A stretch of 59,967 nt of DNA from Chitinophagaceae bacterium (GTDB taxonomy: Bacteria; Bacteroidota; Bacteroidia; Chitinophagales; Chitinophagaceae): assembly GCA_025933775.1 (NCBI GenBank), contig JAICZH010000003.1, positions 1 to 59,967 on the forward strand, read 5' to 3'. Below the pieces are notes generated by a model that saw nothing but the letters and a program-made list of their open reading frames with translations, was not told the DNA's origin and searched no databases. The position numbers were made by a program, and so were the translations under genes. How positions within the stretch are numbered: the stretch's first letter is position 1; each line of letters begins with the position of its first letter. Below are positions 1 to 59,967 of this stretch, piece by piece.

Positions 1-2667
1 AATTTTATTGCAGATTCCTGTACCATTCTTTCATCGCCGGTTACCGCCAGCTTTACCACTCCAGATACAGTTTGTGTGAACTCGCCGGTAACAATTCAAA
101 ATACTTCGCAAAATGCAACTAATTATTTTTGGAGTTTTTGCGCTGCTGATTTCAATACTACTCCCGAAGCCATAAATCTTGGTAATCCAAATGGCGTATT
201 AAATTCTCCGGTATTCGGCTGTTATGCACTTGATGATAATGGAAATTATTATGGGTTATTAATTAATTATAATTCGGGAGAACTTTTGCGACTCAATTTT
301 GGTAATAGTTTATTGAATACGCCTACCGGAGAAAACCTTGGTAATTTTAGTAATGCATTGCCCGAACAAGGGGAGGGAATACAACTCTTACGAGTAAATG
401 GAAACTGGACTGCAATAATGGTTGGCGGTGGAAATGGTTCCTTTAATTCAAGCCCGCGAATTGTAAAAATTGATTTTGGTAATTCTCTTGCAAATTCACC
501 TGTTGCTACTAACTGGGGTAACATTGGCGGGTTGAATTTACCTCACGATCTATATATCACTCAGGAATCGGGAAATTATTATGGCTTTGCAATAAATGTA
601 AATGATAATACAATTACACGATTGAGTTTTGGCCCGGATTTTAATAACACACCAACCGGAATTAATTTAGGAAACATTGGAAACATAGATTACCCAGCAG
701 GATTTAATTTTGTAAAATATAATGGCAATTGGTTTGCATTTATAGCAAACAGAGTAACTAACTCACTCACAAGATTAGATTTTGGTTCTTCACTTTTAAA
801 TACTCCAACCGGCACAAACATCGGGAATCCCGGAAATCTTTTAGATTATCCCAGAGATATTTCGCTTTTTAAAACTTGTGATGGCGTTTATGGTTTTGTT
901 GTAAATGAAACGAGCAATGAAATTGTGAAATTAAATTTTGGTGGCGATCCCACTTCAAGCCCGCAGGCAACTGATCTTGGCAACTTGGGAAATTTAAATT
1001 TTCCACATTCGATATCAGATCTGTTCAGAGTTGGAAACGATATTTATGCATTTATACCAAACGTAAATAATAATTCGTTGACAAGAATTCGTTTTACCGG
1101 ATGCCAGAATTTACCAGGTTCAACTCAACAAAATCCGGCACCCGTTTCTTATCCTCAAGCCGGCACTTATACTATTAATTTACTTGTTGATTTGGGTTTA
1201 CCCACTCAAACTTCTTATTGCAAACAAATTGTTGTACAAGATGTAAAGCTTACAAAAAGCAATGACACCAGTATCTGTGCTAATTCATCAATACAACTAA
1301 TTGCAGCAGGAGGCACTAATTATTCATGGACGCCTGCTTCGTCTTTAAATAATTCAACTATTGCAAACCCTGTTGCAACTCCTGTTAATACAACAAAATA
1401 TTTCGTAACTGCAACTAACAATTTTGGTTGTTCTAAAATGGATTCAATATTAATTACAGTGAACCCTTTGCCGGTTATAACAAAATCAAATGACACCAGC
1501 ATTTGCATAAACTCTTCTGTACAACTCGAGGCAGGCGGAGGCAGCAATTATTCGTGGTCGCCTGCTTCATCTTTAAATAATTCAAATATTGCAAACCCAG
1601 TTGCAACGCCCGTTTCTCCAACAAAATATTTTGTAACAGTTACTAACGGTAACGGCTGTACGAAAACAGATTCAATAAAAGTTGGAATTAATCCTGTTGC
1701 TGTTATTACAAAATCGAATGACACCACTATTTGCAATCAAACATCAGTAAGAATTTTTGCCGGCGGCGGAACTTCTTATTTATGGTCGCCCGCATCATCA
1801 TTAGATAATCCAACAAGCGCTAATCCGCTCGCATCGCCCGTTTCAACCACCCTTTATAAAGTGGCTATTAAAGATGCTAATTCATGCAGCTACGAAGATT
1901 CTGTAAAAATAATCGTAAAGCCTGTTGCGGTTTTTAATGTTACGCCGGATAATTCTATCTGTAATAACTCATCGGTACAATTGCAAGCTTCTGGCGGCGA
2001 TACATACACATGGTCGCCATCCACCGGACTTGATAATCCAAATATCAGCAATCCTGTTGCTTCGCCTGCTGCAACAACAAATTATACGGTTATCATTCAT
2101 GAAAATATTTGCAATGAAACAGGAACACTTTCAACAAATGTAATGGTGCTTCCGCTTCCTGATGTACAAGCAACCAGTGCGAATGATTTAACCTGTTCTT
2201 TAGGATCGAGCCAACTGAATGCAACGGGCGCAACAAATTATGTATGGTCGCCTTCAACAGGATTGAACAACAACAATATTGCAAACCCAATTGCAGCGCC
2301 TGATGGAACCACTGTTTATAAAGTTACCGGAACAGATAATAATGGTTGTTCAAATTTTGATACAGTGATTGTAAAGGCTGATTTTAATATGAATGCTTTA
2401 TATCTTTTACCCAATTCGTTTACGCCCAACGGTGATGGAATAAATGATTGTTTCGGAATAAAATATTGGGGTGTTGTAAAAGAATTGAACTTTAGTATTT
2501 ACAATCGTTTTGGTGAAAGAGTTTTCCATACTACAGATCCAAATCTTTGCTGGGATGGAACGTACAAAGGTAATCCCCAAAGCCCAAATGTTTTTGTTTA
2601 TATTATTACTGCAAAAACTGCCTGCGGAATTATTAATAGAAAAGGAACAGTTGCTTTATTAAAATAG
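1..2667 (+). CDS. Secreted repeat protein with CHU_C / type B T9SS sorting domain (5' end missing)
   Basis: The reading frame is open from base 1, so the true start lies upstream; the first usable start codon in the window is only a GTG at 76. From the N-terminal side there are about six repeats of 55-60 residues carrying LGN...NTPTG..LGN and RL.FG signatures, which look like beta-propeller blades. Five Ig/PKD-like repeats of about 77 residues follow (SNDTSIC..SS.QL, Y.WSPASSLNN, GC...DS). The end holds PNSFTPNGDGIND and YNRFGERVF...W.G, the hallmark of the gliding-motility-associated C-terminal domain. Family knowledge says this domain directs export through the type IX secretion system and surface attachment. 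The ligand or role is not visible; adhesin is an inference. The gene converges on prfC with only 6 bases between the stops. Confidence 0.9.
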   Translation, partial: NFIADSCTILSSPVTASFTTPDTVCVNSPVTIQNTSQNATNYFWSFCAADFNTTPEAINLGNPNGVLNSPVFGCYALDDNGNYYGLLINYNSGELLRLNFGNSLLNTPTGENLGNFSNALPEQGEGIQLLRVNGNWTAIMVGGGNGSFNSSPRIVKIDFGNSLANSPVATNWGNIGGLNLPHDLYITQESGNYYGFAINVNDNTITRLSFGPDFNNTPTGINLGNIGNIDYPAGFNFVKYNGNWFAFIANRVTNSLTRLDFGSSLLNTPTGTNIGNPGNLLDYPRDISLFKTCDGVYGFVVNETSNEIVKLNFGGDPTSSPQATDLGNLGNLNFPHSISDLFRVGNDIYAFIPNVNNNSLTRIRFTGCQNLPGSTQQNPAPVSYPQAGTYTINLLVDLGLPTQTSYCKQIVVQDVKLTKSNDTSICANSSIQLIAAGGTNYSWTPASSLNNSTIANPVATPVNTTKYFVTATNNFGCSKMDSILITVNPLPVITKSNDTSICINSSVQLEAGGGSNYSWSPASSLNNSNIANPVATPVSPTKYFVTVTNGNGCTKTDSIKVGINPVAVITKSNDTTICNQTSVRIFAGGGTSYLWSPASSLDNPTSANPLASPVSTTLYKVAIKDANSCSYEDSVKIIVKPVAVFNVTPDNSICNNSSVQLQASGGDTYTWSPSTGLDNPNISNPVASPAATTNYTVIIHENICNETGTLSTNVMVLPLPDVQATSANDLTCSLGSSQLNATGATNYVWSPSTGLNNNNIANPIAAPDGTTVYKVTGTDNNGCSNFDTVIVKADFNMNALYLLPNSFTPNGDGINDCFGIKYWGVVKELNFSIYNRFGERVFHTTDPNLCWDGTYKGNPQSPNVFVYIITAKTACGIINRKGTVALLK
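1249..2385 (+). repeat. Five tandem Ig/PKD-like coding repeats
   Basis: Five consecutive repeats of roughly 230 bp inside the secreted protein. The first two are the most alike (SNDTSIC, YSW.PASSLNNS.IANPVATPV). The last two use the variant WSPSTGL(D/N)N. The gradient of similarity suggests stepwise duplication, with the first pair the most recent. Confidence 0.8.
1642..1666 (+). repeat. Micro-repeat-like sequence inside the secreted protein gene
   Basis: ACTAACGGTAACGGC then TGTACGAAAA, encoding TNGNGCTK in the second Ig-like repeat. It matches the intergenic copy at 21624 closely. As part of a repeat protein it may be coincidental. Confidence 0.4.
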
Positions 2668-2673
2668 AATTTT

Positions 2674-4260
2674 TTATTTATGAATCTCACTGGTAAAATG
2701 AAATTCAATATCTGGATTATTGGTGCGTTCGGTATTTAAAAACCATTCGCTTTGTGCGAGGTAAACGATGTGTCCATCTTTATCTTCAGCGATATTAGAT
2801 GATTTAAATTTTATAAACTCCTGCAGTTTTTTTGGGTCTTTAGATGTAAGCCAGCACGCTTTATAAAAAGGAAGTGAATTTAATTGAACGGATGCGCTGT
2901 ATTCATTCAGCAAGCGATATTGAATTACTTCAAACTGCAACTCACCCACGCAACCAATTATTTTTTTATTTCCACCAAATTGTGTGAATAATTGCGCCAC
3001 GCCTTCATCAGTAAGTTGCAACAATCCTTTCTCCAATTGTTTTGTTTTCATAGGGTCTTTATTCACCACTTCTTTAAATATTTCTGGCGAAAAAGATGGT
3101 ATGCCGGTATAATAATAATCTTCTCCTTCGGTAAGCGTATCACCGATTTTAAAACTACCTGTATCAAACAAACCGATTACATCGCCAGGATAAGCTGATT
3201 CAATTACATCTTTATCTCTTGCTAAAAAACTATAAGGATTGCTGAATCTAACGGTCTTGCGTAAACGCACATGATGAAAATATTTATTGCGCTCAAACTT
3301 TCCGGCGCATACTCTTAAAAATGCAATCCTATCCCGATGTCTCGGATCGAGATTGGCATGAATCTTAAAAACAAAGCCGCTGAATTTATCTTCTGCAGGT
3401 TCTACAATTCTTGTTGTAACAGCCCTGTGTTGCGGCAGTGGCGCTATTTGTATAAATGTTTCTAATAATTCTTTTACGCCAAAATTATTGATAGCGCTTC
3501 CGAAAAATACTGGTGCAACTTTTCCCTGCAAATAAGGTTCTTTATCAAAATTTCCATAAACTCCTTCAATCAATTCCACATCTTCTCTTAATTGATGCGC
3601 ATCTTTTTCGCCAATTCTTTTTTGTAAAATATCATCATTTAAATTTTCTAATGGTAAATAATCTTCTTCTGTTGCTTTTTGATTTGAATTAAATAATAAA
3701 AGACTTTTATCATACAAATTATAAACTCCTTTAAATTCTCTGCCCATATTTATTGGCCAGGTTAAAGGATGCAATTGTATTTTTAATTCACTTTCAATTT
3801 CATCCAACAGATCAAAAGGATTTTTTCCATCACGATCTAATTTATTTACAAAAACAATAACGGGCGTATCACGCATCCGGCAAACTTCCATTAATCTTTT
3901 TGTTTGCTCTTCTACTCCTTTCACGCAATCAATAACCAAAACAACACTGTCAACTGCAGTGAGTGTACGATAGGTATCTTCTGCAAAGTCTTTGTGGCCG
4001 GGCGTATCCAGAAGATTTACTAAGGTGTTTTTATATTCAAAGCTCATTACAGAAGTTGCAACAGAAATACCACGCTGTCTTTCTATTTCCATAAAATCGG
4101 AAGTAGCATGCTTTTTAATCTTATTGCTTTTAACGGCGCCTGCGGTTTGTATAGCGCCGCCAAACAAAAGAAATTTTTCAGTAAGTGTTGTCTTGCCTGC
4201 ATCAGGGTGAGAAATGATCGCAAAGGTTCTGCGCTTTTGTATTTCGTTTAGATATTTCAT
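2674..4260 (-). CDS. prfC: Peptide chain release factor 3
   Basis: A translational GTPase of 528 residues, matching the usual length of about 529. It removes RF1/RF2 from the ribosome after peptide release. The N-terminus has the P-loop [12 protein letters not shown], then switch-region [20 protein letters not shown] (G3) and VNKLDRDG (G4), in the order expected for the EF-G/RF3 family. The middle and C-terminal domains ([33 protein letters not shown]) fit RF3 rather than EF-G, which is longer. The start ATG at 4260 lies just before the conserved core. It is a single gene with about 210 bp of noncoding DNA upstream, and I see no oddity in the coding region. Confidence 0.96.
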
Positions 4261-4472
4261 AAAAGGCGCAAAGGTACATCAATTAAGAATTGTGAGTAGT
4301 GAGTTTTAAATGTGAACTTTGTTATGTAATAGAATTATATTTTTCAAGCAATGTTTTTAATCTTCGTGTATGCATTACCGTTAGTTAACTGATAATTTTT
4401 TTTGAGTTGCCTGTTGCGAATTGCTAATTTGTAATCTTTATTCATTCGTGCATTCGTGGCAATAATTTCTCT
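4261..4472. other. Noncoding gap with a dispersed micro-repeat
   Basis: This gap of about 210 bp lies between prfC and the tolC-like gene, both on the minus strand. It holds a minus-strand copy of the ACTAACGGT/TACACGA micro-repeat (4360-4385), and near 4443-4461 a direct repeat of the type ATTCGTG-CATTCGTGGC. No gene is visible. Confidence 0.5.
4360..4385 (-). repeat. Dispersed ACTAACGGT...TACACGAA micro-repeat, intergenic copy 1
   Basis: On the minus strand this reads ACTAACGGTAATGCATACAC followed by GAAGAT. It differs from the copy at 21624-21649 at about four positions. It lies downstream of the tolC-like gene and upstream of prfC. Confidence 0.6.
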
Positions 4473-5768
4473 CTAAAATTTTATCTGATTAATCAATCTT
4501 TTTAATTCAATCTCTGATGATTTAGCGGCATAGCTTAAGTTGGTATAAGCATACTCTGCCTGCTGAAAGCTTTGCTGGGCTTGAGTGAGCTCTACAATGG
4601 TGGCTGCGTGCAATTGAAAACGATATAATTCAAGGTCAATTAATTTTAATGCAAGTTCTACATTTACCCGTTGGGAATCGAGCTGGTGCAAAGAAGAAAT
4701 ATATGCTTCAAAAGTTTGCACAGCCTGTGCATTATAATTTCTGATGGTAATTTCTTGTTGCAGCGTTGCATTTTTTACATCTATTTCAGCAACTCGTTGT
4801 TGTCGCTTATAAATGGAACCGTTATAAATCGGGATGCCAAGCGATAAGCCTGCCACCGGCCCGCGGCTTTGATTTAGTAATAAATTTCCTGCGGTTGTTT
4901 GCGAGCGATTATAATTATAACCAACAGAAGCACGCAAAGACGGATATCTTTGCGCAGCGGTTTCTTTTACAATCAACTCATTTATTTTTATCTGTTCACC
5001 CGCGGCAATCACATCAGCATTGCGATTAATATTGTCGAGTATATTTCCGAGAATTAATGTAGTATCCACAATGATGGAATCATTTACATAAATTAATGAA
5101 TCGGGTTTTAAATTTAATAATAATAACAATCCTGTTTTTGCCTGGTCAATTACCAAAACCTGCGCCTGCCTTTGTTGTACAAGATTATTTAAATTTATTT
5201 GTGATTGAAACAAATCGGCATTGTTAGCATATCCAACGCTTTGCTGCGTTTTTACAACATCTAATTGTTTTTGCGCAACATCAATAGATTTATTAATTGT
5301 TTTTAAATAGGCTTGTTGCCTTACAATATCATAATAGCTGGTCATTACAGAAGCCATTGTATTTTGCACAGCTGAATTAAGATATTGCTCGCTTTGCAAT
5401 TCCAATTGTTGCAAACGATTTTTTGTAGCTATTACTCTTGAGCCATTGTACAATAACATTCCTGCTGTAACACCGGAGTTTAAACTGTTGCCAACTGCTG
5501 CATTTCTTTTAATGATGGTGCCTGTATTTAATTCCTGGTTTACATTAGTTGATTGTTCATTATCTGTTGCAGAAGCTGTAACAAGCGGAAGGCCGCCGGC
5601 TACCCCGATATTATTATTGATAGAACTTATTTCAACATTATTTTTCAACAATTGCAGATCAAGACTTTTTTGTAATGCAATATTTATCGCATCCTGCAAT
5701 GAAAGCGATTGACTAAATACAGTGGTATGAATTAAAAAAACAAATAGTATAGAAAGGATTTTTTTCAT
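4473..5768 (-). CDS. TolC-family outer membrane efflux protein
   Basis: 431 residues with an N-terminal signal peptide (hydrophobic segment to about residue 19, then VFSQ). The rest is built of long alpha-helical stretches rich in Gln, Ala and Leu (LQDAINIALQKSLDLQLL near the N-terminus, LNNLVQQRQAQ, ELTQAQQSFQQAEYAYTNL near the C-terminus), the two-repeat pattern of outer membrane factor proteins. Such proteins form the outer-membrane tunnel of tripartite pumps. It is the last gene of the adaptor-RND-TolC unit, about 155 bp after the RND gene, and presumably exports the substrate bound by that pump. The spacer contains a GC-rich repeat that could weaken read-through. The substrate is unknown. 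Confidence 0.9.
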   Translation of the reverse strand: MKKILSILFVFLIHTTVFSQSLSLQDAINIALQKSLDLQLLKNNVEISSINNNIGVAGGLPLVTASATDNEQSTNVNQELNTGTIIKRNAAVGNSLNSGVTAGMLLYNGSRVIATKNRLQQLELQSEQYLNSAVQNTMASVMTSYYDIVRQQAYLKTINKSIDVAQKQLDVVKTQQSVGYANNADLFQSQINLNNLVQQRQAQVLVIDQAKTGLLLLLNLKPDSLIYVNDSIIVDTTLILGNILDNINRNADVIAAGEQIKINELIVKETAAQRYPSLRASVGYNYNRSQTTAGNLLLNQSRGPVAGLSLGIPIYNGSIYKRQQRVAEIDVKNATLQQEITIRNYNAQAVQTFEAYISSLHQLDSQRVNVELALKLIDLELYRFQLHAATIVELTQAQQSFQQAEYAYTNLSYAAKSSEIELKRLINQIKF

Positions 5769-5786
5769 TCAAAATTTTTTTTGTTT

Positions 5787-5842
5787 GAGCCTCACCTCCT
5801 GATAGCTATCGGGGCTCTCCCGAGAGAGAGGGGCTTGAAAGC
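5787..5842. repeat. GC-rich dispersed repeat with a GATAGCTATC palindrome
   Basis: The element begins with GAGCCTCACCTCC. It contains the hairpin CCTGATAGCTATCGGG (about 5798-5813, core palindrome 5801-5810) and a second small hairpin CTCTC-CCGA-GAGAG, ending in GAGGGGCTTGAAAGC. It sits between the RND and TolC genes. It shares its GCCTCACC and GAGAGGGG edges with the copies at 46973 and 58709, with the palindrome in place of their centre. Confidence 0.7.
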
Positions 5843-5924
5843 TACAATCAGGAAGGATCTTCACTAAGTTTAAATTTAGTCGGATAAATATTTATTAATT
5901 TTTATAAGGATTTATAAATATCAT

Positions 5925-8900
5925 TTATGTTAATGCTGCTTCACTTCCCTTAGGTGTTGCAAATTCTTTATCCTTTTCTTCTTTTGTTTTATGCTTTCCT
6001 GATATGTATGTATAAGTTGCAGGAATTACAAATAGTGTAAAAATTAAAGCAAACAAAATACCGCAAACTACTACAATGCCAAGCGGCACACGGCTTGCAG
6101 AAGATGCTCCCAATCCAAGTGCAATCGGCAATGCGCCTAATGATGTAGCAAGGCTTGTCATAATAATTGGGCGCAGCCGATGCACCGAAGCATCCACAAC
6201 AGCTTCCATTTTTTTCAATCCTTTCGCTCTTCGCTGATTGGCAAATTCAACAATTAAAATTCCATTTTTTGTTACCAGCCCAATAAGCATAATCATTCCT
6301 ATTTCACTAAATATATTTAATGTTTGCCCGAAAATCCATAAGCTTAATAATGCGCCCGCCAATGCAAGCGGCACTGTAAACATTATGGTGAAAGGATCTA
6401 AGAAGCTTTCGAACTGTGCGCTTAAAACAAGGTATATTAAAACAAGCGCCAGGATAAAAGCAAACTTAATGTTGGATGAGCTTTCAGCATAATCTCTGGA
6501 AGGGCCTTTTAATGCAGTTTGATAGGATGCATCTAATAATTTGTTGGCAATTGATTGCATAGCTTTAATGCCATCGCCTATCGTATATCCCGGCGATAAA
6601 GATGCAGAAATAGTTGCGGCTTTGTAACGATTGTAATGATACAAAGTAGCAGGGTCGGTACTTTCCTTCATTTGAATTACAGAAGACAATGGAATATTTT
6701 GTCCCAAATTATTTCGAACATACAACCTGCTTATGTCTTCGGGTTTGTTGCGATCAGTTCTATCAACCTGGGCAATTACATAATATTGAAACCCGTTTCG
6801 TATAAAATATGCGAGCCTTCCTCCGCTGAATGCAGCTTGTATGGTTGAAATTACATCCCTTGTTGATAAACCAAGATCTTTTATTTTCATTCTGTCAACC
6901 GAGAGTTGCAATTCGGGCCGGTTGAATTTTAAATCAACATCTACATTTGAAAAAGTTTTATCTTTTTTTGCTTCATCCAAAAACTTGGGAATAATATCTC
7001 TCAGCTTATTAATATCCTGGTTTTGTAAAATAAACTGAACCGGTAATCCGCCACGGGAACCGCCAACAGCAATGGTTTGCTCCTGTGTTGCAAAAATTCT
7101 TGCTTCATTAAAACGTTTTAATTTCTGTTGAAGGTCATTGGCAATCTGATCTTGTGTGCGTATTCTTTCACTGGCAGGAACAAGACCAATGCGAGGCTGA
7201 GCCTGATTAGTACCGCTGCCTGCAGGAGTTCGTGCAAATACAAAATCTCTTTCAGGAACCGAATCATATAAATAATTAGAAATTTTATCGGTAATGCTCA
7301 CCATCGAAGCATAACTGGTTCCTTCGGGTGCAGTAACGGAGAAGCGTACACTATTTCTGTCTTCCATGGGAGCGAGTTCACTTTTTAAAACATTTGCCAT
7401 TATAAAAATGATAACTCCACATACAGCAATGATAGCCCATGCCATCCAGCGAACTTTCATAAAACGCTGTAATAAGCGCCTGTAGCCATTTTCCATTCCG
7501 CTAAAGAATGGTTCTGTTTTTTTATAAAACCACCCATGCCCGGCAGTTTTTCTGTTTAAAACCACATTAAGCACAGGAGTGATTGTGAGAGAAACAAATG
7601 CTGATACCAACACTGCTGCTGCTAATGTTACTCCAAATTCTCTGAATAATCTTCCGATGAATCCTTCTAAAAAAATTACCGGAAGAAATACAATTGCCAA
7701 TGTTATTGAAGTAGAGATTACGGCAAAAAATATTTCTTTGCTACCTTCTAATGCTGCACGTTTAATAGGCAATCCGCTTTCCAATTTTTTAAATATATTC
7801 TCCGTTACCACAATGCCGTCATCCACCACAAGCCCCGTAGCCAGCACAATTGCGAGCAAGGTTAAAATATTAATTGTAAAACCTGCCAGATACATTATAA
7901 AAAATGTAGACACTAATGAAATAGGAATATCTATTAACGGCCTTAATGCAATAAGCCAATCGCGAAAAAAAAGAAAAATAACCAATACCACCAGTGCAAA
8001 AGAAATTGCCAAAGTATCTTCCACTTCGGCAAGCGATTGGCGAATATATTTTGTATTGTCAATAAGAACTTTTAATTGAATATCCGATTTGGAATCTTTT
8101 TCAATTTGTGCAATGCGTTTATTAAATTCATTAGCGATTTGAATATTATTAGCGCCGGGTTGCGGAATAATGGCAAGCCCCACTGCATTTACTCCATTAT
8201 ATTTCCAGCTTTGCTCCAGGTCTTCGGGGCCAAGCTCCACGCGGGCTATATCGCCGAGCCTTACAATTCCTGAACTGTCTTCTCGTATAATAAGATCACG
8301 AAATTGTTGTTCGCTGGTAAGCCTTCCTAATACGCGAATAGTAAGTTCTGTATTATTGCCATAAATTTTTCCCGGAGGCAATTCTATATTTTCATTGTTG
8401 AGCGAATTACTTATATCGTTGTAAGCAACTTTATACGCATTCATTTTATCTGGATCGAGCCAAATGCGCATGGCATAACGCTTTTCACCAAAAATATTTA
8501 TAGCGCTTACCTGATTGATGGTTTGTAATTGTTGCTGCAAAACATTTTCTGCATAATCGCTTAGCTCCAGTAAATTTTTTGTGCGGCTTTGGACGGCAAG
8601 TATTAAAATAAAATCAGCATTAGCATCGGCCTTTGTAATTACCGGCGGTGCATCTATATCATCGGGCAGGCTGCGGGCTGCGTGGCCTACCTTATCTCTT
8701 ACATCACTGGCTGCGGCTTCCAGATCAACACCAAGATTAAACTCAATAGTAATACGGCTGTTGCCTTGTGAGCTTGATGAAGTAATAGAACGAATACCGG
8801 GAATACCATTAATTTCTTTTTCAAGCGGCTCCGTAATTTGGTTTTCTATTATATCAGCATTGGCGCCCGTGTAAGAAGTGCTTACTGAAATAATGGGCGG

Positions 8901-9023
8901 ATCAATAGCCGGATAATCTCTTACCGCAAGAAATGTAAGCCCCACGATGCCAAACAAAATAATGGCAAGATTCATCACCGTAGCAAACACGGGCCTTCGC
9001 AAAGAAAATTCGGATATATTCAT
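5925..9023 (-). CDS. RND-family multidrug efflux transporter permease (AcrB/MexF type)
   Basis: 1032 residues, the normal size for a hydrophobe/amphiphile efflux RND pump. It opens with FSLRRPVFATVMNLAI (TM1), continues into a large periplasmic porter domain, and has the TM4 motif LATGLVVDDGIVVTEN, whose paired Asp residues carry protons. A second half repeats the plan (MLIGLVTKNGILIVEFAN). The family uses the proton gradient to move drugs, bile salts or metabolites from the inner membrane or periplasm through a TolC-type tunnel. It lies between its adaptor (76 bp upstream) and its outer membrane factor, all on the minus strand, so one operon is likely. Codon use looks native. Substrate unknown. 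Confidence 0.95.
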   Translation of the reverse strand: MNISEFSLRRPVFATVMNLAIILFGIVGLTFLAVRDYPAIDPPIISVSTSYTGANADIIENQITEPLEKEINGIPGIRSITSSSSQGNSRITIEFNLGVDLEAAASDVRDKVGHAARSLPDDIDAPPVITKADANADFILILAVQSRTKNLLELSDYAENVLQQQLQTINQVSAINIFGEKRYAMRIWLDPDKMNAYKVAYNDISNSLNNENIELPPGKIYGNNTELTIRVLGRLTSEQQFRDLIIREDSSGIVRLGDIARVELGPEDLEQSWKYNGVNAVGLAIIPQPGANNIQIANEFNKRIAQIEKDSKSDIQLKVLIDNTKYIRQSLAEVEDTLAISFALVVLVIFLFFRDWLIALRPLIDIPISLVSTFFIMYLAGFTINILTLLAIVLATGLVVDDGIVVTENIFKKLESGLPIKRAALEGSKEIFFAVISTSITLAIVFLPVIFLEGFIGRLFREFGVTLAAAVLVSAFVSLTITPVLNVVLNRKTAGHGWFYKKTEPFFSGMENGYRRLLQRFMKVRWMAWAIIAVCGVIIFIMANVLKSELAPMEDRNSVRFSVTAPEGTSYASMVSITDKISNYLYDSVPERDFVFARTPAGSGTNQAQPRIGLVPASERIRTQDQIANDLQQKLKRFNEARIFATQEQTIAVGGSRGGLPVQFILQNQDINKLRDIIPKFLDEAKKDKTFSNVDVDLKFNRPELQLSVDRMKIKDLGLSTRDVISTIQAAFSGGRLAYFIRNGFQYYVIAQVDRTDRNKPEDISRLYVRNNLGQNIPLSSVIQMKESTDPATLYHYNRYKAATISASLSPGYTIGDGIKAMQSIANKLLDASYQTALKGPSRDYAESSSNIKFAFILALVLIYLVLSAQFESFLDPFTIMFTVPLALAGALLSLWIFGQTLNIFSEIGMIMLIGLVTKNGILIVEFANQRRAKGLKKMEAVVDASVHRLRPIIMTSLATSLGALPIALGLGASSASRVPLGIVVVCGILFALIFTLFVIPATYTYISGKHKTKEEKDKEFATPKGSEAALT

Positions 9024-9040
9024 ATTTAAATAAAGAGAAA

Positions 9041-9057
9041 AGCCTCACCCCATCCCA
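9041..9057. repeat. Partial copy of the GC-rich dispersed repeat
   Basis: AGCCTCACCCCATCCCA, the left edge of the GC-rich repeat family, lies between the adaptor and RND genes. It is truncated compared with the copy at 46973-47007. Confidence 0.5.
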
Positions 9058-9099
9058 AATTATTTATTAATTTTTTTTATAAATATTTTATTAAAAAAT

Positions 9100-10176
9100 T
9101 TATTGCAAACTATCAGCTTGCGCTAATGTTTTTATACTTCTTATATTTACGTCGGCTTTGGGCCTTACAAATAATACTCCTGTTACAACTACCGTGTCTC
9201 CTGCATTTACGCCTTTTGTAATCTCTACATTATTGGCAAGCCGTACTCCTGTGCTCACATTTACAAATTTTGCTTTACCATTTTTTATTAATACCAATTG
9301 ATTATTTAAATCATTTGGAATAATAGTATTGGTAGGAACCATAACCACCATTTTTCCGGGATCATTAGCGCCCACCAACACTTTTACAAATGCGCCGGGA
9401 TTGGCTTTCACTCCTTCTAAAACTGCTCTTACTTCCAAATTACGTGTCTCAGTATTTGCCTGAGGTTCTACTGCAATGATGGTTGCTTTTTGTGTAATTT
9501 CTTTTGACGCATCCACTTGTACATCTACTACTCCACCCACTTTTACCAGGTTGCCATATTCTTCAGGAATGGTAAAATCAACCTTAAGTTTGCCTAATTG
9601 CTGAAGCGTTGCCAATACCGTTGTGGGAGTTACGTAAGCACCAGGGCTTACCTGCCTTAAACCCATTGTACCGCTGAAAGGCGCATGAATAACGGTTTTG
9701 TCAATAAGTGTTTGCGTGTAAGCCATGTCAGCTTTTAATCCATTAGCAGTATTTACTGCTGCGTCATAATCACTTTGATTGATGCCGCCTACTGCTAATA
9801 ATTTGCCCAATCTTTCAACAGTAATATTGGCAAGCTGCAACTGAACTTTACTTTTTTGATATTGTGCCTGCAGATCAGCGCTATTAATTTTTGCAAGCAC
9901 AGTTCCTTTTGAAATATATTTTCCTTCGGGAATATTTAAATAAGTTAATCTGCCGCTCACTTCAGGATGCACTTCCACATCTTCATTTGCAATTACGGTG
10001 CCACTGGCTTCTACAGTATTATTAACTTTTTGTAATGAAGCAATCATTACATCCACAATTACAGGATCATTGTTTTTTGCAGGCCGTACGGTTGATTTGC
10101 TTTTGCATGAAGCGATTGAAAAAATAAAAAAAATAATAAATAAAAATGAAATGAAACGGATACTATTCAAAAACAT
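9100..10176 (-). CDS. RND efflux periplasmic adaptor lipoprotein (membrane fusion protein)
   Basis: 358 residues, starting with a lipoprotein signal peptide ending in the lipobox IASC, so the mature protein should be lipid-anchored in the inner membrane. The order follows the HlyD/AcrA family: first half-lipoyl (VEASGTVIANEDVEVHPEVSGRL), helical hairpin (LQAQYQKSKVQLQLANITVERLG...), second half-lipoyl (VIHAPFSGTMGLRQVSPGAYV), then beta-barrel and membrane-proximal domains. It should bridge the RND pump and TolC partner encoded downstream. It is the first gene of the three-gene unit. The ATG at 10176 is chosen because the signal peptide follows directly. No local repressor gene is visible, so regulation must be elsewhere. 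Confidence 0.94.
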   Translation of the reverse strand: MFLNSIRFISFLFIIFFIFSIASCKSKSTVRPAKNNDPVIVDVMIASLQKVNNTVEASGTVIANEDVEVHPEVSGRLTYLNIPEGKYISKGTVLAKINSADLQAQYQKSKVQLQLANITVERLGKLLAVGGINQSDYDAAVNTANGLKADMAYTQTLIDKTVIHAPFSGTMGLRQVSPGAYVTPTTVLATLQQLGKLKVDFTIPEEYGNLVKVGGVVDVQVDASKEITQKATIIAVEPQANTETRNLEVRAVLEGVKANPGAFVKVLVGANDPGKMVVMVPTNTIIPNDLNNQLVLIKNGKAKFVNVSTGVRLANNVEITKGVNAGDTVVVTGVLFVRPKADVNIRSIKTLAQADSLQ

Positions 10177-10476
10177 GCTGACTTTTTAAAAAATAAAATC
10201 AAATATAGAATTATTCATTAAGGGAAATAAACCGCAAATAAAATATCCTATCTCTTTACAGAAATATTTATTTTGGACGACAAAAAAATAATAATACTGT
10301 GGCCATTAATAAATTTTATTTTGATTATCAGCTTTCATTTTTTTTGTGAAAAGCATTTTTATTTCTTTGAAAAGTATTTTAGTATTTGATAGACCTCACG
10401 GTTTTGAAAACCTGTTAGGTCTTAGCTCCAATATGGATTAATAAAAATTGTGTTTCTTTGTTTTAAATAAAAATAA
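10177..10476. other. Noncoding divergent intergenic region before purE
   Basis: 300 bases between two divergent genes, the efflux operon and purE. The sequence is very AT-rich. The only structure I can point to is the nested inverted repeat at 10391-10422. No convincing promoter box with correct spacing is visible for either side. Confidence 0.5.
10391..10422. repeat. AGACCT...AGGTCT nested inverted repeat
   Basis: AGACCT (10391-10396) pairs with AGGTCT (10417-10422), and inside it GGTTTT (10400-10405) pairs with AAAACC (10407-10412) across a single G. It has the same design as the hairpin at 26254-26285, so this is a small dispersed family rather than a purE-specific element. Confidence 0.7.
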
Positions 10477-10989
10477 ATGAAACCTCTTGTAGGAATTATT
10501 ATGGGCAGCGACAGCGACATGAAAGTAATGGAAGCTGCCGCAGAAATTTTAAAAAAGTTTAATGTGCCTTACGAGCTTACCATTGTTTCTGCACATCGCA
10601 CACCTGCGCGAATGGTTGATTATGCTACATCGGCAAGTGAGAAGGGATTGAAAATAATTATTGCCGGCGCCGGAGGCGCCGCACATTTACCGGGCATGGT
10701 GGCTTCACTCACCACATTGCCTGTAATTGGCGTTCCAATAAAATCTTCTAACTCAATTGACGGATGGGATTCTGTACTTTCCATTTTGCAAATGCCCAAC
10801 GGCATTCCAGTGGCAACGGTTGCATTAAATGCAGCAAAAAATGCCGGCATACTGGCCGTTGAAATTTTAGCAACTGCAAATGCTTCTCTTACTAAAAAAT
10901 TAATTGATTTTAAAAATGAAATGAAGGAGGAAGTGGAGAAAAAGGCAGCCTCCCTGCCTCCAAAGGAGGAAAAAAAAAATCTTCAATAG
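10477..10989 (+). CDS. purE: N5-carboxyaminoimidazole ribonucleotide mutase
   Basis: 170 residues. It converts N5-CAIR to CAIR in purine synthesis, in the cytoplasm. The phosphate- and substrate-binding signature [10 protein letters not shown], the catalytic-region SAHRTPARM and the glycine-rich [11 protein letters not shown] are all present. [33 protein letters not shown] matches class I PurE closely. The last 16 or so residues (from about [11 protein letters not shown]) extend past the family core and are encoded by a copy of the GC-rich dispersed repeat. The partner purK is not in the window. The gene converges on bshC with only 11 bases between the stops. Confidence 0.95.
10945..10969 (+). 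repeat. GC-rich dispersed repeat encoding the PurE tail
   Basis: GCAGCCTCCCTG followed by the hairpin CCTCC-AAA-GGAGG, all within the purE reading frame. It lies in inverted orientation to the copy at 11006-11036 that ends bshC. Confidence 0.75.
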
Positions 10990-11000
10990 CAAACTTAGTT

Positions 11001-12632
11001 TTATTCCCATCCTTCGGAGGGGTTAGGGGAGGCCTCTTCAATCACACAAAACTCCTGCTCTAGCATCAATGAATTTTTATACAGCATTTCAAAAAAGTCA
11101 TTTCCCCATTTAGAATAGAATAGCATAAAATTTTCTGTACGTTCCTGCAAATTATTTTCGGGAAACAATACAGAGAGAACTTTTGAAAGTTGGTTTTTAA
11201 TATCCAAAAATTTTCTTTTTTCAGCACGAAGCATCTTCTTTTCTGTTTCCGATAATTTTTTTATCGTTTGCGTTTCCAACGCTTCAGCATGCTGTTCCAG
11301 CGTTGCATCAATTTCTTTTACTAATTTTTTTATGGAAAAATATGCCTGTTGAATTTGAAATTTTTCTTCATCCAATTGCAATCGGTGATGCGTGTGCCTT
11401 GCAACAATTTCATTTATTAAAGTTTCTTCACCTTTAAATAAATCAGCCCCAATTAAATGCAGTTTTTCAATGAGCTGCTGATATTTTTTTTCAATAATTA
11501 AAAAAGAATTTCTTATAATCAATAATGGAAATGGAACTTTATAATAATGAAACAATCCTTTCAGCTCAAGCCAGTAAGCAATTTCGCCGCCGCCACCAAT
11601 GAATACAATGTTGGGCAAAATCATTTCCTGCATAAGTCCTCTTAAAATTACGTTCGGACTAAAACGTTCCGGATAATTTTTTAATTCATCTTTTAATTCA
11701 TCTTTTGTAAAAATAATTTTAGTGTCCTGAACAACAAATCTGTCATTTATATGCATAATTCTGTTGCGAATATTATCTTTCAGATAAAATAAATTAATTT
11801 CTCTGGGATGCGCCTGTACGTTGTATTGTAGCGATAATTTTTCTAAAGCTGTATGTACAATTTTTGATGGCGTATTTTCAAAAATATCTTCTTCAAAAAC
11901 AGATAACATTTCTTTTTTAAACTCAGGATTGTCCGGTAAAAAAATTATTAATCCATACTTTTTAAAAAGATGATGCACAAATAGAAAAGTGGATTGTTCA
12001 ATTGAATAATTTTTTTGAAAACTTTTTTTCAAAACATCAATAATTTCTTTTCCATATTTTTCAACCGATAATCTGCCTTCCATTTCAGCAATCAATTGTA
12101 ATAAATTATCATCCACTTTCATTCTTCCAACAGCGCCCGTTTGCTTTGGATGCCATTCATATTTTTTGCCATCAATAATTACATGATTCAATTCTTCCAG
12201 ATCTGCGTCTTCACTTCCCATAAAAAAAACCGGAACAAAATTGTATTCCGAAAATTGCCTTTTTAAATTATCCGCGAGTTTTATCGCGTGAATAATTTTA
12301 TAAATAAAATATAAATGACCGGTAAAAATATTAGGCTGATGCGCTGTACAAATGGTAAATGCATTTTCGCCGGAAAGTGCATGAATGTTAGCTTTTACCA
12401 GATCACTATCATCCATATTTTTGTATTGAAGAAGTAATTGCTGCGTTAATAATTTGCGATTGGTATTAAATTTTTTTCTTGCTTCGACAGATGTTTTGAT
12501 TCCTTCAATACCTACTTCGTGCTCATAAAAATCTTTCAGATCACGGGAGCCGGCAATATAATCCAAAATGATTTTTGTAAACTTTCTTGTTTGCGAATAA
12601 GGTAAATAGTTAGATTGAAAGTTTGTTGACAT
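11001..12632 (-). CDS. bshC: Bacillithiol biosynthesis cysteine-adding enzyme
   Basis: 543 residues, the usual BshC length. The enzyme is thought to add cysteine to glucosamine-malate in the last step of bacillithiol synthesis, in the cytoplasm. Recognisable signatures are FTICTAHQPNIFTGHLYFIYK near residue 97 (nucleotide-binding region), the VFFMGSEDADLEELNH segment, and SPNVILRGLMQEMILPNIVFIGGGGEIAYWLELKGLF. A long coiled-coil region follows at about residues 430-480. The final ten residues (ASPNPSEGWE) are encoded by a GC-rich dispersed repeat and are unlikely to be part of the ancestral protein. bshA and bshB are not in this window. Confidence 0.94.
   Translation of the reverse strand: MSTNFQSNYLPYSQTRKFTKIILDYIAGSRDLKDFYEHEVGIEGIKTSVEARKKFNTNRKLLTQQLLLQYKNMDDSDLVKANIHALSGENAFTICTAHQPNIFTGHLYFIYKIIHAIKLADNLKRQFSEYNFVPVFFMGSEDADLEELNHVIIDGKKYEWHPKQTGAVGRMKVDDNLLQLIAEMEGRLSVEKYGKEIIDVLKKSFQKNYSIEQSTFLFVHHLFKKYGLIIFLPDNPEFKKEMLSVFEEDIFENTPSKIVHTALEKLSLQYNVQAHPREINLFYLKDNIRNRIMHINDRFVVQDTKIIFTKDELKDELKNYPERFSPNVILRGLMQEMILPNIVFIGGGGEIAYWLELKGLFHYYKVPFPLLIIRNSFLIIEKKYQQLIEKLHLIGADLFKGEETLINEIVARHTHHRLQLDEEKFQIQQAYFSIKKLVKEIDATLEQHAEALETQTIKKLSETEKKMLRAEKRKFLDIKNQLSKVLSVLFPENNLQERTENFMLFYSKWGNDFFEMLYKNSLMLEQEFCVIEEASPNPSEGWE
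11006..11036 (-). repeat. GC-rich dispersed repeat encoding the BshC tail
   Basis: On the minus strand it reads GCCTCCCCTAACCCCTCC then GAAGGATGGG. It runs through the bshC stop codon region. Together with the inverted copy at the end of purE it could fold as one large hairpin between the convergent genes. Confidence 0.75.
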
Positions 12633-12865
12633 CTATATTTTTTTGATTGCTTAATTATGCAGTTTTTTTTAAGAGGCAAAGATATAAGGAAAAGTTTGTG
12701 AGAAAATTCAACATTATTTTATAAAAAAATTAAAATTATAAATCAAAAGGTTCGTTTGTTTTTTTTAAAACTAAACGCTTCAAAAATTTTATCAATATCT
12801 TGCGAATACCGATTTTTTTGGATGAATAAAATCTGGCAATTTTACCAACTTAATTTTTTCAAAGA

Positions 12866-13834
12866 ATGAAAAAAATCACCGGCGTTGCTGCTTTTATTTT
12901 TTTTAATTTTCTTTTTATCTCTACGCATTGCCATGCGCAGAAAGTGAAGCCGGATACAGTAAAAACGGGCATTTACATTACCAGCATTCATGATATTGAC
13001 TTTAAACAAAAAGAATATACCATTACTTTCTGGCTTTGGTTAAAATATAAAAATAAAGACTTTGATTTTTTGCAAAATCTTGAAGTGCCCCTGGCAAAAA
13101 CTATTACAAGATCATTTGCTACTGTTGATAGCTCCGAAGGAAAAATTTACATCCTCATGAAATTGCAATGTGTAATGAAAGATTCGTGGAAGATTGGAAA
13201 TTTTCCTTTCGACCAACAAAAATTGAGATTGTCTATTGAAAATTCGCAGTACGATTCACATGATTTAATTTTTAGCGTAGATACACTTGGTAAAAATTAT
13301 GATCCGCGTTTTACAATGAGCGGATGGAATATTGATAGCTGCGACATCTCTGTAAGAAATAAAGCTTATGAAACAGCCTTTGGCGATGAAACTGCTGCCA
13401 GGCCTCATTCTGAATACAGTTCATTCAGAGTGAGGGTGAGTGTAAGCCGTCATGCATCAGGTTTATTCTGGAAAATGTTTATAGGAATGTATATTGCTTT
13501 TTTAATTGCGTATGTATGTTTTTATATTCATCCGGATGGTATTGATTCGCGTTTCGGATTAAGCGTAGGCGCTTTATTTGCAGTGATCGGCAATAAATAC
13601 ATTATTGATTCTTCCTTGCCGGAATCCACTTCTTTTACGCTTGTGGATACGCTTCACGGTATTACTTTATTTTTTATTTTATTAATCATCAGCGCCACCG
13701 CTTATTCTTTACAACTTGTAAAAAACAATAAAGAAAAACAGGCAAGTAAATTTGATATGATTGCGGCGCAGATTTTTCTTTTATTATATATAGCTATAAA
13801 TATTTATTTTATTTCGCAAGCGAATGCAGGTTGA
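12866..13834 (+). CDS. Pentameric ligand-gated ion channel homologue (Cys-loop receptor superfamily)
   Basis: 322 residues: signal peptide to about residue 24 (CHAQ), a beta-rich extracellular (periplasmic) domain to about 195, and four membrane helices near 201-220, 231-249, 258-283 and 297-317. The diagnostic loop WKIGNFPFDQQKL (FPFD at 113-116) matches the Cys-loop region but lacks the cysteine pair, as in bacterial homologues such as GLIC and ELIC. The M2-M3 link SLPESTSFTLVD also fits the superfamily. M2 reads SRFGLSVGALFAVIGNKY, so the pore selectivity is not obvious. The short M3-M4 loop (about 13 residues) is typical of prokaryotes. It is a single gene with no neighbour that hints at the ligand. 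Confidence 0.85.
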   Translation: MKKITGVAAFIFFNFLFISTHCHAQKVKPDTVKTGIYITSIHDIDFKQKEYTITFWLWLKYKNKDFDFLQNLEVPLAKTITRSFATVDSSEGKIYILMKLQCVMKDSWKIGNFPFDQQKLRLSIENSQYDSHDLIFSVDTLGKNYDPRFTMSGWNIDSCDISVRNKAYETAFGDETAARPHSEYSSFRVRVSVSRHASGLFWKMFIGMYIAFLIAYVCFYIHPDGIDSRFGLSVGALFAVIGNKYIIDSSLPESTSFTLVDTLHGITLFFILLIISATAYSLQLVKNNKEKQASKFDMIAAQIFLLLYIAINIYFISQANAG

Positions 13835-13844
13835 GAAATATTTT

Positions 13845-14270
13845 TTATTGTAATGGCTTTGTAGTCATGCGTTGAATGTGCCAGCCACCAGGCCGCATCC
13901 AGCGCCACGTTGCCGTATATTCTCCTTTTAATTTAATAGTATCTTTCCCGGGAATAAAAGCTGTTTGGTAATACAATCCTTTTTGAAACGCCGTGTCGCC
14001 ATTTATTTTTAAAAAATTTGTTGTGGAAGATTGGGATACCACACTCACGTTTTTAAATGATGATAAAAAGTTTCTGATAGAATCTCTTCCATGAGCCATA
14101 TTGCCCAAATCACCATCTGGCGTATATAACAACGAAATAGAATCGGCATCCATTTTTTTTATTAAATGATCATATTGTTTCATGGCAAGCTCCACTCCTT
14201 TTGTGCTGTGGCCGGTATTACTGCACGATGCTGTAAAAATTACGGTTAGGTATAAAAATATTTTTTTCAT
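13845..14270 (-). CDS. DUF4440/SnoaL-like lipoprotein
   Basis: 141 residues when started at the ATG at 14270, which gives a lipoprotein signal peptide MKKIFLYLTVIFTASCSN with lipobox TASC. A longer frame extends upstream to 14474, but that part looks random and overlaps a plus-strand gene. The mature part fits an NTF2-like fold: MKQYDHLIKKMDADSISLLYTPDGDL, HGRDSIRNFLSSF, TATWRWMRPGGWHIQRM. Proteins of this group often bind small molecules; no catalytic function can be assigned. The gene converges on the ion channel gene. A second lipoprotein of similar plan is encoded at 39698-40180. Confidence 0.75.
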   Translation of the reverse strand: MKKIFLYLTVIFTASCSNTGHSTKGVELAMKQYDHLIKKMDADSISLLYTPDGDLGNMAHGRDSIRNFLSSFKNVSVVSQSSTTNFLKINGDTAFQKGLYYQTAFIPGKDTIKLKGEYTATWRWMRPGGWHIQRMTTKPLQ

Positions 14271-14391
14271 TGTTGTTTTTTTATTTTTTATATAAAATAA
14301 TACAAATTTTTGTTTGGAATAAACATAGTGGTATAAATTTTGTTTCATATTTTTTTTTAATAACATCGCTTCTTCTTTAAAATTAAAAAAT

Positions 14392-14571
14392 ATGGGCATC
14401 AAACATCTTTTAGGATTTTTTTTAATTATTGGCGGAGTAGCAGCGGGCTTTTTATTTTTGTTTTTTACAATCAATAATCAATCTTATAACCCATCCTTTT
14501 TATATTTTCTTTGTTGCTGTGCATTTATTTTTATAATTGCCGGCTCATTTATTTTAGTAAAAAATCAATAA
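14392..14571 (+). CDS. Small two-helix membrane protein
   Basis: A 59-residue reading frame starting at ATG and ending TAA. It has two clear hydrophobic helices, about residues 6-26 (GFFLIIGGVAAGFLFLFF) and 35-55 (PSFLYFLCCCAFIFIIAGSF), joined by a short polar loop, with a short basic C-terminus (VKNQ). It lies alone in the 316-base gap between the lipoprotein and the GH130-type gene, on the opposite strand to both. The start of the divergent lipoprotein is about 120 bp away. I do not recognise the family. AT-rich DNA can give hydrophobic frames by chance, so this is tentative. Confidence 0.45.
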   Translation: MGIKHLLGFFLIIGGVAAGFLFLFFTINNQSYNPSFLYFLCCCAFIFIIAGSFILVKNQ

Positions 14572-14586
14572 TTATTTATTGCTGAA

Positions 14587-15717
14587 TTATTTTGAAACGG
14601 CCACTCCTACAAATGAATCTGCTGTTCCATAATACAAAAACCATTTGCTTTTAAAAAAAACCAGCCCTTCGGCAAATGTAGTGCCGGCCTTGTATTGACC
14701 TGTGATCTCATGCGGCAGTGAAGGTTTTAAGAAACTGGTATCGCTGCGATAAATTACTTTTTCGGGATTATTTTTATCGAATATAATTTCACCGGTTGAA
14801 TAGGTTCCTTCGGGCAATGAAGTGGTTGCATTTTCATTCACTGCATTTTTTCCATTATATAATAATACAATTCCTTTATCAGTAATAATTGCTGGCGGCC
14901 CGCATTCGGTAAGATCGCTGTCAAATTTTTTTGGCCGTGGCGATGCAAGCGATTTTAAACCTCCTTTTTCATTCAGCAACGGATTCCAATTATATAAATT
15001 ATTGCTCCATGCAAGGTTAATTAAATGCTCGCCCCAATACATCCAGTATTTGCCATTTATTTTTGCCGCCACCTGCTTTCCATTTTTCATTTTTGTAATA
15101 ATAGAACCAGATTTGCTCCAGCCATCTAAAAAAAGTTTTTCATATTTTTTTTCAAATGCTGGCCCTTTTTTCTGCCAGTGAAAAAGATCTTTTGAAAATG
15201 CAATAGATAATCTTGCCGTTTTATTATTCCACGATGTGTAGGCTACAACATATAATCCATCTTCCGTCTGCACCAGGCGCGGATCTTCGCATCCACCGGG
15301 ATAATCATATTGCATAAACATACTGCTGTCGGGATATAAAACCGGCGTAGGAAATTTTTTAAAATGAATGCCATCATCACTTTCAGCCAATCCTAATCGT
15401 GAAGTTCTGCCGCCGATGGCTGCTGCGGGATTATCTTCGCAACGATATAGCAAATAAATTTTATCATTTTTTATAATGGCAGTAGGGTTAAATACATCTG
15501 CCTTTTGCCATTTTATTAATTGTTTGGATATGGGATCAATAAATGTAAATGATGAATCGGCTTTTAATATCGGGTTTTCTTTTGGCTTATAAAAATCATT
15601 TACATTTAAATTGAATTGTTTTTTTTGGGAACAAGAAAAAAAAATTAATAAAGATGCTAATAATTTAAATGAATTTTTTTTTAGGTAAATAGTTGGAAAC
15701 TTATTATCACATTTCAT
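14587..15717 (-). CDS. GH130-like glycosidase/phosphorylase lipoprotein
   Basis: 376 residues from the ATG at 15717, giving a lipoprotein signal peptide with lipobox FFSC. A start at 15786 would overlap the kinase gene, so the shorter form is preferred. The five-bladed propeller signs of glycosyl hydrolase family 130 are seen: FNPTAIIKNDKIYLLYRCED near the N-terminus, GLAESDDGIHF, GGCEDPRLV (the DPR of the family), WGE...AWS, CGPPAI...VLLYNG, and a C-terminal GTTFAEGL...FLYYG. Known members phosphorolyse or hydrolyse beta-mannosides. A lipid-anchored location suggests work at the cell surface or periplasm, where phosphorolysis is less likely than hydrolysis; this is inference. No other polysaccharide-use genes are nearby. 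Confidence 0.8.
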   Translation of the reverse strand: MKCDNKFPTIYLKKNSFKLLASLLIFFSCSQKKQFNLNVNDFYKPKENPILKADSSFTFIDPISKQLIKWQKADVFNPTAIIKNDKIYLLYRCEDNPAAAIGGRTSRLGLAESDDGIHFKKFPTPVLYPDSSMFMQYDYPGGCEDPRLVQTEDGLYVVAYTSWNNKTARLSIAFSKDLFHWQKKGPAFEKKYEKLFLDGWSKSGSIITKMKNGKQVAAKINGKYWMYWGEHLINLAWSNNLYNWNPLLNEKGGLKSLASPRPKKFDSDLTECGPPAIITDKGIVLLYNGKNAVNENATTSLPEGTYSTGEIIFDKNNPEKVIYRSDTSFLKPSLPHEITGQYKAGTTFAEGLVFFKSKWFLYYGTADSFVGVAVSK

Positions 15718-15736
15718 AAGGATTATAGTTTTGGCA

Positions 15737-16759
15737 TTATTCTTTTTCAATGGTAATACATATTGCTGAGCCTTTGCCAGGCGCATTTTGCAGCGTCAGT
15801 TGTCCGTTTATTGAATTTACATATTCCCGCATATTAATTAAGCCGGCAGATTCATTTTTTGTATTCATCTCAAATCCGCCCTCATCGGTAATACAAATTT
15901 GCATGGACTCATTCAACTCATCAATTTTTATTTTTATATCGGTTGATCTGGAAAGGGTTATTACATTGCTAAGGGTTTCCTGGCAAATTCTAAAGAAATC
16001 TATCTTCATCTCATGCGATAAATTTTCTTCTTTATAATTGCCGTGAAAGCTGCACGGGATTTCATTTAATACAGAAAACTCTTTACAAAGCCATTCCATT
16101 GTAGCCGTAAATCCAAATTCGTCCAGCATATTCGGGCTTACTGAAAAAGAAATTTTTTGTATAGATGTAATAAGCAGTTTGGAAACGGCAAGCGCTCTTT
16201 CAATCATATCTTTTGAGGTGGATGACATCTGCGTTTCATTGTTGGCAATCCACTCAATATATAATTTCATTGCAGCCACCAACTGCGCCAGTTCTTCATG
16301 CAATCCATAAGCAATATGCTTTTTGTCGTCTTCAATTTTATTTTTAAAATAAGTAGCAACTCCCTTGTATTTTTTATATTTTTCCTCTACTTGCTTTTCA
16401 ATTTCTTTTCTTTGTGTAACGTCTTTTGCAATGGCAAATACTACTTCGTGATCGGGAAAATAAATGGAAGTCCACTCAAGCCAAACCAATTTTCCGCTTT
16501 TTGATACATACCGGTTTCTAAAATTCAGCAATGTTTTTCCATTAAGCAATTCCTGCCTTGTTTTTTGCGTGATGGCTTTATCTTCGGGATATATAAATGA
16601 AGCTATGGGGCTGGCAAATAATTCTTTTTCGGTATATTCCAATTTATTAATAACGGCAGGGTTTACTTTTCTAAAATAACCATCTTTACCTGCAATGCAT
16701 ACCAGGTCGGGCGTCATTTTAAAAAGAGTAAATAATTCAAGTTCCACACTTTTAGTCAT
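15737..16759 (-). CDS. PAS-domain sensor histidine kinase (NarL-type, HisKA_3)
   Basis: 340 residues, no membrane segment. Residues about 10-125 form a PAS domain (FTLFKMTPDLVCIAGKDGYFRKVNPAV, TRKEIEK-type linker). A coiled linker and a dimerisation/phosphoacceptor helix follow with GLHEELAQLVAAMKLYIEW; the His is the likely phosphorylation site. The ATPase domain keeps the N-box (CQETLSNV), ITDEGG, GLINMREYV and GKGSAI. The G1 box is weaker than usual. It has no response regulator beside it, so it is an orphan kinase. It ends 19 bp before the GH130-like gene on the same strand and may be co-transcribed with it. Confidence 0.85.
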   Translation of the reverse strand: MTKSVELELFTLFKMTPDLVCIAGKDGYFRKVNPAVINKLEYTEKELFASPIASFIYPEDKAITQKTRQELLNGKTLLNFRNRYVSKSGKLVWLEWTSIYFPDHEVVFAIAKDVTQRKEIEKQVEEKYKKYKGVATYFKNKIEDDKKHIAYGLHEELAQLVAAMKLYIEWIANNETQMSSTSKDMIERALAVSKLLITSIQKISFSVSPNMLDEFGFTATMEWLCKEFSVLNEIPCSFHGNYKEENLSHEMKIDFFRICQETLSNVITLSRSTDIKIKIDELNESMQICITDEGGFEMNTKNESAGLINMREYVNSINGQLTLQNAPGKGSAICITIEKE

Positions 16760-16801
16760 TGATAAAAATTTATTACTCTATTAAAAATTTATTTTGAAAA
16801 A

Positions 16802-17083
16802 TTATAATGCAATTACCATTTGTTCCCATTCTTCTTGCAAAGAAATGGAAGGCGTTTTTTTAGCAGCCTTGCTATACCAATAGCCGGCATTTGCCAAATC
16901 GCCCTCTTTACGATGAAGATACGCATGTATCCACGAAGCGGTTGTATCTGTTACATCTTGTATCAGTTCGTGTGCTTTATGCCAATCGCCCTTTGCATCG
17001 TACCATAGCGCTTTTAAATACACCGATACATTTTGCGGAGGCTGGTTTTGTGATAAGCTTTCTTTAAATGATTGCAAGTCCAT
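16802..17083 (-). CDS. Small conserved TPR-like protein
   Basis: 93 residues, no signal peptide. The pattern YLKALWYDAKGDWHKAHELI, then TTASWIHAYLHRKEGDLANAGYWYSKAAKK, is a compact pair of TPR-like helices. I recognise this combination as a small family widespread in Bacteroidota and cyanobacteria, with no defined function known to me. It lies 42 bp upstream of the PAS kinase gene, same strand, so co-transcription is possible. The start ATG at 17083 gives the expected family length. Confidence 0.7.
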   Translation of the reverse strand: MDLQSFKESLSQNQPPQNVSVYLKALWYDAKGDWHKAHELIQDVTDTTASWIHAYLHRKEGDLANAGYWYSKAAKKTPSISLQEEWEQMVIAL

Positions 17084-17209
17084 TTAATACATTTTTAGTT
17101 TTTCAAATTTAATTTATATCTCTATATAAAAAAGAATATGCAAAAAAGAACAACGTGCAGCAGTATAATTTTTTTCATTTATTTTTAGCAAACTCAATAA
17201 ATATTCTTT

Positions 17210-18493
17210 ATGAAAAAATTTGCAAGCCAGTTGATCATGGTTCTGTTTGCGCAATGCATGTTTCCGTTTTTTTTGCATGCGCAGGTAATTCAATTAAATA
17301 AAAAAAATAATTCTGTTAATTATGAAAGATTAGCAAAGATTGACGGATTGGTAAATGATTATATAAATAAAGGATGGCTAAAGGGAGCTGTAACAATAAT
17401 TGTAAAAGATAATGAACTGGTACAGTACAAAGGTTACGGCTATGCTGATGCGTCGGCAAAAAGAATAATGCCCAAGGATGAATTATTTCGCATAGCCTCG
17501 CAAACAAAAGGCATTACGTGCGTTGGCATTATGATTTTGTATGAACAAGGAAAACTGCAGCTTGACGAGCCTGTTGCGGATTTTATTCCTGAATTTAAAA
17601 ACGTTGCTGTATTAGATAAATTTAATGCTGAAGATACCACTTATACAACCGTTCCTGCGAAAAGAAATATTACGATACGCGATTTGCTTACACACACTTC
17701 AGGAATAGATTACCCTGTTATAGGCAGTAAAGAAATGAGCGCTATTTATGCAAAAGCCGGAATACCACCTGGTTTTAATACAGAAAAAGAAGATGAAACA
17801 TTGCTTGGCGAAATGAAAGCGCTTGCAAAATTACCTTTGGCACACCAGCCGGGAGCCCGTTGGACGTATGGATTAAATTATGACCTGCTGGGCTGCATTA
17901 TACAAATAGTAAGCGGCACAACGCTTGATAATTTTTTTAGAAAAAATATCTTTGAACCTATTGGTATGAAAGATACTTATTTTAATGTGCCGGCGGCAAA
18001 AGCCAACCGCCTGAGCACTGTTTATCGCGAAGATTCGTTGCATCATATTATTCAATGGGAAAAAAATTATTTAAATGTGGATCCTTCCTATCCACTCATT
18101 AATAAACAATATTTTTCCGGCGGCGCCGATCTTACTTCCACGGCTTATGATTATGCATGTTTTTTGCAAATGCTTTTAAATGGCGGTTCTTATAACGGGC
18201 ATGAAATATTATCGCACAGAACGATTGCCATGATATTGAGCAATCAATTGGATTATACATTTAATGGCATAAATAATTTTGGGCTTGGTTTTGAAATTGT
18301 AAGCGAAAGAGGCGCTGCAAAAGGCCCGAGAAATAAAGGTTCTTTTGCATGGGGTGGTTTTTTTGGAACTACTTACTGGGCTGATCCCAAAGATCATTTG
18401 GTATGTCTTTTTATGACACAACAAACACCCAATAGCCATGGCGACATCGTAAATAAATTTGAAGCAATGGTGTATGCGAGTCTGAAAAATTAA
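17210..18493 (+). CDS. Serine hydrolase, beta-lactamase / family VIII esterase fold
   Basis: 427 residues with a signal peptide (cleavage near FLHAQ, residue 25), so exported. The active-site SxxK is S97-Q-T-K100 (RIASQTKGIT). The second motif is Y220 in WTYGLNYDLLG, where class C enzymes have YxN. The third is GSFAWGGFFGTTYW, the WGG form usual in family VIII esterases rather than the KTG of beta-lactamases. THTSGIDY is also typical. Family knowledge allows esterase, D-aminopeptidase or penicillin-binding roles; an esterase is favoured by the WGG motif. Single gene. Confidence 0.85.
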   Translation: MKKFASQLIMVLFAQCMFPFFLHAQVIQLNKKNNSVNYERLAKIDGLVNDYINKGWLKGAVTIIVKDNELVQYKGYGYADASAKRIMPKDELFRIASQTKGITCVGIMILYEQGKLQLDEPVADFIPEFKNVAVLDKFNAEDTTYTTVPAKRNITIRDLLTHTSGIDYPVIGSKEMSAIYAKAGIPPGFNTEKEDETLLGEMKALAKLPLAHQPGARWTYGLNYDLLGCIIQIVSGTTLDNFFRKNIFEPIGMKDTYFNVPAAKANRLSTVYREDSLHHIIQWEKNYLNVDPSYPLINKQYFSGGADLTSTAYDYACFLQMLLNGGSYNGHEILSHRTIAMILSNQLDYTFNGINNFGLGFEIVSERGAAKGPRNKGSFAWGGFFGTTYWADPKDHLVCLFMTQQTPNSHGDIVNKFEAMVYASLKN

Positions 18494-18630
18494 AATACTT
18501 TTAAAGAAAATTATAAAAAATTTATTGCTCGTATAATATTCTTGATTTTTAAAAAAGAATTTTTTAAATAAAATTTTTTAAATAAAATAAGGTAATAATT
18601 TTTCAAACTGCATATTTTTTATTTTCAACA

Positions 18631-19584
18631 ATGGCGATTCATAAAAAAATTAATCCTTTCTTAAAACAAAATAACGATACGGGTTTTGCAACCAATACCA
18701 ATACTACAGGCGGTCGTTTTATTAATAAAGACGGAAGCTATAATTTGGTAAAAGAAGGAATGCCGTTTATAAAACGTTTTAGCCTTTTTCAGGATATGCT
18801 CAATCTTCCTGTGTGGAAATTCATTACCGTTATTTTTATTTTTTATATAGCCATCAATATTGTTTTTACTTTTTTTTATTTGCTCATTGGCCCTCAGCAA
18901 TTGGAAGGATTGATCACCGGCAGCTATTGGAAAATTGCGAGGGAAATTTTTTATTTCAGCACCCAAACTTTTACTACCGTAGGTTACGGGCATGTAAATC
19001 CTGCGGGAGACGCCGCCAATATTGTTTCTGCAATTGAATCTTTAACGGGATTTCTAAGTCTTGCTATTGTAACCGGCCTTATTTACGGCCGTTTTTCAAA
19101 GCCGCGAAGCTATTTGGTTTTTAGTGATCATGCTTTAATAAGTCCTTACAAAGATGGCAAAGGGCTTATGTTTCGCTTCGCAGCCTTTAAAGATAAGCAT
19201 GCGCTTTCCGATTTGGAAATACGGGTAACCACCGGTTTGCTTTTATTAGAAAAAGAAACGCCGGTTTATAAATATTTCAGCCTTACACTTGAAAGGTCTA
19301 AGGTTGAAAGCATGCCCATGAGCTGGACGGTGGTGCACCCCATTGATGAAAACAGTCCCTTCAATGGATTTACTGAAGAAGATATGAAAACTGCCGATGT
19401 AGAATTATATGTTATGTTGCGCGGATTTGATGATGTGTTTTCAAATTTTGTACAACAACGAACGTCTTATACTTTTAATGAAATTCTTTTTAACCGGAAA
19501 TTTATTCCCATGTTCCGCGAAAGTGATGATGGCCAAACAACCATTCTCGAATTACATAAACTCAATTTGCATAAAGAGGTGTAA
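18631..19584 (+). CDS. Inward-rectifier potassium channel (KirBac type)
   Basis: 317 residues with the complete Kir plan. A cytoplasmic N-terminal strand (GRFINKDGSYNLVKEG) is followed by a slide helix, an outer helix near 62-85, and the selectivity filter TTVGYG (residues 115-120). The inner helix spans about 128-152, and a C-terminal immunoglobulin-like cytoplasmic domain begins at SKPRSYLVFSDHALISPY. TVGYG implies potassium selectivity. Known KirBac channels are gated by lipids and polyamines; nothing here shows the gating ligand. It stands alone with 137 bp upstream, and is the second ion channel in the window after the one at 12866. Confidence 0.92.
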   Translation: MAIHKKINPFLKQNNDTGFATNTNTTGGRFINKDGSYNLVKEGMPFIKRFSLFQDMLNLPVWKFITVIFIFYIAINIVFTFFYLLIGPQQLEGLITGSYWKIAREIFYFSTQTFTTVGYGHVNPAGDAANIVSAIESLTGFLSLAIVTGLIYGRFSKPRSYLVFSDHALISPYKDGKGLMFRFAAFKDKHALSDLEIRVTTGLLLLEKETPVYKYFSLTLERSKVESMPMSWTVVHPIDENSPFNGFTEEDMKTADVELYVMLRGFDDVFSNFVQQRTSYTFNEILFNRKFIPMFRESDDGQTTILELHKLNLHKEV

Positions 19585-19676
19585 TTTTTTTTAGAGAAAT
19601 TTTTTATCATGCCCCAAAAAATTGCATAAAATAAATTAAGAGTACGGATTAACAGGGGAATGTTTACATCAAAAAT

Positions 19677-20507
19677 TTACCTGCCAAGTTTGTTTTCAAA
19701 ATTTTGAACAATGTTATAAAATGTAAATGCTTCTGCATCCGACAAACCTTGCCCGATGGTTGCCAGTTGACATTCTTTTTGACCGGGGTGCATGGTTACC
19801 CTTGATTTACCTATCAAAAAAGTAAGATTTGTAAATCCGTATTTAGGAGCCAAACCATAGGTGCTGACAACCGTTCCATTTCTATACCTGGTAACATTGG
19901 TTGCCGATGACGAAAGCATAAATAACCCGGTGGTATTTGGTGAAAGTATTTGCTGGCTGAAACCAAACCATTCTGATTTATCAGGAGCATCAGCGTAAAT
20001 AGATAATTCATTATACGGAACTGCTCCATCAGTACATCCCATATCATAACCTGAAATGCTATTTTGCGTTGCAGAATAATAAGACATTGATGCATTCAAA
20101 TTATCCAGGGAACTATCTGCCAGGTGTGTATCTGCATAATCTGATAATGTTGGAAACAACATTCCACTGGCGCTATAAACCGGGGTTCCAAAAAATGTTA
20201 ACCGGTAAGCTTCATCTAAATTTCGTGGATCTTTTAAATTGAATTTATTAGTGGCTTCTGTGCCGCCCACCATTGGATAAATAGCTATAAATTTCTGCCA
20301 CAATAAAGAATCTTTTAATTGAATTACAAAATTATTTATAGCAATTTTTTGCGTAGTATCTACAATTCCGGCGCTATTTATAAATCGCAATGCATCTGAA
20401 TCATAAACAACCGAGGGCTCAGGATCAGGATTTGAAAATTCCTTTTGACAGGATAAAAAAATTACGGAGGAAAAAATAATAATTAGAAAGAGAAGGAAAT
20501 TTTTCAT
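19677..20507 (-). CDS. Surface lipoprotein resembling phage/structural LamG-like proteins
   Basis: 276 residues with a lipoprotein signal peptide (lipobox FLSC, then QKEFSNPDPEP, a flexible linker). The next part, DALRFINSAGIVDTTQKIAIN then LKDSLLWQKFIAIYPMVGGTEATNKFNLKDPRN, is a pattern I recall from phage structural and putative adhesin proteins of Bacteroidota. It leads into a beta-rich C-terminal domain (SGMLFPTLSDYADTHL, LSYY-like ASMSYYSATQN). Function cannot be assigned; binding a surface ligand is a guess. Single gene, with a noncoding region of nearly 400 bp upstream. Confidence 0.65.
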   Translation of the reverse strand: MKNFLLFLIIIFSSVIFLSCQKEFSNPDPEPSVVYDSDALRFINSAGIVDTTQKIAINNFVIQLKDSLLWQKFIAIYPMVGGTEATNKFNLKDPRNLDEAYRLTFFGTPVYSASGMLFPTLSDYADTHLADSSLDNLNASMSYYSATQNSISGYDMGCTDGAVPYNELSIYADAPDKSEWFGFSQQILSPNTTGLFMLSSSATNVTRYRNGTVVSTYGLAPKYGFTNLTFLIGKSRVTMHPGQKECQLATIGQGLSDAEAFTFYNIVQNFENKLGR

Positions 20508-20893
20508 TTAGTTATTTTTTAAAGACTAACGCCGAAAATTATATAATAGTATTTCAAAATATAAATTTTGAAAATTGTTTAATAAACAATCATCTTCTGA
20601 TGCATTTTTATAGGAGGGTTTCTCATAAAACGCTTAGCTATTTATATGATTATTCCCTAACTAATTTCGTGCCATATATTTTGTTAAAAATTATTTCTCG
20701 GGTCTTCATTTACTATGAGACAAACCTTTTTAATAATGGTTTAAAAAAATAAACCCGGTTCAGGAAATTTATAATAAAAACTTTTTATTCTTACTGCTAT
20801 AAATTATCAAATCGGCGTTAAAACATTTTATCGCATTTATCGTTTTAAGAAAAAAGTGTCAAAATATGTAAATTCATTTGAAAAATCATACAT
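20508..20893. other. 386-base noncoding region with inverted repeats
   Basis: Divergent spacer between the surface lipoprotein (-) and a hypothetical gene (+). An imperfect inverted repeat, GGTTTCTCATA (20617-20627) and TATGAGACAAACC (20714-20726), frames about 110 bp. A second small hairpin, GGTTT (20738-20742) with AAACC (20751-20755), follows. No reading frame of interest is present. The framed block could be a decayed miniature element, but I see no target duplication. Confidence 0.45.
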
Positions 20894-21604
20894 ATGAAAT
20901 CGCTATCAGAGACATGGTTTGCCGAAGGCTATATTGATTTTGAACTGAAAAAATATATTTTACTTGCGTATCTGCAACAGGTAAATTTATATTTCAATCA
21001 AAACAAGCTGTACCCGCAGCTTGCCGATATTATTTTTCATTATAACAATATTGTAGCATTCAGAGAAAACCGCAGATTTTTGCAGGAACATTTCCCAAAA
21101 CAACTTACCGAAGTGAATTTAAAAAAGCTGCAAATGCAGTATGAAAAGATTATAGAAGATAATGAACTGATGAAAGAGCTTGAAGATATTGTTCATTACT
21201 CTGCAGAAAAAATAAAAAATACTATTCAAAACGGAACAGAGATTTATGAATTTGTGGAAGCGAAATTAAATATAGAACCGGTTGGCCTTATTCCGCTCGA
21301 TACCAGCGAAGGTTATTTATTAATTTGTGACGGACGGTTTAATACAACAGTTGCCTATCAATATCATTTAACGATTTACGAAAAACATGATGAAAAATAC
21401 CGCGGCATACGAACTGATTTTGTAAACCGATGGATTCGTTCGGTAAGCAACTCTGCCGAAAATATAAAAGCAGAATTAATTAAAAACCGGCCACAGTTGC
21501 CCAATCCGGCGGTATATAATATCGAAACACCCCTCGCCTATCCTATGGAAGAAACATTATTGCCAATTGCTAAAAGAAGCTTTGTAAAATACATCAGCAG
21601 CTAA
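20894..21604 (+). CDS. Conserved hypothetical protein
   Basis: 236 residues, no signal peptide and no membrane segment, so cytoplasmic. It starts MKSLSETWFAEGYIDFELKKYILLAYL and is mainly helical to about residue 120 (the acidic/basic MQYEKIIEDNELMKELEDIVHYSAEKIK). It then has a more mixed domain (VGLIPLDTSEGYLLICDG, YRGIRTDFVNRW). I have the impression of a conserved Bacteroidota-only protein but cannot name a family or function. Single gene; the micro-repeat copy at 21624 begins 20 bp after its stop. Confidence 0.7.
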   Translation: MKSLSETWFAEGYIDFELKKYILLAYLQQVNLYFNQNKLYPQLADIIFHYNNIVAFRENRRFLQEHFPKQLTEVNLKKLQMQYEKIIEDNELMKELEDIVHYSAEKIKNTIQNGTEIYEFVEAKLNIEPVGLIPLDTSEGYLLICDGRFNTTVAYQYHLTIYEKHDEKYRGIRTDFVNRWIRSVSNSAENIKAELIKNRPQLPNPAVYNIETPLAYPMEETLLPIAKRSFVKYISS

Positions 21605-21623
21605 AAAATCATAAAAAAATAAT

Positions 21624-21649
21624 ACTAACGGTAACGGCTACACGAAAAT
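21624..21649 (+). repeat. Dispersed ACTAACGGT...TACACGAAAAT micro-repeat, intergenic copy 2
   Basis: ACTAACGGTAACGGC then TACACGAAAAT. This is the clearest copy and is used as the reference. It lies between the hypothetical gene (+) and the YtxH-like gene (-), which converge here. Confidence 0.65.
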
Positions 21650-21653
21650 AAAT

Positions 21654-21953
21654 TTAAGAATTGCCCGTAGATGTACCTGTTGTATCTTTATTAAAAAAAT
21701 CATCGAAATGTTGGCCTGCATTTGGAAAATGTTCTTTAAACATTTCTGTTGCTTTATTCTTTAATTCATTAAAATAATTTTTAGCCGTATCTGTGGCGCT
21801 CTCTGCATCGTCTTTCAACTGATGAAATTTATCTTTTATAGAATCGGCCATTTTTTGTTTTTCTTCATCGCTCATTTTAGAATATTTATAAGCGCCAAAG
21901 GCGGCTGCAGCGCCTAACAATATTGTGGCGAGATGTTTATTGCTTACACTCAT
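21654..21953 (-). CDS. YtxH-like small stress/membrane protein
   Basis: 99 residues. An N-terminal hydrophobic segment (LATILLGAAAAFGAYKY, about residues 8-24) is followed by a charged helix with repeated K/E/D/A pattern (KMADSIKDKFHQLKDDAESATDTAKNYFNELKNKATEMF). This is the layout of YtxH-domain proteins: one membrane anchor and a long amphipathic coil. Such proteins are often stress-induced, but no biochemical role is known. The tail is Thr/Gly/Ser-rich. Single gene. Confidence 0.65.
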   Translation of the reverse strand: MSVSNKHLATILLGAAAAFGAYKYSKMSDEEKQKMADSIKDKFHQLKDDAESATDTAKNYFNELKNKATEMFKEHFPNAGQHFDDFFNKDTTGTSTGNS

Positions 21954-22127
21954 GATGCTTTATTTTACTTGCAATTTAATCAATAAGAATCTAAAAATAT
22001 TTAAAAGTATTTTTTTTCGCATAATTAAATGAACGGTAACCACAATATAAAGGGTTTAAGATTAAAATACCTGGGTATAAAAAAATTTTAGCAGGCATTT
22101 TTCATTAAAAAGAATTATTTTTCTTTC

Positions 22128-22775
22128 ATGTTTTATTTTGTAAAAACGCCCGGGCTTATTAAAAAAATATATCCGGAATGTGTATGGAATGTAACTACAA
22201 ATGAAAATAACTCCCCGCCGGCAGACAAGATATTGTACCTCACATTTGATGATGGGCCTACACCACAGGTAACGTCATTTGTATTGGAAGAATTGAAAAA
22301 ATATAATGCGAAGGCAACTTTTTTTTGCATTGGTAAAAATGTAAAAGACAATTTCGAAGTTTACAAACAAATTATTTTGGAAGGACATAAACCCGGCAAT
22401 CATACATTTCATCATTTGAACGGATGGAAAACAAATGATAAAAATTATCTTGATGACATAACAAGAGCATCAAAAATTATTGATAGTAATTTATTCCGGC
22501 CCCCTTATGGGCGAATTACAAAATTTCAATTGAAAGCTTTGCAGGGAGAAAATTTTAAATTAAAAACAATTATGTGGGATGTATTAAGCGCAGATTTTGA
22601 TGTAAAGATTTCTCCTGAAAATTGTTATCTAAATGTAATTAATAATGCCCTGCCCGGATCCATTGTTGTTTTTCACGACAGCGTGAAAGCCTTTCCACGT
22701 GTGCAATACGCCTTACCTCGACTATTGGATTTCTTTTCAAAAAAAAATTTCCGGTTTCATACTATTCCTCTATGA
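22128..22775 (+). CDS. Polysaccharide deacetylase (NodB/CE4 family)
   Basis: 215 residues, no signal peptide. It has the CE4 motifs: LTFDDGPTPQVT (metal and catalytic Asp pair), KATFFCIGKNV, GHKPGNHTFHH (metal-binding His), FRPPYGRI (motif 3), MWDVLSADFD (motif 4) and SIVVFHDS (motif 5). The family removes N- or O-acetyl groups from chitin, peptidoglycan or exopolysaccharide. Apparent lack of a signal peptide is common in short Bacteroidota members and leaves the location uncertain. The gene is followed 15 bp later by a strong terminator and is monocistronic. Confidence 0.9.
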   Translation: MFYFVKTPGLIKKIYPECVWNVTTNENNSPPADKILYLTFDDGPTPQVTSFVLEELKKYNAKATFFCIGKNVKDNFEVYKQIILEGHKPGNHTFHHLNGWKTNDKNYLDDITRASKIIDSNLFRPPYGRITKFQLKALQGENFKLKTIMWDVLSADFDVKISPENCYLNVINNALPGSIVVFHDSVKAFPRVQYALPRLLDFFSKKNFRFHTIPL

Positions 22776-22789
22776 ATACAAAAAAAATT

Positions 22790-22820
22790 GGGCCGGGGTA
22801 GATACCCAGGCCCGTTTTTA
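22790..22820 (+). terminator. Rho-independent terminator after the deacetylase gene
   Basis: GGGCC (22790-22794) pairs with GGCCC (22809-22813), and an inner GGG pairs with CCC (22805-22807). The stem is GC-rich and is followed by GTTTTTAA. Confidence 0.8.
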
Positions 22821-23000
22821 ATCCGTACCCTATGAAAACTGTCGTGAAGTTAATTAAATATTTTTAACAAATCAACAACAATTTTTATCTGTGGGGTGAA
22901 ATAATTAATGTTCCTCCATTTAAAGAAAGTGCAGCTTTATTAATCTGTAACCCGTGGAAAGAGTTTATAAAAGCGATAAAAATTTCATTTTCTTTGCGAA

Positions 23001-23768
23001 ATGAGCCTGGTAGATACACATACCCATTTATATTTAAAAGAATTTACTGATGATATTAATGATGTAATAAATCGGGCAAAAAAAGAAGGCGTTACAAAAT
23101 TTTATCTTCCGGCAATTGATAGCGCTGAAATGGATGCAATTACTTCTCTTGAAAAAAAATTTCCCGACAACTGTTTTGCAATGGCCGGCTTGCATCCCTG
23201 TTCAGTAAAAGAAAATTATAAAGATGAATTAAGAAAGGTTGAAGAGCAATTAACCGAAAGAAAATTTGCTGCTATTGGAGAAACGGGTTTGGATTTTTAT
23301 TGGGATACATCATTTGCTAAAGAACAATATGAAAGCCTTAAAACCCAAGCCGGATGGGCATTGCAATATAATCTTCCTTTAGTGCTTCATACAAGAAATG
23401 CCATGCAGCAAACAATTGATGTAATTAAAAATTATTCAAAAAAAAATTTAAAAGGCATATTTCACTGTTTCAGCGGAACGCTGCAAAATGCAAAAGATAT
23501 TATTGATTTGGGATTTTTTTTGGGCATCGGCGGAGTCATCACGTATAAAAATTCAGGGCTTGCAGCAGTTATAAAAGATATTGATTTAAGACATATTGTT
23601 TTAGAAACGGATGCGCCTTATTTAACTCCGGTTCCCTTCAGAGGTAAAAGGAATGAAAGCAGCTATTTAAAATATATTGCTCAAAAAATTGCTTCAGTAA
23701 AAAATATTTCAATTGAAGAGGTAGCCGGGCAAACTACAAAAAATGCGGAAGAAATTTTAGAAGGGTAG
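23001..23768 (+). CDS. TatD-family metal-dependent hydrolase (DNase)
   Basis: 255 residues, the usual TatD length. Metal-binding and catalytic motifs of the amidohydrolase barrel are seen in order: VDTHTHLYL (HxH), AIGETGLDFYW (Glu), LVLHTRNA (His), FHCFSGTL (His) and LETDAPYLTP (Asp). GLHPCSV is also typical. TatD enzymes act as 3'-exonucleases or endonucleases on DNA; YcfH/TatD paralogues are not separable by eye. Cytoplasmic. An ATTTTCTTTGCG box ends only one base before the ATG, so if it is a promoter the transcript would be nearly leaderless. A terminator follows at 23874. Confidence 0.93.
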   Translation: MSLVDTHTHLYLKEFTDDINDVINRAKKEGVTKFYLPAIDSAEMDAITSLEKKFPDNCFAMAGLHPCSVKENYKDELRKVEEQLTERKFAAIGETGLDFYWDTSFAKEQYESLKTQAGWALQYNLPLVLHTRNAMQQTIDVIKNYSKKNLKGIFHCFSGTLQNAKDIIDLGFFLGIGGVITYKNSGLAAVIKDIDLRHIVLETDAPYLTPVPFRGKRNESSYLKYIAQKIASVKNISIEEVAGQTTKNAEEILEG

Positions 23769-23873
23769 TTAAGTATAACATAATAAACTTTATTAAAAAC
23801 CGTTATAGTTTATGATTGGCAACCAAAATAAGGTTTCCACCTTGCTTACCTCTGAACTTTTTAAACCTCAACC

Positions 23874-23899
23874 AAGCTGCTTCAGGCAGCTTTTTATTT
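23874..23899 (+). terminator. Rho-independent terminator after tatD
   Basis: AAGCTGC (23874-23880), loop TTCAG, GCAGCTT (23886-23892), then a T-rich tract. It lies 105 bp after the tatD stop. The stretch before it contains further small inverted repeats, for example ATAAACT/AGTTTAT, and AAGGT-TTCC-ACCTT. Confidence 0.75.
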
Positions 23900-23924
23900 T
23901 TTGTTTTTTTTAAAAAATTTCAAA

Positions 23925-23950
23925 TATAACGGTAACGGCTATACGAAAAT
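23925..23950 (+). repeat. Dispersed micro-repeat, intergenic copy 3
   Basis: TATAACGGTAACGGC then TATACGAAAAT, differing from the copy at 21624 at only three positions. It lies between the tatD terminator and the end of the M1 peptidase gene. Confidence 0.65.
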
Positions 23951-23967
23951 GTAAAATTATAAGCTAC

Positions 23968-25593
23968 CTATTTTTCCTCATCAATATTTCCTTCAAACAA
24001 TAAATTTACATCCGGATCCAAAAGGACAGATTGGGGCTTAAACGTAAGAGAAACATTAATATTGACGTTTCGGCTGTTAAAATCAATCGTTTTAAAAAGG
24101 GTTTGCGATCCGCCTTGTATGGCAATCTGCAATGGAAACCGAAATAAATAATTCTGTGTTTGCTGCATACTAATATTTAATATTTTTTTATTAACATCAT
24201 ATTTCCATTTCCCTGTAAGTTCCGGCTGGCCTGCAGTGTAAAGCCATTGCCTGAAAAATAACTGCAGGTTTTGTTTACTAACTTTTTCCATTACGTGCAT
24301 AAAATCATCAGTGGTAGCATTACTTCCTTTATAAGTTGCATAATACGTTCGTATTCCTTTTTGAAACACTTCATTGCCCAGCTTTCTGCGAAGCATGTGC
24401 AACGCCCAGCTTCCTTTTTCATAAGAATTTATATTTAATAATTTCATCAAATTGTTTTTAGAAGATGTATCAACAACCGGCGTTTGTCTTTTTTTATAAA
24501 ATGCTATGATAAGATCCCTGTCGTGCTTCATTCTTTTTTTCAAACTGTCTGCTCCATAACGAAACTCCATATACAAATGCGTCATGTAAGTAGCAAACCC
24601 TTCGCTAAGCCAAACATGCTGCCAGTCTGCTTCTGAAGCTTCATCGCCAAACCATTGATGCGCTGTTTCATGCGCAAAAAGATCTTCCAGCGGCCTGTTG
24701 TGTTTGTGCTGAAAAGAATTGATTGCTACTGAATTTTGATAATAAAAAATATTGCTGGCATTTTCCATTCCTCCAAAAATTGTTTTCGATTGCACGTTAG
24801 CTAATTTTTTATAAGGATAAGGACCGATATAATTTATATAGAAAGGAAGAATATTTTTTGAAACAGCGTATTGCGCAAAGCCACTATCGCGGTTTTCAGG
24901 AAATACCCAACTCGTTACGGGAATGTAATTGATTACCGTATCAAGTTGTACTGCAAAATCTGCAACTCCAATCACCATTACTTTTGTTGGCAACGCCATA
25001 TCTTCTTTCCAATGCGTAAGTTTTAAATGATGTGGAAGATCAGACTCTTCAACAAGAACACCATTGGCAACAATCTGGTAATGATCGGGAGCCGTTACCA
25101 GAAATTCAACAGACGCTTTATCAGCAGGATGATCGTTGCAGGGAATCCAGTCGTGGGCCCTGTTTGGCCAGTTATCGGCAAAGAAAGTGCGGTGTGCAAA
25201 TTTATTCGTATCAATAATAAGCCCATCGGCAGGAATGCCTTCATAAGTTATTTGCACTTTTTTTTCTGAATCTAACGGTAACGCGTACCCGAAAAAAATA
25301 TTTACACGATTGGCATCCTGATTAAATTTTAATTCTGAATTATTTTCTGAAACTCTAATCACTTTCATTCCCTTGCCGGTAGAATCATTAAAATTATTCA
25401 GATCGAAATAAACTTTGCCGGCCGGCTGTTTTGCAACAAAAACAATTGCTGCGTTGCCATGAATTATGTTATTGCTGTCATTAAGAGAAATGGCAAAGTT
25501 GTAATGCTTCACATCAATTGATTTATTTTGCGCAACAACATTATTATTTATAAAAAAAATAAAAAATAGAAAAATAAAATTATAATACTTCAC
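23968..25593 (-). CDS. M1-family zinc metallopeptidase (aminopeptidase)
   Basis: 541 residues when started at the GTG at 25593, which gives a clean signal peptide (KYYNFIFLFFIFFINNNVVAQ). The nearest in-frame ATG codons, 25665 and 25674, would add about 25-27 unrelated residues and overlap the upstream gene, so the GTG is preferred but not proven. The zinc site is HETAHQWFGDEAS...WLSEGFATY (HExxH plus Glu 18 residues later), and the substrate motif GGMENASN matches GxMEN. C-terminal sequence shows the shorter form without the large ERAP-type domain. Exported; it would cleave N-terminal residues from peptides. It follows the lipocalin-like lipoprotein closely on the same strand. Confidence 0.88.
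   Translation of the reverse strand: MKYYNFIFLFFIFFINNNVVAQNKSIDVKHYNFAISLNDSNNIIHGNAAIVFVAKQPAGKVYFDLNNFNDSTGKGMKVIRVSENNSELKFNQDANRVNIFFGYALPLDSEKKVQITYEGIPADGLIIDTNKFAHRTFFADNWPNRAHDWIPCNDHPADKASVEFLVTAPDHYQIVANGVLVEESDLPHHLKLTHWKEDMALPTKVMVIGVADFAVQLDTVINYIPVTSWVFPENRDSGFAQYAVSKNILPFYINYIGPYPYKKLANVQSKTIFGGMENASNIFYYQNSVAINSFQHKHNRPLEDLFAHETAHQWFGDEASEADWQHVWLSEGFATYMTHLYMEFRYGADSLKKRMKHDRDLIIAFYKKRQTPVVDTSSKNNLMKLLNINSYEKGSWALHMLRRKLGNEVFQKGIRTYYATYKGSNATTDDFMHVMEKVSKQNLQLFFRQWLYTAGQPELTGKWKYDVNKKILNISMQQTQNYLFRFPLQIAIQGGSQTLFKTIDFNSRNVNINVSLTFKPQSVLLDPDVNLLFEGNIDEEK
25271..25295 (+). repeat. Micro-repeat-like sequence inside the M1 peptidase gene
   Basis: TCTAACGGTAACGCG then TACCCGAAAA on the strand opposite to the gene, encoding FGYALPL in the gene sense. 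Confidence 0.4.
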
Positions 25594-25645
25594 ACTTTGT
25601 AATTTGAATGATTCAAAAAAAATTTTATCTGAAAAAAATCTTTCA

Positions 25646-26110
25646 TTAATCTTTAATGCGCACATATTTTTCAATATTGATCCTGTTTACCCCAAGACTG
25701 TCAATTTTTTCAACGCCTTTTTGTAATAAAGTATCATTATGAATTGTAATAGTAAAATTAAAATCATTTCCCTCCCATTGCCTGTCGCTGCAATATTTCA
25801 GGTGCTCGGTGTATAGGCTGTCTTTCAAAGAATAAGGGCCGCCACCTGATGAAAAAAATGCTGAATCTTTTCTTTTATCAAGCTCATGACTTAAAAAAGC
25901 AAAATGGGTATCATTAATTATTTTAATAAATTCTTTTCCCTTTGTATAATCTGTAACCGTTGTGTCGCCTTTTTCTATGAGGGTTCCGGAAAGCAATTTC
26001 CAGGTGCCCTGAATAGGAATTGTTGCTTTGACGGTTTCATTTTTTTGAACAGAAGTGCTGCATGAAATCAGCATTACAGAAATTGTGATAATGTAAATTT
26101 GTTTTTTCAT
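25646..26110 (-). CDS. Lipocalin-like lipoprotein
   Basis: 154 residues with lipobox LISC after a short hydrophobic signal. The mature part has IQGTWKLLSGTLI at its start, then TVTDYTKGKEFIKIINDTHFAFLSH, GGGPYSLKDSLYTEHLKYC and TLLQKGVEKID...IEKYVRI. GTW at the start of a small beta-rich domain and a C-terminal closing strand are the pattern of lipocalin-like domains of Bacteroidota. No ligand is known. It is the first gene of a two-gene unit with the M1 peptidase: 52 bp separates its stop from the preferred GTG start. Confidence 0.7.
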   Translation of the reverse strand: MKKQIYIITISVMLISCSTSVQKNETVKATIPIQGTWKLLSGTLIEKGDTTVTDYTKGKEFIKIINDTHFAFLSHELDKRKDSAFFSSGGGPYSLKDSLYTEHLKYCSDRQWEGNDFNFTITIHNDTLLQKGVEKIDSLGVNRINIEKYVRIKD

Positions 26111-26151
26111 TTTATTTGTTTTTTTAAAAATTGTTTTTTGATTTGATATTT

Positions 26152-26235
26152 TTATAGAAAAGGTATAATTATAAATTCTAAAAAATATTCTTTAAAATTT
26201 TTCTTTTCTACATGCGGGTGATGATGTACTTCCAT
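26152..26235 (-). pseudogene. Decayed DUF6090 fragment 1
   Basis: Minus strand: starts MEVHHHPHVEKKNFKEYFLEF, nearly identical to the first 21 residues of the intact gene at 26284-27042, then goes off-family and stops (IIIPFL, TAA at 26152). Sequence upstream of the ATG also matches the intact gene. Only the extreme 5' end of the ancestral gene remains. Confidence 0.75.
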
Positions 26236-26253
26236 GTTAGTTTTAGTTTTATC

Positions 26254-26285
26254 AAACCAACAGGTTTCAAAAACCTGTTAGGTTT
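26254..26285. repeat. AAACCAACAGGTTT / AAACCTGTTAGGTTT inverted repeat
   Basis: Left arm 26254-26267, loop CAA, right arm 26271-26285, with one bulged base. It overlaps the stop codon of the DUF6090 gene and has the same design as the repeat at 10391-10422. It could slow transcription on the minus strand but has no T-run after it. Confidence 0.65.
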
Positions 26286-27042
26286 ACTTAAAGTGATATT
26301 TATTGTTGATTGACTGAATTAGTTCTGTAGCCAATGTATCGGCATGGTTCAGCACACCGGAATACCCATAGTTTCTCGCTTTCAGATTTATGAAACTGTT
26401 GGCAAGTTTGTTTAAAGTAACAGTGTCTTTTACAAGCAATGGCATATCATACAAATCGCTATTTTCAAGTGGAATGTTATTCTGAATATTATCATCAATT
26501 TTTTTATTGAAATCTTTTTCGTCGCTTATAGCATCTTCCTGCGCATAAATATTATTTGATGCATCGTTCATATCTGTGGTTCTTAATTTTAGAATATAAT
26601 TTTGCACATACGCTGCATAACCTGCTATTTTCCCGGCAATATTCTTATCATCTATCAATCTTAAATTGCCCGAACTTTTTAATTGTTCAATGGTGGTTAG
26701 CGATGGTTCATAAGTTGTTGTCGCTACATTTACCGGTGTATTCCATTTACCCTGCAATACATAATTAAATCGTTTTGCATCTTTTGCATTTATATAAAGA
26801 GAATCAAGAATAGGGCGCAGGTAAATAAGTTTTTGCACTAAGTGGCTATACTGTGCCGTATCATATTGCAGCTCAGAAACCATTGAAGAAAGATATTCGC
26901 GCTCTTTTGATTTATCACCCAGATGTTCTCTTATACTCTCTGCAAAAAACCCAAGTGTTACAGCAAGAAATATCATTACAAATTCTAAAAAATATTCTTT
27001 GAAATTTTTCTTTGTTACGTGCGGGTGATGATGTACTTCCAT
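26284..27042 (-). CDS. DUF6090-family membrane protein
   Basis: 252 residues. The N-terminus MEVHHHPHVTKKNFKEYFLEFVMIFLAVTLGFFAESIREHLGDKSKEREYL is the family signature: a His-rich cytoplasmic start, one membrane helix (about 18-36), then an extracytoplasmic helical domain. Function unknown. Such genes tend to occur in multiple copies in Bacteroidota genomes, which fits the three decayed 5' fragments around this one (26152-26235, 27178-27228, 27916-27975). The conserved HHPHV could bind metal, but that is speculation. Confidence 0.8.
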   Translation of the reverse strand: MEVHHHPHVTKKNFKEYFLEFVMIFLAVTLGFFAESIREHLGDKSKEREYLSSMVSELQYDTAQYSHLVQKLIYLRPILDSLYINAKDAKRFNYVLQGKWNTPVNVATTTYEPSLTTIEQLKSSGNLRLIDDKNIAGKIAGYAAYVQNYILKLRTTDMNDASNNIYAQEDAISDEKDFNKKIDDNIQNNIPLENSDLYDMPLLVKDTVTLNKLANSFINLKARNYGYSGVLNHADTLATELIQSINNKYHFK

Positions 27043-27177
27043 TTGTTTAAGCTTGTTAGTTTCTGAATTATGTTTAAAAAATAGAATAACAAGATATGAA
27101 TTTACATTCTGTCATTTGAATTAATCGAGGATTCTTTTTTAAATTTATTTGTTTAAAAGGAATTTTTAAAAACAGAA

Positions 27178-27228
27178 ATAAGAGGTAATCATCATCCGCA
27201 CGTAAAAGAAAAAAAACTCAAAGAGTAA
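27178..27228 (+). pseudogene. Decayed DUF6090 fragment 2 (opposite strand)
   Basis: On the plus strand, starting from ATA where ATG would be, the frame reads IRGNHHPHVKEKKLKE and stops. It aligns with MEVHHHPHVTKKNFKE of the intact gene. It lies just upstream of the toxin-antitoxin promoter, pointing away from the intact gene. It cannot be translated from a normal start. Confidence 0.6.
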
Positions 27229-27235
27229 AAACATT

Positions 27236-27266
27236 TTGGATATTGTTATTACATTTTTTATTTTTG
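27236..27266 (+). promoter_or_regulatory. Bacteroidota-type promoter of the mazEF-like operon
   Basis: TTG at 27236-27238 and TATTTTTG at 27259-27266 (match to TAnnTTTG), separated by 20 bases. The antitoxin ATG lies 15 bp downstream, leaving a very short leader. Confidence 0.5.
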
Positions 27267-27280
27267 TTAAAACATTTACG

Positions 27281-27559
27281 ATGCAAACTAATTTAAAAAA
27301 GATAGGTAATTCGTTTGGAGTAATTCTTAATAAAAAACTTCTTAGTCAGGCTGGCATCAGCACTGCGACTGATATTATTATCGAAGCAAAGGATAATGCC
27401 ATTATAATATCTTCTATAGCAGAAAGAAAGCCGCTGAACAGAGATCTGAGCACCTGGAGAAAGCAGATAAAGGCGGCTATTAAAAAAGGCGAAAAGCCTG
27501 AAAAAAGTGTGTGGGGAAACCGGTTAAGTGAACGTGAAGAAAAGGAATGGACATGGTAA
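27281..27559 (+). CDS. MazE-like antitoxin (AbrB/SpoVT fold)
   Basis: 92 residues from the ATG at 27281, chosen over an upstream start at 27236 because MQTNLKKIGNSFGVILNKKLLSQAGI begins the swapped-hairpin AbrB DNA-binding domain directly. Residues 1-48 form that domain. The C-terminal part (LSTWRKQIKAAIKKGEKPEKSVWGNRLSEREEKEW) is charged and should wrap the toxin, as in MazE. The stop overlaps the toxin start by 13 bases (translational coupling). Antitoxins of this type usually repress their own promoter. The pair sits between decayed DUF6090 fragments. Confidence 0.85.
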   Translation: MQTNLKKIGNSFGVILNKKLLSQAGISTATDIIIEAKDNAIIISSIAERKPLNRDLSTWRKQIKAAIKKGEKPEKSVWGNRLSEREEKEWTW

Positions 27560-27885
27560 AAACAATTAAACAATTTGATGTATGGGTTGTGGAATTTGAC
27601 CCTGCCGTTGGATCGGAGATAAAGAAATCGCGGCCGGCTGTAATAGTTTCAAATAATATAATTAATGATTTATATGCTACTGTAATGGTTGCCCCGCTCA
27701 CAAGCACCATCAGGCATTATCCTTCAAGAATAGACACTGGGTTTGGCCAAAAAGGCGGCCAGATAGCAGTAGATCAATTAAAGTGCTTTGATAAAGTAAG
27801 ATTGAAAAAAAAGATAGGAACCATTCCGAAAGCAGAATGCGATGATCTCATAGAGATGCTTTCCTACATTTTTCAACCGGAATAA
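27547..27885 (+). CDS. MazF/PemK-family endoribonuclease toxin
   Basis: 112 residues. The family pattern is complete: FDVWVVEFDPAVGSEIKKSRPAVIVSNN, VMVAPLTSTIRHYPSRID, GGQIAVDQLKCFDKVRLKKKIGTI. The Arg of RPAVIVS and the Thr/Ser of APLTS correspond to the catalytic pair known for MazF. It should cut mRNA at short sequences when free of its antitoxin. A second start two codons later (27553) is possible. It overlaps the antitoxin gene by 13 bases. No T-run terminator follows; instead a DUF6090 fragment begins about 30 bp after the stop. Confidence 0.9.
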   Translation: MDMVKTIKQFDVWVVEFDPAVGSEIKKSRPAVIVSNNIINDLYATVMVAPLTSTIRHYPSRIDTGFGQKGGQIAVDQLKCFDKVRLKKKIGTIPKAECDDLIEMLSYIFQPE

Positions 27886-27915
27886 TTTTGATAAAAGTAT
27901 TATAGCATTCAGACC

Positions 27916-27975
27916 GCAAGAAATATCATTACAAATTCCAAAAAATATCTCTTTGATTTTTTTTCTTTTACTTAT
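27916..27975 (-). pseudogene. Decayed DUF6090 fragment 3
   Basis: About 45 bases match the intact gene region 26963-27010 with few differences. On the minus strand it encodes KKSKRYFLEFVMIFL, equal to KKNFKEYFLEFVMIFL of the intact protein, but the His-rich start is lost. Together with fragment 2 it brackets the toxin-antitoxin pair. Confidence 0.7.
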
Positions 27976-28121
27976 GCAGCAAGGATTGAGATTAAATTTT
28001 TATTGTGAGTTTTAGTTGGTTTCAATTTGCAGTTTTAATTGTGAAGATTAAATCTCATTTGTTTGGTAGCAAAAGGGGCTCATATCATCCATAAAAAAAA
28101 TGAAATTTATTTTTAAATATT

Positions 28122-31100
28122 TTACCATTCACTTTCTACAAAATACATTTCAATCATTCCTTTATTTTTTGCAGCGCGTTTACCACGAAATGTACAATTG
28201 AATTTATCTTTAATAAGATCGTAAGTGCTTTGAGAAATATTTATTTTATTCGGCTCGCTGTTTTGTTCCATGCGTGAAGCGGTGTTCACTGTATCGCCCC
28301 AAATATCAAATGCAAATTTTTTATCGCCTACAACGCCCGCCACGAGCGGCCCTGTGTGAATGCCTATGCGTACATCAAAATAATTTTGTGCATTGGTATT
28401 TTGCCTGAATGAACAAATAAACTCAATGATTTCCATCGCGGCTTTTATCACATTTACAGCGCTGTGATCTTTTTTATCTGGTAATCCGCTAACACATAAA
28501 TACGCATCGCCAATTGTTTTTATTTTTTCAATATTATATTTTGAAATGATTTCATCAAACTTTTTAAAACACGTATCAATTATTGCAACCAATTCTTCGG
28601 GGGAAAGTTTTTCACTTTTGCTGGTAAAATTTTCAAAGTCAGTAAACATAACAGTGGCCACTTCATAGCTGCGTGGTTTCGTGTTTCCGGTTTGCTTTAA
28701 TTCGTTGGCGATATCTTCTGGTAAAATATTTAATAATAAATCATCTGATTTTTTCTTTTCGATTCTTAATTCATTCGTTCTTTCTTCCACTTTATGCTCA
28801 AGCTCATTATAAAACAATGCATTTTCAATTGATATCGCCATTTGACCTGCTAATAATTTCAAGAGCCCCACACGTTTTTCAGTAAATGCGCCAAGAGTAA
28901 GATCATTGGCAAGATAAATGACCGCCTGAATTTTTCCCATGTTCAACAAAGGAATGCAAAGAATAGATTTCGATTCATTATTTTTTATGAATACATCATT
29001 ACTGAAAAGCTGGCTCCTTGCGGCGTCATCAAGAATAACGGTTTCCTGAGTCATATATACATAATTTATCACAGATTCTGCAAGCAAATTATTTTTTGAA
29101 ACGGGAACTGATTGCATAATTTTTATTTCTTCGTCTCCGGCTGTTATTTCAGCTTCAATATATCGTTCGCCATTTTTTTCCATGATAAGAAAACCCGTTT
29201 GCGCGCCGGCATTTTCTAAAATTATCTGCATCATTTTTTTTAAGAGCTTTGGTAAAATTATTTCGCCAGATAATGCAGAGGAGGCTTTTAAAATCGTTTC
29301 AAGGTCAATGTTTCCGGTTCTCTCTCTTGTAGTTTCCTGCAATGATTCCATTTGCCATTCTGCAGCACCGCCGCCTCTAAGCTGTGTATATTGCTTTTCC
29401 ATCTCTTTTAATTTTGCATCAGCGCCCCAGCGTTTATAAACCCTGTATGCATTTTGCAAATAAAAATTGGCAAGCAAATCCTGTTTTGTATTTACAAAAA
29501 AACGGCCTGCTCTTTCCCAGCAATAAGCAATATCATTTGTCATCCCGTTTTCGGTTCCAAATTTCAGCGCTTTATCATACAATATTTTTGCGGCTTCGTT
29601 ATTTCCTTTTAAATAATTGTATTCGGCTTCGAGTAAAAATATTTTGTGGCTATAATTTTGCGGGCATTCTTTTTCATATTTTTTTAAAAAATGAATATCC
29701 TTTGTAATCTGTGCCAGCGCTGCTTTTCGTGAGGGAGCGCTTAATGGAATATCTGAAATAAGCAGCGAACGATAATAATAAAATAAAGGATACAAAGCAG
29801 TTCCCTTCACACTTTCCTGAAAGCGCTCTGCGAGTGAAAGATATTTTTTTGCATTGCTGTTCAAATTAAATACCAAAGCGAGATATAATTTCTGCAGGTA
29901 TAAATTTTGAAAATAAATTTCATTGCTCTTGGTTACGTCGCTAATATCCATTTGCGATTCAGAAAAAATTTTTCCATTCAGCTCATCAGGGTTTTGTGTT
30001 TCTTCCAAAAGGTTGGCGATTGACTGGCGAAATACGCGCAATCTTTTTAATGTAAGATCTTGCTTAAATTTTTCAATAGTTCCATCAAGGGCTTCTGCTT
30101 TTTTATACAGTTCCTGCAGTGGATAACCCATAATGAATAACTGGTAAACGATATTGTGCGCTGCATAAGAAGCGTATTCGCTATCGCCCGATTCCAGTGA
30201 GCTTTTGAAAGATTTGTCGAGATCGTGAATGGTTTCAGGAAAAGGTTTTTTCCAGTGGGTTAAAAAAATATTGCCCGTTACCATAATGGAGCCAATCAAT
30301 TCTTCAGCATGTATTTTTTTTGCAAGATGCAGGGCAATTTCTCCGAAATGAATTCCTTTATCTGTTTCGTTTAAATAAACGCTTAAAATATATCCATAAG
30401 CCACAAAGCTGAAAGGTGATTTACGCGACAAGCCATGCTTTACAGTAAGACTTATCATTTTAAAAACGAGTATCGGAACCAGGGTGGGAACTGCAAAAAA
30501 TGAAGCCGAAGAAATATCGGATAAAATGCGCATAGCTGCATTTTTTTCAGCGTTTTTCATTTCGGGCAAGTTGTTGAAATAATCCATAGATTTATTTCGC
30601 AACAAGAATTTGGTTTTTAATAAATCTTTTGTAACCTGCAACCTGCCTGGGTTTGCGGGCAAATCTATTCCAAGTTTTTTAAGAATGTTTAAGCCTAGCG
30701 TTACCGCTTCCGAAGGTTTATTTTGAGCAATAAGCTTTTTAATATTTATTTCATACGCTTTGGCAGAATCAATTAATGACTGGCTGTTTTGTAATATTTT
30801 ATTTACAAAATTATCTACTTTATCATACCGCGCAGATAAGTAAGCGGCATCGGCTGCGTTGGTTGTTATTTGCAATAAAAGATCATAATGATTTTGCCAA
30901 TCACTTTCATCCAGTACATTTAAACCTTTTTCAAAATATTGTAAAGCCTGCGGGTAAGCTGTTGATGCCATTGCTTTATGCCCGGCAGAAAGATTTAAGT
31001 TGGCGAGATATAATTTTTCTTTTTGGTCTGTAATTTCATCTGCGCCTAAGTTCCATTGATTCACGAGTTCAAATAATTTTTCCTGCAACTCACTTTCGTT

Positions 31101-33221
31101 GAAATGTGCTGATAATCGCCGGCCATTTAAAAGATGTATAGAAGATTTTTCTTCATTGGGTATTAATGAATAAATAGTTTGTTGTATGCGGTCATGAGCA
31201 AATTTATATTCAGCAGATGAAGGAATAATAAGCCCTTCGGTAACTGAAAGCTTTAATAAATTTTCTATATTTTTTTCGCTGGTTTGTTTTATTACAGAAA
31301 GATTTCTTTTGGTAAATCTGTTTCCAATGCTGGATGCAGTTTTTAATAAACTTAATGTTTCTTCAGGAAGTTTTACAATAAAAGAAGTCATTAATTCTAC
31401 TACGTTTCCCGACACATTCATTTGCAAAATAAGGTCGGTATTCCATTGCCAATGCATTTGCTCAAAATCAAAGCGGAGGAGGCTTTCATCATATATTGAT
31501 TTTAAAAATTGCCGTACATAAAATGCATTTCCTTTAGTTTTATTGTAAACAATATCTGCCAGAAAAGAAATGTTTTCCTGGGTAGTGAGCAATGCATCTT
31601 TAATTAGTTTTAATACATCATCATACAAAAGATCTTTTAAAAATAATTCTTCAAAAGCGGCGTGATCTTCTTTCAGCTCGTGCAATATTTTAGAGAGCGG
31701 GTGTTTTTCATTCACTTCATTTTTGCGATAGCCGCCAATGAGCATGAGATATTTCACATCTTTATTTTCGGCAATAAGTTTAAAAAGATTTAATGAAGAA
31801 ACATCGGCCCATTGCAGGTCATCCACAAAAATAATGAGCGGCGAATCTTTCACCGCAATCGCTTTTATAAACCGGATAAATTCATAATTAAAACGGTTTT
31901 GCGCTTCAATGCCTTTTAATTCCGGAACGTCTGATTGTTTGCCCACAAGGGTTTCAATACCGGGCATAAATTGGGTTAATAATTTTCCGGAATTTCCCAA
32001 TGCGTCAGTAATTCTTTTTTTCCATTGAGCCTGAAAAATAGTATCGCCTGCAAGAATGAGCTGCGCCAGCTCATTAAATGCCTGAACAAAAGTGGCATAA
32101 GGCGTATCAGAACTTATCTGGTCAAATTTTCCTTTTATAAAAATTCCCTTTTTTGCTGATGCAGAAATTTTGAGAGACTCTGCAAGCGCCGATTTGCCGC
32201 TGCCGGAATAACCGGAAACAAAAAGCGTTTGCCCATGACCGCCTGCCTCTCCGGGTAGGTTAGTACTTTTTTCAAACAACTGATTTAAAAAATCAATTTC
32301 TTTTTCTCTTCCAAATAATTTATTTGAAAAAAATAATTTACCGGAAAAATCAAATGCAGCAATGGGAAATGTAATTGCTGCCGGGTTATTTGTTTTATCA
32401 TCTGAAATAAGCTCCAGCGCTTTTTCCAGATCATGCTTTACACCAAATGCTGACTGGTAGCGGTCTTCAGCATTTTTTTCGAGCAGCTTCATTATGATAT
32501 TTGAAATCACTTCGGGTACATCTTTATTAATAATATGAGGCGCAACAGGTGTTTTGGCAATGTGCGAATAAATCAGTTCCATGCCTTCATTACTTTCAAA
32601 AGGCAGCTCGCCGGTGAAGAGTTTATAAAGAATAATCCCAAACGAATACAAGTCTGCGCGCATATCAACAGCGCGGTTAATGCGGCCCGTTTGTTCCGGC
32701 GCTATATATTTTAAAACTTCAATTTCGTGTTCATCTAAAGAATTCAATTCTTCATGTAACGGATTACCATCTGATGCGAGGCCAAAGTCTATAAAAAAAA
32801 TTTTATTGGTATTTTGTTCAATTAAAATATGAGAAGGATGTATGCGCCGGTGAAAAATATTTTCTTTGTGCAAAACAGCCAGCGCCGAAGCTATATCGGT
32901 TGACAGTGCGCATTGCTGTGCAAGATTCAATTTCTGTGAAGTAAAAATTTTGCTTAGCTCTGTGCCATCAATATATTCTAAAAAAATGGCTGCGTGATCG
33001 TCAACATTTTCTTTTTTAAAAGCTTTTCTTACACAACTGCATGTAGTTTTGGAACATATTTCAAATTCATTTTCTAAATGATTTTGTATTTCTTTTGCGG
33101 GAAATTCTTCTTTTAAAACTTTGATGCACGAAGGCTTGGCTAGGCCATTGGAGGCGGTTTTCATGATCAACGATTCAAAACCATAATGAATAACATTGGC
33201 ATGATCTATATTTTTTATCAT
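28122..33221 (-). CDS. Pseudokinase - AAA/STAND ATPase - GAF - adenylate cyclase fusion
   Basis: 1699 residues. Residues 1-265 are a Ser/Thr kinase-like domain: Lys34 in CIKVLKEE and DFG (145-147) are kept, and APEQTGRINRAVDMRADLYSFG is typical. The catalytic loop, however, reads HRRIHPSHIL (124-133) instead of HRDxKPxN, so the catalytic Asp, Lys and Asn are all replaced. Next comes an ATPase with Walker A GYSGSGKS (337-344) and Walker B LIIFVDDLQWAD (462-473), then a long helical repeat region to about 1290. A GAF domain (about 1300-1465) and a coiled linker precede a class III cyclase (1495-1699) with metal Asp1528 and Asp1572. Lys1568 and Asp1639 mark an adenylate cyclase, and Arg1650 is present. 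No membrane segments. Single gene. Confidence 0.9.
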   Translation of the reverse strand: MIKNIDHANVIHYGFESLIMKTASNGLAKPSCIKVLKEEFPAKEIQNHLENEFEICSKTTCSCVRKAFKKENVDDHAAIFLEYIDGTELSKIFTSQKLNLAQQCALSTDIASALAVLHKENIFHRRIHPSHILIEQNTNKIFFIDFGLASDGNPLHEELNSLDEHEIEVLKYIAPEQTGRINRAVDMRADLYSFGIILYKLFTGELPFESNEGMELIYSHIAKTPVAPHIINKDVPEVISNIIMKLLEKNAEDRYQSAFGVKHDLEKALELISDDKTNNPAAITFPIAAFDFSGKLFFSNKLFGREKEIDFLNQLFEKSTNLPGEAGGHGQTLFVSGYSGSGKSALAESLKISASAKKGIFIKGKFDQISSDTPYATFVQAFNELAQLILAGDTIFQAQWKKRITDALGNSGKLLTQFMPGIETLVGKQSDVPELKGIEAQNRFNYEFIRFIKAIAVKDSPLIIFVDDLQWADVSSLNLFKLIAENKDVKYLMLIGGYRKNEVNEKHPLSKILHELKEDHAAFEELFLKDLLYDDVLKLIKDALLTTQENISFLADIVYNKTKGNAFYVRQFLKSIYDESLLRFDFEQMHWQWNTDLILQMNVSGNVVELMTSFIVKLPEETLSLLKTASSIGNRFTKRNLSVIKQTSEKNIENLLKLSVTEGLIIPSSAEYKFAHDRIQQTIYSLIPNEEKSSIHLLNGRRLSAHFNESELQEKLFELVNQWNLGADEITDQKEKLYLANLNLSAGHKAMASTAYPQALQYFEKGLNVLDESDWQNHYDLLLQITTNAADAAYLSARYDKVDNFVNKILQNSQSLIDSAKAYEINIKKLIAQNKPSEAVTLGLNILKKLGIDLPANPGRLQVTKDLLKTKFLLRNKSMDYFNNLPEMKNAEKNAAMRILSDISSASFFAVPTLVPILVFKMISLTVKHGLSRKSPFSFVAYGYILSVYLNETDKGIHFGEIALHLAKKIHAEELIGSIMVTGNIFLTHWKKPFPETIHDLDKSFKSSLESGDSEYASYAAHNIVYQLFIMGYPLQELYKKAEALDGTIEKFKQDLTLKRLRVFRQSIANLLEETQNPDELNGKIFSESQMDISDVTKSNEIYFQNLYLQKLYLALVFNLNSNAKKYLSLAERFQESVKGTALYPLFYYYRSLLISDIPLSAPSRKAALAQITKDIHFLKKYEKECPQNYSHKIFLLEAEYNYLKGNNEAAKILYDKALKFGTENGMTNDIAYCWERAGRFFVNTKQDLLANFYLQNAYRVYKRWGADAKLKEMEKQYTQLRGGGAAEWQMESLQETTRERTGNIDLETILKASSALSGEIILPKLLKKMMQIILENAGAQTGFLIMEKNGERYIEAEITAGDEEIKIMQSVPVSKNNLLAESVINYVYMTQETVILDDAARSQLFSNDVFIKNNESKSILCIPLLNMGKIQAVIYLANDLTLGAFTEKRVGLLKLLAGQMAISIENALFYNELEHKVEERTNELRIEKKKSDDLLLNILPEDIANELKQTGNTKPRSYEVATVMFTDFENFTSKSEKLSPEELVAIIDTCFKKFDEIISKYNIEKIKTIGDAYLCVSGLPDKKDHSAVNVIKAAMEIIEFICSFRQNTNAQNYFDVRIGIHTGPLVAGVVGDKKFAFDIWGDTVNTASRMEQNSEPNKINISQSTYDLIKDKFNCTFRGKRAAKNKGMIEMYFVESEW

Positions 33222-33429
33222 TGCAAAATGGTTTTTGAAAAATATTTTATTCTTTACAGCAATATTGGATTGAAAAGATTAAGGACGTTTTTTTAGGATA
33301 TGATAGTTACGTTGAAGTTAAATCATCTTTGCTAAATATTTATTTTTACAATTATCATTCTCATTACATAATTAATTTGTTTAAATTAGATTCCTGAAAA
33401 AGCGAAACTGAAATTTAATATTTTTTTCA

Positions 33430-34692
33430 ATGATACGCCAAAACCCGCTCACATTGCTTACACCGGTAAGAACTGATTGCGTTGAGAAATTAAATATCAT
33501 ACTTGAGAAATTTAAAGTAGGACTTAACGCCAGCCTCAATGAAAGATTCAATAAGCTCGGCACCCTTCATTATGCACGTTGGTTCATACTTCGCGAAGAT
33601 TCGTTCCGTGATAAAACTGCAATGCCTTTGCAGGAACGATTGGTTTTTTCATCCAACTTCGATGGCGAAATTGATGAGCATGTAAAAGATTTAGTAACTA
33701 TTTTTCCTGAATACTTTGATGAATTATATGAATGTTGTGAAGATTATCCCAAAGCAGAAATTAGAAACACCGAAAGCAGAAAAAATTATTTATTGAAATG
33801 GAAAGTGCCCATCACTGCTTTTTATGTAGGCGCTCCCGGCCGCAGCTTGAAACAAATACAACAGGAAGATGCATTAAAAAATTATATCTGGAATTTTATA
33901 AATAAAAATAATTGGAATGGCACATCTGCATTGCAAATTCAAAAAGCAATTCGGCAGCATGTAGATGAAAATCCTGAATTTGAATGGTCGAAGAAACAAG
34001 CGCCTGTAAAAAAAATAAACTGGCCGGGATTAGCTGTAATGACTTTGATCATTATAATTCTTTCGCCTGTTTTAATTACATGGGTTTTGTATTTGCATTT
34101 TTTTCATGAAAGAAGAGATACAAATTGTTATGATAAAAGAAGCCAGCTCAATGATGATCTTGTTCGCAGGCTGGAAATGGATGAAGACTTGTTCAACCAA
34201 AATCAATTTACGCAAGTGCTGGTGATGAAGCCAGGCCCGGTGCGGCTTGTAACGGTTCAGGCATTGATGTTATTTTCAAGAACGCTGATCAAAAATTTAT
34301 TTGTAAAAGGAAAGCTGATGGGAATACCAACCATTCATTTTGCCAGGTGGGTCTTAATAGATAATAATAAACACATGATGTTTTTCAGCAATTTTGATGG
34401 GAGCTGGAATCAATATCTTTGCGATTTCATTGATAAATCGGGATGGGGATTAACATCCATTTTCAGCAATACCAAAAATTTTCCCAAAACAAATTTTGTA
34501 TTTACCGGCGGCGCTTATGATGAAGAACATTTTCTTGCATGGAGCCGCGGCACGCAAATTCTTACGCAGGTTTGGTACAGCGCTTATCATCATCTTTCAA
34601 TAAAAAATATTATCAACAATACTTCAATAAGAAATGAGCTGCGCAAAAATTTATCAGAAAAAAAAGCACAATTATTTCTTAAAAGATTTTAA
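33430..34692 (+). CDS. Internally duplicated membrane protein linked to DyP peroxidase
   Basis: 420 residues: domain A (about 1-190), one membrane helix (198-224, WPGLAVMTLIIIILSPVLITWVLYLHFF region) and domain B (about 255-420). The domains share a signature: HYARW (47-51) and FSSNFDG (73-79) in A, HFARW (303-307) and FFSNFDG (318-324) in B. This points to a duplication and fusion of one ancestral domain around a membrane anchor. No signal peptide. The gene is 11 bp upstream of the peroxidase gene on the same strand, so they are surely co-transcribed. Function unknown; a membrane scaffold or substrate-handling partner for the peroxidase is an inference. Confidence 0.75.
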   Translation: MIRQNPLTLLTPVRTDCVEKLNIILEKFKVGLNASLNERFNKLGTLHYARWFILREDSFRDKTAMPLQERLVFSSNFDGEIDEHVKDLVTIFPEYFDELYECCEDYPKAEIRNTESRKNYLLKWKVPITAFYVGAPGRSLKQIQQEDALKNYIWNFINKNNWNGTSALQIQKAIRQHVDENPEFEWSKKQAPVKKINWPGLAVMTLIIIILSPVLITWVLYLHFFHERRDTNCYDKRSQLNDDLVRRLEMDEDLFNQNQFTQVLVMKPGPVRLVTVQALMLFSRTLIKNLFVKGKLMGIPTIHFARWVLIDNNKHMMFFSNFDGSWNQYLCDFIDKSGWGLTSIFSNTKNFPKTNFVFTGGAYDEEHFLAWSRGTQILTQVWYSAYHHLSIKNIINNTSIRNELRKNLSEKKAQLFLKRF

Positions 34693-34703
34693 AATAAAAC
34701 CGG

Positions 34704-36113
34704 ATGCAGGAACTTGAACTCTCCCAAATACAAGGCTTTCTTGTAAGAGATTATAAAGAAATGAAATTTTCAAAATATTTTCTTTTGCAGATTGCTGATG
34801 CAGATAAAGCAAAAATTTTTTTAAAAAATATTTCAAAAAAACTAACAACTGTTAGTTTAAAAAATGAAGATTCATTTATAAATATCGGCTTTACAAGTTT
34901 GGGATTGACTGCATTGGGTTTGCATGAAAATAATCTTCGTTCTTTTATAAGAGAATTTCGCGAAGGCATGGTAACTCCGCACCGGCAAAGGCTTTTAGGC
35001 GATTGTGACCGCAATGATCCGAAGAACTGGAATTGGGGCGGCCCCAATAATGATGCAATTCATCTTATGCTGATGCTATTTAATAATGATGAAGAAAAAA
35101 TAAATTTTCAAATACAACAATGGCGCAAAGATTTTACTGAATATGGTTTAAAAGAAATTTTTATTTTGGATGGAAATACTTTTCCCGAAGACAGAGAACA
35201 TTTTGGATTCAGGGAAGGCATTTCACAACCGGCAATAATTGGCAGCGGCGTTACAGGAATTAAAAATGATAATATAAATGCAGGCGAATTTGTATTAGGT
35301 TATAAAAATGAATATGACGTAAATCCTGATACGCCTTTGCTGAAAGTAGAACAAGGAAATATTAAAATCCTTGCAAATGATCCTGATGGAAGTAATCAAA
35401 AAGACCTGGGCAGAAACGGAACTTATTTTGTGCTTCGACAATTAAAAGAAGATGTAAATGGCTTCTGGAATTTTTTAAATGAAAAAACAAAAAATGAAGA
35501 TGGAAGTATAAATGCCCAAGAAAGCACAAAGCTTGCAGCAAAGATGATGGGCCGATGGCCTGGTGGTGCGCCATTAGTAAAATTTCCTGATAAGGACCCG
35601 GGAATATTGAGTGATGATAATGATTTCGTTTATACCGATACAGATAAAGATGGTTTAAAATGTCCGTTTGGTTCGCATGTGCGTCGAACCAATCCGAGAG
35701 ATAACTTTGAAGAAACCGGCCCCGCAGAATCGTTACAGCTTACCAAAAAACATCGCATCATGCGTAGGGTGCGTTCGTATGGTGAAAATTATACGGCTGC
35801 TGCAACGCAGCACACACCTGTAAATGAAGTGGGAATTTTGTTTGGTTGTTTCAATGCGGATATTAACCGGCAATTTGAATTTATACAATATACCTGGGCT
35901 AATTACCCCAAGTTTAAACAACTGTATAATGACCCCGATCCTTTCATTGGCGTAAAAGAAAATCCTCAAGATGGCGTTGAACAACAATTTACTATTCCGC
36001 AACAAACTACGAGTAAATATATAACCGGGTTAAAAAATTTTGTAACCGTAAAAGGCGGCGCTTATTTCTTTTTCCCTTCAGTAACGGTGGTGGAATATTT
36101 GGGAACGATTTAA
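34704..36113 (+). CDS. DyP-type heme peroxidase
   Basis: 469 residues, no signal peptide. C-terminal motifs are clear: CPFGSHVRRTNPRD (His325 as proximal heme ligand), RIMRRVRSYG (distal Arg region, 351-360) and GILFGCFNADINRQFEFIQYTW. The distal motif, normally GxxDG, reads GFREG (168-172), so the catalytic Asp is replaced by Glu171 in HFGFREGISQP. The family oxidises dyes, phenols or Mn(II) with peroxide. The size matches the longer fungal-like classes more than the small encapsulin-cargo ones. It is the second gene of a unit with the duplicated membrane protein and is followed by a terminator at 36261. Confidence 0.88.
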   Translation: MQELELSQIQGFLVRDYKEMKFSKYFLLQIADADKAKIFLKNISKKLTTVSLKNEDSFINIGFTSLGLTALGLHENNLRSFIREFREGMVTPHRQRLLGDCDRNDPKNWNWGGPNNDAIHLMLMLFNNDEEKINFQIQQWRKDFTEYGLKEIFILDGNTFPEDREHFGFREGISQPAIIGSGVTGIKNDNINAGEFVLGYKNEYDVNPDTPLLKVEQGNIKILANDPDGSNQKDLGRNGTYFVLRQLKEDVNGFWNFLNEKTKNEDGSINAQESTKLAAKMMGRWPGGAPLVKFPDKDPGILSDDNDFVYTDTDKDGLKCPFGSHVRRTNPRDNFEETGPAESLQLTKKHRIMRRVRSYGENYTAAATQHTPVNEVGILFGCFNADINRQFEFIQYTWANYPKFKQLYNDPDPFIGVKENPQDGVEQQFTIPQQTTSKYITGLKNFVTVKGGAYFFFPSVTVVEYLGTI

Positions 36114-36260
36114 AAAAAAAAAATTTTATCTTGAAGCAGATGTATGCGATAATTGCGAAGCACGGCGTGCCAATAAATTTTCACACACTCAAATTCTTCG
36201 GAGTTTATCTGTCATAACACTTATGTACACACAAAAGTTTTGAAGGAGAGGGCAAAAAAC

Positions 36261-36291
36261 AAAAAAGCCACGAATAAATCGTGGCTTTTTT
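36261..36291. terminator. Bidirectional Rho-independent terminator
   Basis: AAAAAAGCCACGA (36261-36273), loop of five bases, TCGTGGCTTTTTT (36279-36291). A-run on one side and T-run on the other make it work for the DyP unit (+) and for htrA (-), which converge here. Confidence 0.9.
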
Positions 36292-36312
36292 CTTAAATTT
36301 AAAATTATTAAT

Positions 36313-37857
36313 TTATTCTGCTGAATCATCTAACACCAACGGATACTCGAAAGGCTCGCTGTAACCGGGATAGATTCCTTCAATAGTAACCTGCTTGTTA
36401 TCGCCAATTACATTTTTAAGATCATCTACCGATTTTATTTCTTTACCATTTGCTTTTGTAATTATAAATCCATCCCGCATTCTCGTTTGATCATTGATAG
36501 CGCCTTCATTAATTTTTTTCACTACCACACCGCCATCAATTCCATATTCTTTTGCTTTTTTAGGATCAAGTGTCTCCAGTTCAGCCCCAAGCCTGTCAAT
36601 CATTCCTGCGGGTTTTACAATTGCATAATTGCCTGCATTATTTTTTAAAGTAACAGGATAGGTGCGTTCCGTTCCGTTTCTCTCAATGGTTACATTTATT
36701 TTATCGCCGGGTTTATAGCTGCTCAATTGTTCCTGCAATTCAGAACCCGAGTTGATAGTAACATCATTAATCTTTTTTATAACATCGCCTTTTTGTATTC
36801 CGGCTTCTAATGCAGCGCCGTCTTTTGTTAAGTCGGTAATATAAATGCCATTTATGTTTGCTGGAATATTTTCTTGTTTCTTTTGTTGCTCATTAAGATT
36901 ACCGGCATCAATAAACATGGCGCCCAAAAATCCTCTTTGTACGCTGCCGTATTTCACCAGGTCGTTCACCACTTTTTTTACAATATCAACCGGTATTGCA
37001 TAAGCATAACCATTGTAATAACCTGTGGGCGATGCAATGGCAGAATTGATACCAATCAATTGTCCATTGGTATTAATTAATGCGCCGCCGCTATTACCGG
37101 GGTTTACTGCTGCATCGGTTTGTAAAAAAGATTCAACAGCCATAGATTGTCCGCCGGTTCTGTCATGGTTTAAACCTAAATGCCGTGACTTGGCGCTAAT
37201 GATACCTGCGGTAACTGTTGCATCAAGATTTAATGGATAACCTAATGCAAGAACCCATTGCCCGATTTTTACATCAGCAGAATTTCCATACAACATAAAG
37301 GGTAAATTGTTTGCATCCACTTTTACAACTGCAAGGTCGTAAGAAGGATCGGAACCAATAACCTTTGCGGTGTATGTTTTGCGATTGCTTAAAGTAACGG
37401 TTACTTCATCGGCGCCAGCAACCACATGATTGTTGGTAACAATATATCCATCATCACTTATAATAACACCGGAACCGGAACCGATTTCGGGATACATGTG
37501 TTGATTGCGCGGATTACCAAAAAACTGGCTGAATGGATCATCATCGCCAAACAAATCTGAAAAAGGATTTTTTTGATTGGGAAGATTATTGTTTACCTGG
37601 CGCGGATTGATTTTTGTTTTTATATGAACCACCGTAGGAATGGCTGCTGCTGCGGCTTCTGTAAAATCTGCAGGACCACCGGTTGGGTTGCCATTGCTAT
37701 CAAAAAATCCGGCATACTTATAATTGGCGGGGATATTTGCAGTTTGAAAATTGGGATTATTGTTGCTGTTATGCTCGTATTGATTATATCCTAAAATAAC
37801 AGCGATTGTAGTGAGTGCGCTTATAAGCACAGTAAGTAAAATGTTCTTTGTTTTCAT
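36313..37857 (-). CDS. Do/HtrA-family serine endopeptidase
   Basis: 514 residues. An N-terminal hydrophobic segment (ILLTVLISALTTIAVILGY) is a signal peptide or anchor. The trypsin-like domain has His144 (TNNHVVAGADEV), Asp174 (PSYDLAVVKVD) and Ser256 (NPGNSGGALIN). Two PDZ domains follow (about 310-400 and 410-505). It is a periplasmic protease and chaperone for misfolded envelope proteins. Monocistronic. On the minus strand TAATTTTG (37892-37899), about 35 bp before the ATG, resembles a -7 box, but no matching -33 box is seen. Two PDZ domains place it with DegP/DegQ rather than DegS. Confidence 0.94.
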   Translation of the reverse strand: MKTKNILLTVLISALTTIAVILGYNQYEHNSNNNPNFQTANIPANYKYAGFFDSNGNPTGGPADFTEAAAAAIPTVVHIKTKINPRQVNNNLPNQKNPFSDLFGDDDPFSQFFGNPRNQHMYPEIGSGSGVIISDDGYIVTNNHVVAGADEVTVTLSNRKTYTAKVIGSDPSYDLAVVKVDANNLPFMLYGNSADVKIGQWVLALGYPLNLDATVTAGIISAKSRHLGLNHDRTGGQSMAVESFLQTDAAVNPGNSGGALINTNGQLIGINSAIASPTGYYNGYAYAIPVDIVKKVVNDLVKYGSVQRGFLGAMFIDAGNLNEQQKKQENIPANINGIYITDLTKDGAALEAGIQKGDVIKKINDVTINSGSELQEQLSSYKPGDKINVTIERNGTERTYPVTLKNNAGNYAIVKPAGMIDRLGAELETLDPKKAKEYGIDGGVVVKKINEGAINDQTRMRDGFIITKANGKEIKSVDDLKNVIGDNKQVTIEGIYPGYSEPFEYPLVLDDSAE

Positions 37858-38083
37858 CTATTAAAATTTTTATTTGTGTAAAATTCTTTTTCAAAATTAA
37901 TCATCAAACGATATGCCTTAATATTGTACAGGATGATTAAAATTAAAACAACTATTTAAAATTTTATAACCGCCTGTTTATCTTAACAAACTATTAGTAA
38001 GGATTTCGTAGATGCGATTTAAATTATTTTTTAAGCAAAAGTGAAGTGGCAACTTTTTAAAATGAATAAAAAAACAGCAGCTT
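37858..38083. other. Noncoding gap
   Basis: 226 AT-rich bases between htrA and the acyl-CoA reductase gene (both minus strand). Apart from the possible htrA -7 box I see no gene, hairpin or repeat in it. Confidence 0.4.
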
Positions 38084-39079
38084 TTATAAGCTTAATAAAA
38101 ATTCCATCACATCTTCGCCATCAGCATAATCGAATAACTCCGGCTGTTGCGCTTTTCCAAATTCTATTGCATTATTGCCAACAATGCATTGAATGCTTTC
38201 ATTTTCTTTCAGCTCATTCTGCAAAACGTTTTTATCAGCATAAAAATTATAATGCAGCTCGCTCACCGGTGAAAAAATATTTTCATTTTCGGCAAGAATA
38301 ATAGTCTCGTTGGTCATGTATAAAACATGATTCATAATGAGAAGCGCTAAGTTATAATCGTAATTATTTTTATACTTGGGATGGTCTATAAAATATTTAT
38401 ATTTTTTAAAAACATTTAATAAAGGAATAAAATCATAATCTTTTGGCACATAAATTTTGGTAACATTTCTGCATCCTAATCCAAAATAAATATTTACATC
38501 ATCTGCCAATAAATTCAATTCATCCATTGTTTCACTTCCTGATAAAATAGCCACCGATGTTTTATTGCCGCGAATGATGGAAGGATATTTGCCAAAATAA
38601 TATTTAAAATATTTTGAAGAATTATTACTGCCGGTTGCGATGTAGGCATCACAGTTTTTAAGCAAATCGGAAACGCTTACAACGCCCGGGACTGCTGCAT
38701 TCCATTCGGTAAGTTTTTCAATTATGTGTGGCATCAATACATTATCTTTTTCTGACAACTTAATCATTTGCCGGTGTCCGGAAATAAAAACGCATAAAAA
38801 ATCGTGAAAGCCTACCAATGGAATATTGCCGGCCATTACAATGCCAATTGTTTTAGGATTAATATTATCATCGAGATGGTAATGACTCACCCAACTTTCC
38901 AGTTTTTTGTTTTTAAGAAATTGAGCTGAAATATTTTTTAATGAAAGGTTTATAAATTCTTCTGTAAACCATTTATTTTTTTCAAACGCCTTTTGTTTAA
39001 TGGCAGTTAATTTTTTTTCATCGCTTATTAAATAATCTCCCAGCTTTTCTGCCAAATTAATTCTTTGTGATAAATTCAT
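38084..39079 (-). CDS. Acyl-CoA reductase (LuxC-like)
   Basis: 331 residues, cytoplasmic. The signature IGIVMAGNIPLVGFHDFLCVFISGHRQMIKLSEKD matches the nucleotide-binding region of the LuxC/acyl-CoA reductase family. GLGCRNVTKIYVPKDYDF contains the probable catalytic Cys. The family reduces an acyl group on a thioester to the aldehyde with NADPH. The substrate in Bacteroidota is not settled. It is divergent from a 2x4Fe-4S ferredoxin gene, with about 165 bp between them; linkage of the two is a recurrent layout I associate with this phylum, but a functional link is inference. Confidence 0.88.
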   Translation of the reverse strand: MNLSQRINLAEKLGDYLISDEKKLTAIKQKAFEKNKWFTEEFINLSLKNISAQFLKNKKLESWVSHYHLDDNINPKTIGIVMAGNIPLVGFHDFLCVFISGHRQMIKLSEKDNVLMPHIIEKLTEWNAAVPGVVSVSDLLKNCDAYIATGSNNSSKYFKYYFGKYPSIIRGNKTSVAILSGSETMDELNLLADDVNIYFGLGCRNVTKIYVPKDYDFIPLLNVFKKYKYFIDHPKYKNNYDYNLALLIMNHVLYMTNETIILAENENIFSPVSELHYNFYADKNVLQNELKENESIQCIVGNNAIEFGKAQQPELFDYADGEDVMEFLLSL

Positions 39080-39110
39080 TTTTTTGATAAATAATTATTC
39101 TGTTATCTAT

Positions 39111-39118
39111 TATATTTG
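39111..39118 (+). promoter_or_regulatory. Candidate -7 box upstream of the ferredoxin gene
   Basis: TATATTTG matches TAnnTTTG exactly. A TTG lies 24 bases upstream (39084-39086), slightly longer than ideal. It would give a leader of about 120 nt that contains the AAACCCT/AAACTTCT tandem repeats. Confidence 0.4.
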
Positions 39119-39188
39119 TGTTGCAAAAGTAAGTTGTATATAAGTAAAGTATAAGGTATGAGGTATGGATTGTAAATTATAGAAACGG

Positions 39189-39232
39189 TAAACCTAAACC
39201 CTAAACCCTCTAAACTTCTAAACTTCTAAATT
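39189..39232 (+). repeat. Short tandem repeats CTAAACC / CTAAACTT
   Basis: A run of seven- to eight-base units: AACCTAAACCCTAAACCC, then TCTAAACTTCTAAACTTCTAAA. It lies in the ferredoxin leader, ending 14 bp before the ATG. The first units equal the plant-type telomere repeat by sequence, surely by chance in a low-complexity tract. Confidence 0.7.
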
Positions 39233-39245
39233 TAAAAACAAAAGA

Positions 39246-39593
39246 ATGGCAATAAAAATTACCGATGAATGTATTAACTGCGGCGCATGTGAGCCGGAAT
39301 GTCCCAACAACGCAATTTATGAAGGCGGCGTGGAATGGGCAATTGCCGATGGAACAACCGTAAAAGGCGAAGTAACTTTAATGGATGGTTCAGTTATGAA
39401 TGTTGACCAGCGAAATCCGCCCATTGCAACAGATATTTATTATATTGTTCCCAACAAATGCACCGAATGCCAGGGATTTCATGAAGAGCCGCAATGCGCT
39501 GCCGTGTGCCCGGTTGATTGTTGCATACCCGATGAAATGTATCGCGAAACTGTGGAACAATTATTGGCAAAAAAAGAAAAAATGCATTTGTAA
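39246..39593 (+). CDS. fdx: 2x[4Fe-4S] dicluster ferredoxin
   Basis: 115 residues, cytoplasmic electron carrier. The first cluster motif is CINCGACEPECPNNAI (CxxCxxCxxxCP). The second, longer motif is CTECQGFHEEPQCAAVCPVDCC, where the spacing between the second and third Cys is enlarged, as in Alvin-type (Allochromatium) ferredoxins. A 40-residue insertion lies between the clusters (GGVEWAIADGTTVKGEV...), which is typical of Bacteroidota versions. It is divergent from the acyl-CoA reductase gene and followed by a strong terminator, so monocistronic. Confidence 0.92.
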   Translation: MAIKITDECINCGACEPECPNNAIYEGGVEWAIADGTTVKGEVTLMDGSVMNVDQRNPPIATDIYYIVPNKCTECQGFHEEPQCAAVCPVDCCIPDEMYRETVEQLLAKKEKMHL

Positions 39594-39601
39594 AAATATT
39601 T

Positions 39602-39676
39602 AAGGCCATTGGCCTATCAGGCAGGTGATATTTCCTGTTTGGGCGAGGGTATTGAAAAATACTTTCGCCTTTTTTC
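39602..39676 (+). terminator. Three-hairpin 3' region ending in a strong terminator
   Basis: Downstream of the ferredoxin gene: a small GGCC-ATT-GGCC hairpin (39604-39614), then CAGGCAGG pairing with CCTGTTTG, then GGCGAGGGTATT (39642-39653), loop GAAA, AATACTTTCGCC (39658-39669), all 12 pairs formed with two G-T pairs, followed by six T. The last hairpin is a standard terminator; the two before it are unusual. Confidence 0.85.
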
Positions 39677-39697
39677 TAAAATAAATACCAACATATT

Positions 39698-40180
39698 TTG
39701 AAAAAAATATTTTTTATTTCACCCGGTTTATTTTTCATTTTATTATTATTTTTTTCTTGCAGGCAAAAAAATAATATTCAGCAAAAAAAATCGCCGTATG
39801 AAATAGTAAAAGCAGATGAAGCATTTTCTGACCTGAGTAAAAAAGAAGGAATGAAGATGGCTTTCATTGAATACATTGATAACAACGGCGTGTTATTAAG
39901 GCCCGATCACATGCCGATTATCGGCGCCAATGCGATTGATTTTTTAAGCCAGTCAAATGATTCATTATACCAACTTACATGGAAGCCTTCCGGCGGAGAT
40001 ATAGCAACATCGGGCGATTTGGGCTATACCTTCGGAATTTATACACTCACTATGAAAGATACTGTAATGAAAGGAACGTATGTAAGCATTTGGAAAAAAC
40101 AAAAAAACGGCAAATGGAAATTTGTTTTGGATAGTGGTAATGATGGATTGGGCAATGATACAATTGGCAATAAGCAATAA
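39698..40180 (+). CDS. DUF4440/SnoaL-like lipoprotein
   Basis: 160 residues. The start is a TTG at 39698, supported by the lipoprotein signal that follows (KKIFFISPGLFFILLLFFSC); the next in-frame ATG would lose it. The mature part has the NTF2-like pattern YEIVKADEAFSDLSKKEGMKMAFIEYIDNNGVLLRP, ATSGDLGYTFGIYTL and GTYVSIWKKQKNGKWKFVLDSG. It resembles the lipoprotein at 13845 in plan. The last residues (NDTIGNKQ) are encoded by a short tandem repeat, so the tail is probably not ancestral. Function unknown. Confidence 0.8.
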   Translation: MKKIFFISPGLFFILLLFFSCRQKNNIQQKKSPYEIVKADEAFSDLSKKEGMKMAFIEYIDNNGVLLRPDHMPIIGANAIDFLSQSNDSLYQLTWKPSGGDIATSGDLGYTFGIYTLTMKDTVMKGTYVSIWKKQKNGKWKFVLDSGNDGLGNDTIGNKQ

Positions 40181-40235
40181 GCAATTGGCAATTGGCAATA
40201 AACCCTGTGAATCGTGAATCGTGAGTTGTGAATTT
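40161..40235 (+). repeat. Short tandem repeats GCAATAA / GCAATTG and GTGAATC
   Basis: Units GGCAATAAGCAATAAGC, then AATTGGCAATTGGCAATAA, then GTGAATCGTGAATCGTGAGT. The first part includes the lipoprotein stop codon. A similar GTGAGTTGTGAATGGTGAG tract occurs at 46885-46933. Confidence 0.7.
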
Positions 40236-40261
40236 TTATAAAAAACATCATCAAAAATAAA

Positions 40262-41248
40262 ATGAAAACAAAAATTGCATTTGTAACAGGAGGCTTTTCG
40301 GGCGAAGCAGAAATTTCATATAAATCTGCCATTACATTTGAAAAAAATATTGATAAAGAAAAATATGAATTATATAAAATTGATATAACCATTGATGGAT
40401 GGTTTTATGAAATGCCCAATGGAAATAAAATAGAAGTAAATAAAAATGATTTTTCTATTTTAATTGAAGATGAAATAATCACTTTCGATGCAGTGTTAAT
40501 CGGCATTCACGGCACGCCGGGCGAAGATGGAAAGCTGCAGGGATATTTTGATATGTTGCGCATTCCTTACACATCCTGCGATTGCGCCACATCCGCCATT
40601 ACATTTAATAAAAGATATACCGTAGCTGTGGCGGCTGCAAGTGGTATCAATGTTTCTAATTCTGTTTTATTATTTAAAAATAATTTTAAAAGCCCTGACG
40701 AAAGAGTAAAAAATTTAAAGTTTCCTGTATTTGTAAAACCCAATAACGGCGGCTCAAGCATTGGAATGTCCAAAGTAAATGCGCCTTCCGAAGAACTCGG
40801 TAAAGCAATTGAAAAAGCATTTAAAGAAGATAACCAGGTATTGGTGGAAGAATTTATTGAAGGTCGCGAATTTACAATCGGCGTGTTTAAAGCCAAAGGA
40901 GAAATTATTGCATTGCCCATTACAGAAATAATTTCAAAAAATGATTTTTTTGATTTTGAAGCAAAGTATCACGGAGCCAGCAATGAAATAACGCCTGCGC
41001 AGGTTGATGAAAGCGTAGCAGAACAAGTAAAAAGTGAAGCCATAAAAGTGTATCGCGTTTTTAATTGTAAAGGAATTATAAGAATTGATTTTATTTATAA
41101 TGAAAAAAATAAAAAACTTTTTATGCTTGAAATAAATACAGTGCCCGGCCAAAGCGAAGCCAGCGTGGTGCCGCAGCAGGTAAAAAAAATTGGCTGGACG
41201 TTGACAGAATTTTATACAGCTTTGCTGGAAGAGTGTTTGCATAATTAA
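40262..41248 (+). CDS. ddl: D-alanine--D-alanine ligase
   Basis: 328 residues, ATP-grasp ligase forming D-Ala-D-Ala for peptidoglycan, cytoplasmic. The N-terminal KIAFVTGGFSGEAEISYKSA, central VFVKPNNGGSSIGMSKV (ATP-binding), ALIEEFIEGREFT-like VLVEEFIEGREFTIGV and C-terminal GIIRIDFIYNEKNKKLFMLEINTVPGQSEASVVPQ carry the Mg-binding Asp, Glu and Asn residues. It starts a three-gene unit (ddl, PASTA protein, rhodanese). The PASTA neighbour, a peptidoglycan-related domain, fits a cell-wall role. Confidence 0.95.
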   Translation: MKTKIAFVTGGFSGEAEISYKSAITFEKNIDKEKYELYKIDITIDGWFYEMPNGNKIEVNKNDFSILIEDEIITFDAVLIGIHGTPGEDGKLQGYFDMLRIPYTSCDCATSAITFNKRYTVAVAAASGINVSNSVLLFKNNFKSPDERVKNLKFPVFVKPNNGGSSIGMSKVNAPSEELGKAIEKAFKEDNQVLVEEFIEGREFTIGVFKAKGEIIALPITEIISKNDFFDFEAKYHGASNEITPAQVDESVAEQVKSEAIKVYRVFNCKGIIRIDFIYNEKNKKLFMLEINTVPGQSEASVVPQQVKKIGWTLTEFYTALLEECLHN

Positions 41249-41294
41249 AACTTATTAAATTGCATTGCTAAATTTTTTAACCTAATTTTTTTTC

Positions 41295-42131
41295 GTGTTT
41301 AAATTTATTTCCCGCCAACCTTTTTGGATCAATCTTATTGCAGCAATTGCATTAATTGTTCTTCTTATTTTTTTATTTCTGCAATCATTAAGTTGGTTTA
41401 CCAATCATGGCAGCTATCTTAAAGTTCCTTCTGTAGTTGGTAAAAATGTAAATGACGGAGTAAAGTATCTCGAGGATCAGGGCTTCGATGTTGTGATCAC
41501 CGATTCTCTTTATGATGAAACCGTTCCGCTGAATACCATAAAAAAGCAATTGCCAGATGCAGGCGCAACAGTAAAAGTAAACCGGACTGTTTTTCTCAAT
41601 ATTAATCCTGTTGTGCTTCCAATGGTTGTTGTTCCAAAGCTCGAAGGATTAAGTTATAGGTTTGCCGTGGAAATGCTTGATAAAAGTCATTTGAAATTGG
41701 GCGACACAACCAATCGCCCCGACTTTATGAAAGGCACCGTGCTGGAACAAGATTATAAGGGCGACCCAATTGCAAGCGGGGCAAAGGTTTTGTGGGGAGC
41801 AAAAATTAATCTTGTTATTGGCGGCGGATTGGCGCAGGTACAAATTTCGGTTCCGGAATTGTATGGGCTTACGTTGCAACAAGCCAAAGCTGAACTGGAA
41901 GCAAAAGGAATTACATTGGCTGCATTGGTTCCATCCGGCACAATTACCGATACGCTTCAATCTTTTGTTTTCAAACAAAATCCTGAAGCGACGAATGAAG
42001 ATAATTCACCTAATTATATTCAGCCGGGGCAAACGATGGATTTATGGATTTCAGCTACTCCGCCTCCCCCAGATAGCACAAAAATAAATTTAGAAAAACC
42101 TGATAGCTTAACCCCAAAAATGAATAATTAA
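41295..42131 (+). CDS. PASTA-domain membrane protein
   Basis: 278 residues from a GTG start at 41295; no ATG is available nearby, and a membrane helix follows at once (about 8-32, FWINLIAAIALIVLLIFLFL). Three PASTA domains follow (about 40-110, 112-185, 188-262): VPSVVGKNVNDGVKYLEDQGF, VPKLEGLSYRFAVEMLDKSHLKLG and VPELYGLTLQQAKAELEAKGITL. No kinase or transpeptidase domain is attached. PASTA domains recognise peptidoglycan in other proteins. The C-terminal tail is Pro/Ser/Lys-rich. It lies 46 bp after ddl and 3 bp before the rhodanese gene. Confidence 0.9.
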   Translation: MFKFISRQPFWINLIAAIALIVLLIFLFLQSLSWFTNHGSYLKVPSVVGKNVNDGVKYLEDQGFDVVITDSLYDETVPLNTIKKQLPDAGATVKVNRTVFLNINPVVLPMVVVPKLEGLSYRFAVEMLDKSHLKLGDTTNRPDFMKGTVLEQDYKGDPIASGAKVLWGAKINLVIGGGLAQVQISVPELYGLTLQQAKAELEAKGITLAALVPSGTITDTLQSFVFKQNPEATNEDNSPNYIQPGQTMDLWISATPPPPDSTKINLEKPDSLTPKMNN

Positions 42132-42134
42132 ACT

Positions 42135-42443
42135 ATGACAAACATTACGCCCGAAGAAGTAAAACAAAGATTAGATGCCGGCGAAAAGCTACATCTTATT
42201 GATGTAAGAGAGCCTAATGAAAATGCAGAATTTAATATCGGGGGTAAATTATTACCGCTTGGAAAAATTCAAATGATGCAAACAGACGATATTGACGATC
42301 TTAAAAATGAAGAAATAATATTGTATTGCAGAAGCGGCAACCGTAGTGGCATTGCAGCTATGACGCTCGATTCAATGGGCTTTATCAATACTAAAAATCT
42401 TACCGGCGGTATGCTTGCCTGGAAGGAAAAAATTAAAAGTTAA
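42135..42443 (+). CDS. Single-domain rhodanese-like protein
   Basis: 102 residues, one rhodanese domain, cytoplasmic. The active loop ILYCRSGNRSGIAA carries the catalytic Cys in CRSGNRS, the six-residue loop of active sulfurtransferases. HLIDVREPNENAEFNI and GGMLAWK at the ends are typical. It may move sulfane sulfur to thiols, and bacillithiol could be the partner in this organism, given bshC, but that is inference. It is the last gene of the ddl unit, 3 bp after the PASTA gene. Confidence 0.92.
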   Translation: MTNITPEEVKQRLDAGEKLHLIDVREPNENAEFNIGGKLLPLGKIQMMQTDDIDDLKNEEIILYCRSGNRSGIAAMTLDSMGFINTKNLTGGMLAWKEKIKS

Positions 42444-42488
42444 TTGCATAAATTAAATTAGCCAAGTTATCTTTTTGGAAATTGGATA

Positions 42489-42514
42489 TATAACGGTTAT
42501 GTGTACACGAAAAT
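42489..42514 (+). repeat. Dispersed micro-repeat, intergenic copy 4
   Basis: TATAACGGTTATGTG then TACACGAAAAT. It is more diverged in the centre than the others but keeps both conserved ends. It lies between the rhodanese gene and a convergent secreted-protein gene. Confidence 0.6.
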
Positions 42515-42546
42515 GAAATAAATTAAAAAGCAGTTTATTCATTCAT

Positions 42547-43197
42547 TCATTGAGAAAGTTCTACCAATCCGTTTAAAAAAGTCTCGAGTTCATTTTTAAG
42601 TCCATCAAAAAGATTTTGCGAAGTATAACAGAGTAATTGAATGGTTCCATTCTGATTGGAATAATAGTAACCCAGGTAAGTGAATTTTACACCTTGAATA
42701 GTCCCTTCCATTTTTAGGCATAAAACTTTTTTATTGTTAACGATTCTATATTCTTTAAAAGTTTCTTTTATATCCATTGATGCCTTCTGTGCATTTATTA
42801 GTGCAATTGCAGGCATGTTTTCAAGTGATATAGGAGTTCTTTCTGTAATCATCATAGCATATCCTTCATCTGATTTCATACTAAAACGATATTCGGGAAT
42901 CTTTTCATTTTCTTTATGTGGAGAAAACAGCCATTTGGATGGATTAATATAAACCCCAACATTAAAATTTTTGCTTTTAACTAAAAATGATTCTTTATTT
43001 GTTTTAGAAAACGAATGTGAATTGGTGGATATGGAATCACTTTTATCATTGTCGTTATTAGCGCTGTCTGGCGAATACTTCCATGTTCCATTTTCAGATA
43101 AAAGCACCTCTCTGCCGGTTTCTGTAAGCGCTTTAATTTGTGCGTTTGAAACATTTACAAAGCATGAAACAAAAAGAACCACGATAAGTCTAAGCAT
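42547..43197 (-). CDS. Exported hypothetical protein
   Basis: 216 residues with a signal peptide (cleavage after NVSNAQ, about residue 20). Right after it comes IKALTETGREVLLSENGTWKY, a short N-terminal module I associate with secreted Bacteroidota proteins. A linker of Asp/Ser/Asn residues (about 42-66) leads to a C-terminal domain (FNVGVYINPSKWLFSP, EYRFSMKSDEGYAMMITERT, KVLCLKMEGTIQGVKFTYLGYYYS). No known catalytic motif. It is a single gene, 103 bp from the convergent rhodanese gene. Confidence 0.7.
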   Translation of the reverse strand: MLRLIVVLFVSCFVNVSNAQIKALTETGREVLLSENGTWKYSPDSANNDNDKSDSISTNSHSFSKTNKESFLVKSKNFNVGVYINPSKWLFSPHKENEKIPEYRFSMKSDEGYAMMITERTPISLENMPAIALINAQKASMDIKETFKEYRIVNNKKVLCLKMEGTIQGVKFTYLGYYYSNQNGTIQLLCYTSQNLFDGLKNELETFLNGLVELSQ

Positions 43198-43319
43198 TTT
43201 TAAAGTTTTGTTTTAAAATCTAAAGTAAACTAAATTTTTATTTTGGTTAAATAATTAATGAATGGTTTCAAAACTGCGTTTTTCCTTTCCGTTATATTAA
43301 TATTTTGATAGAGAATATT

Positions 43320-44573
43320 TCAAAAATTAATTTTTATACAATGTAATTTTTTATAAAAATTATAACTGATATTGAAATTATATATATCACAAATTTTTTT
43401 TACAATAGACAGGCCAAGCCCCAGCGATTCTGCTGTGTCTGAATCTTTTTTAAATCTTTCAAAATAAACTGCTGTATCCACATTGGGTATGTTGCCTGTG
43501 TTACAAATAAACAAAGACGTTTTATTCAGATCAAAATGTATGGAACCATTTTCCACATTGTGTTTTATGGCATTGGTAAGTAAATTAATAATTAATGTTT
43601 CGGCTAAAGTTTCATTCATGGTTATAGTTACATCAGGCTGTATATTTTTGGTGAGTGTAATTTCTTTTGCATGAATTAATTCTTCATAATTATTTATATT
43701 TTTTTGGATAAAAAAACTCAGGTTAACAACGCTGTTTTGCTCAAACTGACGATTATCAATTTTAGTGAGCAGCAAAAGTGATTGGTTTAATTTGGAAAGA
43801 CGATTGGTTGTTTCAGAAATAGTTTGAATCATATTCATTTGTTCTTCTTTCAGGTTTTCGCTTTGGCTCAGCAGTTCAATTTTTGATTGAATAATTGCAA
43901 GCGGCGTTTGTATTTCGTGCGAAGCATTTTCAGTAAAATTTTTTATTTCATTATAATCCCGGTTGGCTTTTTTAGTCATGAGATGCACGGCAGTATTAAG
44001 TTCTGTAAATTCGGTAATGTTTGTTTTTTGTAGCTGCACTTCTTTTTTGCCTGAAATATCAAATTGCTTTATTTGCTGCAACGTTGCGTTAAAAGGTTTC
44101 CAAAGTTTATTTAATACAAACCTGTTTATAATAAATAATGTTATTAATAAAATTAAAACTACAGCAAGCGTAATTTTTAAGATCAGTTGTACCATGTCTT
44201 CCGCTTCTTCCTGCGATTTTCTTACATCGGCTTTATATATTTTTCCATTCGCTGTTACCGGAAACTCAAGCTGGCGGTAGGTTGTATATTCTTTTTCTTT
44301 TTTATTATACACGTCAATGCTGCTTATATTTCTTGCAATGGTTTGGTGGTATAAAGTATAAAATTCCTGTTCGTCTTTTGTATTCGTGGGTTCAGGCAGT
44401 TCTTTGTTTTCTTTTATAAAATCATTTATTTCATTTTCTTCAATAAAAAGATTTTTATCGAGCTGGTGAATTAATGCGGCTTCTAAAAAAAAATAATATA
44501 ACACCGCGCTTAATAAAAGCACAATTATGGTAACGATAATATTTACCCTGTTATATTTCGAAAATAGTTTCAT
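43320..44573 (-). CDS. Membrane sensor histidine kinase
   Basis: 417 residues. TM1 (about 11-30) and TM2 (about 133-152) frame a sensor domain of about 100 residues outside the membrane. Then come a HAMP-like linker, the phosphoacceptor helix ENASHEIQTPLAIIQSKIELL (His of SHEIQTP) and an ATPase domain with LIINLLTNAIKHN (N-box) and SLGLGLSIVKKICD (G2). The stretch after NICNTG... is shorter than usual in the F-box. Its start overlaps the stop of the response regulator (ATGA), so they are translated together. It should control the regulator encoded upstream, and through it perhaps the divergent YncE-like gene. Confidence 0.9.
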   Translation of the reverse strand: MKLFSKYNRVNIIVTIIVLLLSAVLYYFFLEAALIHQLDKNLFIEENEINDFIKENKELPEPTNTKDEQEFYTLYHQTIARNISSIDVYNKKEKEYTTYRQLEFPVTANGKIYKADVRKSQEEAEDMVQLILKITLAVVLILLITLFIINRFVLNKLWKPFNATLQQIKQFDISGKKEVQLQKTNITEFTELNTAVHLMTKKANRDYNEIKNFTENASHEIQTPLAIIQSKIELLSQSENLKEEQMNMIQTISETTNRLSKLNQSLLLLTKIDNRQFEQNSVVNLSFFIQKNINNYEELIHAKEITLTKNIQPDVTITMNETLAETLIINLLTNAIKHNVENGSIHFDLNKTSLFICNTGNIPNVDTAVYFERFKKDSDTAESLGLGLSIVKKICDIYNFNISYNFYKKLHCIKINF

Positions 44574-45241
44574 GACGCTGAAAATTTATACCCCATTCCA
44601 TAAACAGATTTTATATAATCACCTGCGCCGGCGTCTGATAATTTTTTTCTCAAATTTTTTATGTGGGTATAAATAAAATCATTATTGCCTTCCATATCAT
44701 CTCCCCACAAATGCTCTGCGATAGCGTTTTTGGAGATCACCCTGTTTTTGTTGCTGATAAAATAAAGCAACAGTTCGTATTCTTTTTTTGTAAGCTCCGG
44801 CATTTTATTTTTTATTGAAACAGATTTGGCGATTGTATCAATAATAATGTTTTCAAATTTTAAAAGATTATTGCCTTCAAAATTTTTACGCCGAATAATA
44901 GCAGCCACTCTTGCGCTTAATTCAGAAAGATGAAAAGGTTTGGATAAATAATCATCGGCGCCAAGCGTAAGCCCGGATATTTTATCATCCAGAGAATTTT
45001 TTGCAGAGATGATTAAAACGCCATCCATTTTATTATTGGCTTTTAATTCTTTTAAAATATCAAGTCCGTTTCCGCCGGGGATAGTTATATCAAGCAAGAT
45101 GCAATCATAATCATGCACATCAATTTTAGCGATGGCTTTTTTAAAATCGGTTGCCGTTTCACAAATATAATTTTCACTTTTTAAGTAAGTAACTATTGCC
45201 TCGCATAAATCTTTTTCATCTTCTACAATAAGTATTTTCAC
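44570..45241 (-). CDS. OmpR-family response regulator
   Basis: 223 residues from a GTG start at 45241, directly before MKILIVEDEKDL. The receiver domain has the acidic pair (E7, D8), phosphoacceptor Asp51 in CILLDITIPGGNGL, Ser/Thr in VLIISAK and Lys in LSKPFHLSEL. A winged-helix output domain follows (LTKKEYELLLYFISNKNRVISKNAIAEHLWG...NFIYTHIKNLRKKLSDAG...SVYGMGYKF). It overlaps the kinase gene by four bases. The upstream intergenic region carries direct repeats that are good candidates for its binding site, so self-regulation and control of the divergent gene are both likely. Confidence 0.92.
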   Translation of the reverse strand: MKILIVEDEKDLCEAIVTYLKSENYICETATDFKKAIAKIDVHDYDCILLDITIPGGNGLDILKELKANNKMDGVLIISAKNSLDDKISGLTLGADDYLSKPFHLSELSARVAAIIRRKNFEGNNLLKFENIIIDTIAKSVSIKNKMPELTKKEYELLLYFISNKNRVISKNAIAEHLWGDDMEGNNDFIYTHIKNLRKKLSDAGAGDYIKSVYGMGYKFSAS

Positions 45242-45264
45242 ATGTATTTTTTTTGAAAAATTAC

Positions 45265-45374
45265 AAAATGAATCTGAAGGTTTTTAAAGAACCTATATTT
45301 TTTTATAAAAATGAATCTGAAGGTTTTTAAAGAACCATTTCTTATAAATAATTTTTCTACAGGTTTTCTTCAGA
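45265..45374. promoter_or_regulatory. Direct-repeat operator between response regulator and YncE-like genes
   Basis: Two identical 29-base direct repeats (45265-45293 and 45308-45336), each with the core TCTGAAGG and the near-palindrome GGTTTTTAAAGAACC, start 43 bp apart. An inverted CTTCAGA (45368-45374) adds a third core. OmpR-type regulators bind direct repeats, so these probably bind the neighbouring regulator. Confidence 0.65.
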
Positions 45375-45383
45375 ATTAATTTT

Positions 45384-45390
45384 TACTTTG
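45384..45390 (+). promoter_or_regulatory. Candidate promoter box of the YncE-like gene
   Basis: TACTTTG, one base short of TAnnTTTG, lies 17 bp before the ATG at 45408 and just after the last CTTCAGA operator core. Confidence 0.35.
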
Positions 45391-45407
45391 TACCAAATTT
45401 ATTGAAG

Positions 45408-46421
45408 ATGTATAAAAAAATTTTTTTAATAATTATTATTCCTGTTTTATTTAAAAATAATACAACAGCACAGAATAAAATAGATTATAAAGTTGTAAAA
45501 ACTTTTCATATTGCAAGCCCTGGGGGATGGGATTATATTTCTGTAAACAATGGCCTGGTGTATGTTTCCCACAGCACACAGGTAAATATTCTTGATGAAA
45601 ACACGGGTGATTCTGTTGGAGTAATTCCAAATACAACCGGCGTACATGGAATTGCATTTGATAATGATTTGCATCGCGGATATACGAGCAACGGCCGTTT
45701 GAATAATGTAACCGTTTTTGATTTGGAAACAAATAATATTGTTACGCAAATAGCCACCGGCAACAATCCTGATGCGATCATGTACGAACCATTTACCAAA
45801 AAAATTATTACTAACAATGGCCGCAGTCATAATCTTTCTATCATTGACCCCGAAAAAAATATCGTTGTTGATTCCGTTGCATTGGATGGAAAACCGGAAG
45901 AAGCAGTTTCAGATGGTGATGGAAAATTATTTGTAAATCTTGAAGATAAAAGTGAAATAGCTGTGGTAGATTTAAAAACATTTAAAGTTATTAATCGCTG
46001 GCCGTTGGCCCCCGGCGAAGGTCCTTCCGGGCTTGCAATAGATAATAAAACGAAAAGATTATTTTCTATGTGTTCCGATAGTAAACTTTTAATTGTGATG
46101 GATGCAACGAATGGAAAAATTATTGATAAGCTCGCAATTGGCGAAGGCTGCGATGGCGCTGCTTTTGATGAAAATAAAAATATAATATTTGCGCCAAATG
46201 GAAGAGACGCCACTATTTCAGCCTACCAGGAAAAGAATGCGAATGAATTTACCAATTTGGGAACCATAGCCACCAAAGCGGGTGCACGCACTATTACAAT
46301 TGATAAAAAAACCGGCGCATTATTTTTACCTACTGCAGAGTTTGAACCTGCTGACCCCGCCAATCCCAATGCAAGGCGTAAAATGGTTGCAGGCACTTTT
46401 CAGGTGTTGATGGTGAAGTGA
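45408..46421 (+). CDS. YncE-like beta-propeller protein, exported
   Basis: 337 residues from the ATG at 45408 (a TTG at 45402 is also in frame). A signal peptide ends near TTAQN. The rest is a seven-bladed propeller of YVTN/YncE type, with repeated blades such as VYVSHSTQVNILDENTG, RGYTSNGRLNNVTVFDLETN, NPDAIMYEPFTKKIITNNGRSHNLSIID and GPSGLAIDNKTKRLFSMCSDSKLLIVMDATNG. Such proteins are periplasmic and of unclear role; some bind DNA or metals. It is divergent from the two-component genes, with direct repeats in the shared region, which suggests it is the regulated target. Confidence 0.87.
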   Translation: MYKKIFLIIIIPVLFKNNTTAQNKIDYKVVKTFHIASPGGWDYISVNNGLVYVSHSTQVNILDENTGDSVGVIPNTTGVHGIAFDNDLHRGYTSNGRLNNVTVFDLETNNIVTQIATGNNPDAIMYEPFTKKIITNNGRSHNLSIIDPEKNIVVDSVALDGKPEEAVSDGDGKLFVNLEDKSEIAVVDLKTFKVINRWPLAPGEGPSGLAIDNKTKRLFSMCSDSKLLIVMDATNGKIIDKLAIGEGCDGAAFDENKNIIFAPNGRDATISAYQEKNANEFTNLGTIATKAGARTITIDKKTGALFLPTAEFEPADPANPNARRKMVAGTFQVLMVK

Positions 46422-46429
46422 TTTTTTTA

Positions 46430-46461
46430 AAAAAAAAATTGGAAAGATTGAAACTTTCCAA
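46430..46461 (-). terminator. Rho-independent terminator of the thioesterase gene
   Basis: TTGGAAAG (46439-46446) pairs with CTTTCCAA (46454-46461) across a seven-base loop. On the minus strand the stem is followed by a run of T (A-run at 46429-46438 on the plus strand). Confidence 0.75.
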
Positions 46462-46474
46462 AAGTTACAAAGCA

Positions 46475-46882
46475 TTAAAAAAAATTTTCAATTCTTTCTT
46501 GTATCATTTCAGGCATGTTGCATCGCTTCATAGTTGTTGCATTCATAAAATAAAGTGTAACGGTTCCGGTATTTAATAATTCATTTTGTTCATTATAAAT
46601 TTCTCCAAAAAAAATTATTTTGTGATGCAAAGGCATTTCTTTTACAATCGTTACTACAGTTATAAGGTCATCATATTTTGCAGGCCGTAAAAATTTGGTA
46701 TGAATTTCAACAACGGGCATTATCACTCCAAGCGCCTCCACATCTTTATAAGTAATACCGAGGCTTCGCAATGCCTCTGTTCTTCCTATTTCATAAAACT
46801 GCGCATAATGACCATGGTAAACAAATCCCATCTGATCAGTAAGCGCATAATGAATTCTTATTTGAGTTTTATGGGTGAACAA
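46475..46882 (-). CDS. Acyl-CoA thioesterase (4HBT, YbgC/FadM-like)
   Basis: 135 residues, the normal hot-dog-fold length. DQMGFVYHGHYAQFYEIGRTEALRSLG carries the catalytic Asp and the conserved HxxY segment of the YbgC/4-hydroxybenzoyl-CoA thioesterase group. The start is a TTG at 46882 (no in-frame ATG upstream), giving the expected MFTHKTQIRIHYALTDQMG. It hydrolyses short or aromatic acyl-CoA thioesters in the cytoplasm; the true substrate is unknown. The leader contains GTGAGTTGTGAATGG tandem repeats. Single gene with its own terminator. Confidence 0.88.
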   Translation of the reverse strand: MFTHKTQIRIHYALTDQMGFVYHGHYAQFYEIGRTEALRSLGITYKDVEALGVIMPVVEIHTKFLRPAKYDDLITVVTIVKEMPLHHKIIFFGEIYNEQNELLNTGTVTLYFMNATTMKRCNMPEMIQERIENFF

Positions 46883-46884
46883 TG

Positions 46885-46933
46885 TTGTGAGTTTGAATGG
46901 TGAGTTGTGAATGGTGAGAGTTGTGATGAGAAT
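46885..46933 (-). repeat. Short tandem repeats GTGAGTTTGAATG / GTGAATGGTGAG
   Basis: Repeated units of the type GTTGTGAGTTTGAATGGTGA, GTTGTGAATGGTGAGAG, GTTGTGATGAG just upstream of the thioesterase start. They are similar in kind to the tract at 40207-40230. Confidence 0.6.
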
Positions 46934-46972
46934 TTAATTTTGTTTCTGATTATTATGTATCTAATAAATTAG

Positions 46973-47007
46973 TTCCCTCTTCTTTGGAGAGGGGTTGGGG
47001 TGAGGCC
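46973..47007 (-). repeat. GC-rich dispersed repeat next to the DoxX stop
   Basis: On the minus strand it reads GGCCTCACCCCAACCCC then TCTCCAAAGAAGAGGGAA, the most complete copy of the family. It begins directly after the stop codon of the DoxX-like gene. Confidence 0.75.
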
Positions 47008-47415
47008 TTATTTTCCAATCATTCCATCCACACTTATTTTTCCAGGCCCGCATAAAAGTATCGTTAATGTTGCCGCGAGATAAATTGCTCCTTTTTCTCC
47101 CTCGCCAAAAATTTGTCCATGGGTTGTTATAAACATTATAACACACATTTCAATGATGATGGGTATTACAGCAAAGCGGGTAAATAAACCGAGTATCAAA
47201 AAAATTGCACAAAAAAATTCAGCAAATACAACCAATGCAAGAGATACAGTGGCGCCTAATCCTATAAAATTCATAAAATGATTTTTCATAGAATTGAAAT
47301 GAATTAATTTATTATAACCATGACTCGCCACTAAAACTCCTGTGGTTACACGCAAAATAAACATAGCAAAATTGAAAGCTCCTGTAGAATATTTTGTTGA
47401 TAAAAATTTACTCAT
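47008..47415 (-). CDS. DoxX-family membrane protein
   Basis: 135 residues with four hydrophobic helices (about 14-34, 49-70, 74-95 and 108-124). Family motifs are FILRVTTGVLVASHGYNKLIHF near the N-terminus, EFFCAIFLILGLFTRFAVIPIIIEM in the middle and the C-terminal GAIYLAATLTILLCGPGKISVD. DoxX proteins are inner-membrane proteins linked to quinone or thiol redox chemistry in some species; here the role is open. It ends exactly where a GC-rich dispersed repeat begins. Monocistronic on the minus strand. Confidence 0.88.
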   Translation of the reverse strand: MSKFLSTKYSTGAFNFAMFILRVTTGVLVASHGYNKLIHFNSMKNHFMNFIGLGATVSLALVVFAEFFCAIFLILGLFTRFAVIPIIIEMCVIMFITTHGQIFGEGEKGAIYLAATLTILLCGPGKISVDGMIGK

Positions 47416-47514
47416 AAGTTTTTTACAATTGTATTAACAAAGATTGATGCAATTTAAAGTGTTTTATTTTCATCATTACATTTATTGAAGAAGAAATAAC
47501 TGGAATGGTGTTTG

Positions 47515-47522
47515 TACTTTTG
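47515..47522 (+). promoter_or_regulatory. Candidate -7 box of the TPR/outer-membrane operon
   Basis: TACTTTTG fits TAnnTTTG. The best TTG upstream (47485-47487) is 27 bases away, longer than ideal, so only the -7 box is supported. The gene start follows 67 bp later. Confidence 0.4.
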
Positions 47523-47589
47523 CGCGAATTTGATTTTACTTTTTTAATGTGCACAAAAGATTTAAAAAAAAATTTAAATAACATAATTC

Positions 47590-50500
47590 ATGAAGCGTAT
47601 TTTTTTTCTTTTCATCATTTTTTTTATTTCGCTTTCCTGTTTTTCACAAGCCAATTATAATGTTACCGATCCTGAAAAAGATTTTAAGGAAGCCAAAGAA
47701 TTTTTTATTAAAGATGAATACAGCCTTGCTTATCCTTTGCTGAAAGCCTTGCAGGACAAGTATCCTGAGAATACACAAAGCAGCCATCAATATCTTAACC
47801 AGGACATAGCATATTATTATATCGTTTGCGGGCTTAAATTACATCAGCCCGTTGCTGAAGATGCAGCAAAGCGTTTTGTAGATGCGGCTAATAATGAGCC
47901 GCGTCAGCAAATGATGAGCTATCATTTGGCAAAATATTATTTTACCAAAAATGATTATGCACGTGCCGTTGTTTTTTATGAAAGAGCGGGTTATGATAAT
48001 TTAAGCAATGAAGAAATTGCTGATGCAAAATTTGAACTGGCTTATTCTTATTTTAATCTGAAACAATTTGATAAAGCCAAACCTTTGTTTGATGAAATTC
48101 ATCAATTGCCCGACAATAAATATTATTTCGATGCAAATTATTATTACGGCTTTATCAGTTACCGCAATCGCGATTATGCAAATGCATTAAGTGCATTTCA
48201 AAAAGTGGAAAACAGGGATAAATACAAAGGCTTGGTGCCTTACTACATTGCACAGATATATTATTTTGAAGGAAATAAAGATGAAGCATTGCGTTATGGC
48301 GAACAAGCGCTTTCGCGCAATGATATTTATTACCGCAATGATCTTGATTTGTTAATTGGCCAATTGTATTTTGAGAAAAAACAATTTGCAAAAGCATTGC
48401 CTTTTCTGGAAGAATATGTAAATAAAAGTGATAAAGTTTCTAAAGAAGTTATGTACGAACTGAGCTATTGCTATTATGATGCAAACCAAGTGGAGAAAGC
48501 GATTGAGGGCTTTAAGCAATTGAGTAATGAAAAAGATTCGATGGGGCAAAACTCAATGTATTTGTTGGGAGATTTGTATTTAAGAACTAATCAAAAAGAA
48601 AATGCAAGAAGCGCTTTTCAATACAGCGCAAATAACAACAGCAATCGCAAGCAACAGGAAATTTCGCGATTTAATTATGCGAAACTTTCTTATGAATTAG
48701 GCTATCAGAATATCGCATTAAGCGAAATGAATAAATTTTTAGATCTGTATCCCACATCAGAATATGCTGATGAGGCAAAAGAAATTTTAATTAATCTTTT
48801 AGCCAATACCAATAATTACAATGATGCAATGGCTTTGTATGCTTCATTTGATAAACCAACGCCTGCCATGCAAAAAGTTTATCCCAAACTTTTATTTGGA
48901 AGAGCAACGGAATTTATTAATGATGGAAAACTACCGGAAGCAGATGACCTGCTAACAAAAATTATCCGAGATCCTAATGCCGGCGCGGTTTTGCCGTTTG
49001 CCAATTTCTGGAAAGGAGAAATTGCGTATAGGCTTGCCCGTTATGATGACGTAATTAAATATATGAATGCATATCTTTTACAAGGAGGCATTCAGGGCGA
49101 AACAAACCCTGATGCAGCAAGATATACATTGGGATATGCTTATTTAAAAACTGAAAATTATCCTTTGGCGCTTACTAATTTTAAACAGGTTTCTCCCACC
49201 ATCAGTTCACAATCTTCTTCTTTGCAACAGGATGCTTATGTAAGAGCTGCCGATTGTTATTTCATGCAAAAAAATTACAGCGTTGCAAAAAATATGTATC
49301 AGAATGTAATTAATAATGGCTTGCCACAAAGCGATTATTCTTTGTATCAGATTGCATTGATCAGTGGAATAAATAATCCAAATGAAAAAATAAAAACATT
49401 TAATGCATTGGTGCAACGTTATCCGAAAAGTGATCTCGTTGCTGAAGCGTACATGCAGGTTGCGAATGCTTACATGGTGCAGGAAAAATTCCGCGATGCT
49501 ATTCCGTATCTCAATAAAATTTTGGATATAAAGGACGCCAGTGGCCAATTTCCCAAAGTGTATTTAAAGCTTGGGCTTTCCAATTATAATTTAAATAATA
49601 ATGAAGAAGCATTAAAATATTATCAAAAATTAGTTAACCAATATCCGCAATCGCCTGAAGCTGATGAAGCATTGGATAACATGAAAAATATTTATGTAGA
49701 GCTTGGCCGCCCGAATGATTATGTTGATTTTGTTCAAAAGGCAGGAAAAGTAATCAGCATTTCAGAAGCGGATTCTATAACGTATGCATCGGCAGAATTA
49801 AAATATAATAACAATGATTGTGCTGCAGCTATTGATGCATTTTCAAATTATATCTCAAAATATCCGCAGGGAGCTTATGTTTTAGAAGCAAATTTTTACC
49901 GAAGCGAATGTTATTCAAAAAATAAAGATTGGCAAAATGCTTTGCCAGGTTATGAATATGCTGTAAACCAGGGCAGCAGCAGGTTTGCAGAAAGAGCGGC
50001 TTATGCAGCAGCGCACATTTTTTATTTTGAAACAAAAGATTATAGCAATGCAAAAATTTATTTTAATAAATTAAAAGATCTTGCCACTACTCCCGAAAAT
50101 CAATTGGAAGCTTTGCGCGGATTGGTGCGGAGTTATTATCAAACGAAAGATTATGCGCAAGCCAATGATGCAGCAAAAGAATTGCTTACAAAAAAAGGAT
50201 TAAGCACCGATGATAAAGCCATTGCCAATTTGGTTCTTGGAAAATCGTTGCAGGCTGCAAACCAGTGTGAGCAAGCCATTGCAGCGTTTAAAGAAGTAGC
50301 TGCGATTAATAAATCAGAATGGGGCGCCGAAGCACGTTATGAAATTGCCAATTGTTATTTAATGTTGAATCAATTGCCAGCTGCCGAAAAAGCCGGGCTG
50401 CAAGTGATTAAAGTTACCGGCTCTTATGATTATTGGGTTGCAAAGGCCTACATTTTATTAGGCGATGTTTATTTGCAGGAAAAAGATTATTTCAATGCAA

Positions 50501-50631
50501 AAGCAACTTATCAAAGCGTTGCAAATAATGCAACCATTCCTGAATTAAAAAAAGAAGCGCAGGATAAATTGAATATTGCTATAAGCCAGGAACAACAAAA
50601 TTCAAAAGTGGCTCCCGATACAACAAAATAA
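47590..50631 (+). CDS. Large exported TPR protein
   Basis: 1013 residues with a signal peptide (ending CFSQ, about residue 21). Almost the whole chain is TPR-type helix pairs, with repeats such as AKYYFTKNDYARAVVFYERAG, YYYGFISYRNRDYANALSAFQKVENRD, LPYLNKILDIKDASGQFPKVYLKLGLSNYNLNNNEEALKYYQKLVNQYPQSPEAD (middle) and AKAYILLGDVYLQEKDYFNAKATYQSV (end). Such proteins act as periplasmic scaffolds. It is followed 29 bp later by an outer-membrane beta-barrel gene, so the pair may assemble or operate together. It resembles BamD/YbgF-like and SprE-like TPR proteins in plan, but I cannot tie it to either. Confidence 0.8.
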   Translation: MKRIFFLFIIFFISLSCFSQANYNVTDPEKDFKEAKEFFIKDEYSLAYPLLKALQDKYPENTQSSHQYLNQDIAYYYIVCGLKLHQPVAEDAAKRFVDAANNEPRQQMMSYHLAKYYFTKNDYARAVVFYERAGYDNLSNEEIADAKFELAYSYFNLKQFDKAKPLFDEIHQLPDNKYYFDANYYYGFISYRNRDYANALSAFQKVENRDKYKGLVPYYIAQIYYFEGNKDEALRYGEQALSRNDIYYRNDLDLLIGQLYFEKKQFAKALPFLEEYVNKSDKVSKEVMYELSYCYYDANQVEKAIEGFKQLSNEKDSMGQNSMYLLGDLYLRTNQKENARSAFQYSANNNSNRKQQEISRFNYAKLSYELGYQNIALSEMNKFLDLYPTSEYADEAKEILINLLANTNNYNDAMALYASFDKPTPAMQKVYPKLLFGRATEFINDGKLPEADDLLTKIIRDPNAGAVLPFANFWKGEIAYRLARYDDVIKYMNAYLLQGGIQGETNPDAARYTLGYAYLKTENYPLALTNFKQVSPTISSQSSSLQQDAYVRAADCYFMQKNYSVAKNMYQNVINNGLPQSDYSLYQIALISGINNPNEKIKTFNALVQRYPKSDLVAEAYMQVANAYMVQEKFRDAIPYLNKILDIKDASGQFPKVYLKLGLSNYNLNNNEEALKYYQKLVNQYPQSPEADEALDNMKNIYVELGRPNDYVDFVQKAGKVISISEADSITYASAELKYNNNDCAAAIDAFSNYISKYPQGAYVLEANFYRSECYSKNKDWQNALPGYEYAVNQGSSRFAERAAYAAAHIFYFETKDYSNAKIYFNKLKDLATTPENQLEALRGLVRSYYQTKDYAQANDAAKELLTKKGLSTDDKAIANLVLGKSLQAANQCEQAIAAFKEVAAINKSEWGAEARYEIANCYLMLNQLPAAEKAGLQVIKVTGSYDYWVAKAYILLGDVYLQEKDYFNAKATYQSVANNATIPELKKEAQDKLNIAISQEQQNSKVAPDTTK

Positions 50632-50660
50632 TTTTTTTTAAAACGAAACGAATTTACAGT

Positions 50661-52304
50661 ATGCAATTTCTTCAAAATAATATTTATAAATTTTTTGCGG
50701 TAGCATTAATATTTTTTATTACTAACGGTAACGCCTATGCGCAGAATGATACATCAAGAAGACAAACTATTGAGATTACTTCTTCTTATAAACCTGAATT
50801 GCGTAATACGGTTAAAATAAATTTATATGCATCCCCGATCACGGCAGATACAAGCCGGCCAAGGCTTGCATACAACATTCCACCGCAAAATTTATTTTTT
50901 ACTTATCAACCAATTTCATTAAAACCGCTTGCGCTTGATATAGATACAGCATTACAATTGGGCGACCGGAATCAATTGAAAGTTGGTATCGGAAGTTTTA
51001 CTACGCCTTATGTTGCGGGCGCATTTAGTTTTGGCGATGGAAAGAAAAATTTGTTGAATGTATATGGTAATTATATTTCATCAAGAGGCAAAATTGATAA
51101 CCAGGATTTCAGTGAGATTAGCGTAAAGGGTGATGGAAGCATTTTTACTGCAAAGAATGAAATATACGCCAATGCTGGTTTTGCGCAGCATGAATATTAT
51201 CAGTATGGTTACAATCACAGCAAATATAGTTTTGCAAAAGCTGATATAAGAAGAAGTTACCAGGATTTATCAGCAGGCATTGGATTGAGAAATACTGCTG
51301 TGAATGATTTAAATTTTATTTACGATCCGCATTTGGAATTGCATGCTTTTTCAAGAGAAAATAAAGCAACTGAAACTACATTAATTCTTAATCTTCCGGC
51401 AGAAAAAAAATTCAGCGAATCTGTTTCAATAAAAATAAATGCCACCGGCAACTTTGATAAATATGAACAAAAACAAACAGGATTGCAGGTTACGAACAAT
51501 CTGTTTGAACTGGCTCCTGAGTTTGTATTTTACAGCGACAGGTTTACTTTTCATGGTGGCGTTACACCCGCCTGGAATAATAATGATGTAAATCTTTTGC
51601 CAAATATTTATGCAGAAGTACAATTGCAAAAAAATATTTTGATGGTTCAGGCAGGATGGATTGGTAATTATATTGCCAATAGTTTCAGAACATTGAGCGG
51701 TGAAAATCCATACATGCAGGATCCTACATTTTTAAACAACACTAAAGAAGTGCAATATTACGGAGGCATAAAAGCCACTGTGGGCAAGCATTTCAACTTT
51801 AATGCACGGGCTGCATTTATAAATTACAACGATGTACCTTTGTTTATAAACGATAATGTAGATGGTAAAAGTTTTTATATAAAAAATGAAAGCAGAATTG
51901 ACAATTTTCAAATTCATGGCGATTTAAATTTTATCAATCAAGACAAGTTTACACTTACCACCGCGCTCGATTTAAATACTTATACCGGTTTGCTTGATAA
52001 TTCAAAAGCGTGGGAATTAATTCCGCTTAAACTTACCGGCTCGCTTCGGTGGAATGCATTTAAACAAGTTTTAATTAAAGGTGATCTTTTTGCATTCTCG
52101 GGCGCAAAAGCTTTATTGAGCGATGGATCAGAAAAAACATTGAAAGGTGGAACAGACCTCAGCGCCGGCGCTGAGTTTAAAATAACCAAACGATTCAGCG
52201 CATGGCTCGATTTTGATAATTTGCTCAACAGTAAATATGAACGATGGAACAATTATCCGGTGTATGGTTTGCAGGTGATTGGCGGAGTATTGATTCATTT
52301 TTAA
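50661..52304 (+). CDS. Outer-membrane beta-barrel protein (TonB-receptor-like barrel)
   Basis: 547 residues, signal peptide ending NAYAQN. The chain alternates hydrophobic and polar residues with many aromatic turns (YQYGYNHSKYSFAKADIRRSYQDL, FNFNARAAFINYNDVPLFINDN). It ends in the barrel-closing strand GLQVIGGVLIHF, with WLDFDNLLNSKYERWNNYPVYG just before, like the last strands of TonB-dependent receptors. A plug domain of normal size is not seen. The gene starts 29 bp after the TPR gene, so one operon. Its 5' end contains a copy of the ACTAACGGTAACG micro-repeat inside the signal peptide coding region. Role unknown. Confidence 0.78.
   Translation: MQFLQNNIYKFFAVALIFFITNGNAYAQNDTSRRQTIEITSSYKPELRNTVKINLYASPITADTSRPRLAYNIPPQNLFFTYQPISLKPLALDIDTALQLGDRNQLKVGIGSFTTPYVAGAFSFGDGKKNLLNVYGNYISSRGKIDNQDFSEISVKGDGSIFTAKNEIYANAGFAQHEYYQYGYNHSKYSFAKADIRRSYQDLSAGIGLRNTAVNDLNFIYDPHLELHAFSRENKATETTLILNLPAEKKFSESVSIKINATGNFDKYEQKQTGLQVTNNLFELAPEFVFYSDRFTFHGGVTPAWNNNDVNLLPNIYAEVQLQKNILMVQAGWIGNYIANSFRTLSGENPYMQDPTFLNNTKEVQYYGGIKATVGKHFNFNARAAFINYNDVPLFINDNVDGKSFYIKNESRIDNFQIHGDLNFINQDKFTLTTALDLNTYTGLLDNSKAWELIPLKLTGSLRWNAFKQVLIKGDLFAFSGAKALLSDGSEKTLKGGTDLSAGAEFKITKRFSAWLDFDNLLNSKYERWNNYPVYGLQVIGGVLIHF
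50721..50745 (+). repeat. Micro-repeat-like sequence inside the barrel protein signal peptide
   Basis: ACTAACGGTAACGCC then TATGCGCAGA, encoding TNGNAYAQ at the signal peptide cleavage site of the beta-barrel protein. Confidence 0.4.
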
Positions 52305-52311
52305 TTTTGTA

Positions 52312-52376
52312 ATTACACGAATTAATTTTTTATAAATGAAAAACATTCTTAGTGTAATTGGAGTAATTCGTGTAAT
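52312..52376. repeat. 13-bp inverted repeat ATTACACGAATTA
   Basis: ATTACACGAATTA (52312-52324) is the exact inverse of TAATTCGTGTAAT (52364-52376), 39 bases apart. It lies between the barrel gene and the HU-CCDC81 gene. It may be a weak attenuator or a dispersed repeat; there is no T-run. Confidence 0.6.
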
Positions 52377-52400
52377 ATATTTCTTGTAATTTTATAATCT

Positions 52401-53045
52401 ATGCAAGACTTTATCACATCCTATTTAGTTCAGAAAAAAGAATGTGCACTTCCGCTTCTTGGAAATTTTAGAATAACAACTTCTCCTGCTTTGCTTGATG
52501 TTGCTGATAAAAAAATGCGTCCGTCAAAAAATGAAATTATTTATACTGAAGATGCAACCTATCTTACCGAAGGGCTTATAGAATATATTTCCCATCTTGA
52601 AAAAATAACGCGGAATGAAGCGGAAGAAAAGATTAATAATTGGTGCCTTCATGCCAAAATGAAATTAGATTCAGGAGAAAAAATACTTTTTAATTCAATC
52701 GGCAGCTTACAAAAAAATGAATCGGGAAATATTTTTTTTGAAAAAGAAAAACAAATTAATTTTTTTGAACCGGTTTTGGCCGAAAGAGTAATTCATAAAA
52801 ATGATGAACATGCCGTGTTGGTGGGCGATAAGGAAACTACTTCTTCAGTAATGAATGAATTTTACAAAGAAGAAATAATTGAAAAAAAATCTTCGTGGAA
52901 AATATGGGCGTTAGCGCTGGCTGCTTTTTCAGTTATTGTTTTAATATTTCATTTCAGCAATCATTCCTTTTCATCGGGTGGAATAGCCAACCAGTCTGCG
53001 TTTCCCGTTCAGCAGACACATGCAGCTTACACGGTTCTGAAATAA
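52401..53045 (+). CDS. Membrane-anchored HU-CCDC81-like protein without SPOR domain
   Basis: 214 residues. The N-terminal part (IT.YLVQKKECALPLLGNFRITTSPALLDVADKKMRPSKNEIIYTEDATYLTEGLIEYI) and the following SHLEKITRNEAEEKINNWCLHAKMKLDSGEKILFNSIGSL resemble the paired HU-like domains found in Bacteroidota SPOR proteins. A membrane helix follows (about 167-188, WALALAAFSVIVLIFHF), then a short tail of about 26 residues. Usual relatives carry a peptidoglycan-binding SPOR domain after the helix; here it is absent and the frame simply ends, so this may be a reduced form. It faces the operon at 53091-59967 from the opposite strand. Confidence 0.65.
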   Translation: MQDFITSYLVQKKECALPLLGNFRITTSPALLDVADKKMRPSKNEIIYTEDATYLTEGLIEYISHLEKITRNEAEEKINNWCLHAKMKLDSGEKILFNSIGSLQKNESGNIFFEKEKQINFFEPVLAERVIHKNDEHAVLVGDKETTSSVMNEFYKEEIIEKKSSWKIWALALAAFSVIVLIFHFSNHSFSSGGIANQSAFPVQQTHAAYTVLK

Positions 53046-53090
53046 TGTTCCATTTTCTGAAACAATTCATTAGATTTAAAAACTGAATTG

Positions 53091-55001
53091 TCAGTCAAGT
53101 TCCGCAGGACCTCCAACTCCGCATAATCGCAATGCAAGTTCTTTTCCAACTCCCTTTTCATTTTTAAAATATATTTTTTGTTGCGGAACAATTATTTTAC
53201 CATTAGCATCGGTAACATTGTAATCAACTTCGTATTTATTTTTTAGTTGCAAAAAATTTATAAATGCTTTTGGTATGTTGCTGTTTGTTTCATCCGTAAA
53301 ATTTATATCGCAGCTTTTCAATTCTTTTATAATATTTTTTTCCATAGAATTATCTAAACCAGAAGTGGCAAGATTCATTTTAATGGTGAAGCCACTAAAA
53401 GGAATCAATTGAGGATATTCATTAAAAAAATTATATTTCATATTCGCTTCTTTATCTTTTTCATCATCATGTGAATAGCTCCTGGCAAGGCTTTCATACA
53501 ACCTGGCAATAAATAATTTTTCATGCGATGTATCGAGCAAAGCAGTATTTAAAATATTTTCAAATGTATGAAGGCTTTCGTTATAATCATCTTTTTCATA
53601 AGAAAATTCACCATAAAAAAGCTGCAGGTAGCGAACAATATTTTTCCTTTTTTCAGTTTGCAGTTTTTGTTTATATATTTCAGCAAAATATTGCGGGCTT
53701 ATATTTTTCATCAGGTCTAAAATTTCATCAAAGCCAATTACATTTTCGCTGGTGAAAATATTATAGATTACCTGCTCTCGCTCAGGATTGCCCGAAAGTT
53801 GATTCACCAATGCAAATTTTAAAAGAAATTGTTCACCTTTCAATCCTGCGATTTCTGATAAATCTTTCAACGAATACCACCACCCGGTATTTAAAAATTT
53901 TACTCGTGCAATTTTATTTTCAGCAAGCATCAGCTTTATTACATTCACTGCAAAATCAAATTGCGATTGGCCAAGTGTAGTCCCGATGTGCACTTCTTTA
54001 AATTGCGCTGCTTTTGTTATGGCTTTATCACAACTATCCAATTGGCCATTGTACAAATAACTTCTTGCCAAGGCAATGTTGTACCAGCCAAAACCAGGCG
54101 TAGAGCCATTTGTAGCAATAATACCATTCGTTTCATCAATAGCTTTTTTACTCTCGCCGCTGTTTATAAAAAGCGTCGGAAGAAAATAATACGCTTCAAT
54201 TAATCTTTTATCAAAAGCATTCATATCATTTTCGAAATCATTAATGGCTTCTGCAAAATTTCCCAATGTATTTTGAAAATGCGCATAATTATTATAAGAA
54301 AATCCTCCTGTTTGTTTCAGAATATTATAATACAAAGCAGCAGAATCAATGTTCAATAAATAATTATGAATAATAGCAAGATAAAAAATTGCATTGGCAT
54401 CTCCGCCCGCAAGAGCAGTGTATAAATGATTTAAAGCAAGCTGTTCATTTTCTTCAACCGTATTTTTTAAAAAAACATATTTATGCAAATAAAAACGGTT
54501 GCGATGAATTGTCCATGCAGTTTTTATATGATATTCCATAAAATCATTTCCGGTATTCCAGCTTTGTATTTTATTTAAAACCCACATTGCACTGTCAGGC
54601 TCTTCTACATTGGAATAGCTGTCGTACAATGCATTTGAAAGCTGCATAATATCAGATTGTGCAAAGCTGTAAGCGCCGGGAGTTAAAACTGTTTTTAAAT
54701 CATTTTTATAATTTTTTTCAAATAATAAAAATGATTTTTTTAATGGTTCAATACAATTTTTATAACCAAGATAATCTGCAGCTCTGTCGTATTTAAACAT
54801 TCCTTCATAATACCAGCCAACATAATACGTGCTGTCAAGCCTAATGAATTCGCGGCTTCGCGGCAATGCATCTTTATCATAAAAATTTACGCCGATTCGT
54901 TTGGCATCTATTTCATAACGCGCCGATTTATTTTGTGCAAATAGATTTTTGCAAAATAATATTAGAAAAAAAAAGAAAATATATTGTATAAACCAGCGCA
55001 T
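53091..55001 (-). CDS. Exported TPR-like protein of the MoxR operon
   Basis: 636 residues from the ATG at 55001, which gives a clean signal peptide (MRWFIQYIFFFFLILFCKNLFAQ). A longer frame to 55121 exists, but its extra part is encoded by a GC-rich hairpin repeat and is not believable. The chain is helical and TPR-like (AILYYNILKQTGGFSYNNYAHFQNTLGNFAEAINDFENDMNAFDK, GWYNIALARSYLYNGQLDSCDKAITKAAQF), with a small C-terminal beta region. I do not recognise the family. It is the last gene of the DUF58-transglutaminase-MoxR unit, 128 bp after moxR. Confidence 0.7.
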   Translation of the reverse strand: MRWFIQYIFFFFLILFCKNLFAQNKSARYEIDAKRIGVNFYDKDALPRSREFIRLDSTYYVGWYYEGMFKYDRAADYLGYKNCIEPLKKSFLLFEKNYKNDLKTVLTPGAYSFAQSDIMQLSNALYDSYSNVEEPDSAMWVLNKIQSWNTGNDFMEYHIKTAWTIHRNRFYLHKYVFLKNTVEENEQLALNHLYTALAGGDANAIFYLAIIHNYLLNIDSAALYYNILKQTGGFSYNNYAHFQNTLGNFAEAINDFENDMNAFDKRLIEAYYFLPTLFINSGESKKAIDETNGIIATNGSTPGFGWYNIALARSYLYNGQLDSCDKAITKAAQFKEVHIGTTLGQSQFDFAVNVIKLMLAENKIARVKFLNTGWWYSLKDLSEIAGLKGEQFLLKFALVNQLSGNPEREQVIYNIFTSENVIGFDEILDLMKNISPQYFAEIYKQKLQTEKRKNIVRYLQLFYGEFSYEKDDYNESLHTFENILNTALLDTSHEKLFIARLYESLARSYSHDDEKDKEANMKYNFFNEYPQLIPFSGFTIKMNLATSGLDNSMEKNIIKELKSCDINFTDETNSNIPKAFINFLQLKNKYEVDYNVTDANGKIIVPQQKIYFKNEKGVGKELALRLCGVGGPAELD

Positions 55002-55017
55002 ATTCCAAATGTTCGTC

Positions 55018-55074
55018 GGTTGGTGAGGGCACCAACCGGGGCGACTGCTGCGGGCGGTGTCCCCACCTCCAACT
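55018..55074. repeat. GC-rich hairpin element in the moxR - TPR spacer
   Basis: GGTTGGTG (55018-55025), loop AGGG, CACCAACC (55030-55037) is a perfect 8-bp hairpin. It is followed by GGGGCGACTGCTGCGGG and CGGTGTCCCCACCTCCAAC. The block is strikingly GC-rich in an AT-rich region. Its edges (GTTGG.../...CCAAC) could be element ends. Confidence 0.65.
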
Positions 55075-55129
55075 TTGAAAAGAAAAAAAATAAAAAAATA
55101 TGATACAAACTTTATCCGCATTACTTCAT

Positions 55130-56107
55130 TTAATTAATTTTTAATTTGGCAAGCCTGTCCGTTTCTGCAAGCACAATATTATTAAGTGTAATGGCTTTTG
55201 CATCTTTGTTCCGATAAATAAGGCGATGATGTAACACAGGCCGGGCAAGGTCTTTCACGTCATCTTCTGTTACATAAGTGCGGCTATTTACAAGCGCATA
55301 AGCCTTCAAGCATTTTAAAAAAATAATGCCGCTGCGTGTGGATGCAGGTAAAATTATGTCTGCATTTTTTCGCGTAGCCCACACGATATTTCTTACTGCT
55401 TTAATTATTTCTTCATGCACAAAAACATTTTCGCATTGCTGTTGCAGAAATAAAATTTCATGAATGCCGAGCACTTGCTGCAAATTGTTTAAATTATTAT
55501 TGATGCCGAGATAATCATTATAAATAGCGAGCTCGGTTTCTTCATCCACATAACCAAAAACAATTTTTATAAAAAACCTGTCGAGTTGCGCTGCGGGAAG
55601 CGGATAGGTTCCTTCCATCTCAACAGGATTTTGTGTAGCGATGGTAAAAAAAAGATCACTTAATTTATAAGTAATTTCTCCCATCGTAATTTGATTTTCT
55701 GCCATGCATTCCAGCAAAGCGGATTGCACTTTTGGTGAAGCACGATTTATTTCATCTGCCAATAAAATATTACAAAAGAGCGGCCCTTTTTTGAAAATAA
55801 ATTCTTTTTTTATATCATCAAAAATATGGGAACCCAATAAATCCATTGGCAAAAGATCAGGAGTAAATTGTATACGCTTAAAGTTCACGCTGTCATTTCC
55901 TGGTTCGCCTGAAATGCTGTGTGCAAGCGTCTTTGCCATTACTGTTTTGCCCGTGCCGGGATTATCTTCTAAAAGAATATGCCCTTTTGCAAGCAATGCC
56001 GTAAGTACAAATTTTATTTGGTTTCGTTTGCCTTTAATTACGGTTTCAATATTATCAACCAGGCGTTGAATATTTTGCAAAGCTGTTTCTGTGTTCACTG
56101 ATTCCAT
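55130..56107 (-). CDS. MoxR-family AAA+ ATPase
   Basis: 325 residues, cytoplasmic. Walker A is EDNPGTGKTVMAKTLA, Walker B NILLADEINRASPKVQSALLECM and sensor 1 IATQNPVEMEGTYPLPAAQLDRF, the full MoxR/RavA pattern. Members act as chaperones that activate partner proteins, often through DUF58/VWA proteins. Here it lies directly downstream (3 bp) of the transglutaminase gene and after a DUF58 gene, the standard grouping. The partner substrate is unknown. Confidence 0.94.
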   Translation of the reverse strand: MESVNTETALQNIQRLVDNIETVIKGKRNQIKFVLTALLAKGHILLEDNPGTGKTVMAKTLAHSISGEPGNDSVNFKRIQFTPDLLPMDLLGSHIFDDIKKEFIFKKGPLFCNILLADEINRASPKVQSALLECMAENQITMGEITYKLSDLFFTIATQNPVEMEGTYPLPAAQLDRFFIKIVFGYVDEETELAIYNDYLGINNNLNNLQQVLGIHEILFLQQQCENVFVHEEIIKAVRNIVWATRKNADIILPASTRSGIIFLKCLKAYALVNSRTYVTEDDVKDLARPVLHHRLIYRNKDAKAITLNNIVLAETDRLAKLKIN

Positions 56108-56110
56108 GCA

Positions 56111-58702
56111 TTATGTTTTTGGTTTTGAAAAAAAGTTTATTGTTCTGTAAAAATTTAAAAATTTAGAAAAACCTTCTTTAAATGGAATTTGTTTTTTTAT
56201 TGTTTTGTAAAATGGTAAATAAAAATTCTGAATAATATTTTTTTCATTTAATGTAAGAACTTCTTTTGAGTATTTATTTTTTAAATAAATCTGCATAAAC
56301 GATGCAAAGTTTGTTTTAAATTCAGGATCAATTTTTTCTTTTGCAAATGCTAAAGGCGACATTTCGTTTCTTGAATAGCCAAGCTGGTTACAATAATAAG
56401 TTGCTGAAATGTATGACCAGTAAGCTTTTTGCGAGATCGCCCTGCTGTGCTTTGCTTTAAAATGCATCCATTGAAATGTAATCCATGGCAGACTAAAAAG
56501 TAATATTATAAATAAAACAAGTATGGCAATTCCAATCCAAATTATTTGCGAAAAGTTTAATCGTTGTTTTGCAATTTCCTTTTTTGGTTGTTGTTTTTGT
56601 TGTGTAGAATCTATAATTTTTATTTCATCAATTGGGGCCGGCTTTGGAATTTTTTGAAAAATTTCTTCATAATTATTGCTGTCTTTTAATGCAATATTTT
56701 TAAACTGCTCAGCAAAAGAAAGCGCAGTTATTTCATTTCCTTTTTTCAATTCGCTGAGCGGAACCTGCCCGCTATCTCTGCTGATAGTTGCTAACGAAAC
56801 ATCCATATCAAGGTTTACCGGTTTTTTTAAATTAAATGTTTTATCATGATAAATCATTTGACTAACGGTCATGCCTACACGCTTTTTTGTTGTATCTACT
56901 TCAGTTACTTTTCCATGTGCAACAAACAACGCAGTTTGAACCGTAATGGGAGGTGTTCCATCCGGCGCCGGAGCTTGTTGTTGCTCTGTGCTGGGAATGG
57001 TTGTATCAAAATCGAGCCATCCATAACCCGGAAAAAAAACCTGTGTCCATGCATGTGCCTGATCTTCGTAAAACCAATACCAGCCTTTGTTTTTAGTGCT
57101 TCTGTCTATCGTTAAAAAACCTGTTGCCACTCGTGTGGGCAAGCCAAGTGAGCGCAATAAAAAAAGAGTAGCGCCGGCAAAGTATGCACAATATCCTTTT
57201 CGGTTTTGAAATAAAAAATAATTCAGTTTATTGGCGCTGGGCAAGCCCGGCACACCAGGATTATCGGTATATTTAAAAAGTGGTTGGCCCGTTTCATCTG
57301 CACTTAAAAAATAATTTCTTACTGCAATAATTTTATCAATAGGAGTTGTTGCATTTTTTGTTATTTCTTTTGCCAAAGCCCGTACTGAATCAAAATCATC
57401 CCCTCTTGGAATGAAGGTATAATAATTCATAAACGCTGTGTCAACATTATTCCAGTTGGTTATTTTACGCAATTCATCGAAGCGTTGTTTTTGAAAATTT
57501 TCCAATACTTTATTTCCTGCAGGATTATAAACAAAGTATGCGCTATTTAACTCGCTCACCAGCATCTTTGCACGATAAGCGCTTTTAAATTGCTGTTTAT
57601 ATTCTTTATCCACTGCAATTGGCTGACAAAAAAATGCTGTCTCGGGTGCAAGAAATTCTTTTGGCGAAAGCAATACTTTATACACTTCCGTGCTTACTAC
57701 TTTTTTATCAAGGTATCCTTTGCTTTTAAATAAAACAGATGAATCGGTTTGTGTAAAATACAATGGAATTTTCGACGGATCGGGTTGAAACAAATCATTA
57801 GAAGGCATTAAGCTATCTGTTTCCAATGTTTGTGTAGTAGTATCAAATTTGGTATAATAATCATACGTATAATACAATGGATTGGGCACATCAGAGTTTG
57901 GAAAATAATTATCCAGCCTTGCAATAAACACCAATCTTTTCGTAGAATTTCTTCCCCCGCTCAATCCCATTTGTTTTTTATTGCTTACCGTTCCATCTTT
58001 ATTTTCTTTTGTAAGGCTTTCTTTATTCGGCGCCTGTGTTTCATTTTTTCCGCCGCCATATTGTTTTTCAATTGCATTAAATTGTTTTTTGTAAAAAGAA
58101 AAAATAAATAATAAAATAATTCCTGCGATGATACCAAAGCCAATTAATTTTTTTACAATGAACCACGAGAATTTTGGTTCATCATCATTCATATTGCGAA
58201 CCAGTTCAGCAGTATAAATGATGTAAAAAGCAAAAACCAAAACCGGCGCAAACGCTATTATTAATTTTCGTGCAGTAATGTCGGATGTATTGCTAACCAC
58301 AATAATTTGCAATAACATCAGCAATGCAGAAAGAACCGCAGGAAACCATCGAAGCCTTGCAAATGCCCAGCCCGTAAGCCATCCAACGATAAACAAAAAA
58401 GAAAGAATATAAAATTTAGTAATTACATAAAAGGCTGTGAATTCGCCCGTATAAATATTGTTTACTATTTTACCAATAATAAAAAGTAAAATGAGTAATG
58501 GCAAAAAAGTTGTAATAAACCTGAAATTAAAACTGTAAAACCAGCAACCTGCAATAAGTCCTGCGGCTAAAAATAAACTTTCAGTAATCCATTGGCTTTC
58601 CAAAACAGCATAATAATTATTCAAATGCCAAAGCATATAAGCGCCGATAGCAATAGCAGGAACTATAAGCAACAATAATCTTGCAATTGTTTTTTTAATC
58701 AT
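56111..58702 (-). CDS. Transglutaminase-like membrane protein (TgpA-type with DUF4129-like tail)
   Basis: 863 residues. About six membrane helices occupy residues 1-210. A large extracytoplasmic region contains the transglutaminase core: NRKGYCAYFAGATLFLLRSLGLPTRVATGF (Cys), DQAHAWTQVFFPGYGWLDFDTT (His, Asp). A further helix (about 725-750, IIWIGIAILVLFIILLF) is followed by a cytoplasmic tail like DUF4129 (SPLAFAKEKIDPEFKTNFASFMQIYLKNKYS). The family is part of MoxR-DUF58 systems; the substrate is not known. The start lies about 100 bp after the DUF58 gene, and a GC-rich repeat sits in that gap. Confidence 0.88.
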   Translation of the reverse strand: MIKKTIARLLLLIVPAIAIGAYMLWHLNNYYAVLESQWITESLFLAAGLIAGCWFYSFNFRFITTFLPLLILLFIIGKIVNNIYTGEFTAFYVITKFYILSFLFIVGWLTGWAFARLRWFPAVLSALLMLLQIIVVSNTSDITARKLIIAFAPVLVFAFYIIYTAELVRNMNDDEPKFSWFIVKKLIGFGIIAGIILLFIFSFYKKQFNAIEKQYGGGKNETQAPNKESLTKENKDGTVSNKKQMGLSGGRNSTKRLVFIARLDNYFPNSDVPNPLYYTYDYYTKFDTTTQTLETDSLMPSNDLFQPDPSKIPLYFTQTDSSVLFKSKGYLDKKVVSTEVYKVLLSPKEFLAPETAFFCQPIAVDKEYKQQFKSAYRAKMLVSELNSAYFVYNPAGNKVLENFQKQRFDELRKITNWNNVDTAFMNYYTFIPRGDDFDSVRALAKEITKNATTPIDKIIAVRNYFLSADETGQPLFKYTDNPGVPGLPSANKLNYFLFQNRKGYCAYFAGATLFLLRSLGLPTRVATGFLTIDRSTKNKGWYWFYEDQAHAWTQVFFPGYGWLDFDTTIPSTEQQQAPAPDGTPPITVQTALFVAHGKVTEVDTTKKRVGMTVSQMIYHDKTFNLKKPVNLDMDVSLATISRDSGQVPLSELKKGNEITALSFAEQFKNIALKDSNNYEEIFQKIPKPAPIDEIKIIDSTQQKQQPKKEIAKQRLNFSQIIWIGIAILVLFIILLFSLPWITFQWMHFKAKHSRAISQKAYWSYISATYYCNQLGYSRNEMSPLAFAKEKIDPEFKTNFASFMQIYLKNKYSKEVLTLNEKNIIQNFYLPFYKTIKKQIPFKEGFSKFLNFYRTINFFSKPKT
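56861..56885 (+). repeat. Micro-repeat-like sequence inside the transglutaminase gene
   Basis: ACTAACGGTCATGCC then TACACGCTTTT on the strand opposite to the gene. Both conserved ends are kept. Confidence 0.4.
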
Positions 58703-58708
58703 ATATAA

Positions 58709-58740
58709 GGCCTCTCCCTACCCCCCTCGAAGGAGAGGGA
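58709..58740 (-). repeat. GC-rich dispersed repeat upstream of the transglutaminase gene
   Basis: On the plus strand it reads GGCCTCTCCCTACCCCCC then TCGAAGGAGAGGGA, with CTCTCC pairing to GGAGAG. It starts 6 bp before the transglutaminase start codon and lies inside an operon. Confidence 0.7.
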
Positions 58741-58803
58741 CAATGTTTATTTGTTAATTAATTTACCAATTGTTAGCAAGTAATTCCTAACCTGAAACCA
58801 GCA

Positions 58804-59967
58804 TTACTCCTCAATTATCAAAACCTCGCATTCACTTTTATTCAATATTTCTTTTATTTTTTTTTCATTATCCAAAATTTTTTTTCGCAAAGGAGAAAGG
58901 TTAAAAGCAAGCTGCAATTTTCCCGAACTTTTCTTTGCAGGTTTAATAAAAATCCATTGCAGCCAGTCAATCGCATTTACAGAATTTTTACTTAGCTGAA
59001 CTAAAATAATGTTAAGGCTTATGCCAGATCTCTCAACAATTTGTGATAACTGTTTCGCATCGGTTAAAGATGAAATACAAAGCAGAGAACCGTATTGCGG
59101 ATTAAAATAATTAATAAGATCATTTTGCTTTTGCCATGATGATGTGCTGATGACATATTTTACTTTTTGAAAAGTATCATCGGCATACAAGGCTTTTGTT
59201 TCCTGATCAGAAATGTATTGCAGCAAAGCATTTTGTTTATGTAATTGTTCATACACATTCCAGATAATCGTTTTAAAATTATCAAGAAACATTGCATTAA
59301 ATTCTTCATACACTTCATTGCTGATGGCATTATAAAACGATGCATACAAATAAATGTGAGAAGCATACGGATCGCTGGTTTCAGGGATTCGTACCACCAG
59401 CTCTTTATTTTTTGCATAAATTTTCCAAACGATTCTTCTTACATCATCATTGGTTTCAAAATTTTTATAGCTCAACAATTCTCCTTTCACTTTTCGCATT
59501 TCATCAATGCGCATGTTGGTTTCTTCTGTTTTTTTAGGCTGAACATTTATTGCTGTAAATGTTGTATGAAGCGGATGTGCAAAAAAATTACTGTCGGCAG
59601 CAAGTATGGTTGTAAATGAAAAGAATTGAAAAAAATCTTCAAAATAAATAATGCCGGCTTTTACATCATATTCTTTAATGTTATCTAACGGCCACGCATA
59701 TACGCCATTTAGGTTCATTGAAAAAAAATTATTTTTCGGCAAAGCCGCAACAGGAGCAAACTTGGGCGAAATATTATTTTGATCATACAATAACCTTAAA
59801 CGAATGTAACCAAGCAAAGGCTTTGCAATGCGTGAAATATTAACCTGTACATTTTGCTGATTGGTTACATCTTTTTGCGGCGTTTTTATTTGCAAAAAAC
59901 TTTTTTTATTTTTTTTACTTAATAAAAAAAATATCCAGGGAATAAAAGCGCTTAACAAAGAAAAAAT
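58804..59967 (-). CDS. DUF58-domain protein (5' end beyond the window)
   Basis: The frame is open to the last base, so the N-terminus is missing; the first usable start in the window is only an internal TTG at 59958. A membrane segment (FIPWIFFLLSKKN) is near the start. The DUF58 core is clear: RKVKGELLSYKNFETNDDVRRIVWKIYAKNKELVVRIPETSDPYASHIYL (about 160-215), where DDVRRIVWK and ELVVR are diagnostic. A VWA-like fold follows. In other bacteria DUF58 proteins are handled by the adjacent MoxR ATPase. It is the first visible gene of the operon running to 53091. Confidence 0.85.
   Translation of the reverse strand: MFSLLSAFIPWIFFLLSKKNKKSFLQIKTPQKDVTNQQNVQVNISRIAKPLLGYIRLRLLYDQNNISPKFAPVAALPKNNFFSMNLNGVYAWPLDNIKEYDVKAGIIYFEDFFQFFSFTTILAADSNFFAHPLHTTFTAINVQPKKTEETNMRIDEMRKVKGELLSYKNFETNDDVRRIVWKIYAKNKELVVRIPETSDPYASHIYLYASFYNAISNEVYEEFNAMFLDNFKTIIWNVYEQLHKQNALLQYISDQETKALYADDTFQKVKYVISTSSWQKQNDLINYFNPQYGSLLCISSLTDAKQLSQIVERSGISLNIILVQLSKNSVNAIDWLQWIFIKPAKKSSGKLQLAFNLSPLRKKILDNEKKIKEILNKSECEVLIIEE

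Follow-up and report, generated by a model that had tools for sequence, protein, structure and literature searches.

The window, a 59,967-nt stretch of DNA, carries repeated versions of a ~26-bp word both between and inside genes (bracketed scores are those of the weight matrix described below). Between genes, copies lie at 4360–4385 on the minus strand, flanked by two minus-strand ORFs (33.6), and on the plus strand at 21624–21649, 20 bp past the end of ORF 20894–21604 and identical to the consensus (34.8), at 23925–23950 (33.6) and at 42489–42514 (26.6), the last two each between convergent ORFs. Inside genes, the plus-strand copy at 1642–1667 (28.0) is read in frame as TNGNGCTK by an 863-aa ORF (76–2667, plus), and that at 50721–50746 (plus; 30.4) as TNGNAYAQ by a 547-aa ORF that has no Pfam match, close to its 5′ end. 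Others run antisense to their host genes: 3247–3272 (plus; 23.8) in the release factor RF3 gene (2674–4260, minus; Pfam RF3_C), 25271–25296 (plus; 32.0) in an M1 peptidase-like gene (23968–25674, minus; Pfam), 49020–49045 (minus; 28.3) in a TPR protein gene (47590–50631, plus; Pfam), 56861–56886 (plus; 27.2) in a transglutaminase-like gene (56111–58702, minus; Pfam), 59684–59709 (plus; 29.6) in ORF 58804–59958 (minus) and, more weakly, 36329–36354 (plus; 17.1) near the 3′ end of a trypsin/PDZ protease gene (36313–37857, minus; Pfam). Separately, by our reading of the 863-aa ORF (rows 1376/1604 and 1416/1644), a similar stretch of equal length but without the word lies 228 bp upstream of its copy.

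The first-pass annotation had listed eight of these places, each of which does hold a version of the word; it overlooked the copies at 3247–3272, 49020–49045 and 59684–59709 as well as weaker ones at 36329, 2412 and 7332. The exact pattern it described occurs once in the window, at 21624–21649, and never in 100 shuffles, while the other seven places carry 0 to 5 mismatches to the fixed letters of TAACGGTNNNGNNTACACGAAAAT. The peptide Thr-Asn-Gly-Asn, which it offered as a cause of the coding copies, fits those at 1642 and 50721 but not those at 25271 and 56861, which are antisense to their genes and correspond to another peptide.

The consensus reads acTAACGGtaACG(C/G)aTAcACGAAAAt, with information highest in TAACGG, in GC at positions 10–11, in TA and in CG at positions 17–18. 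It is asymmetric rather than palindromic, with several conserved blocks and a centre that is variable in part, and its edges are sharp, only a slight A-richness extending beyond ~26 bp. Single-strand folding of three copies gave no stable structure or hairpin, and the window yielded no match when scanned against Rfam (gathering threshold) or for tRNAs. From an asymmetric, unstructured element of ~26 bp built in this way, we infer that the word is probably bound by a protein. The earlier description of a "mobile or protein-binding element" is to this extent retained; its mobile half did not survive the comparison with related genomes presented below.

Genome-wide abundance and placement

Allowing at most three mismatches to its 18 fixed letters, TAACGGTNNNGNNTACACGAAAAT has 378 matches (184 + 194) in the window's own genome (G000; 3.25 Mb in 197 contigs) as compared to 4 (2 + 2) for the reversed control, so the word passes the genome-wide count against controls that the first-pass annotation had proposed. 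The window itself holds 7 places with at most three mismatches; 15 Markov-1 sequences average 0.07. At five mismatches there are 3 places against a control mean of 2.07, and by simple mismatch count the copy at 50721 is on its own close to chance; despite its five mismatches it scores 30.4 with a weight matrix. This matrix, trained on the window and 20 further stretches (458 kb, taken from contigs with matches), found 142 sites in those 458 kb and 6 in Markov-2 sequence. After refitting it found 139 sites, ~30 per 100 kb, compared to 6.75 with permuted matrices; with 99 of the 139 lying in ORFs, an origin of the coding copies by chance, as had been suggested for some of them, is not supported for the sample as a whole. 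When the over-represented 8-mers and dyads of this genome are ranked without supervision, the word also comes out on top, as CTAACGGT, ACTAACGG and ACGG-10-ACGA.

With at most two mismatches, 40 matches fall in the 458-kb sample and 225 in the 3.25-Mb genome. The sample is thus somewhat richer than the genome, and we put the total at a suggested ~800 to 1,000 sites rather than at the 1,000 that plain scaling would give. Copy numbers of this order, from hundreds into the thousands per genome, are a feature of the uptake sequences known as DUS and USS.

Placement was examined in the 458-kb sample with a simple gene caller. Of the 142 sites, 101 lie in ORFs, where they use all six combinations of frame and strand (52 along the gene and 49 against it), and 41 are intergenic. 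Host genes include those of RF3, LeuRS, Mfd and RecQ. Site density is higher in intergenic than in coding DNA (p 7e-10), and the fit to the consensus is better there too (mean score 32.6 vs 24.3, p 7.5e-12). By type of gap, convergent gaps hold 2.2 sites per kb, tandem gaps 0.88 and divergent gaps 0.21. This enrichment between convergent genes could point to a regulatory or terminator site; however, 101 of the 142 sites lie inside ORFs, sites are rare in the divergent gaps that bear promoters, and the word forms no stable hairpin. We regard that explanation as highly improbable.

Of 107 pairs of neighbouring sites, 51 lie on the same strand, and the word has no overall polarity; the window's own contig is skewed, with 10 of its 12 sites pointing one way. 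Sites are at best marginally even in their spacing: the coefficient of variation of site spacing (0.86) falls within the range for random placement (0.83 to 1.16) and is not significant, and gaps under 500 bp number 8, at the lower edge of the 8 to 21 expected at random. Among sites scoring at least 15, there is only one inverted pair within 150 bp. Occurrence on both strands, in genes and between them, without general polarity, is how DUS and USS are placed.

Other words are over-represented throughout genomes as well, namely HIP1 of cyanobacteria, a palindrome, and KOPS and Chi, which are short and polar. Our word shares their genome-wide excess but is asymmetric, long and without overall polarity. 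We rejected a HIP1-like palindrome on the asymmetry of the consensus, a polar motif of the KOPS or Chi type on the 51 of 107 neighbours sharing a strand (a measure of local neighbours in a 197-contig assembly), and a coding-peptide artefact of TNGN on the use of all six reading frames. Another possibility is that a cytoplasmic protein that organises or repairs the chromosome binds to the word, the number and spread of sites being selected in their own right rather than driven by uptake. Sites on both strands at ~1 per 3 kb across the stretches sampled, and copies in housekeeping genes, are in keeping with such a role, whereas the overall orientation bias expected of KOPS or Chi is missing. We consider this account plausible but rather unlikely.

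Changes at orthologous sites

Segments around coding sites were compared with genomes of the same genus (16 of 18 chosen segments were in the query), yielding 50 alignments, made up of 30 loci and 20 further matches, among the 101 matches listed. Within the site and three codons on each side, 46 of the 50 are ungapped, and the 4 gapped ones all belong to one LeuRS stretch. In a broader first comparison of 21 sites, 8 of 33 alignments were gapped, as was 1 of the 10 at an identity of at least 50%. Four orthologs of the RF3 copy at 3247–3272 align without gaps.

The Mfd gene provides a particularly clear case. Here the peptide SLTLTATPIPRTLQF is identical in five genomes, and it is through synonymous changes that the word is gained or lost, the DNA of the site scoring 28.1 in G000, 23.4 in G016, 21.4 in G006, 3.4 in G009 and −3.5 in G017. 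Across the tested sites, the share of orthologs that keep a score of at least 12 is 11/15 in G016, 5/12 in G006, 1/12 in G009 and 0/11 in G017. Ungapped orthologs, together with synonymous loss in Mfd, point to substitution, and not insertion, as the way in which the word builds up at the sites tested. Origin by substitution is likewise a feature of DUS and USS; an indel at empty sites, the feature of MITE, REP and RPE elements, was not found.

These results bear directly on one of the two views raised in the first-pass annotation, that of a small mobile element, a MITE- or REP-like micro-repeat inserting in and between genes. Near-identical copies in many unrelated places and sharp edges at ~26 bp would suit such an element. 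Yet the comparison with empty sites in related genomes, which that annotation itself had put forward, went against it: orthologous stretches without the word differ from those with it without any indel (46 of 50 alignments, the gapped remainder being the single LeuRS stretch), and gaps were scarce among the better-conserved alignments of the broader set (1 of 10, against 8 of 33 overall). Moreover, copies occupy all six frames, their flanks share almost nothing beyond ~26 bp, and the word has no stable structure. The alignments rule against a mobile element at the tested sites, and we give it next to no credence in general.

Accommodating the word appears to carry a price in protein sequence. 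Amino-acid identity is 313/446 at site codons compared to 4,470/5,500 within 60 residues, a cost that is biased upwards by the choice of codons at which G000 has the word; conservation is reduced (73.8%) over the nine codons preceding the site as well.

Distribution among genomes

We counted a looser form of the word against its reversed control in 147 genomes of the family, G000 included. It exceeds the control at least 3-fold in 14 and at least 2-fold in 20, and lies below it in 111. Outside the family (193 of the 197 genomes of a class sample), each genome has at most 41 matches, the highest ratio being 13 vs 6 (G236). Within the genus of G000, counts are high in some genomes (775 vs 34 in G000, 825 vs 62 in G016, 233 vs 18 in G019) and at or below control level in others (20 vs 27 in G009, 14 vs 31 in G007); the tested segments of G009 are 70 to 92% identical to those of G000. 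For a site of chromosome organisation or repair, such absence from close relatives would be unusual for a core function.

The word is also present, patchily, in other genera of Chitinophagaceae. Iterative refinement of the matrix drifted in G003 (80- to 120-kb samples), so we relied on the fixed G000 matrix with reversed and permuted controls and on larger samples. At four thresholds the fixed matrix beats all 100 permuted matrices in G016, G006, G021, G027, G013 and G001, while it does so at the highest threshold only in G028 and at none in G003. The reversed matrix is a harder control than the permuted ones; at score 12, reversed and fixed matrices gave 8 vs 133 in G000, 4 vs 33 in G016, 4 vs 19 in G006, 2 vs 29 in G021 and 2 vs 18 in G027. 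In 80-kb samples tested against 30 permuted matrices, there is a clear excess in G141 (13, permuted maximum 4) and G076 (8, maximum 3) and no clear excess in G081 (4, maximum 3), G101 (6, maximum 7) or G070 (5, maximum 4), which makes the looser-word ratios of these last three genomes weak evidence.

With matrices refitted to each genome in larger samples, and hence favoured by that fit, site density per 100 kb is 30 in G000, 34 in G016, 39 in G021 and 32 in G027, with all six frames in use. G016, G021 and G027 have the same core, differing in sharpness and by small changes of letters. Intergenic sites make up 40 of 139 in G000 and 38 of 179 in G016, compared to 5 of 156 in G021 and 2 of 64 in G027; thus G016 shares the intergenic excess of G000, and G021 and G027 show the opposite. 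A hunt for 8-mers and dyads in the relatives revealed no clear alternative word, or dialect, and the word itself resurfaced in G016 only. The other top words of that hunt were unrelated and included a CRISPR-like array in G013 and palindromic repeats in G021.

Defence systems are likewise patchy across genomes, which raises the question of whether the word marks DNA as self, so that a defence system reading it leaves the marked DNA alone. In keeping with this, only one contig in a collection of viral contigs has an exact match to a strict form of the word, a count that comes without a chance expectation. One site per 3 kb would, however, leave short DNA unmarked, and we think a defence mark improbable.

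Uptake machinery and a proposed model of self-recognition

The setting for transformation in Bacteroidota is pilus-free: a screen in Riemerella points to ComEC, DprA, ComF, RecA, a putative outer-membrane barrel, a DUF5689 protein and others (PMC8459023). Both ComEC and DprA are present in G000, as in species with DUS or USS. ComEC was found in 25 of 26 genomes tested (no match in G101, word ratio 3.95) and DprA in 33 of 35 (missing in the motif-poor G015 and G067 only); the two are near-universal and do not track the word. By contrast with DUS and USS, a full type IV pilus ATPase (PF00437), by which we judged the pilus machinery, was found in none of 26 genomes searched. PF00437 matched at E ≤0.001 in 24 of the 26, in three of them over the cut-off, but always partially; each match spans just part of the 370 positions, around the nucleotide-binding region, and we read the ORFs as other ATPases.

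Neither the Riemerella-type DUF5689 protein nor its barrel has a match in G000. Across the family, strong DUF5689 matches (our cut, E < 1e-25) occur in 1 of 14 genomes with a word ratio of at least 3 compared to 68 of 133 others, and in 2 of 20 with a ratio of at least 2 compared to 67 of 127 others (Fisher p 4.5e-4, uncorrected for kinship); weak matches occur in G021, G081, G113 and G118. The upstream partner of DUF5689, which we read as the outer-membrane barrel and which has no Pfam match, turned up in 1 of the 17 motif-rich genomes tried and in 6 of the 17 motif-poor ones (G003, G005 and G017 being only weakly poor). A receptor of this type was rejected for this word, the pattern being near-exclusive with the word instead. 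With the searches for the pilus ATPase and for the Riemerella pair both negative, the receptor, if any, is not among the known kinds searched. A chromosomal or repair role would require no uptake machinery, and the absence from G000 of the outer-membrane kinds searched sits comfortably with it.

Uptake-biased transformation in Haemophilus and Neisseria is thought to yield words that are abundant, blind to reading frame, without overall polarity, built by substitution and patchily distributed. The word described here is all of these, and by analogy we favour, with somewhat more confidence than doubt, a genome-wide signal of self-recognition that acts in the manner of a DNA uptake sequence. Fragments carrying the word would be preferred by a DNA-binding receptor, which most likely sits on the cell surface; fragments of close kin would be taken up and recombined, giving alleles nearer to the word a slight advantage in being copied into the population. 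With time, point substitutions would build up the word wherever the sequence tolerates change. The best copies would arise in unconstrained convergent intergenic DNA; in genes, where any frame and either strand would serve, the fit would be less perfect. Contrary to a simple drive into neutral DNA, the intergenic DNA of G021 and G027 is poorer in sites than their coding DNA.

Known uptake sequences come from two proteobacterial families (PMC5031613). For H. influenzae, PMC7811141 gives 1,465 USS cores, and for N. meningitidis 1,892 DUS; it puts USS spacing at ~1 kb. Like the word, the DUS of Neisseriaceae has very many copies, in genes and between them, and according to PMC3630211 it exists in dialects, with variants common to relatives in the family and some members lacking it. 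DUS measures 10 to 12 bp, however, whereas the word, at ~26 bp with several conserved blocks, is longer than DUS or the USS core. The terminator pairs of DUS have no counterpart in the word, as its single inverted pair within 150 bp attests. DUS also belongs to another phylum and works alongside type IV pili, whose ATPase was not found in full in the 26 genomes searched; for the word, a role in uptake is argued by analogy. The USS of Pasteurellaceae resembles the word in having a core with weaker flanking positions (PMC7811141) and in its spread through the genome without general orientation bias (PMC2346458), but it differs in sequence, in spacing (~1 kb in PMC7811141 vs ~3.3 kb in the G000 sample) and in the pilus ATPase, of which the 26 genomes searched gave no full match. 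Because no full pilus ATPase was found and most motif-rich genomes tested lack the Riemerella-type pair, we do not file the word under DUS or USS, although it would work like one. Closer by phylum is the Riemerella machinery, in which pilus-independent uptake involves ComEC, DprA, the putative barrel and the DUF5689 protein (PMC8459023); the last two were not found in G000 or in most motif-rich genomes. The term "uptake sequence" does not appear in PMC8459023 or PMC6533540, and in a literature search, with subscription papers and preprints largely outside it, no listed paper dealt, judging by its title, with an uptake sequence in Bacteroidota, those listed for strings of the word included.

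More tentatively, and short of calling it probable, we propose that part of Chitinophagaceae evolved sequence-specific recognition of self DNA independently of Neisseriaceae and Pasteurellaceae; that a 26-bp word has thereby reshaped the genome, apparently even the amino acids of core enzymes; and that the receptor would be neither a type IV pilin nor the DUF5689 protein, which it may replace. If the word instead organises the chromosome, it would be a new abundant site that one closely related species manages without. If self-recognition is correct, these bacteria would represent a third lineage with uptake sequences, in a phylum where transformation proceeds without type IV pili, and thus a strong case of convergent evolution. 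A single genus with both motif-rich and motif-poor species, suited to comparison of gene content, would offer a route to the receptor, and kin-biased transformation would be suggested as a means of DNA exchange among these Bacteroidota.

Placement of the word

In the G021 and G027 stretches, both from genomes rich in matches to the word, intergenic sites were rarer than intragenic ones. The reverse held in G000, which contains the window, and in its congener G016. Two copies in direct orientation lie 24 bp apart on contig 84 of G000 (16343 and 16367), and another such pair lies 27 bp apart on contig 170 (38170 and 38197). Within the viral contig collection, a single contig (L248, 6240-6263) carries an exact match to the strict form of the word.

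Other repeats in related genomes

Contig 18 of G013 (locus L094, 6887-14708) holds a repeat that ends in GGATTAAGAC, contains an 8-mer present 68 times and recurs at a spacing of ~73 bp; it resembles a CRISPR array. In G021, loci L115 (18038) and L117 (11041-11118) carry palindromic repeats, for example TCGCCTCCGGCGA, which are frequently clustered and look REP- or terminator-like. The TCGC-5-GCGA core occurs 73 times in 400 kb of this genome, in some cases outside the palindromic repeats.

Neighboring genes and the barrel/DUF5689 pair

The window encodes a weak match to a ligand-gated ion channel (Neur_chan_LBD; 12866-13834), an inward-rectifier potassium channel-like gene (18631-19584), and a 1,699-aa protein (28122-33221) whose single chain carries kinase, AAA, GAF and nucleotide cyclase domains.

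At loci L181-L190, a barrel-like protein gene lies immediately upstream of a gene for a DUF5689 protein, which has two DUF5689 stretches in those scanned; this arrangement resembles Riemerella RS04915/RS04920. Among the family genomes sampled, the pair is common in those poor in the word and rare in those rich in it.
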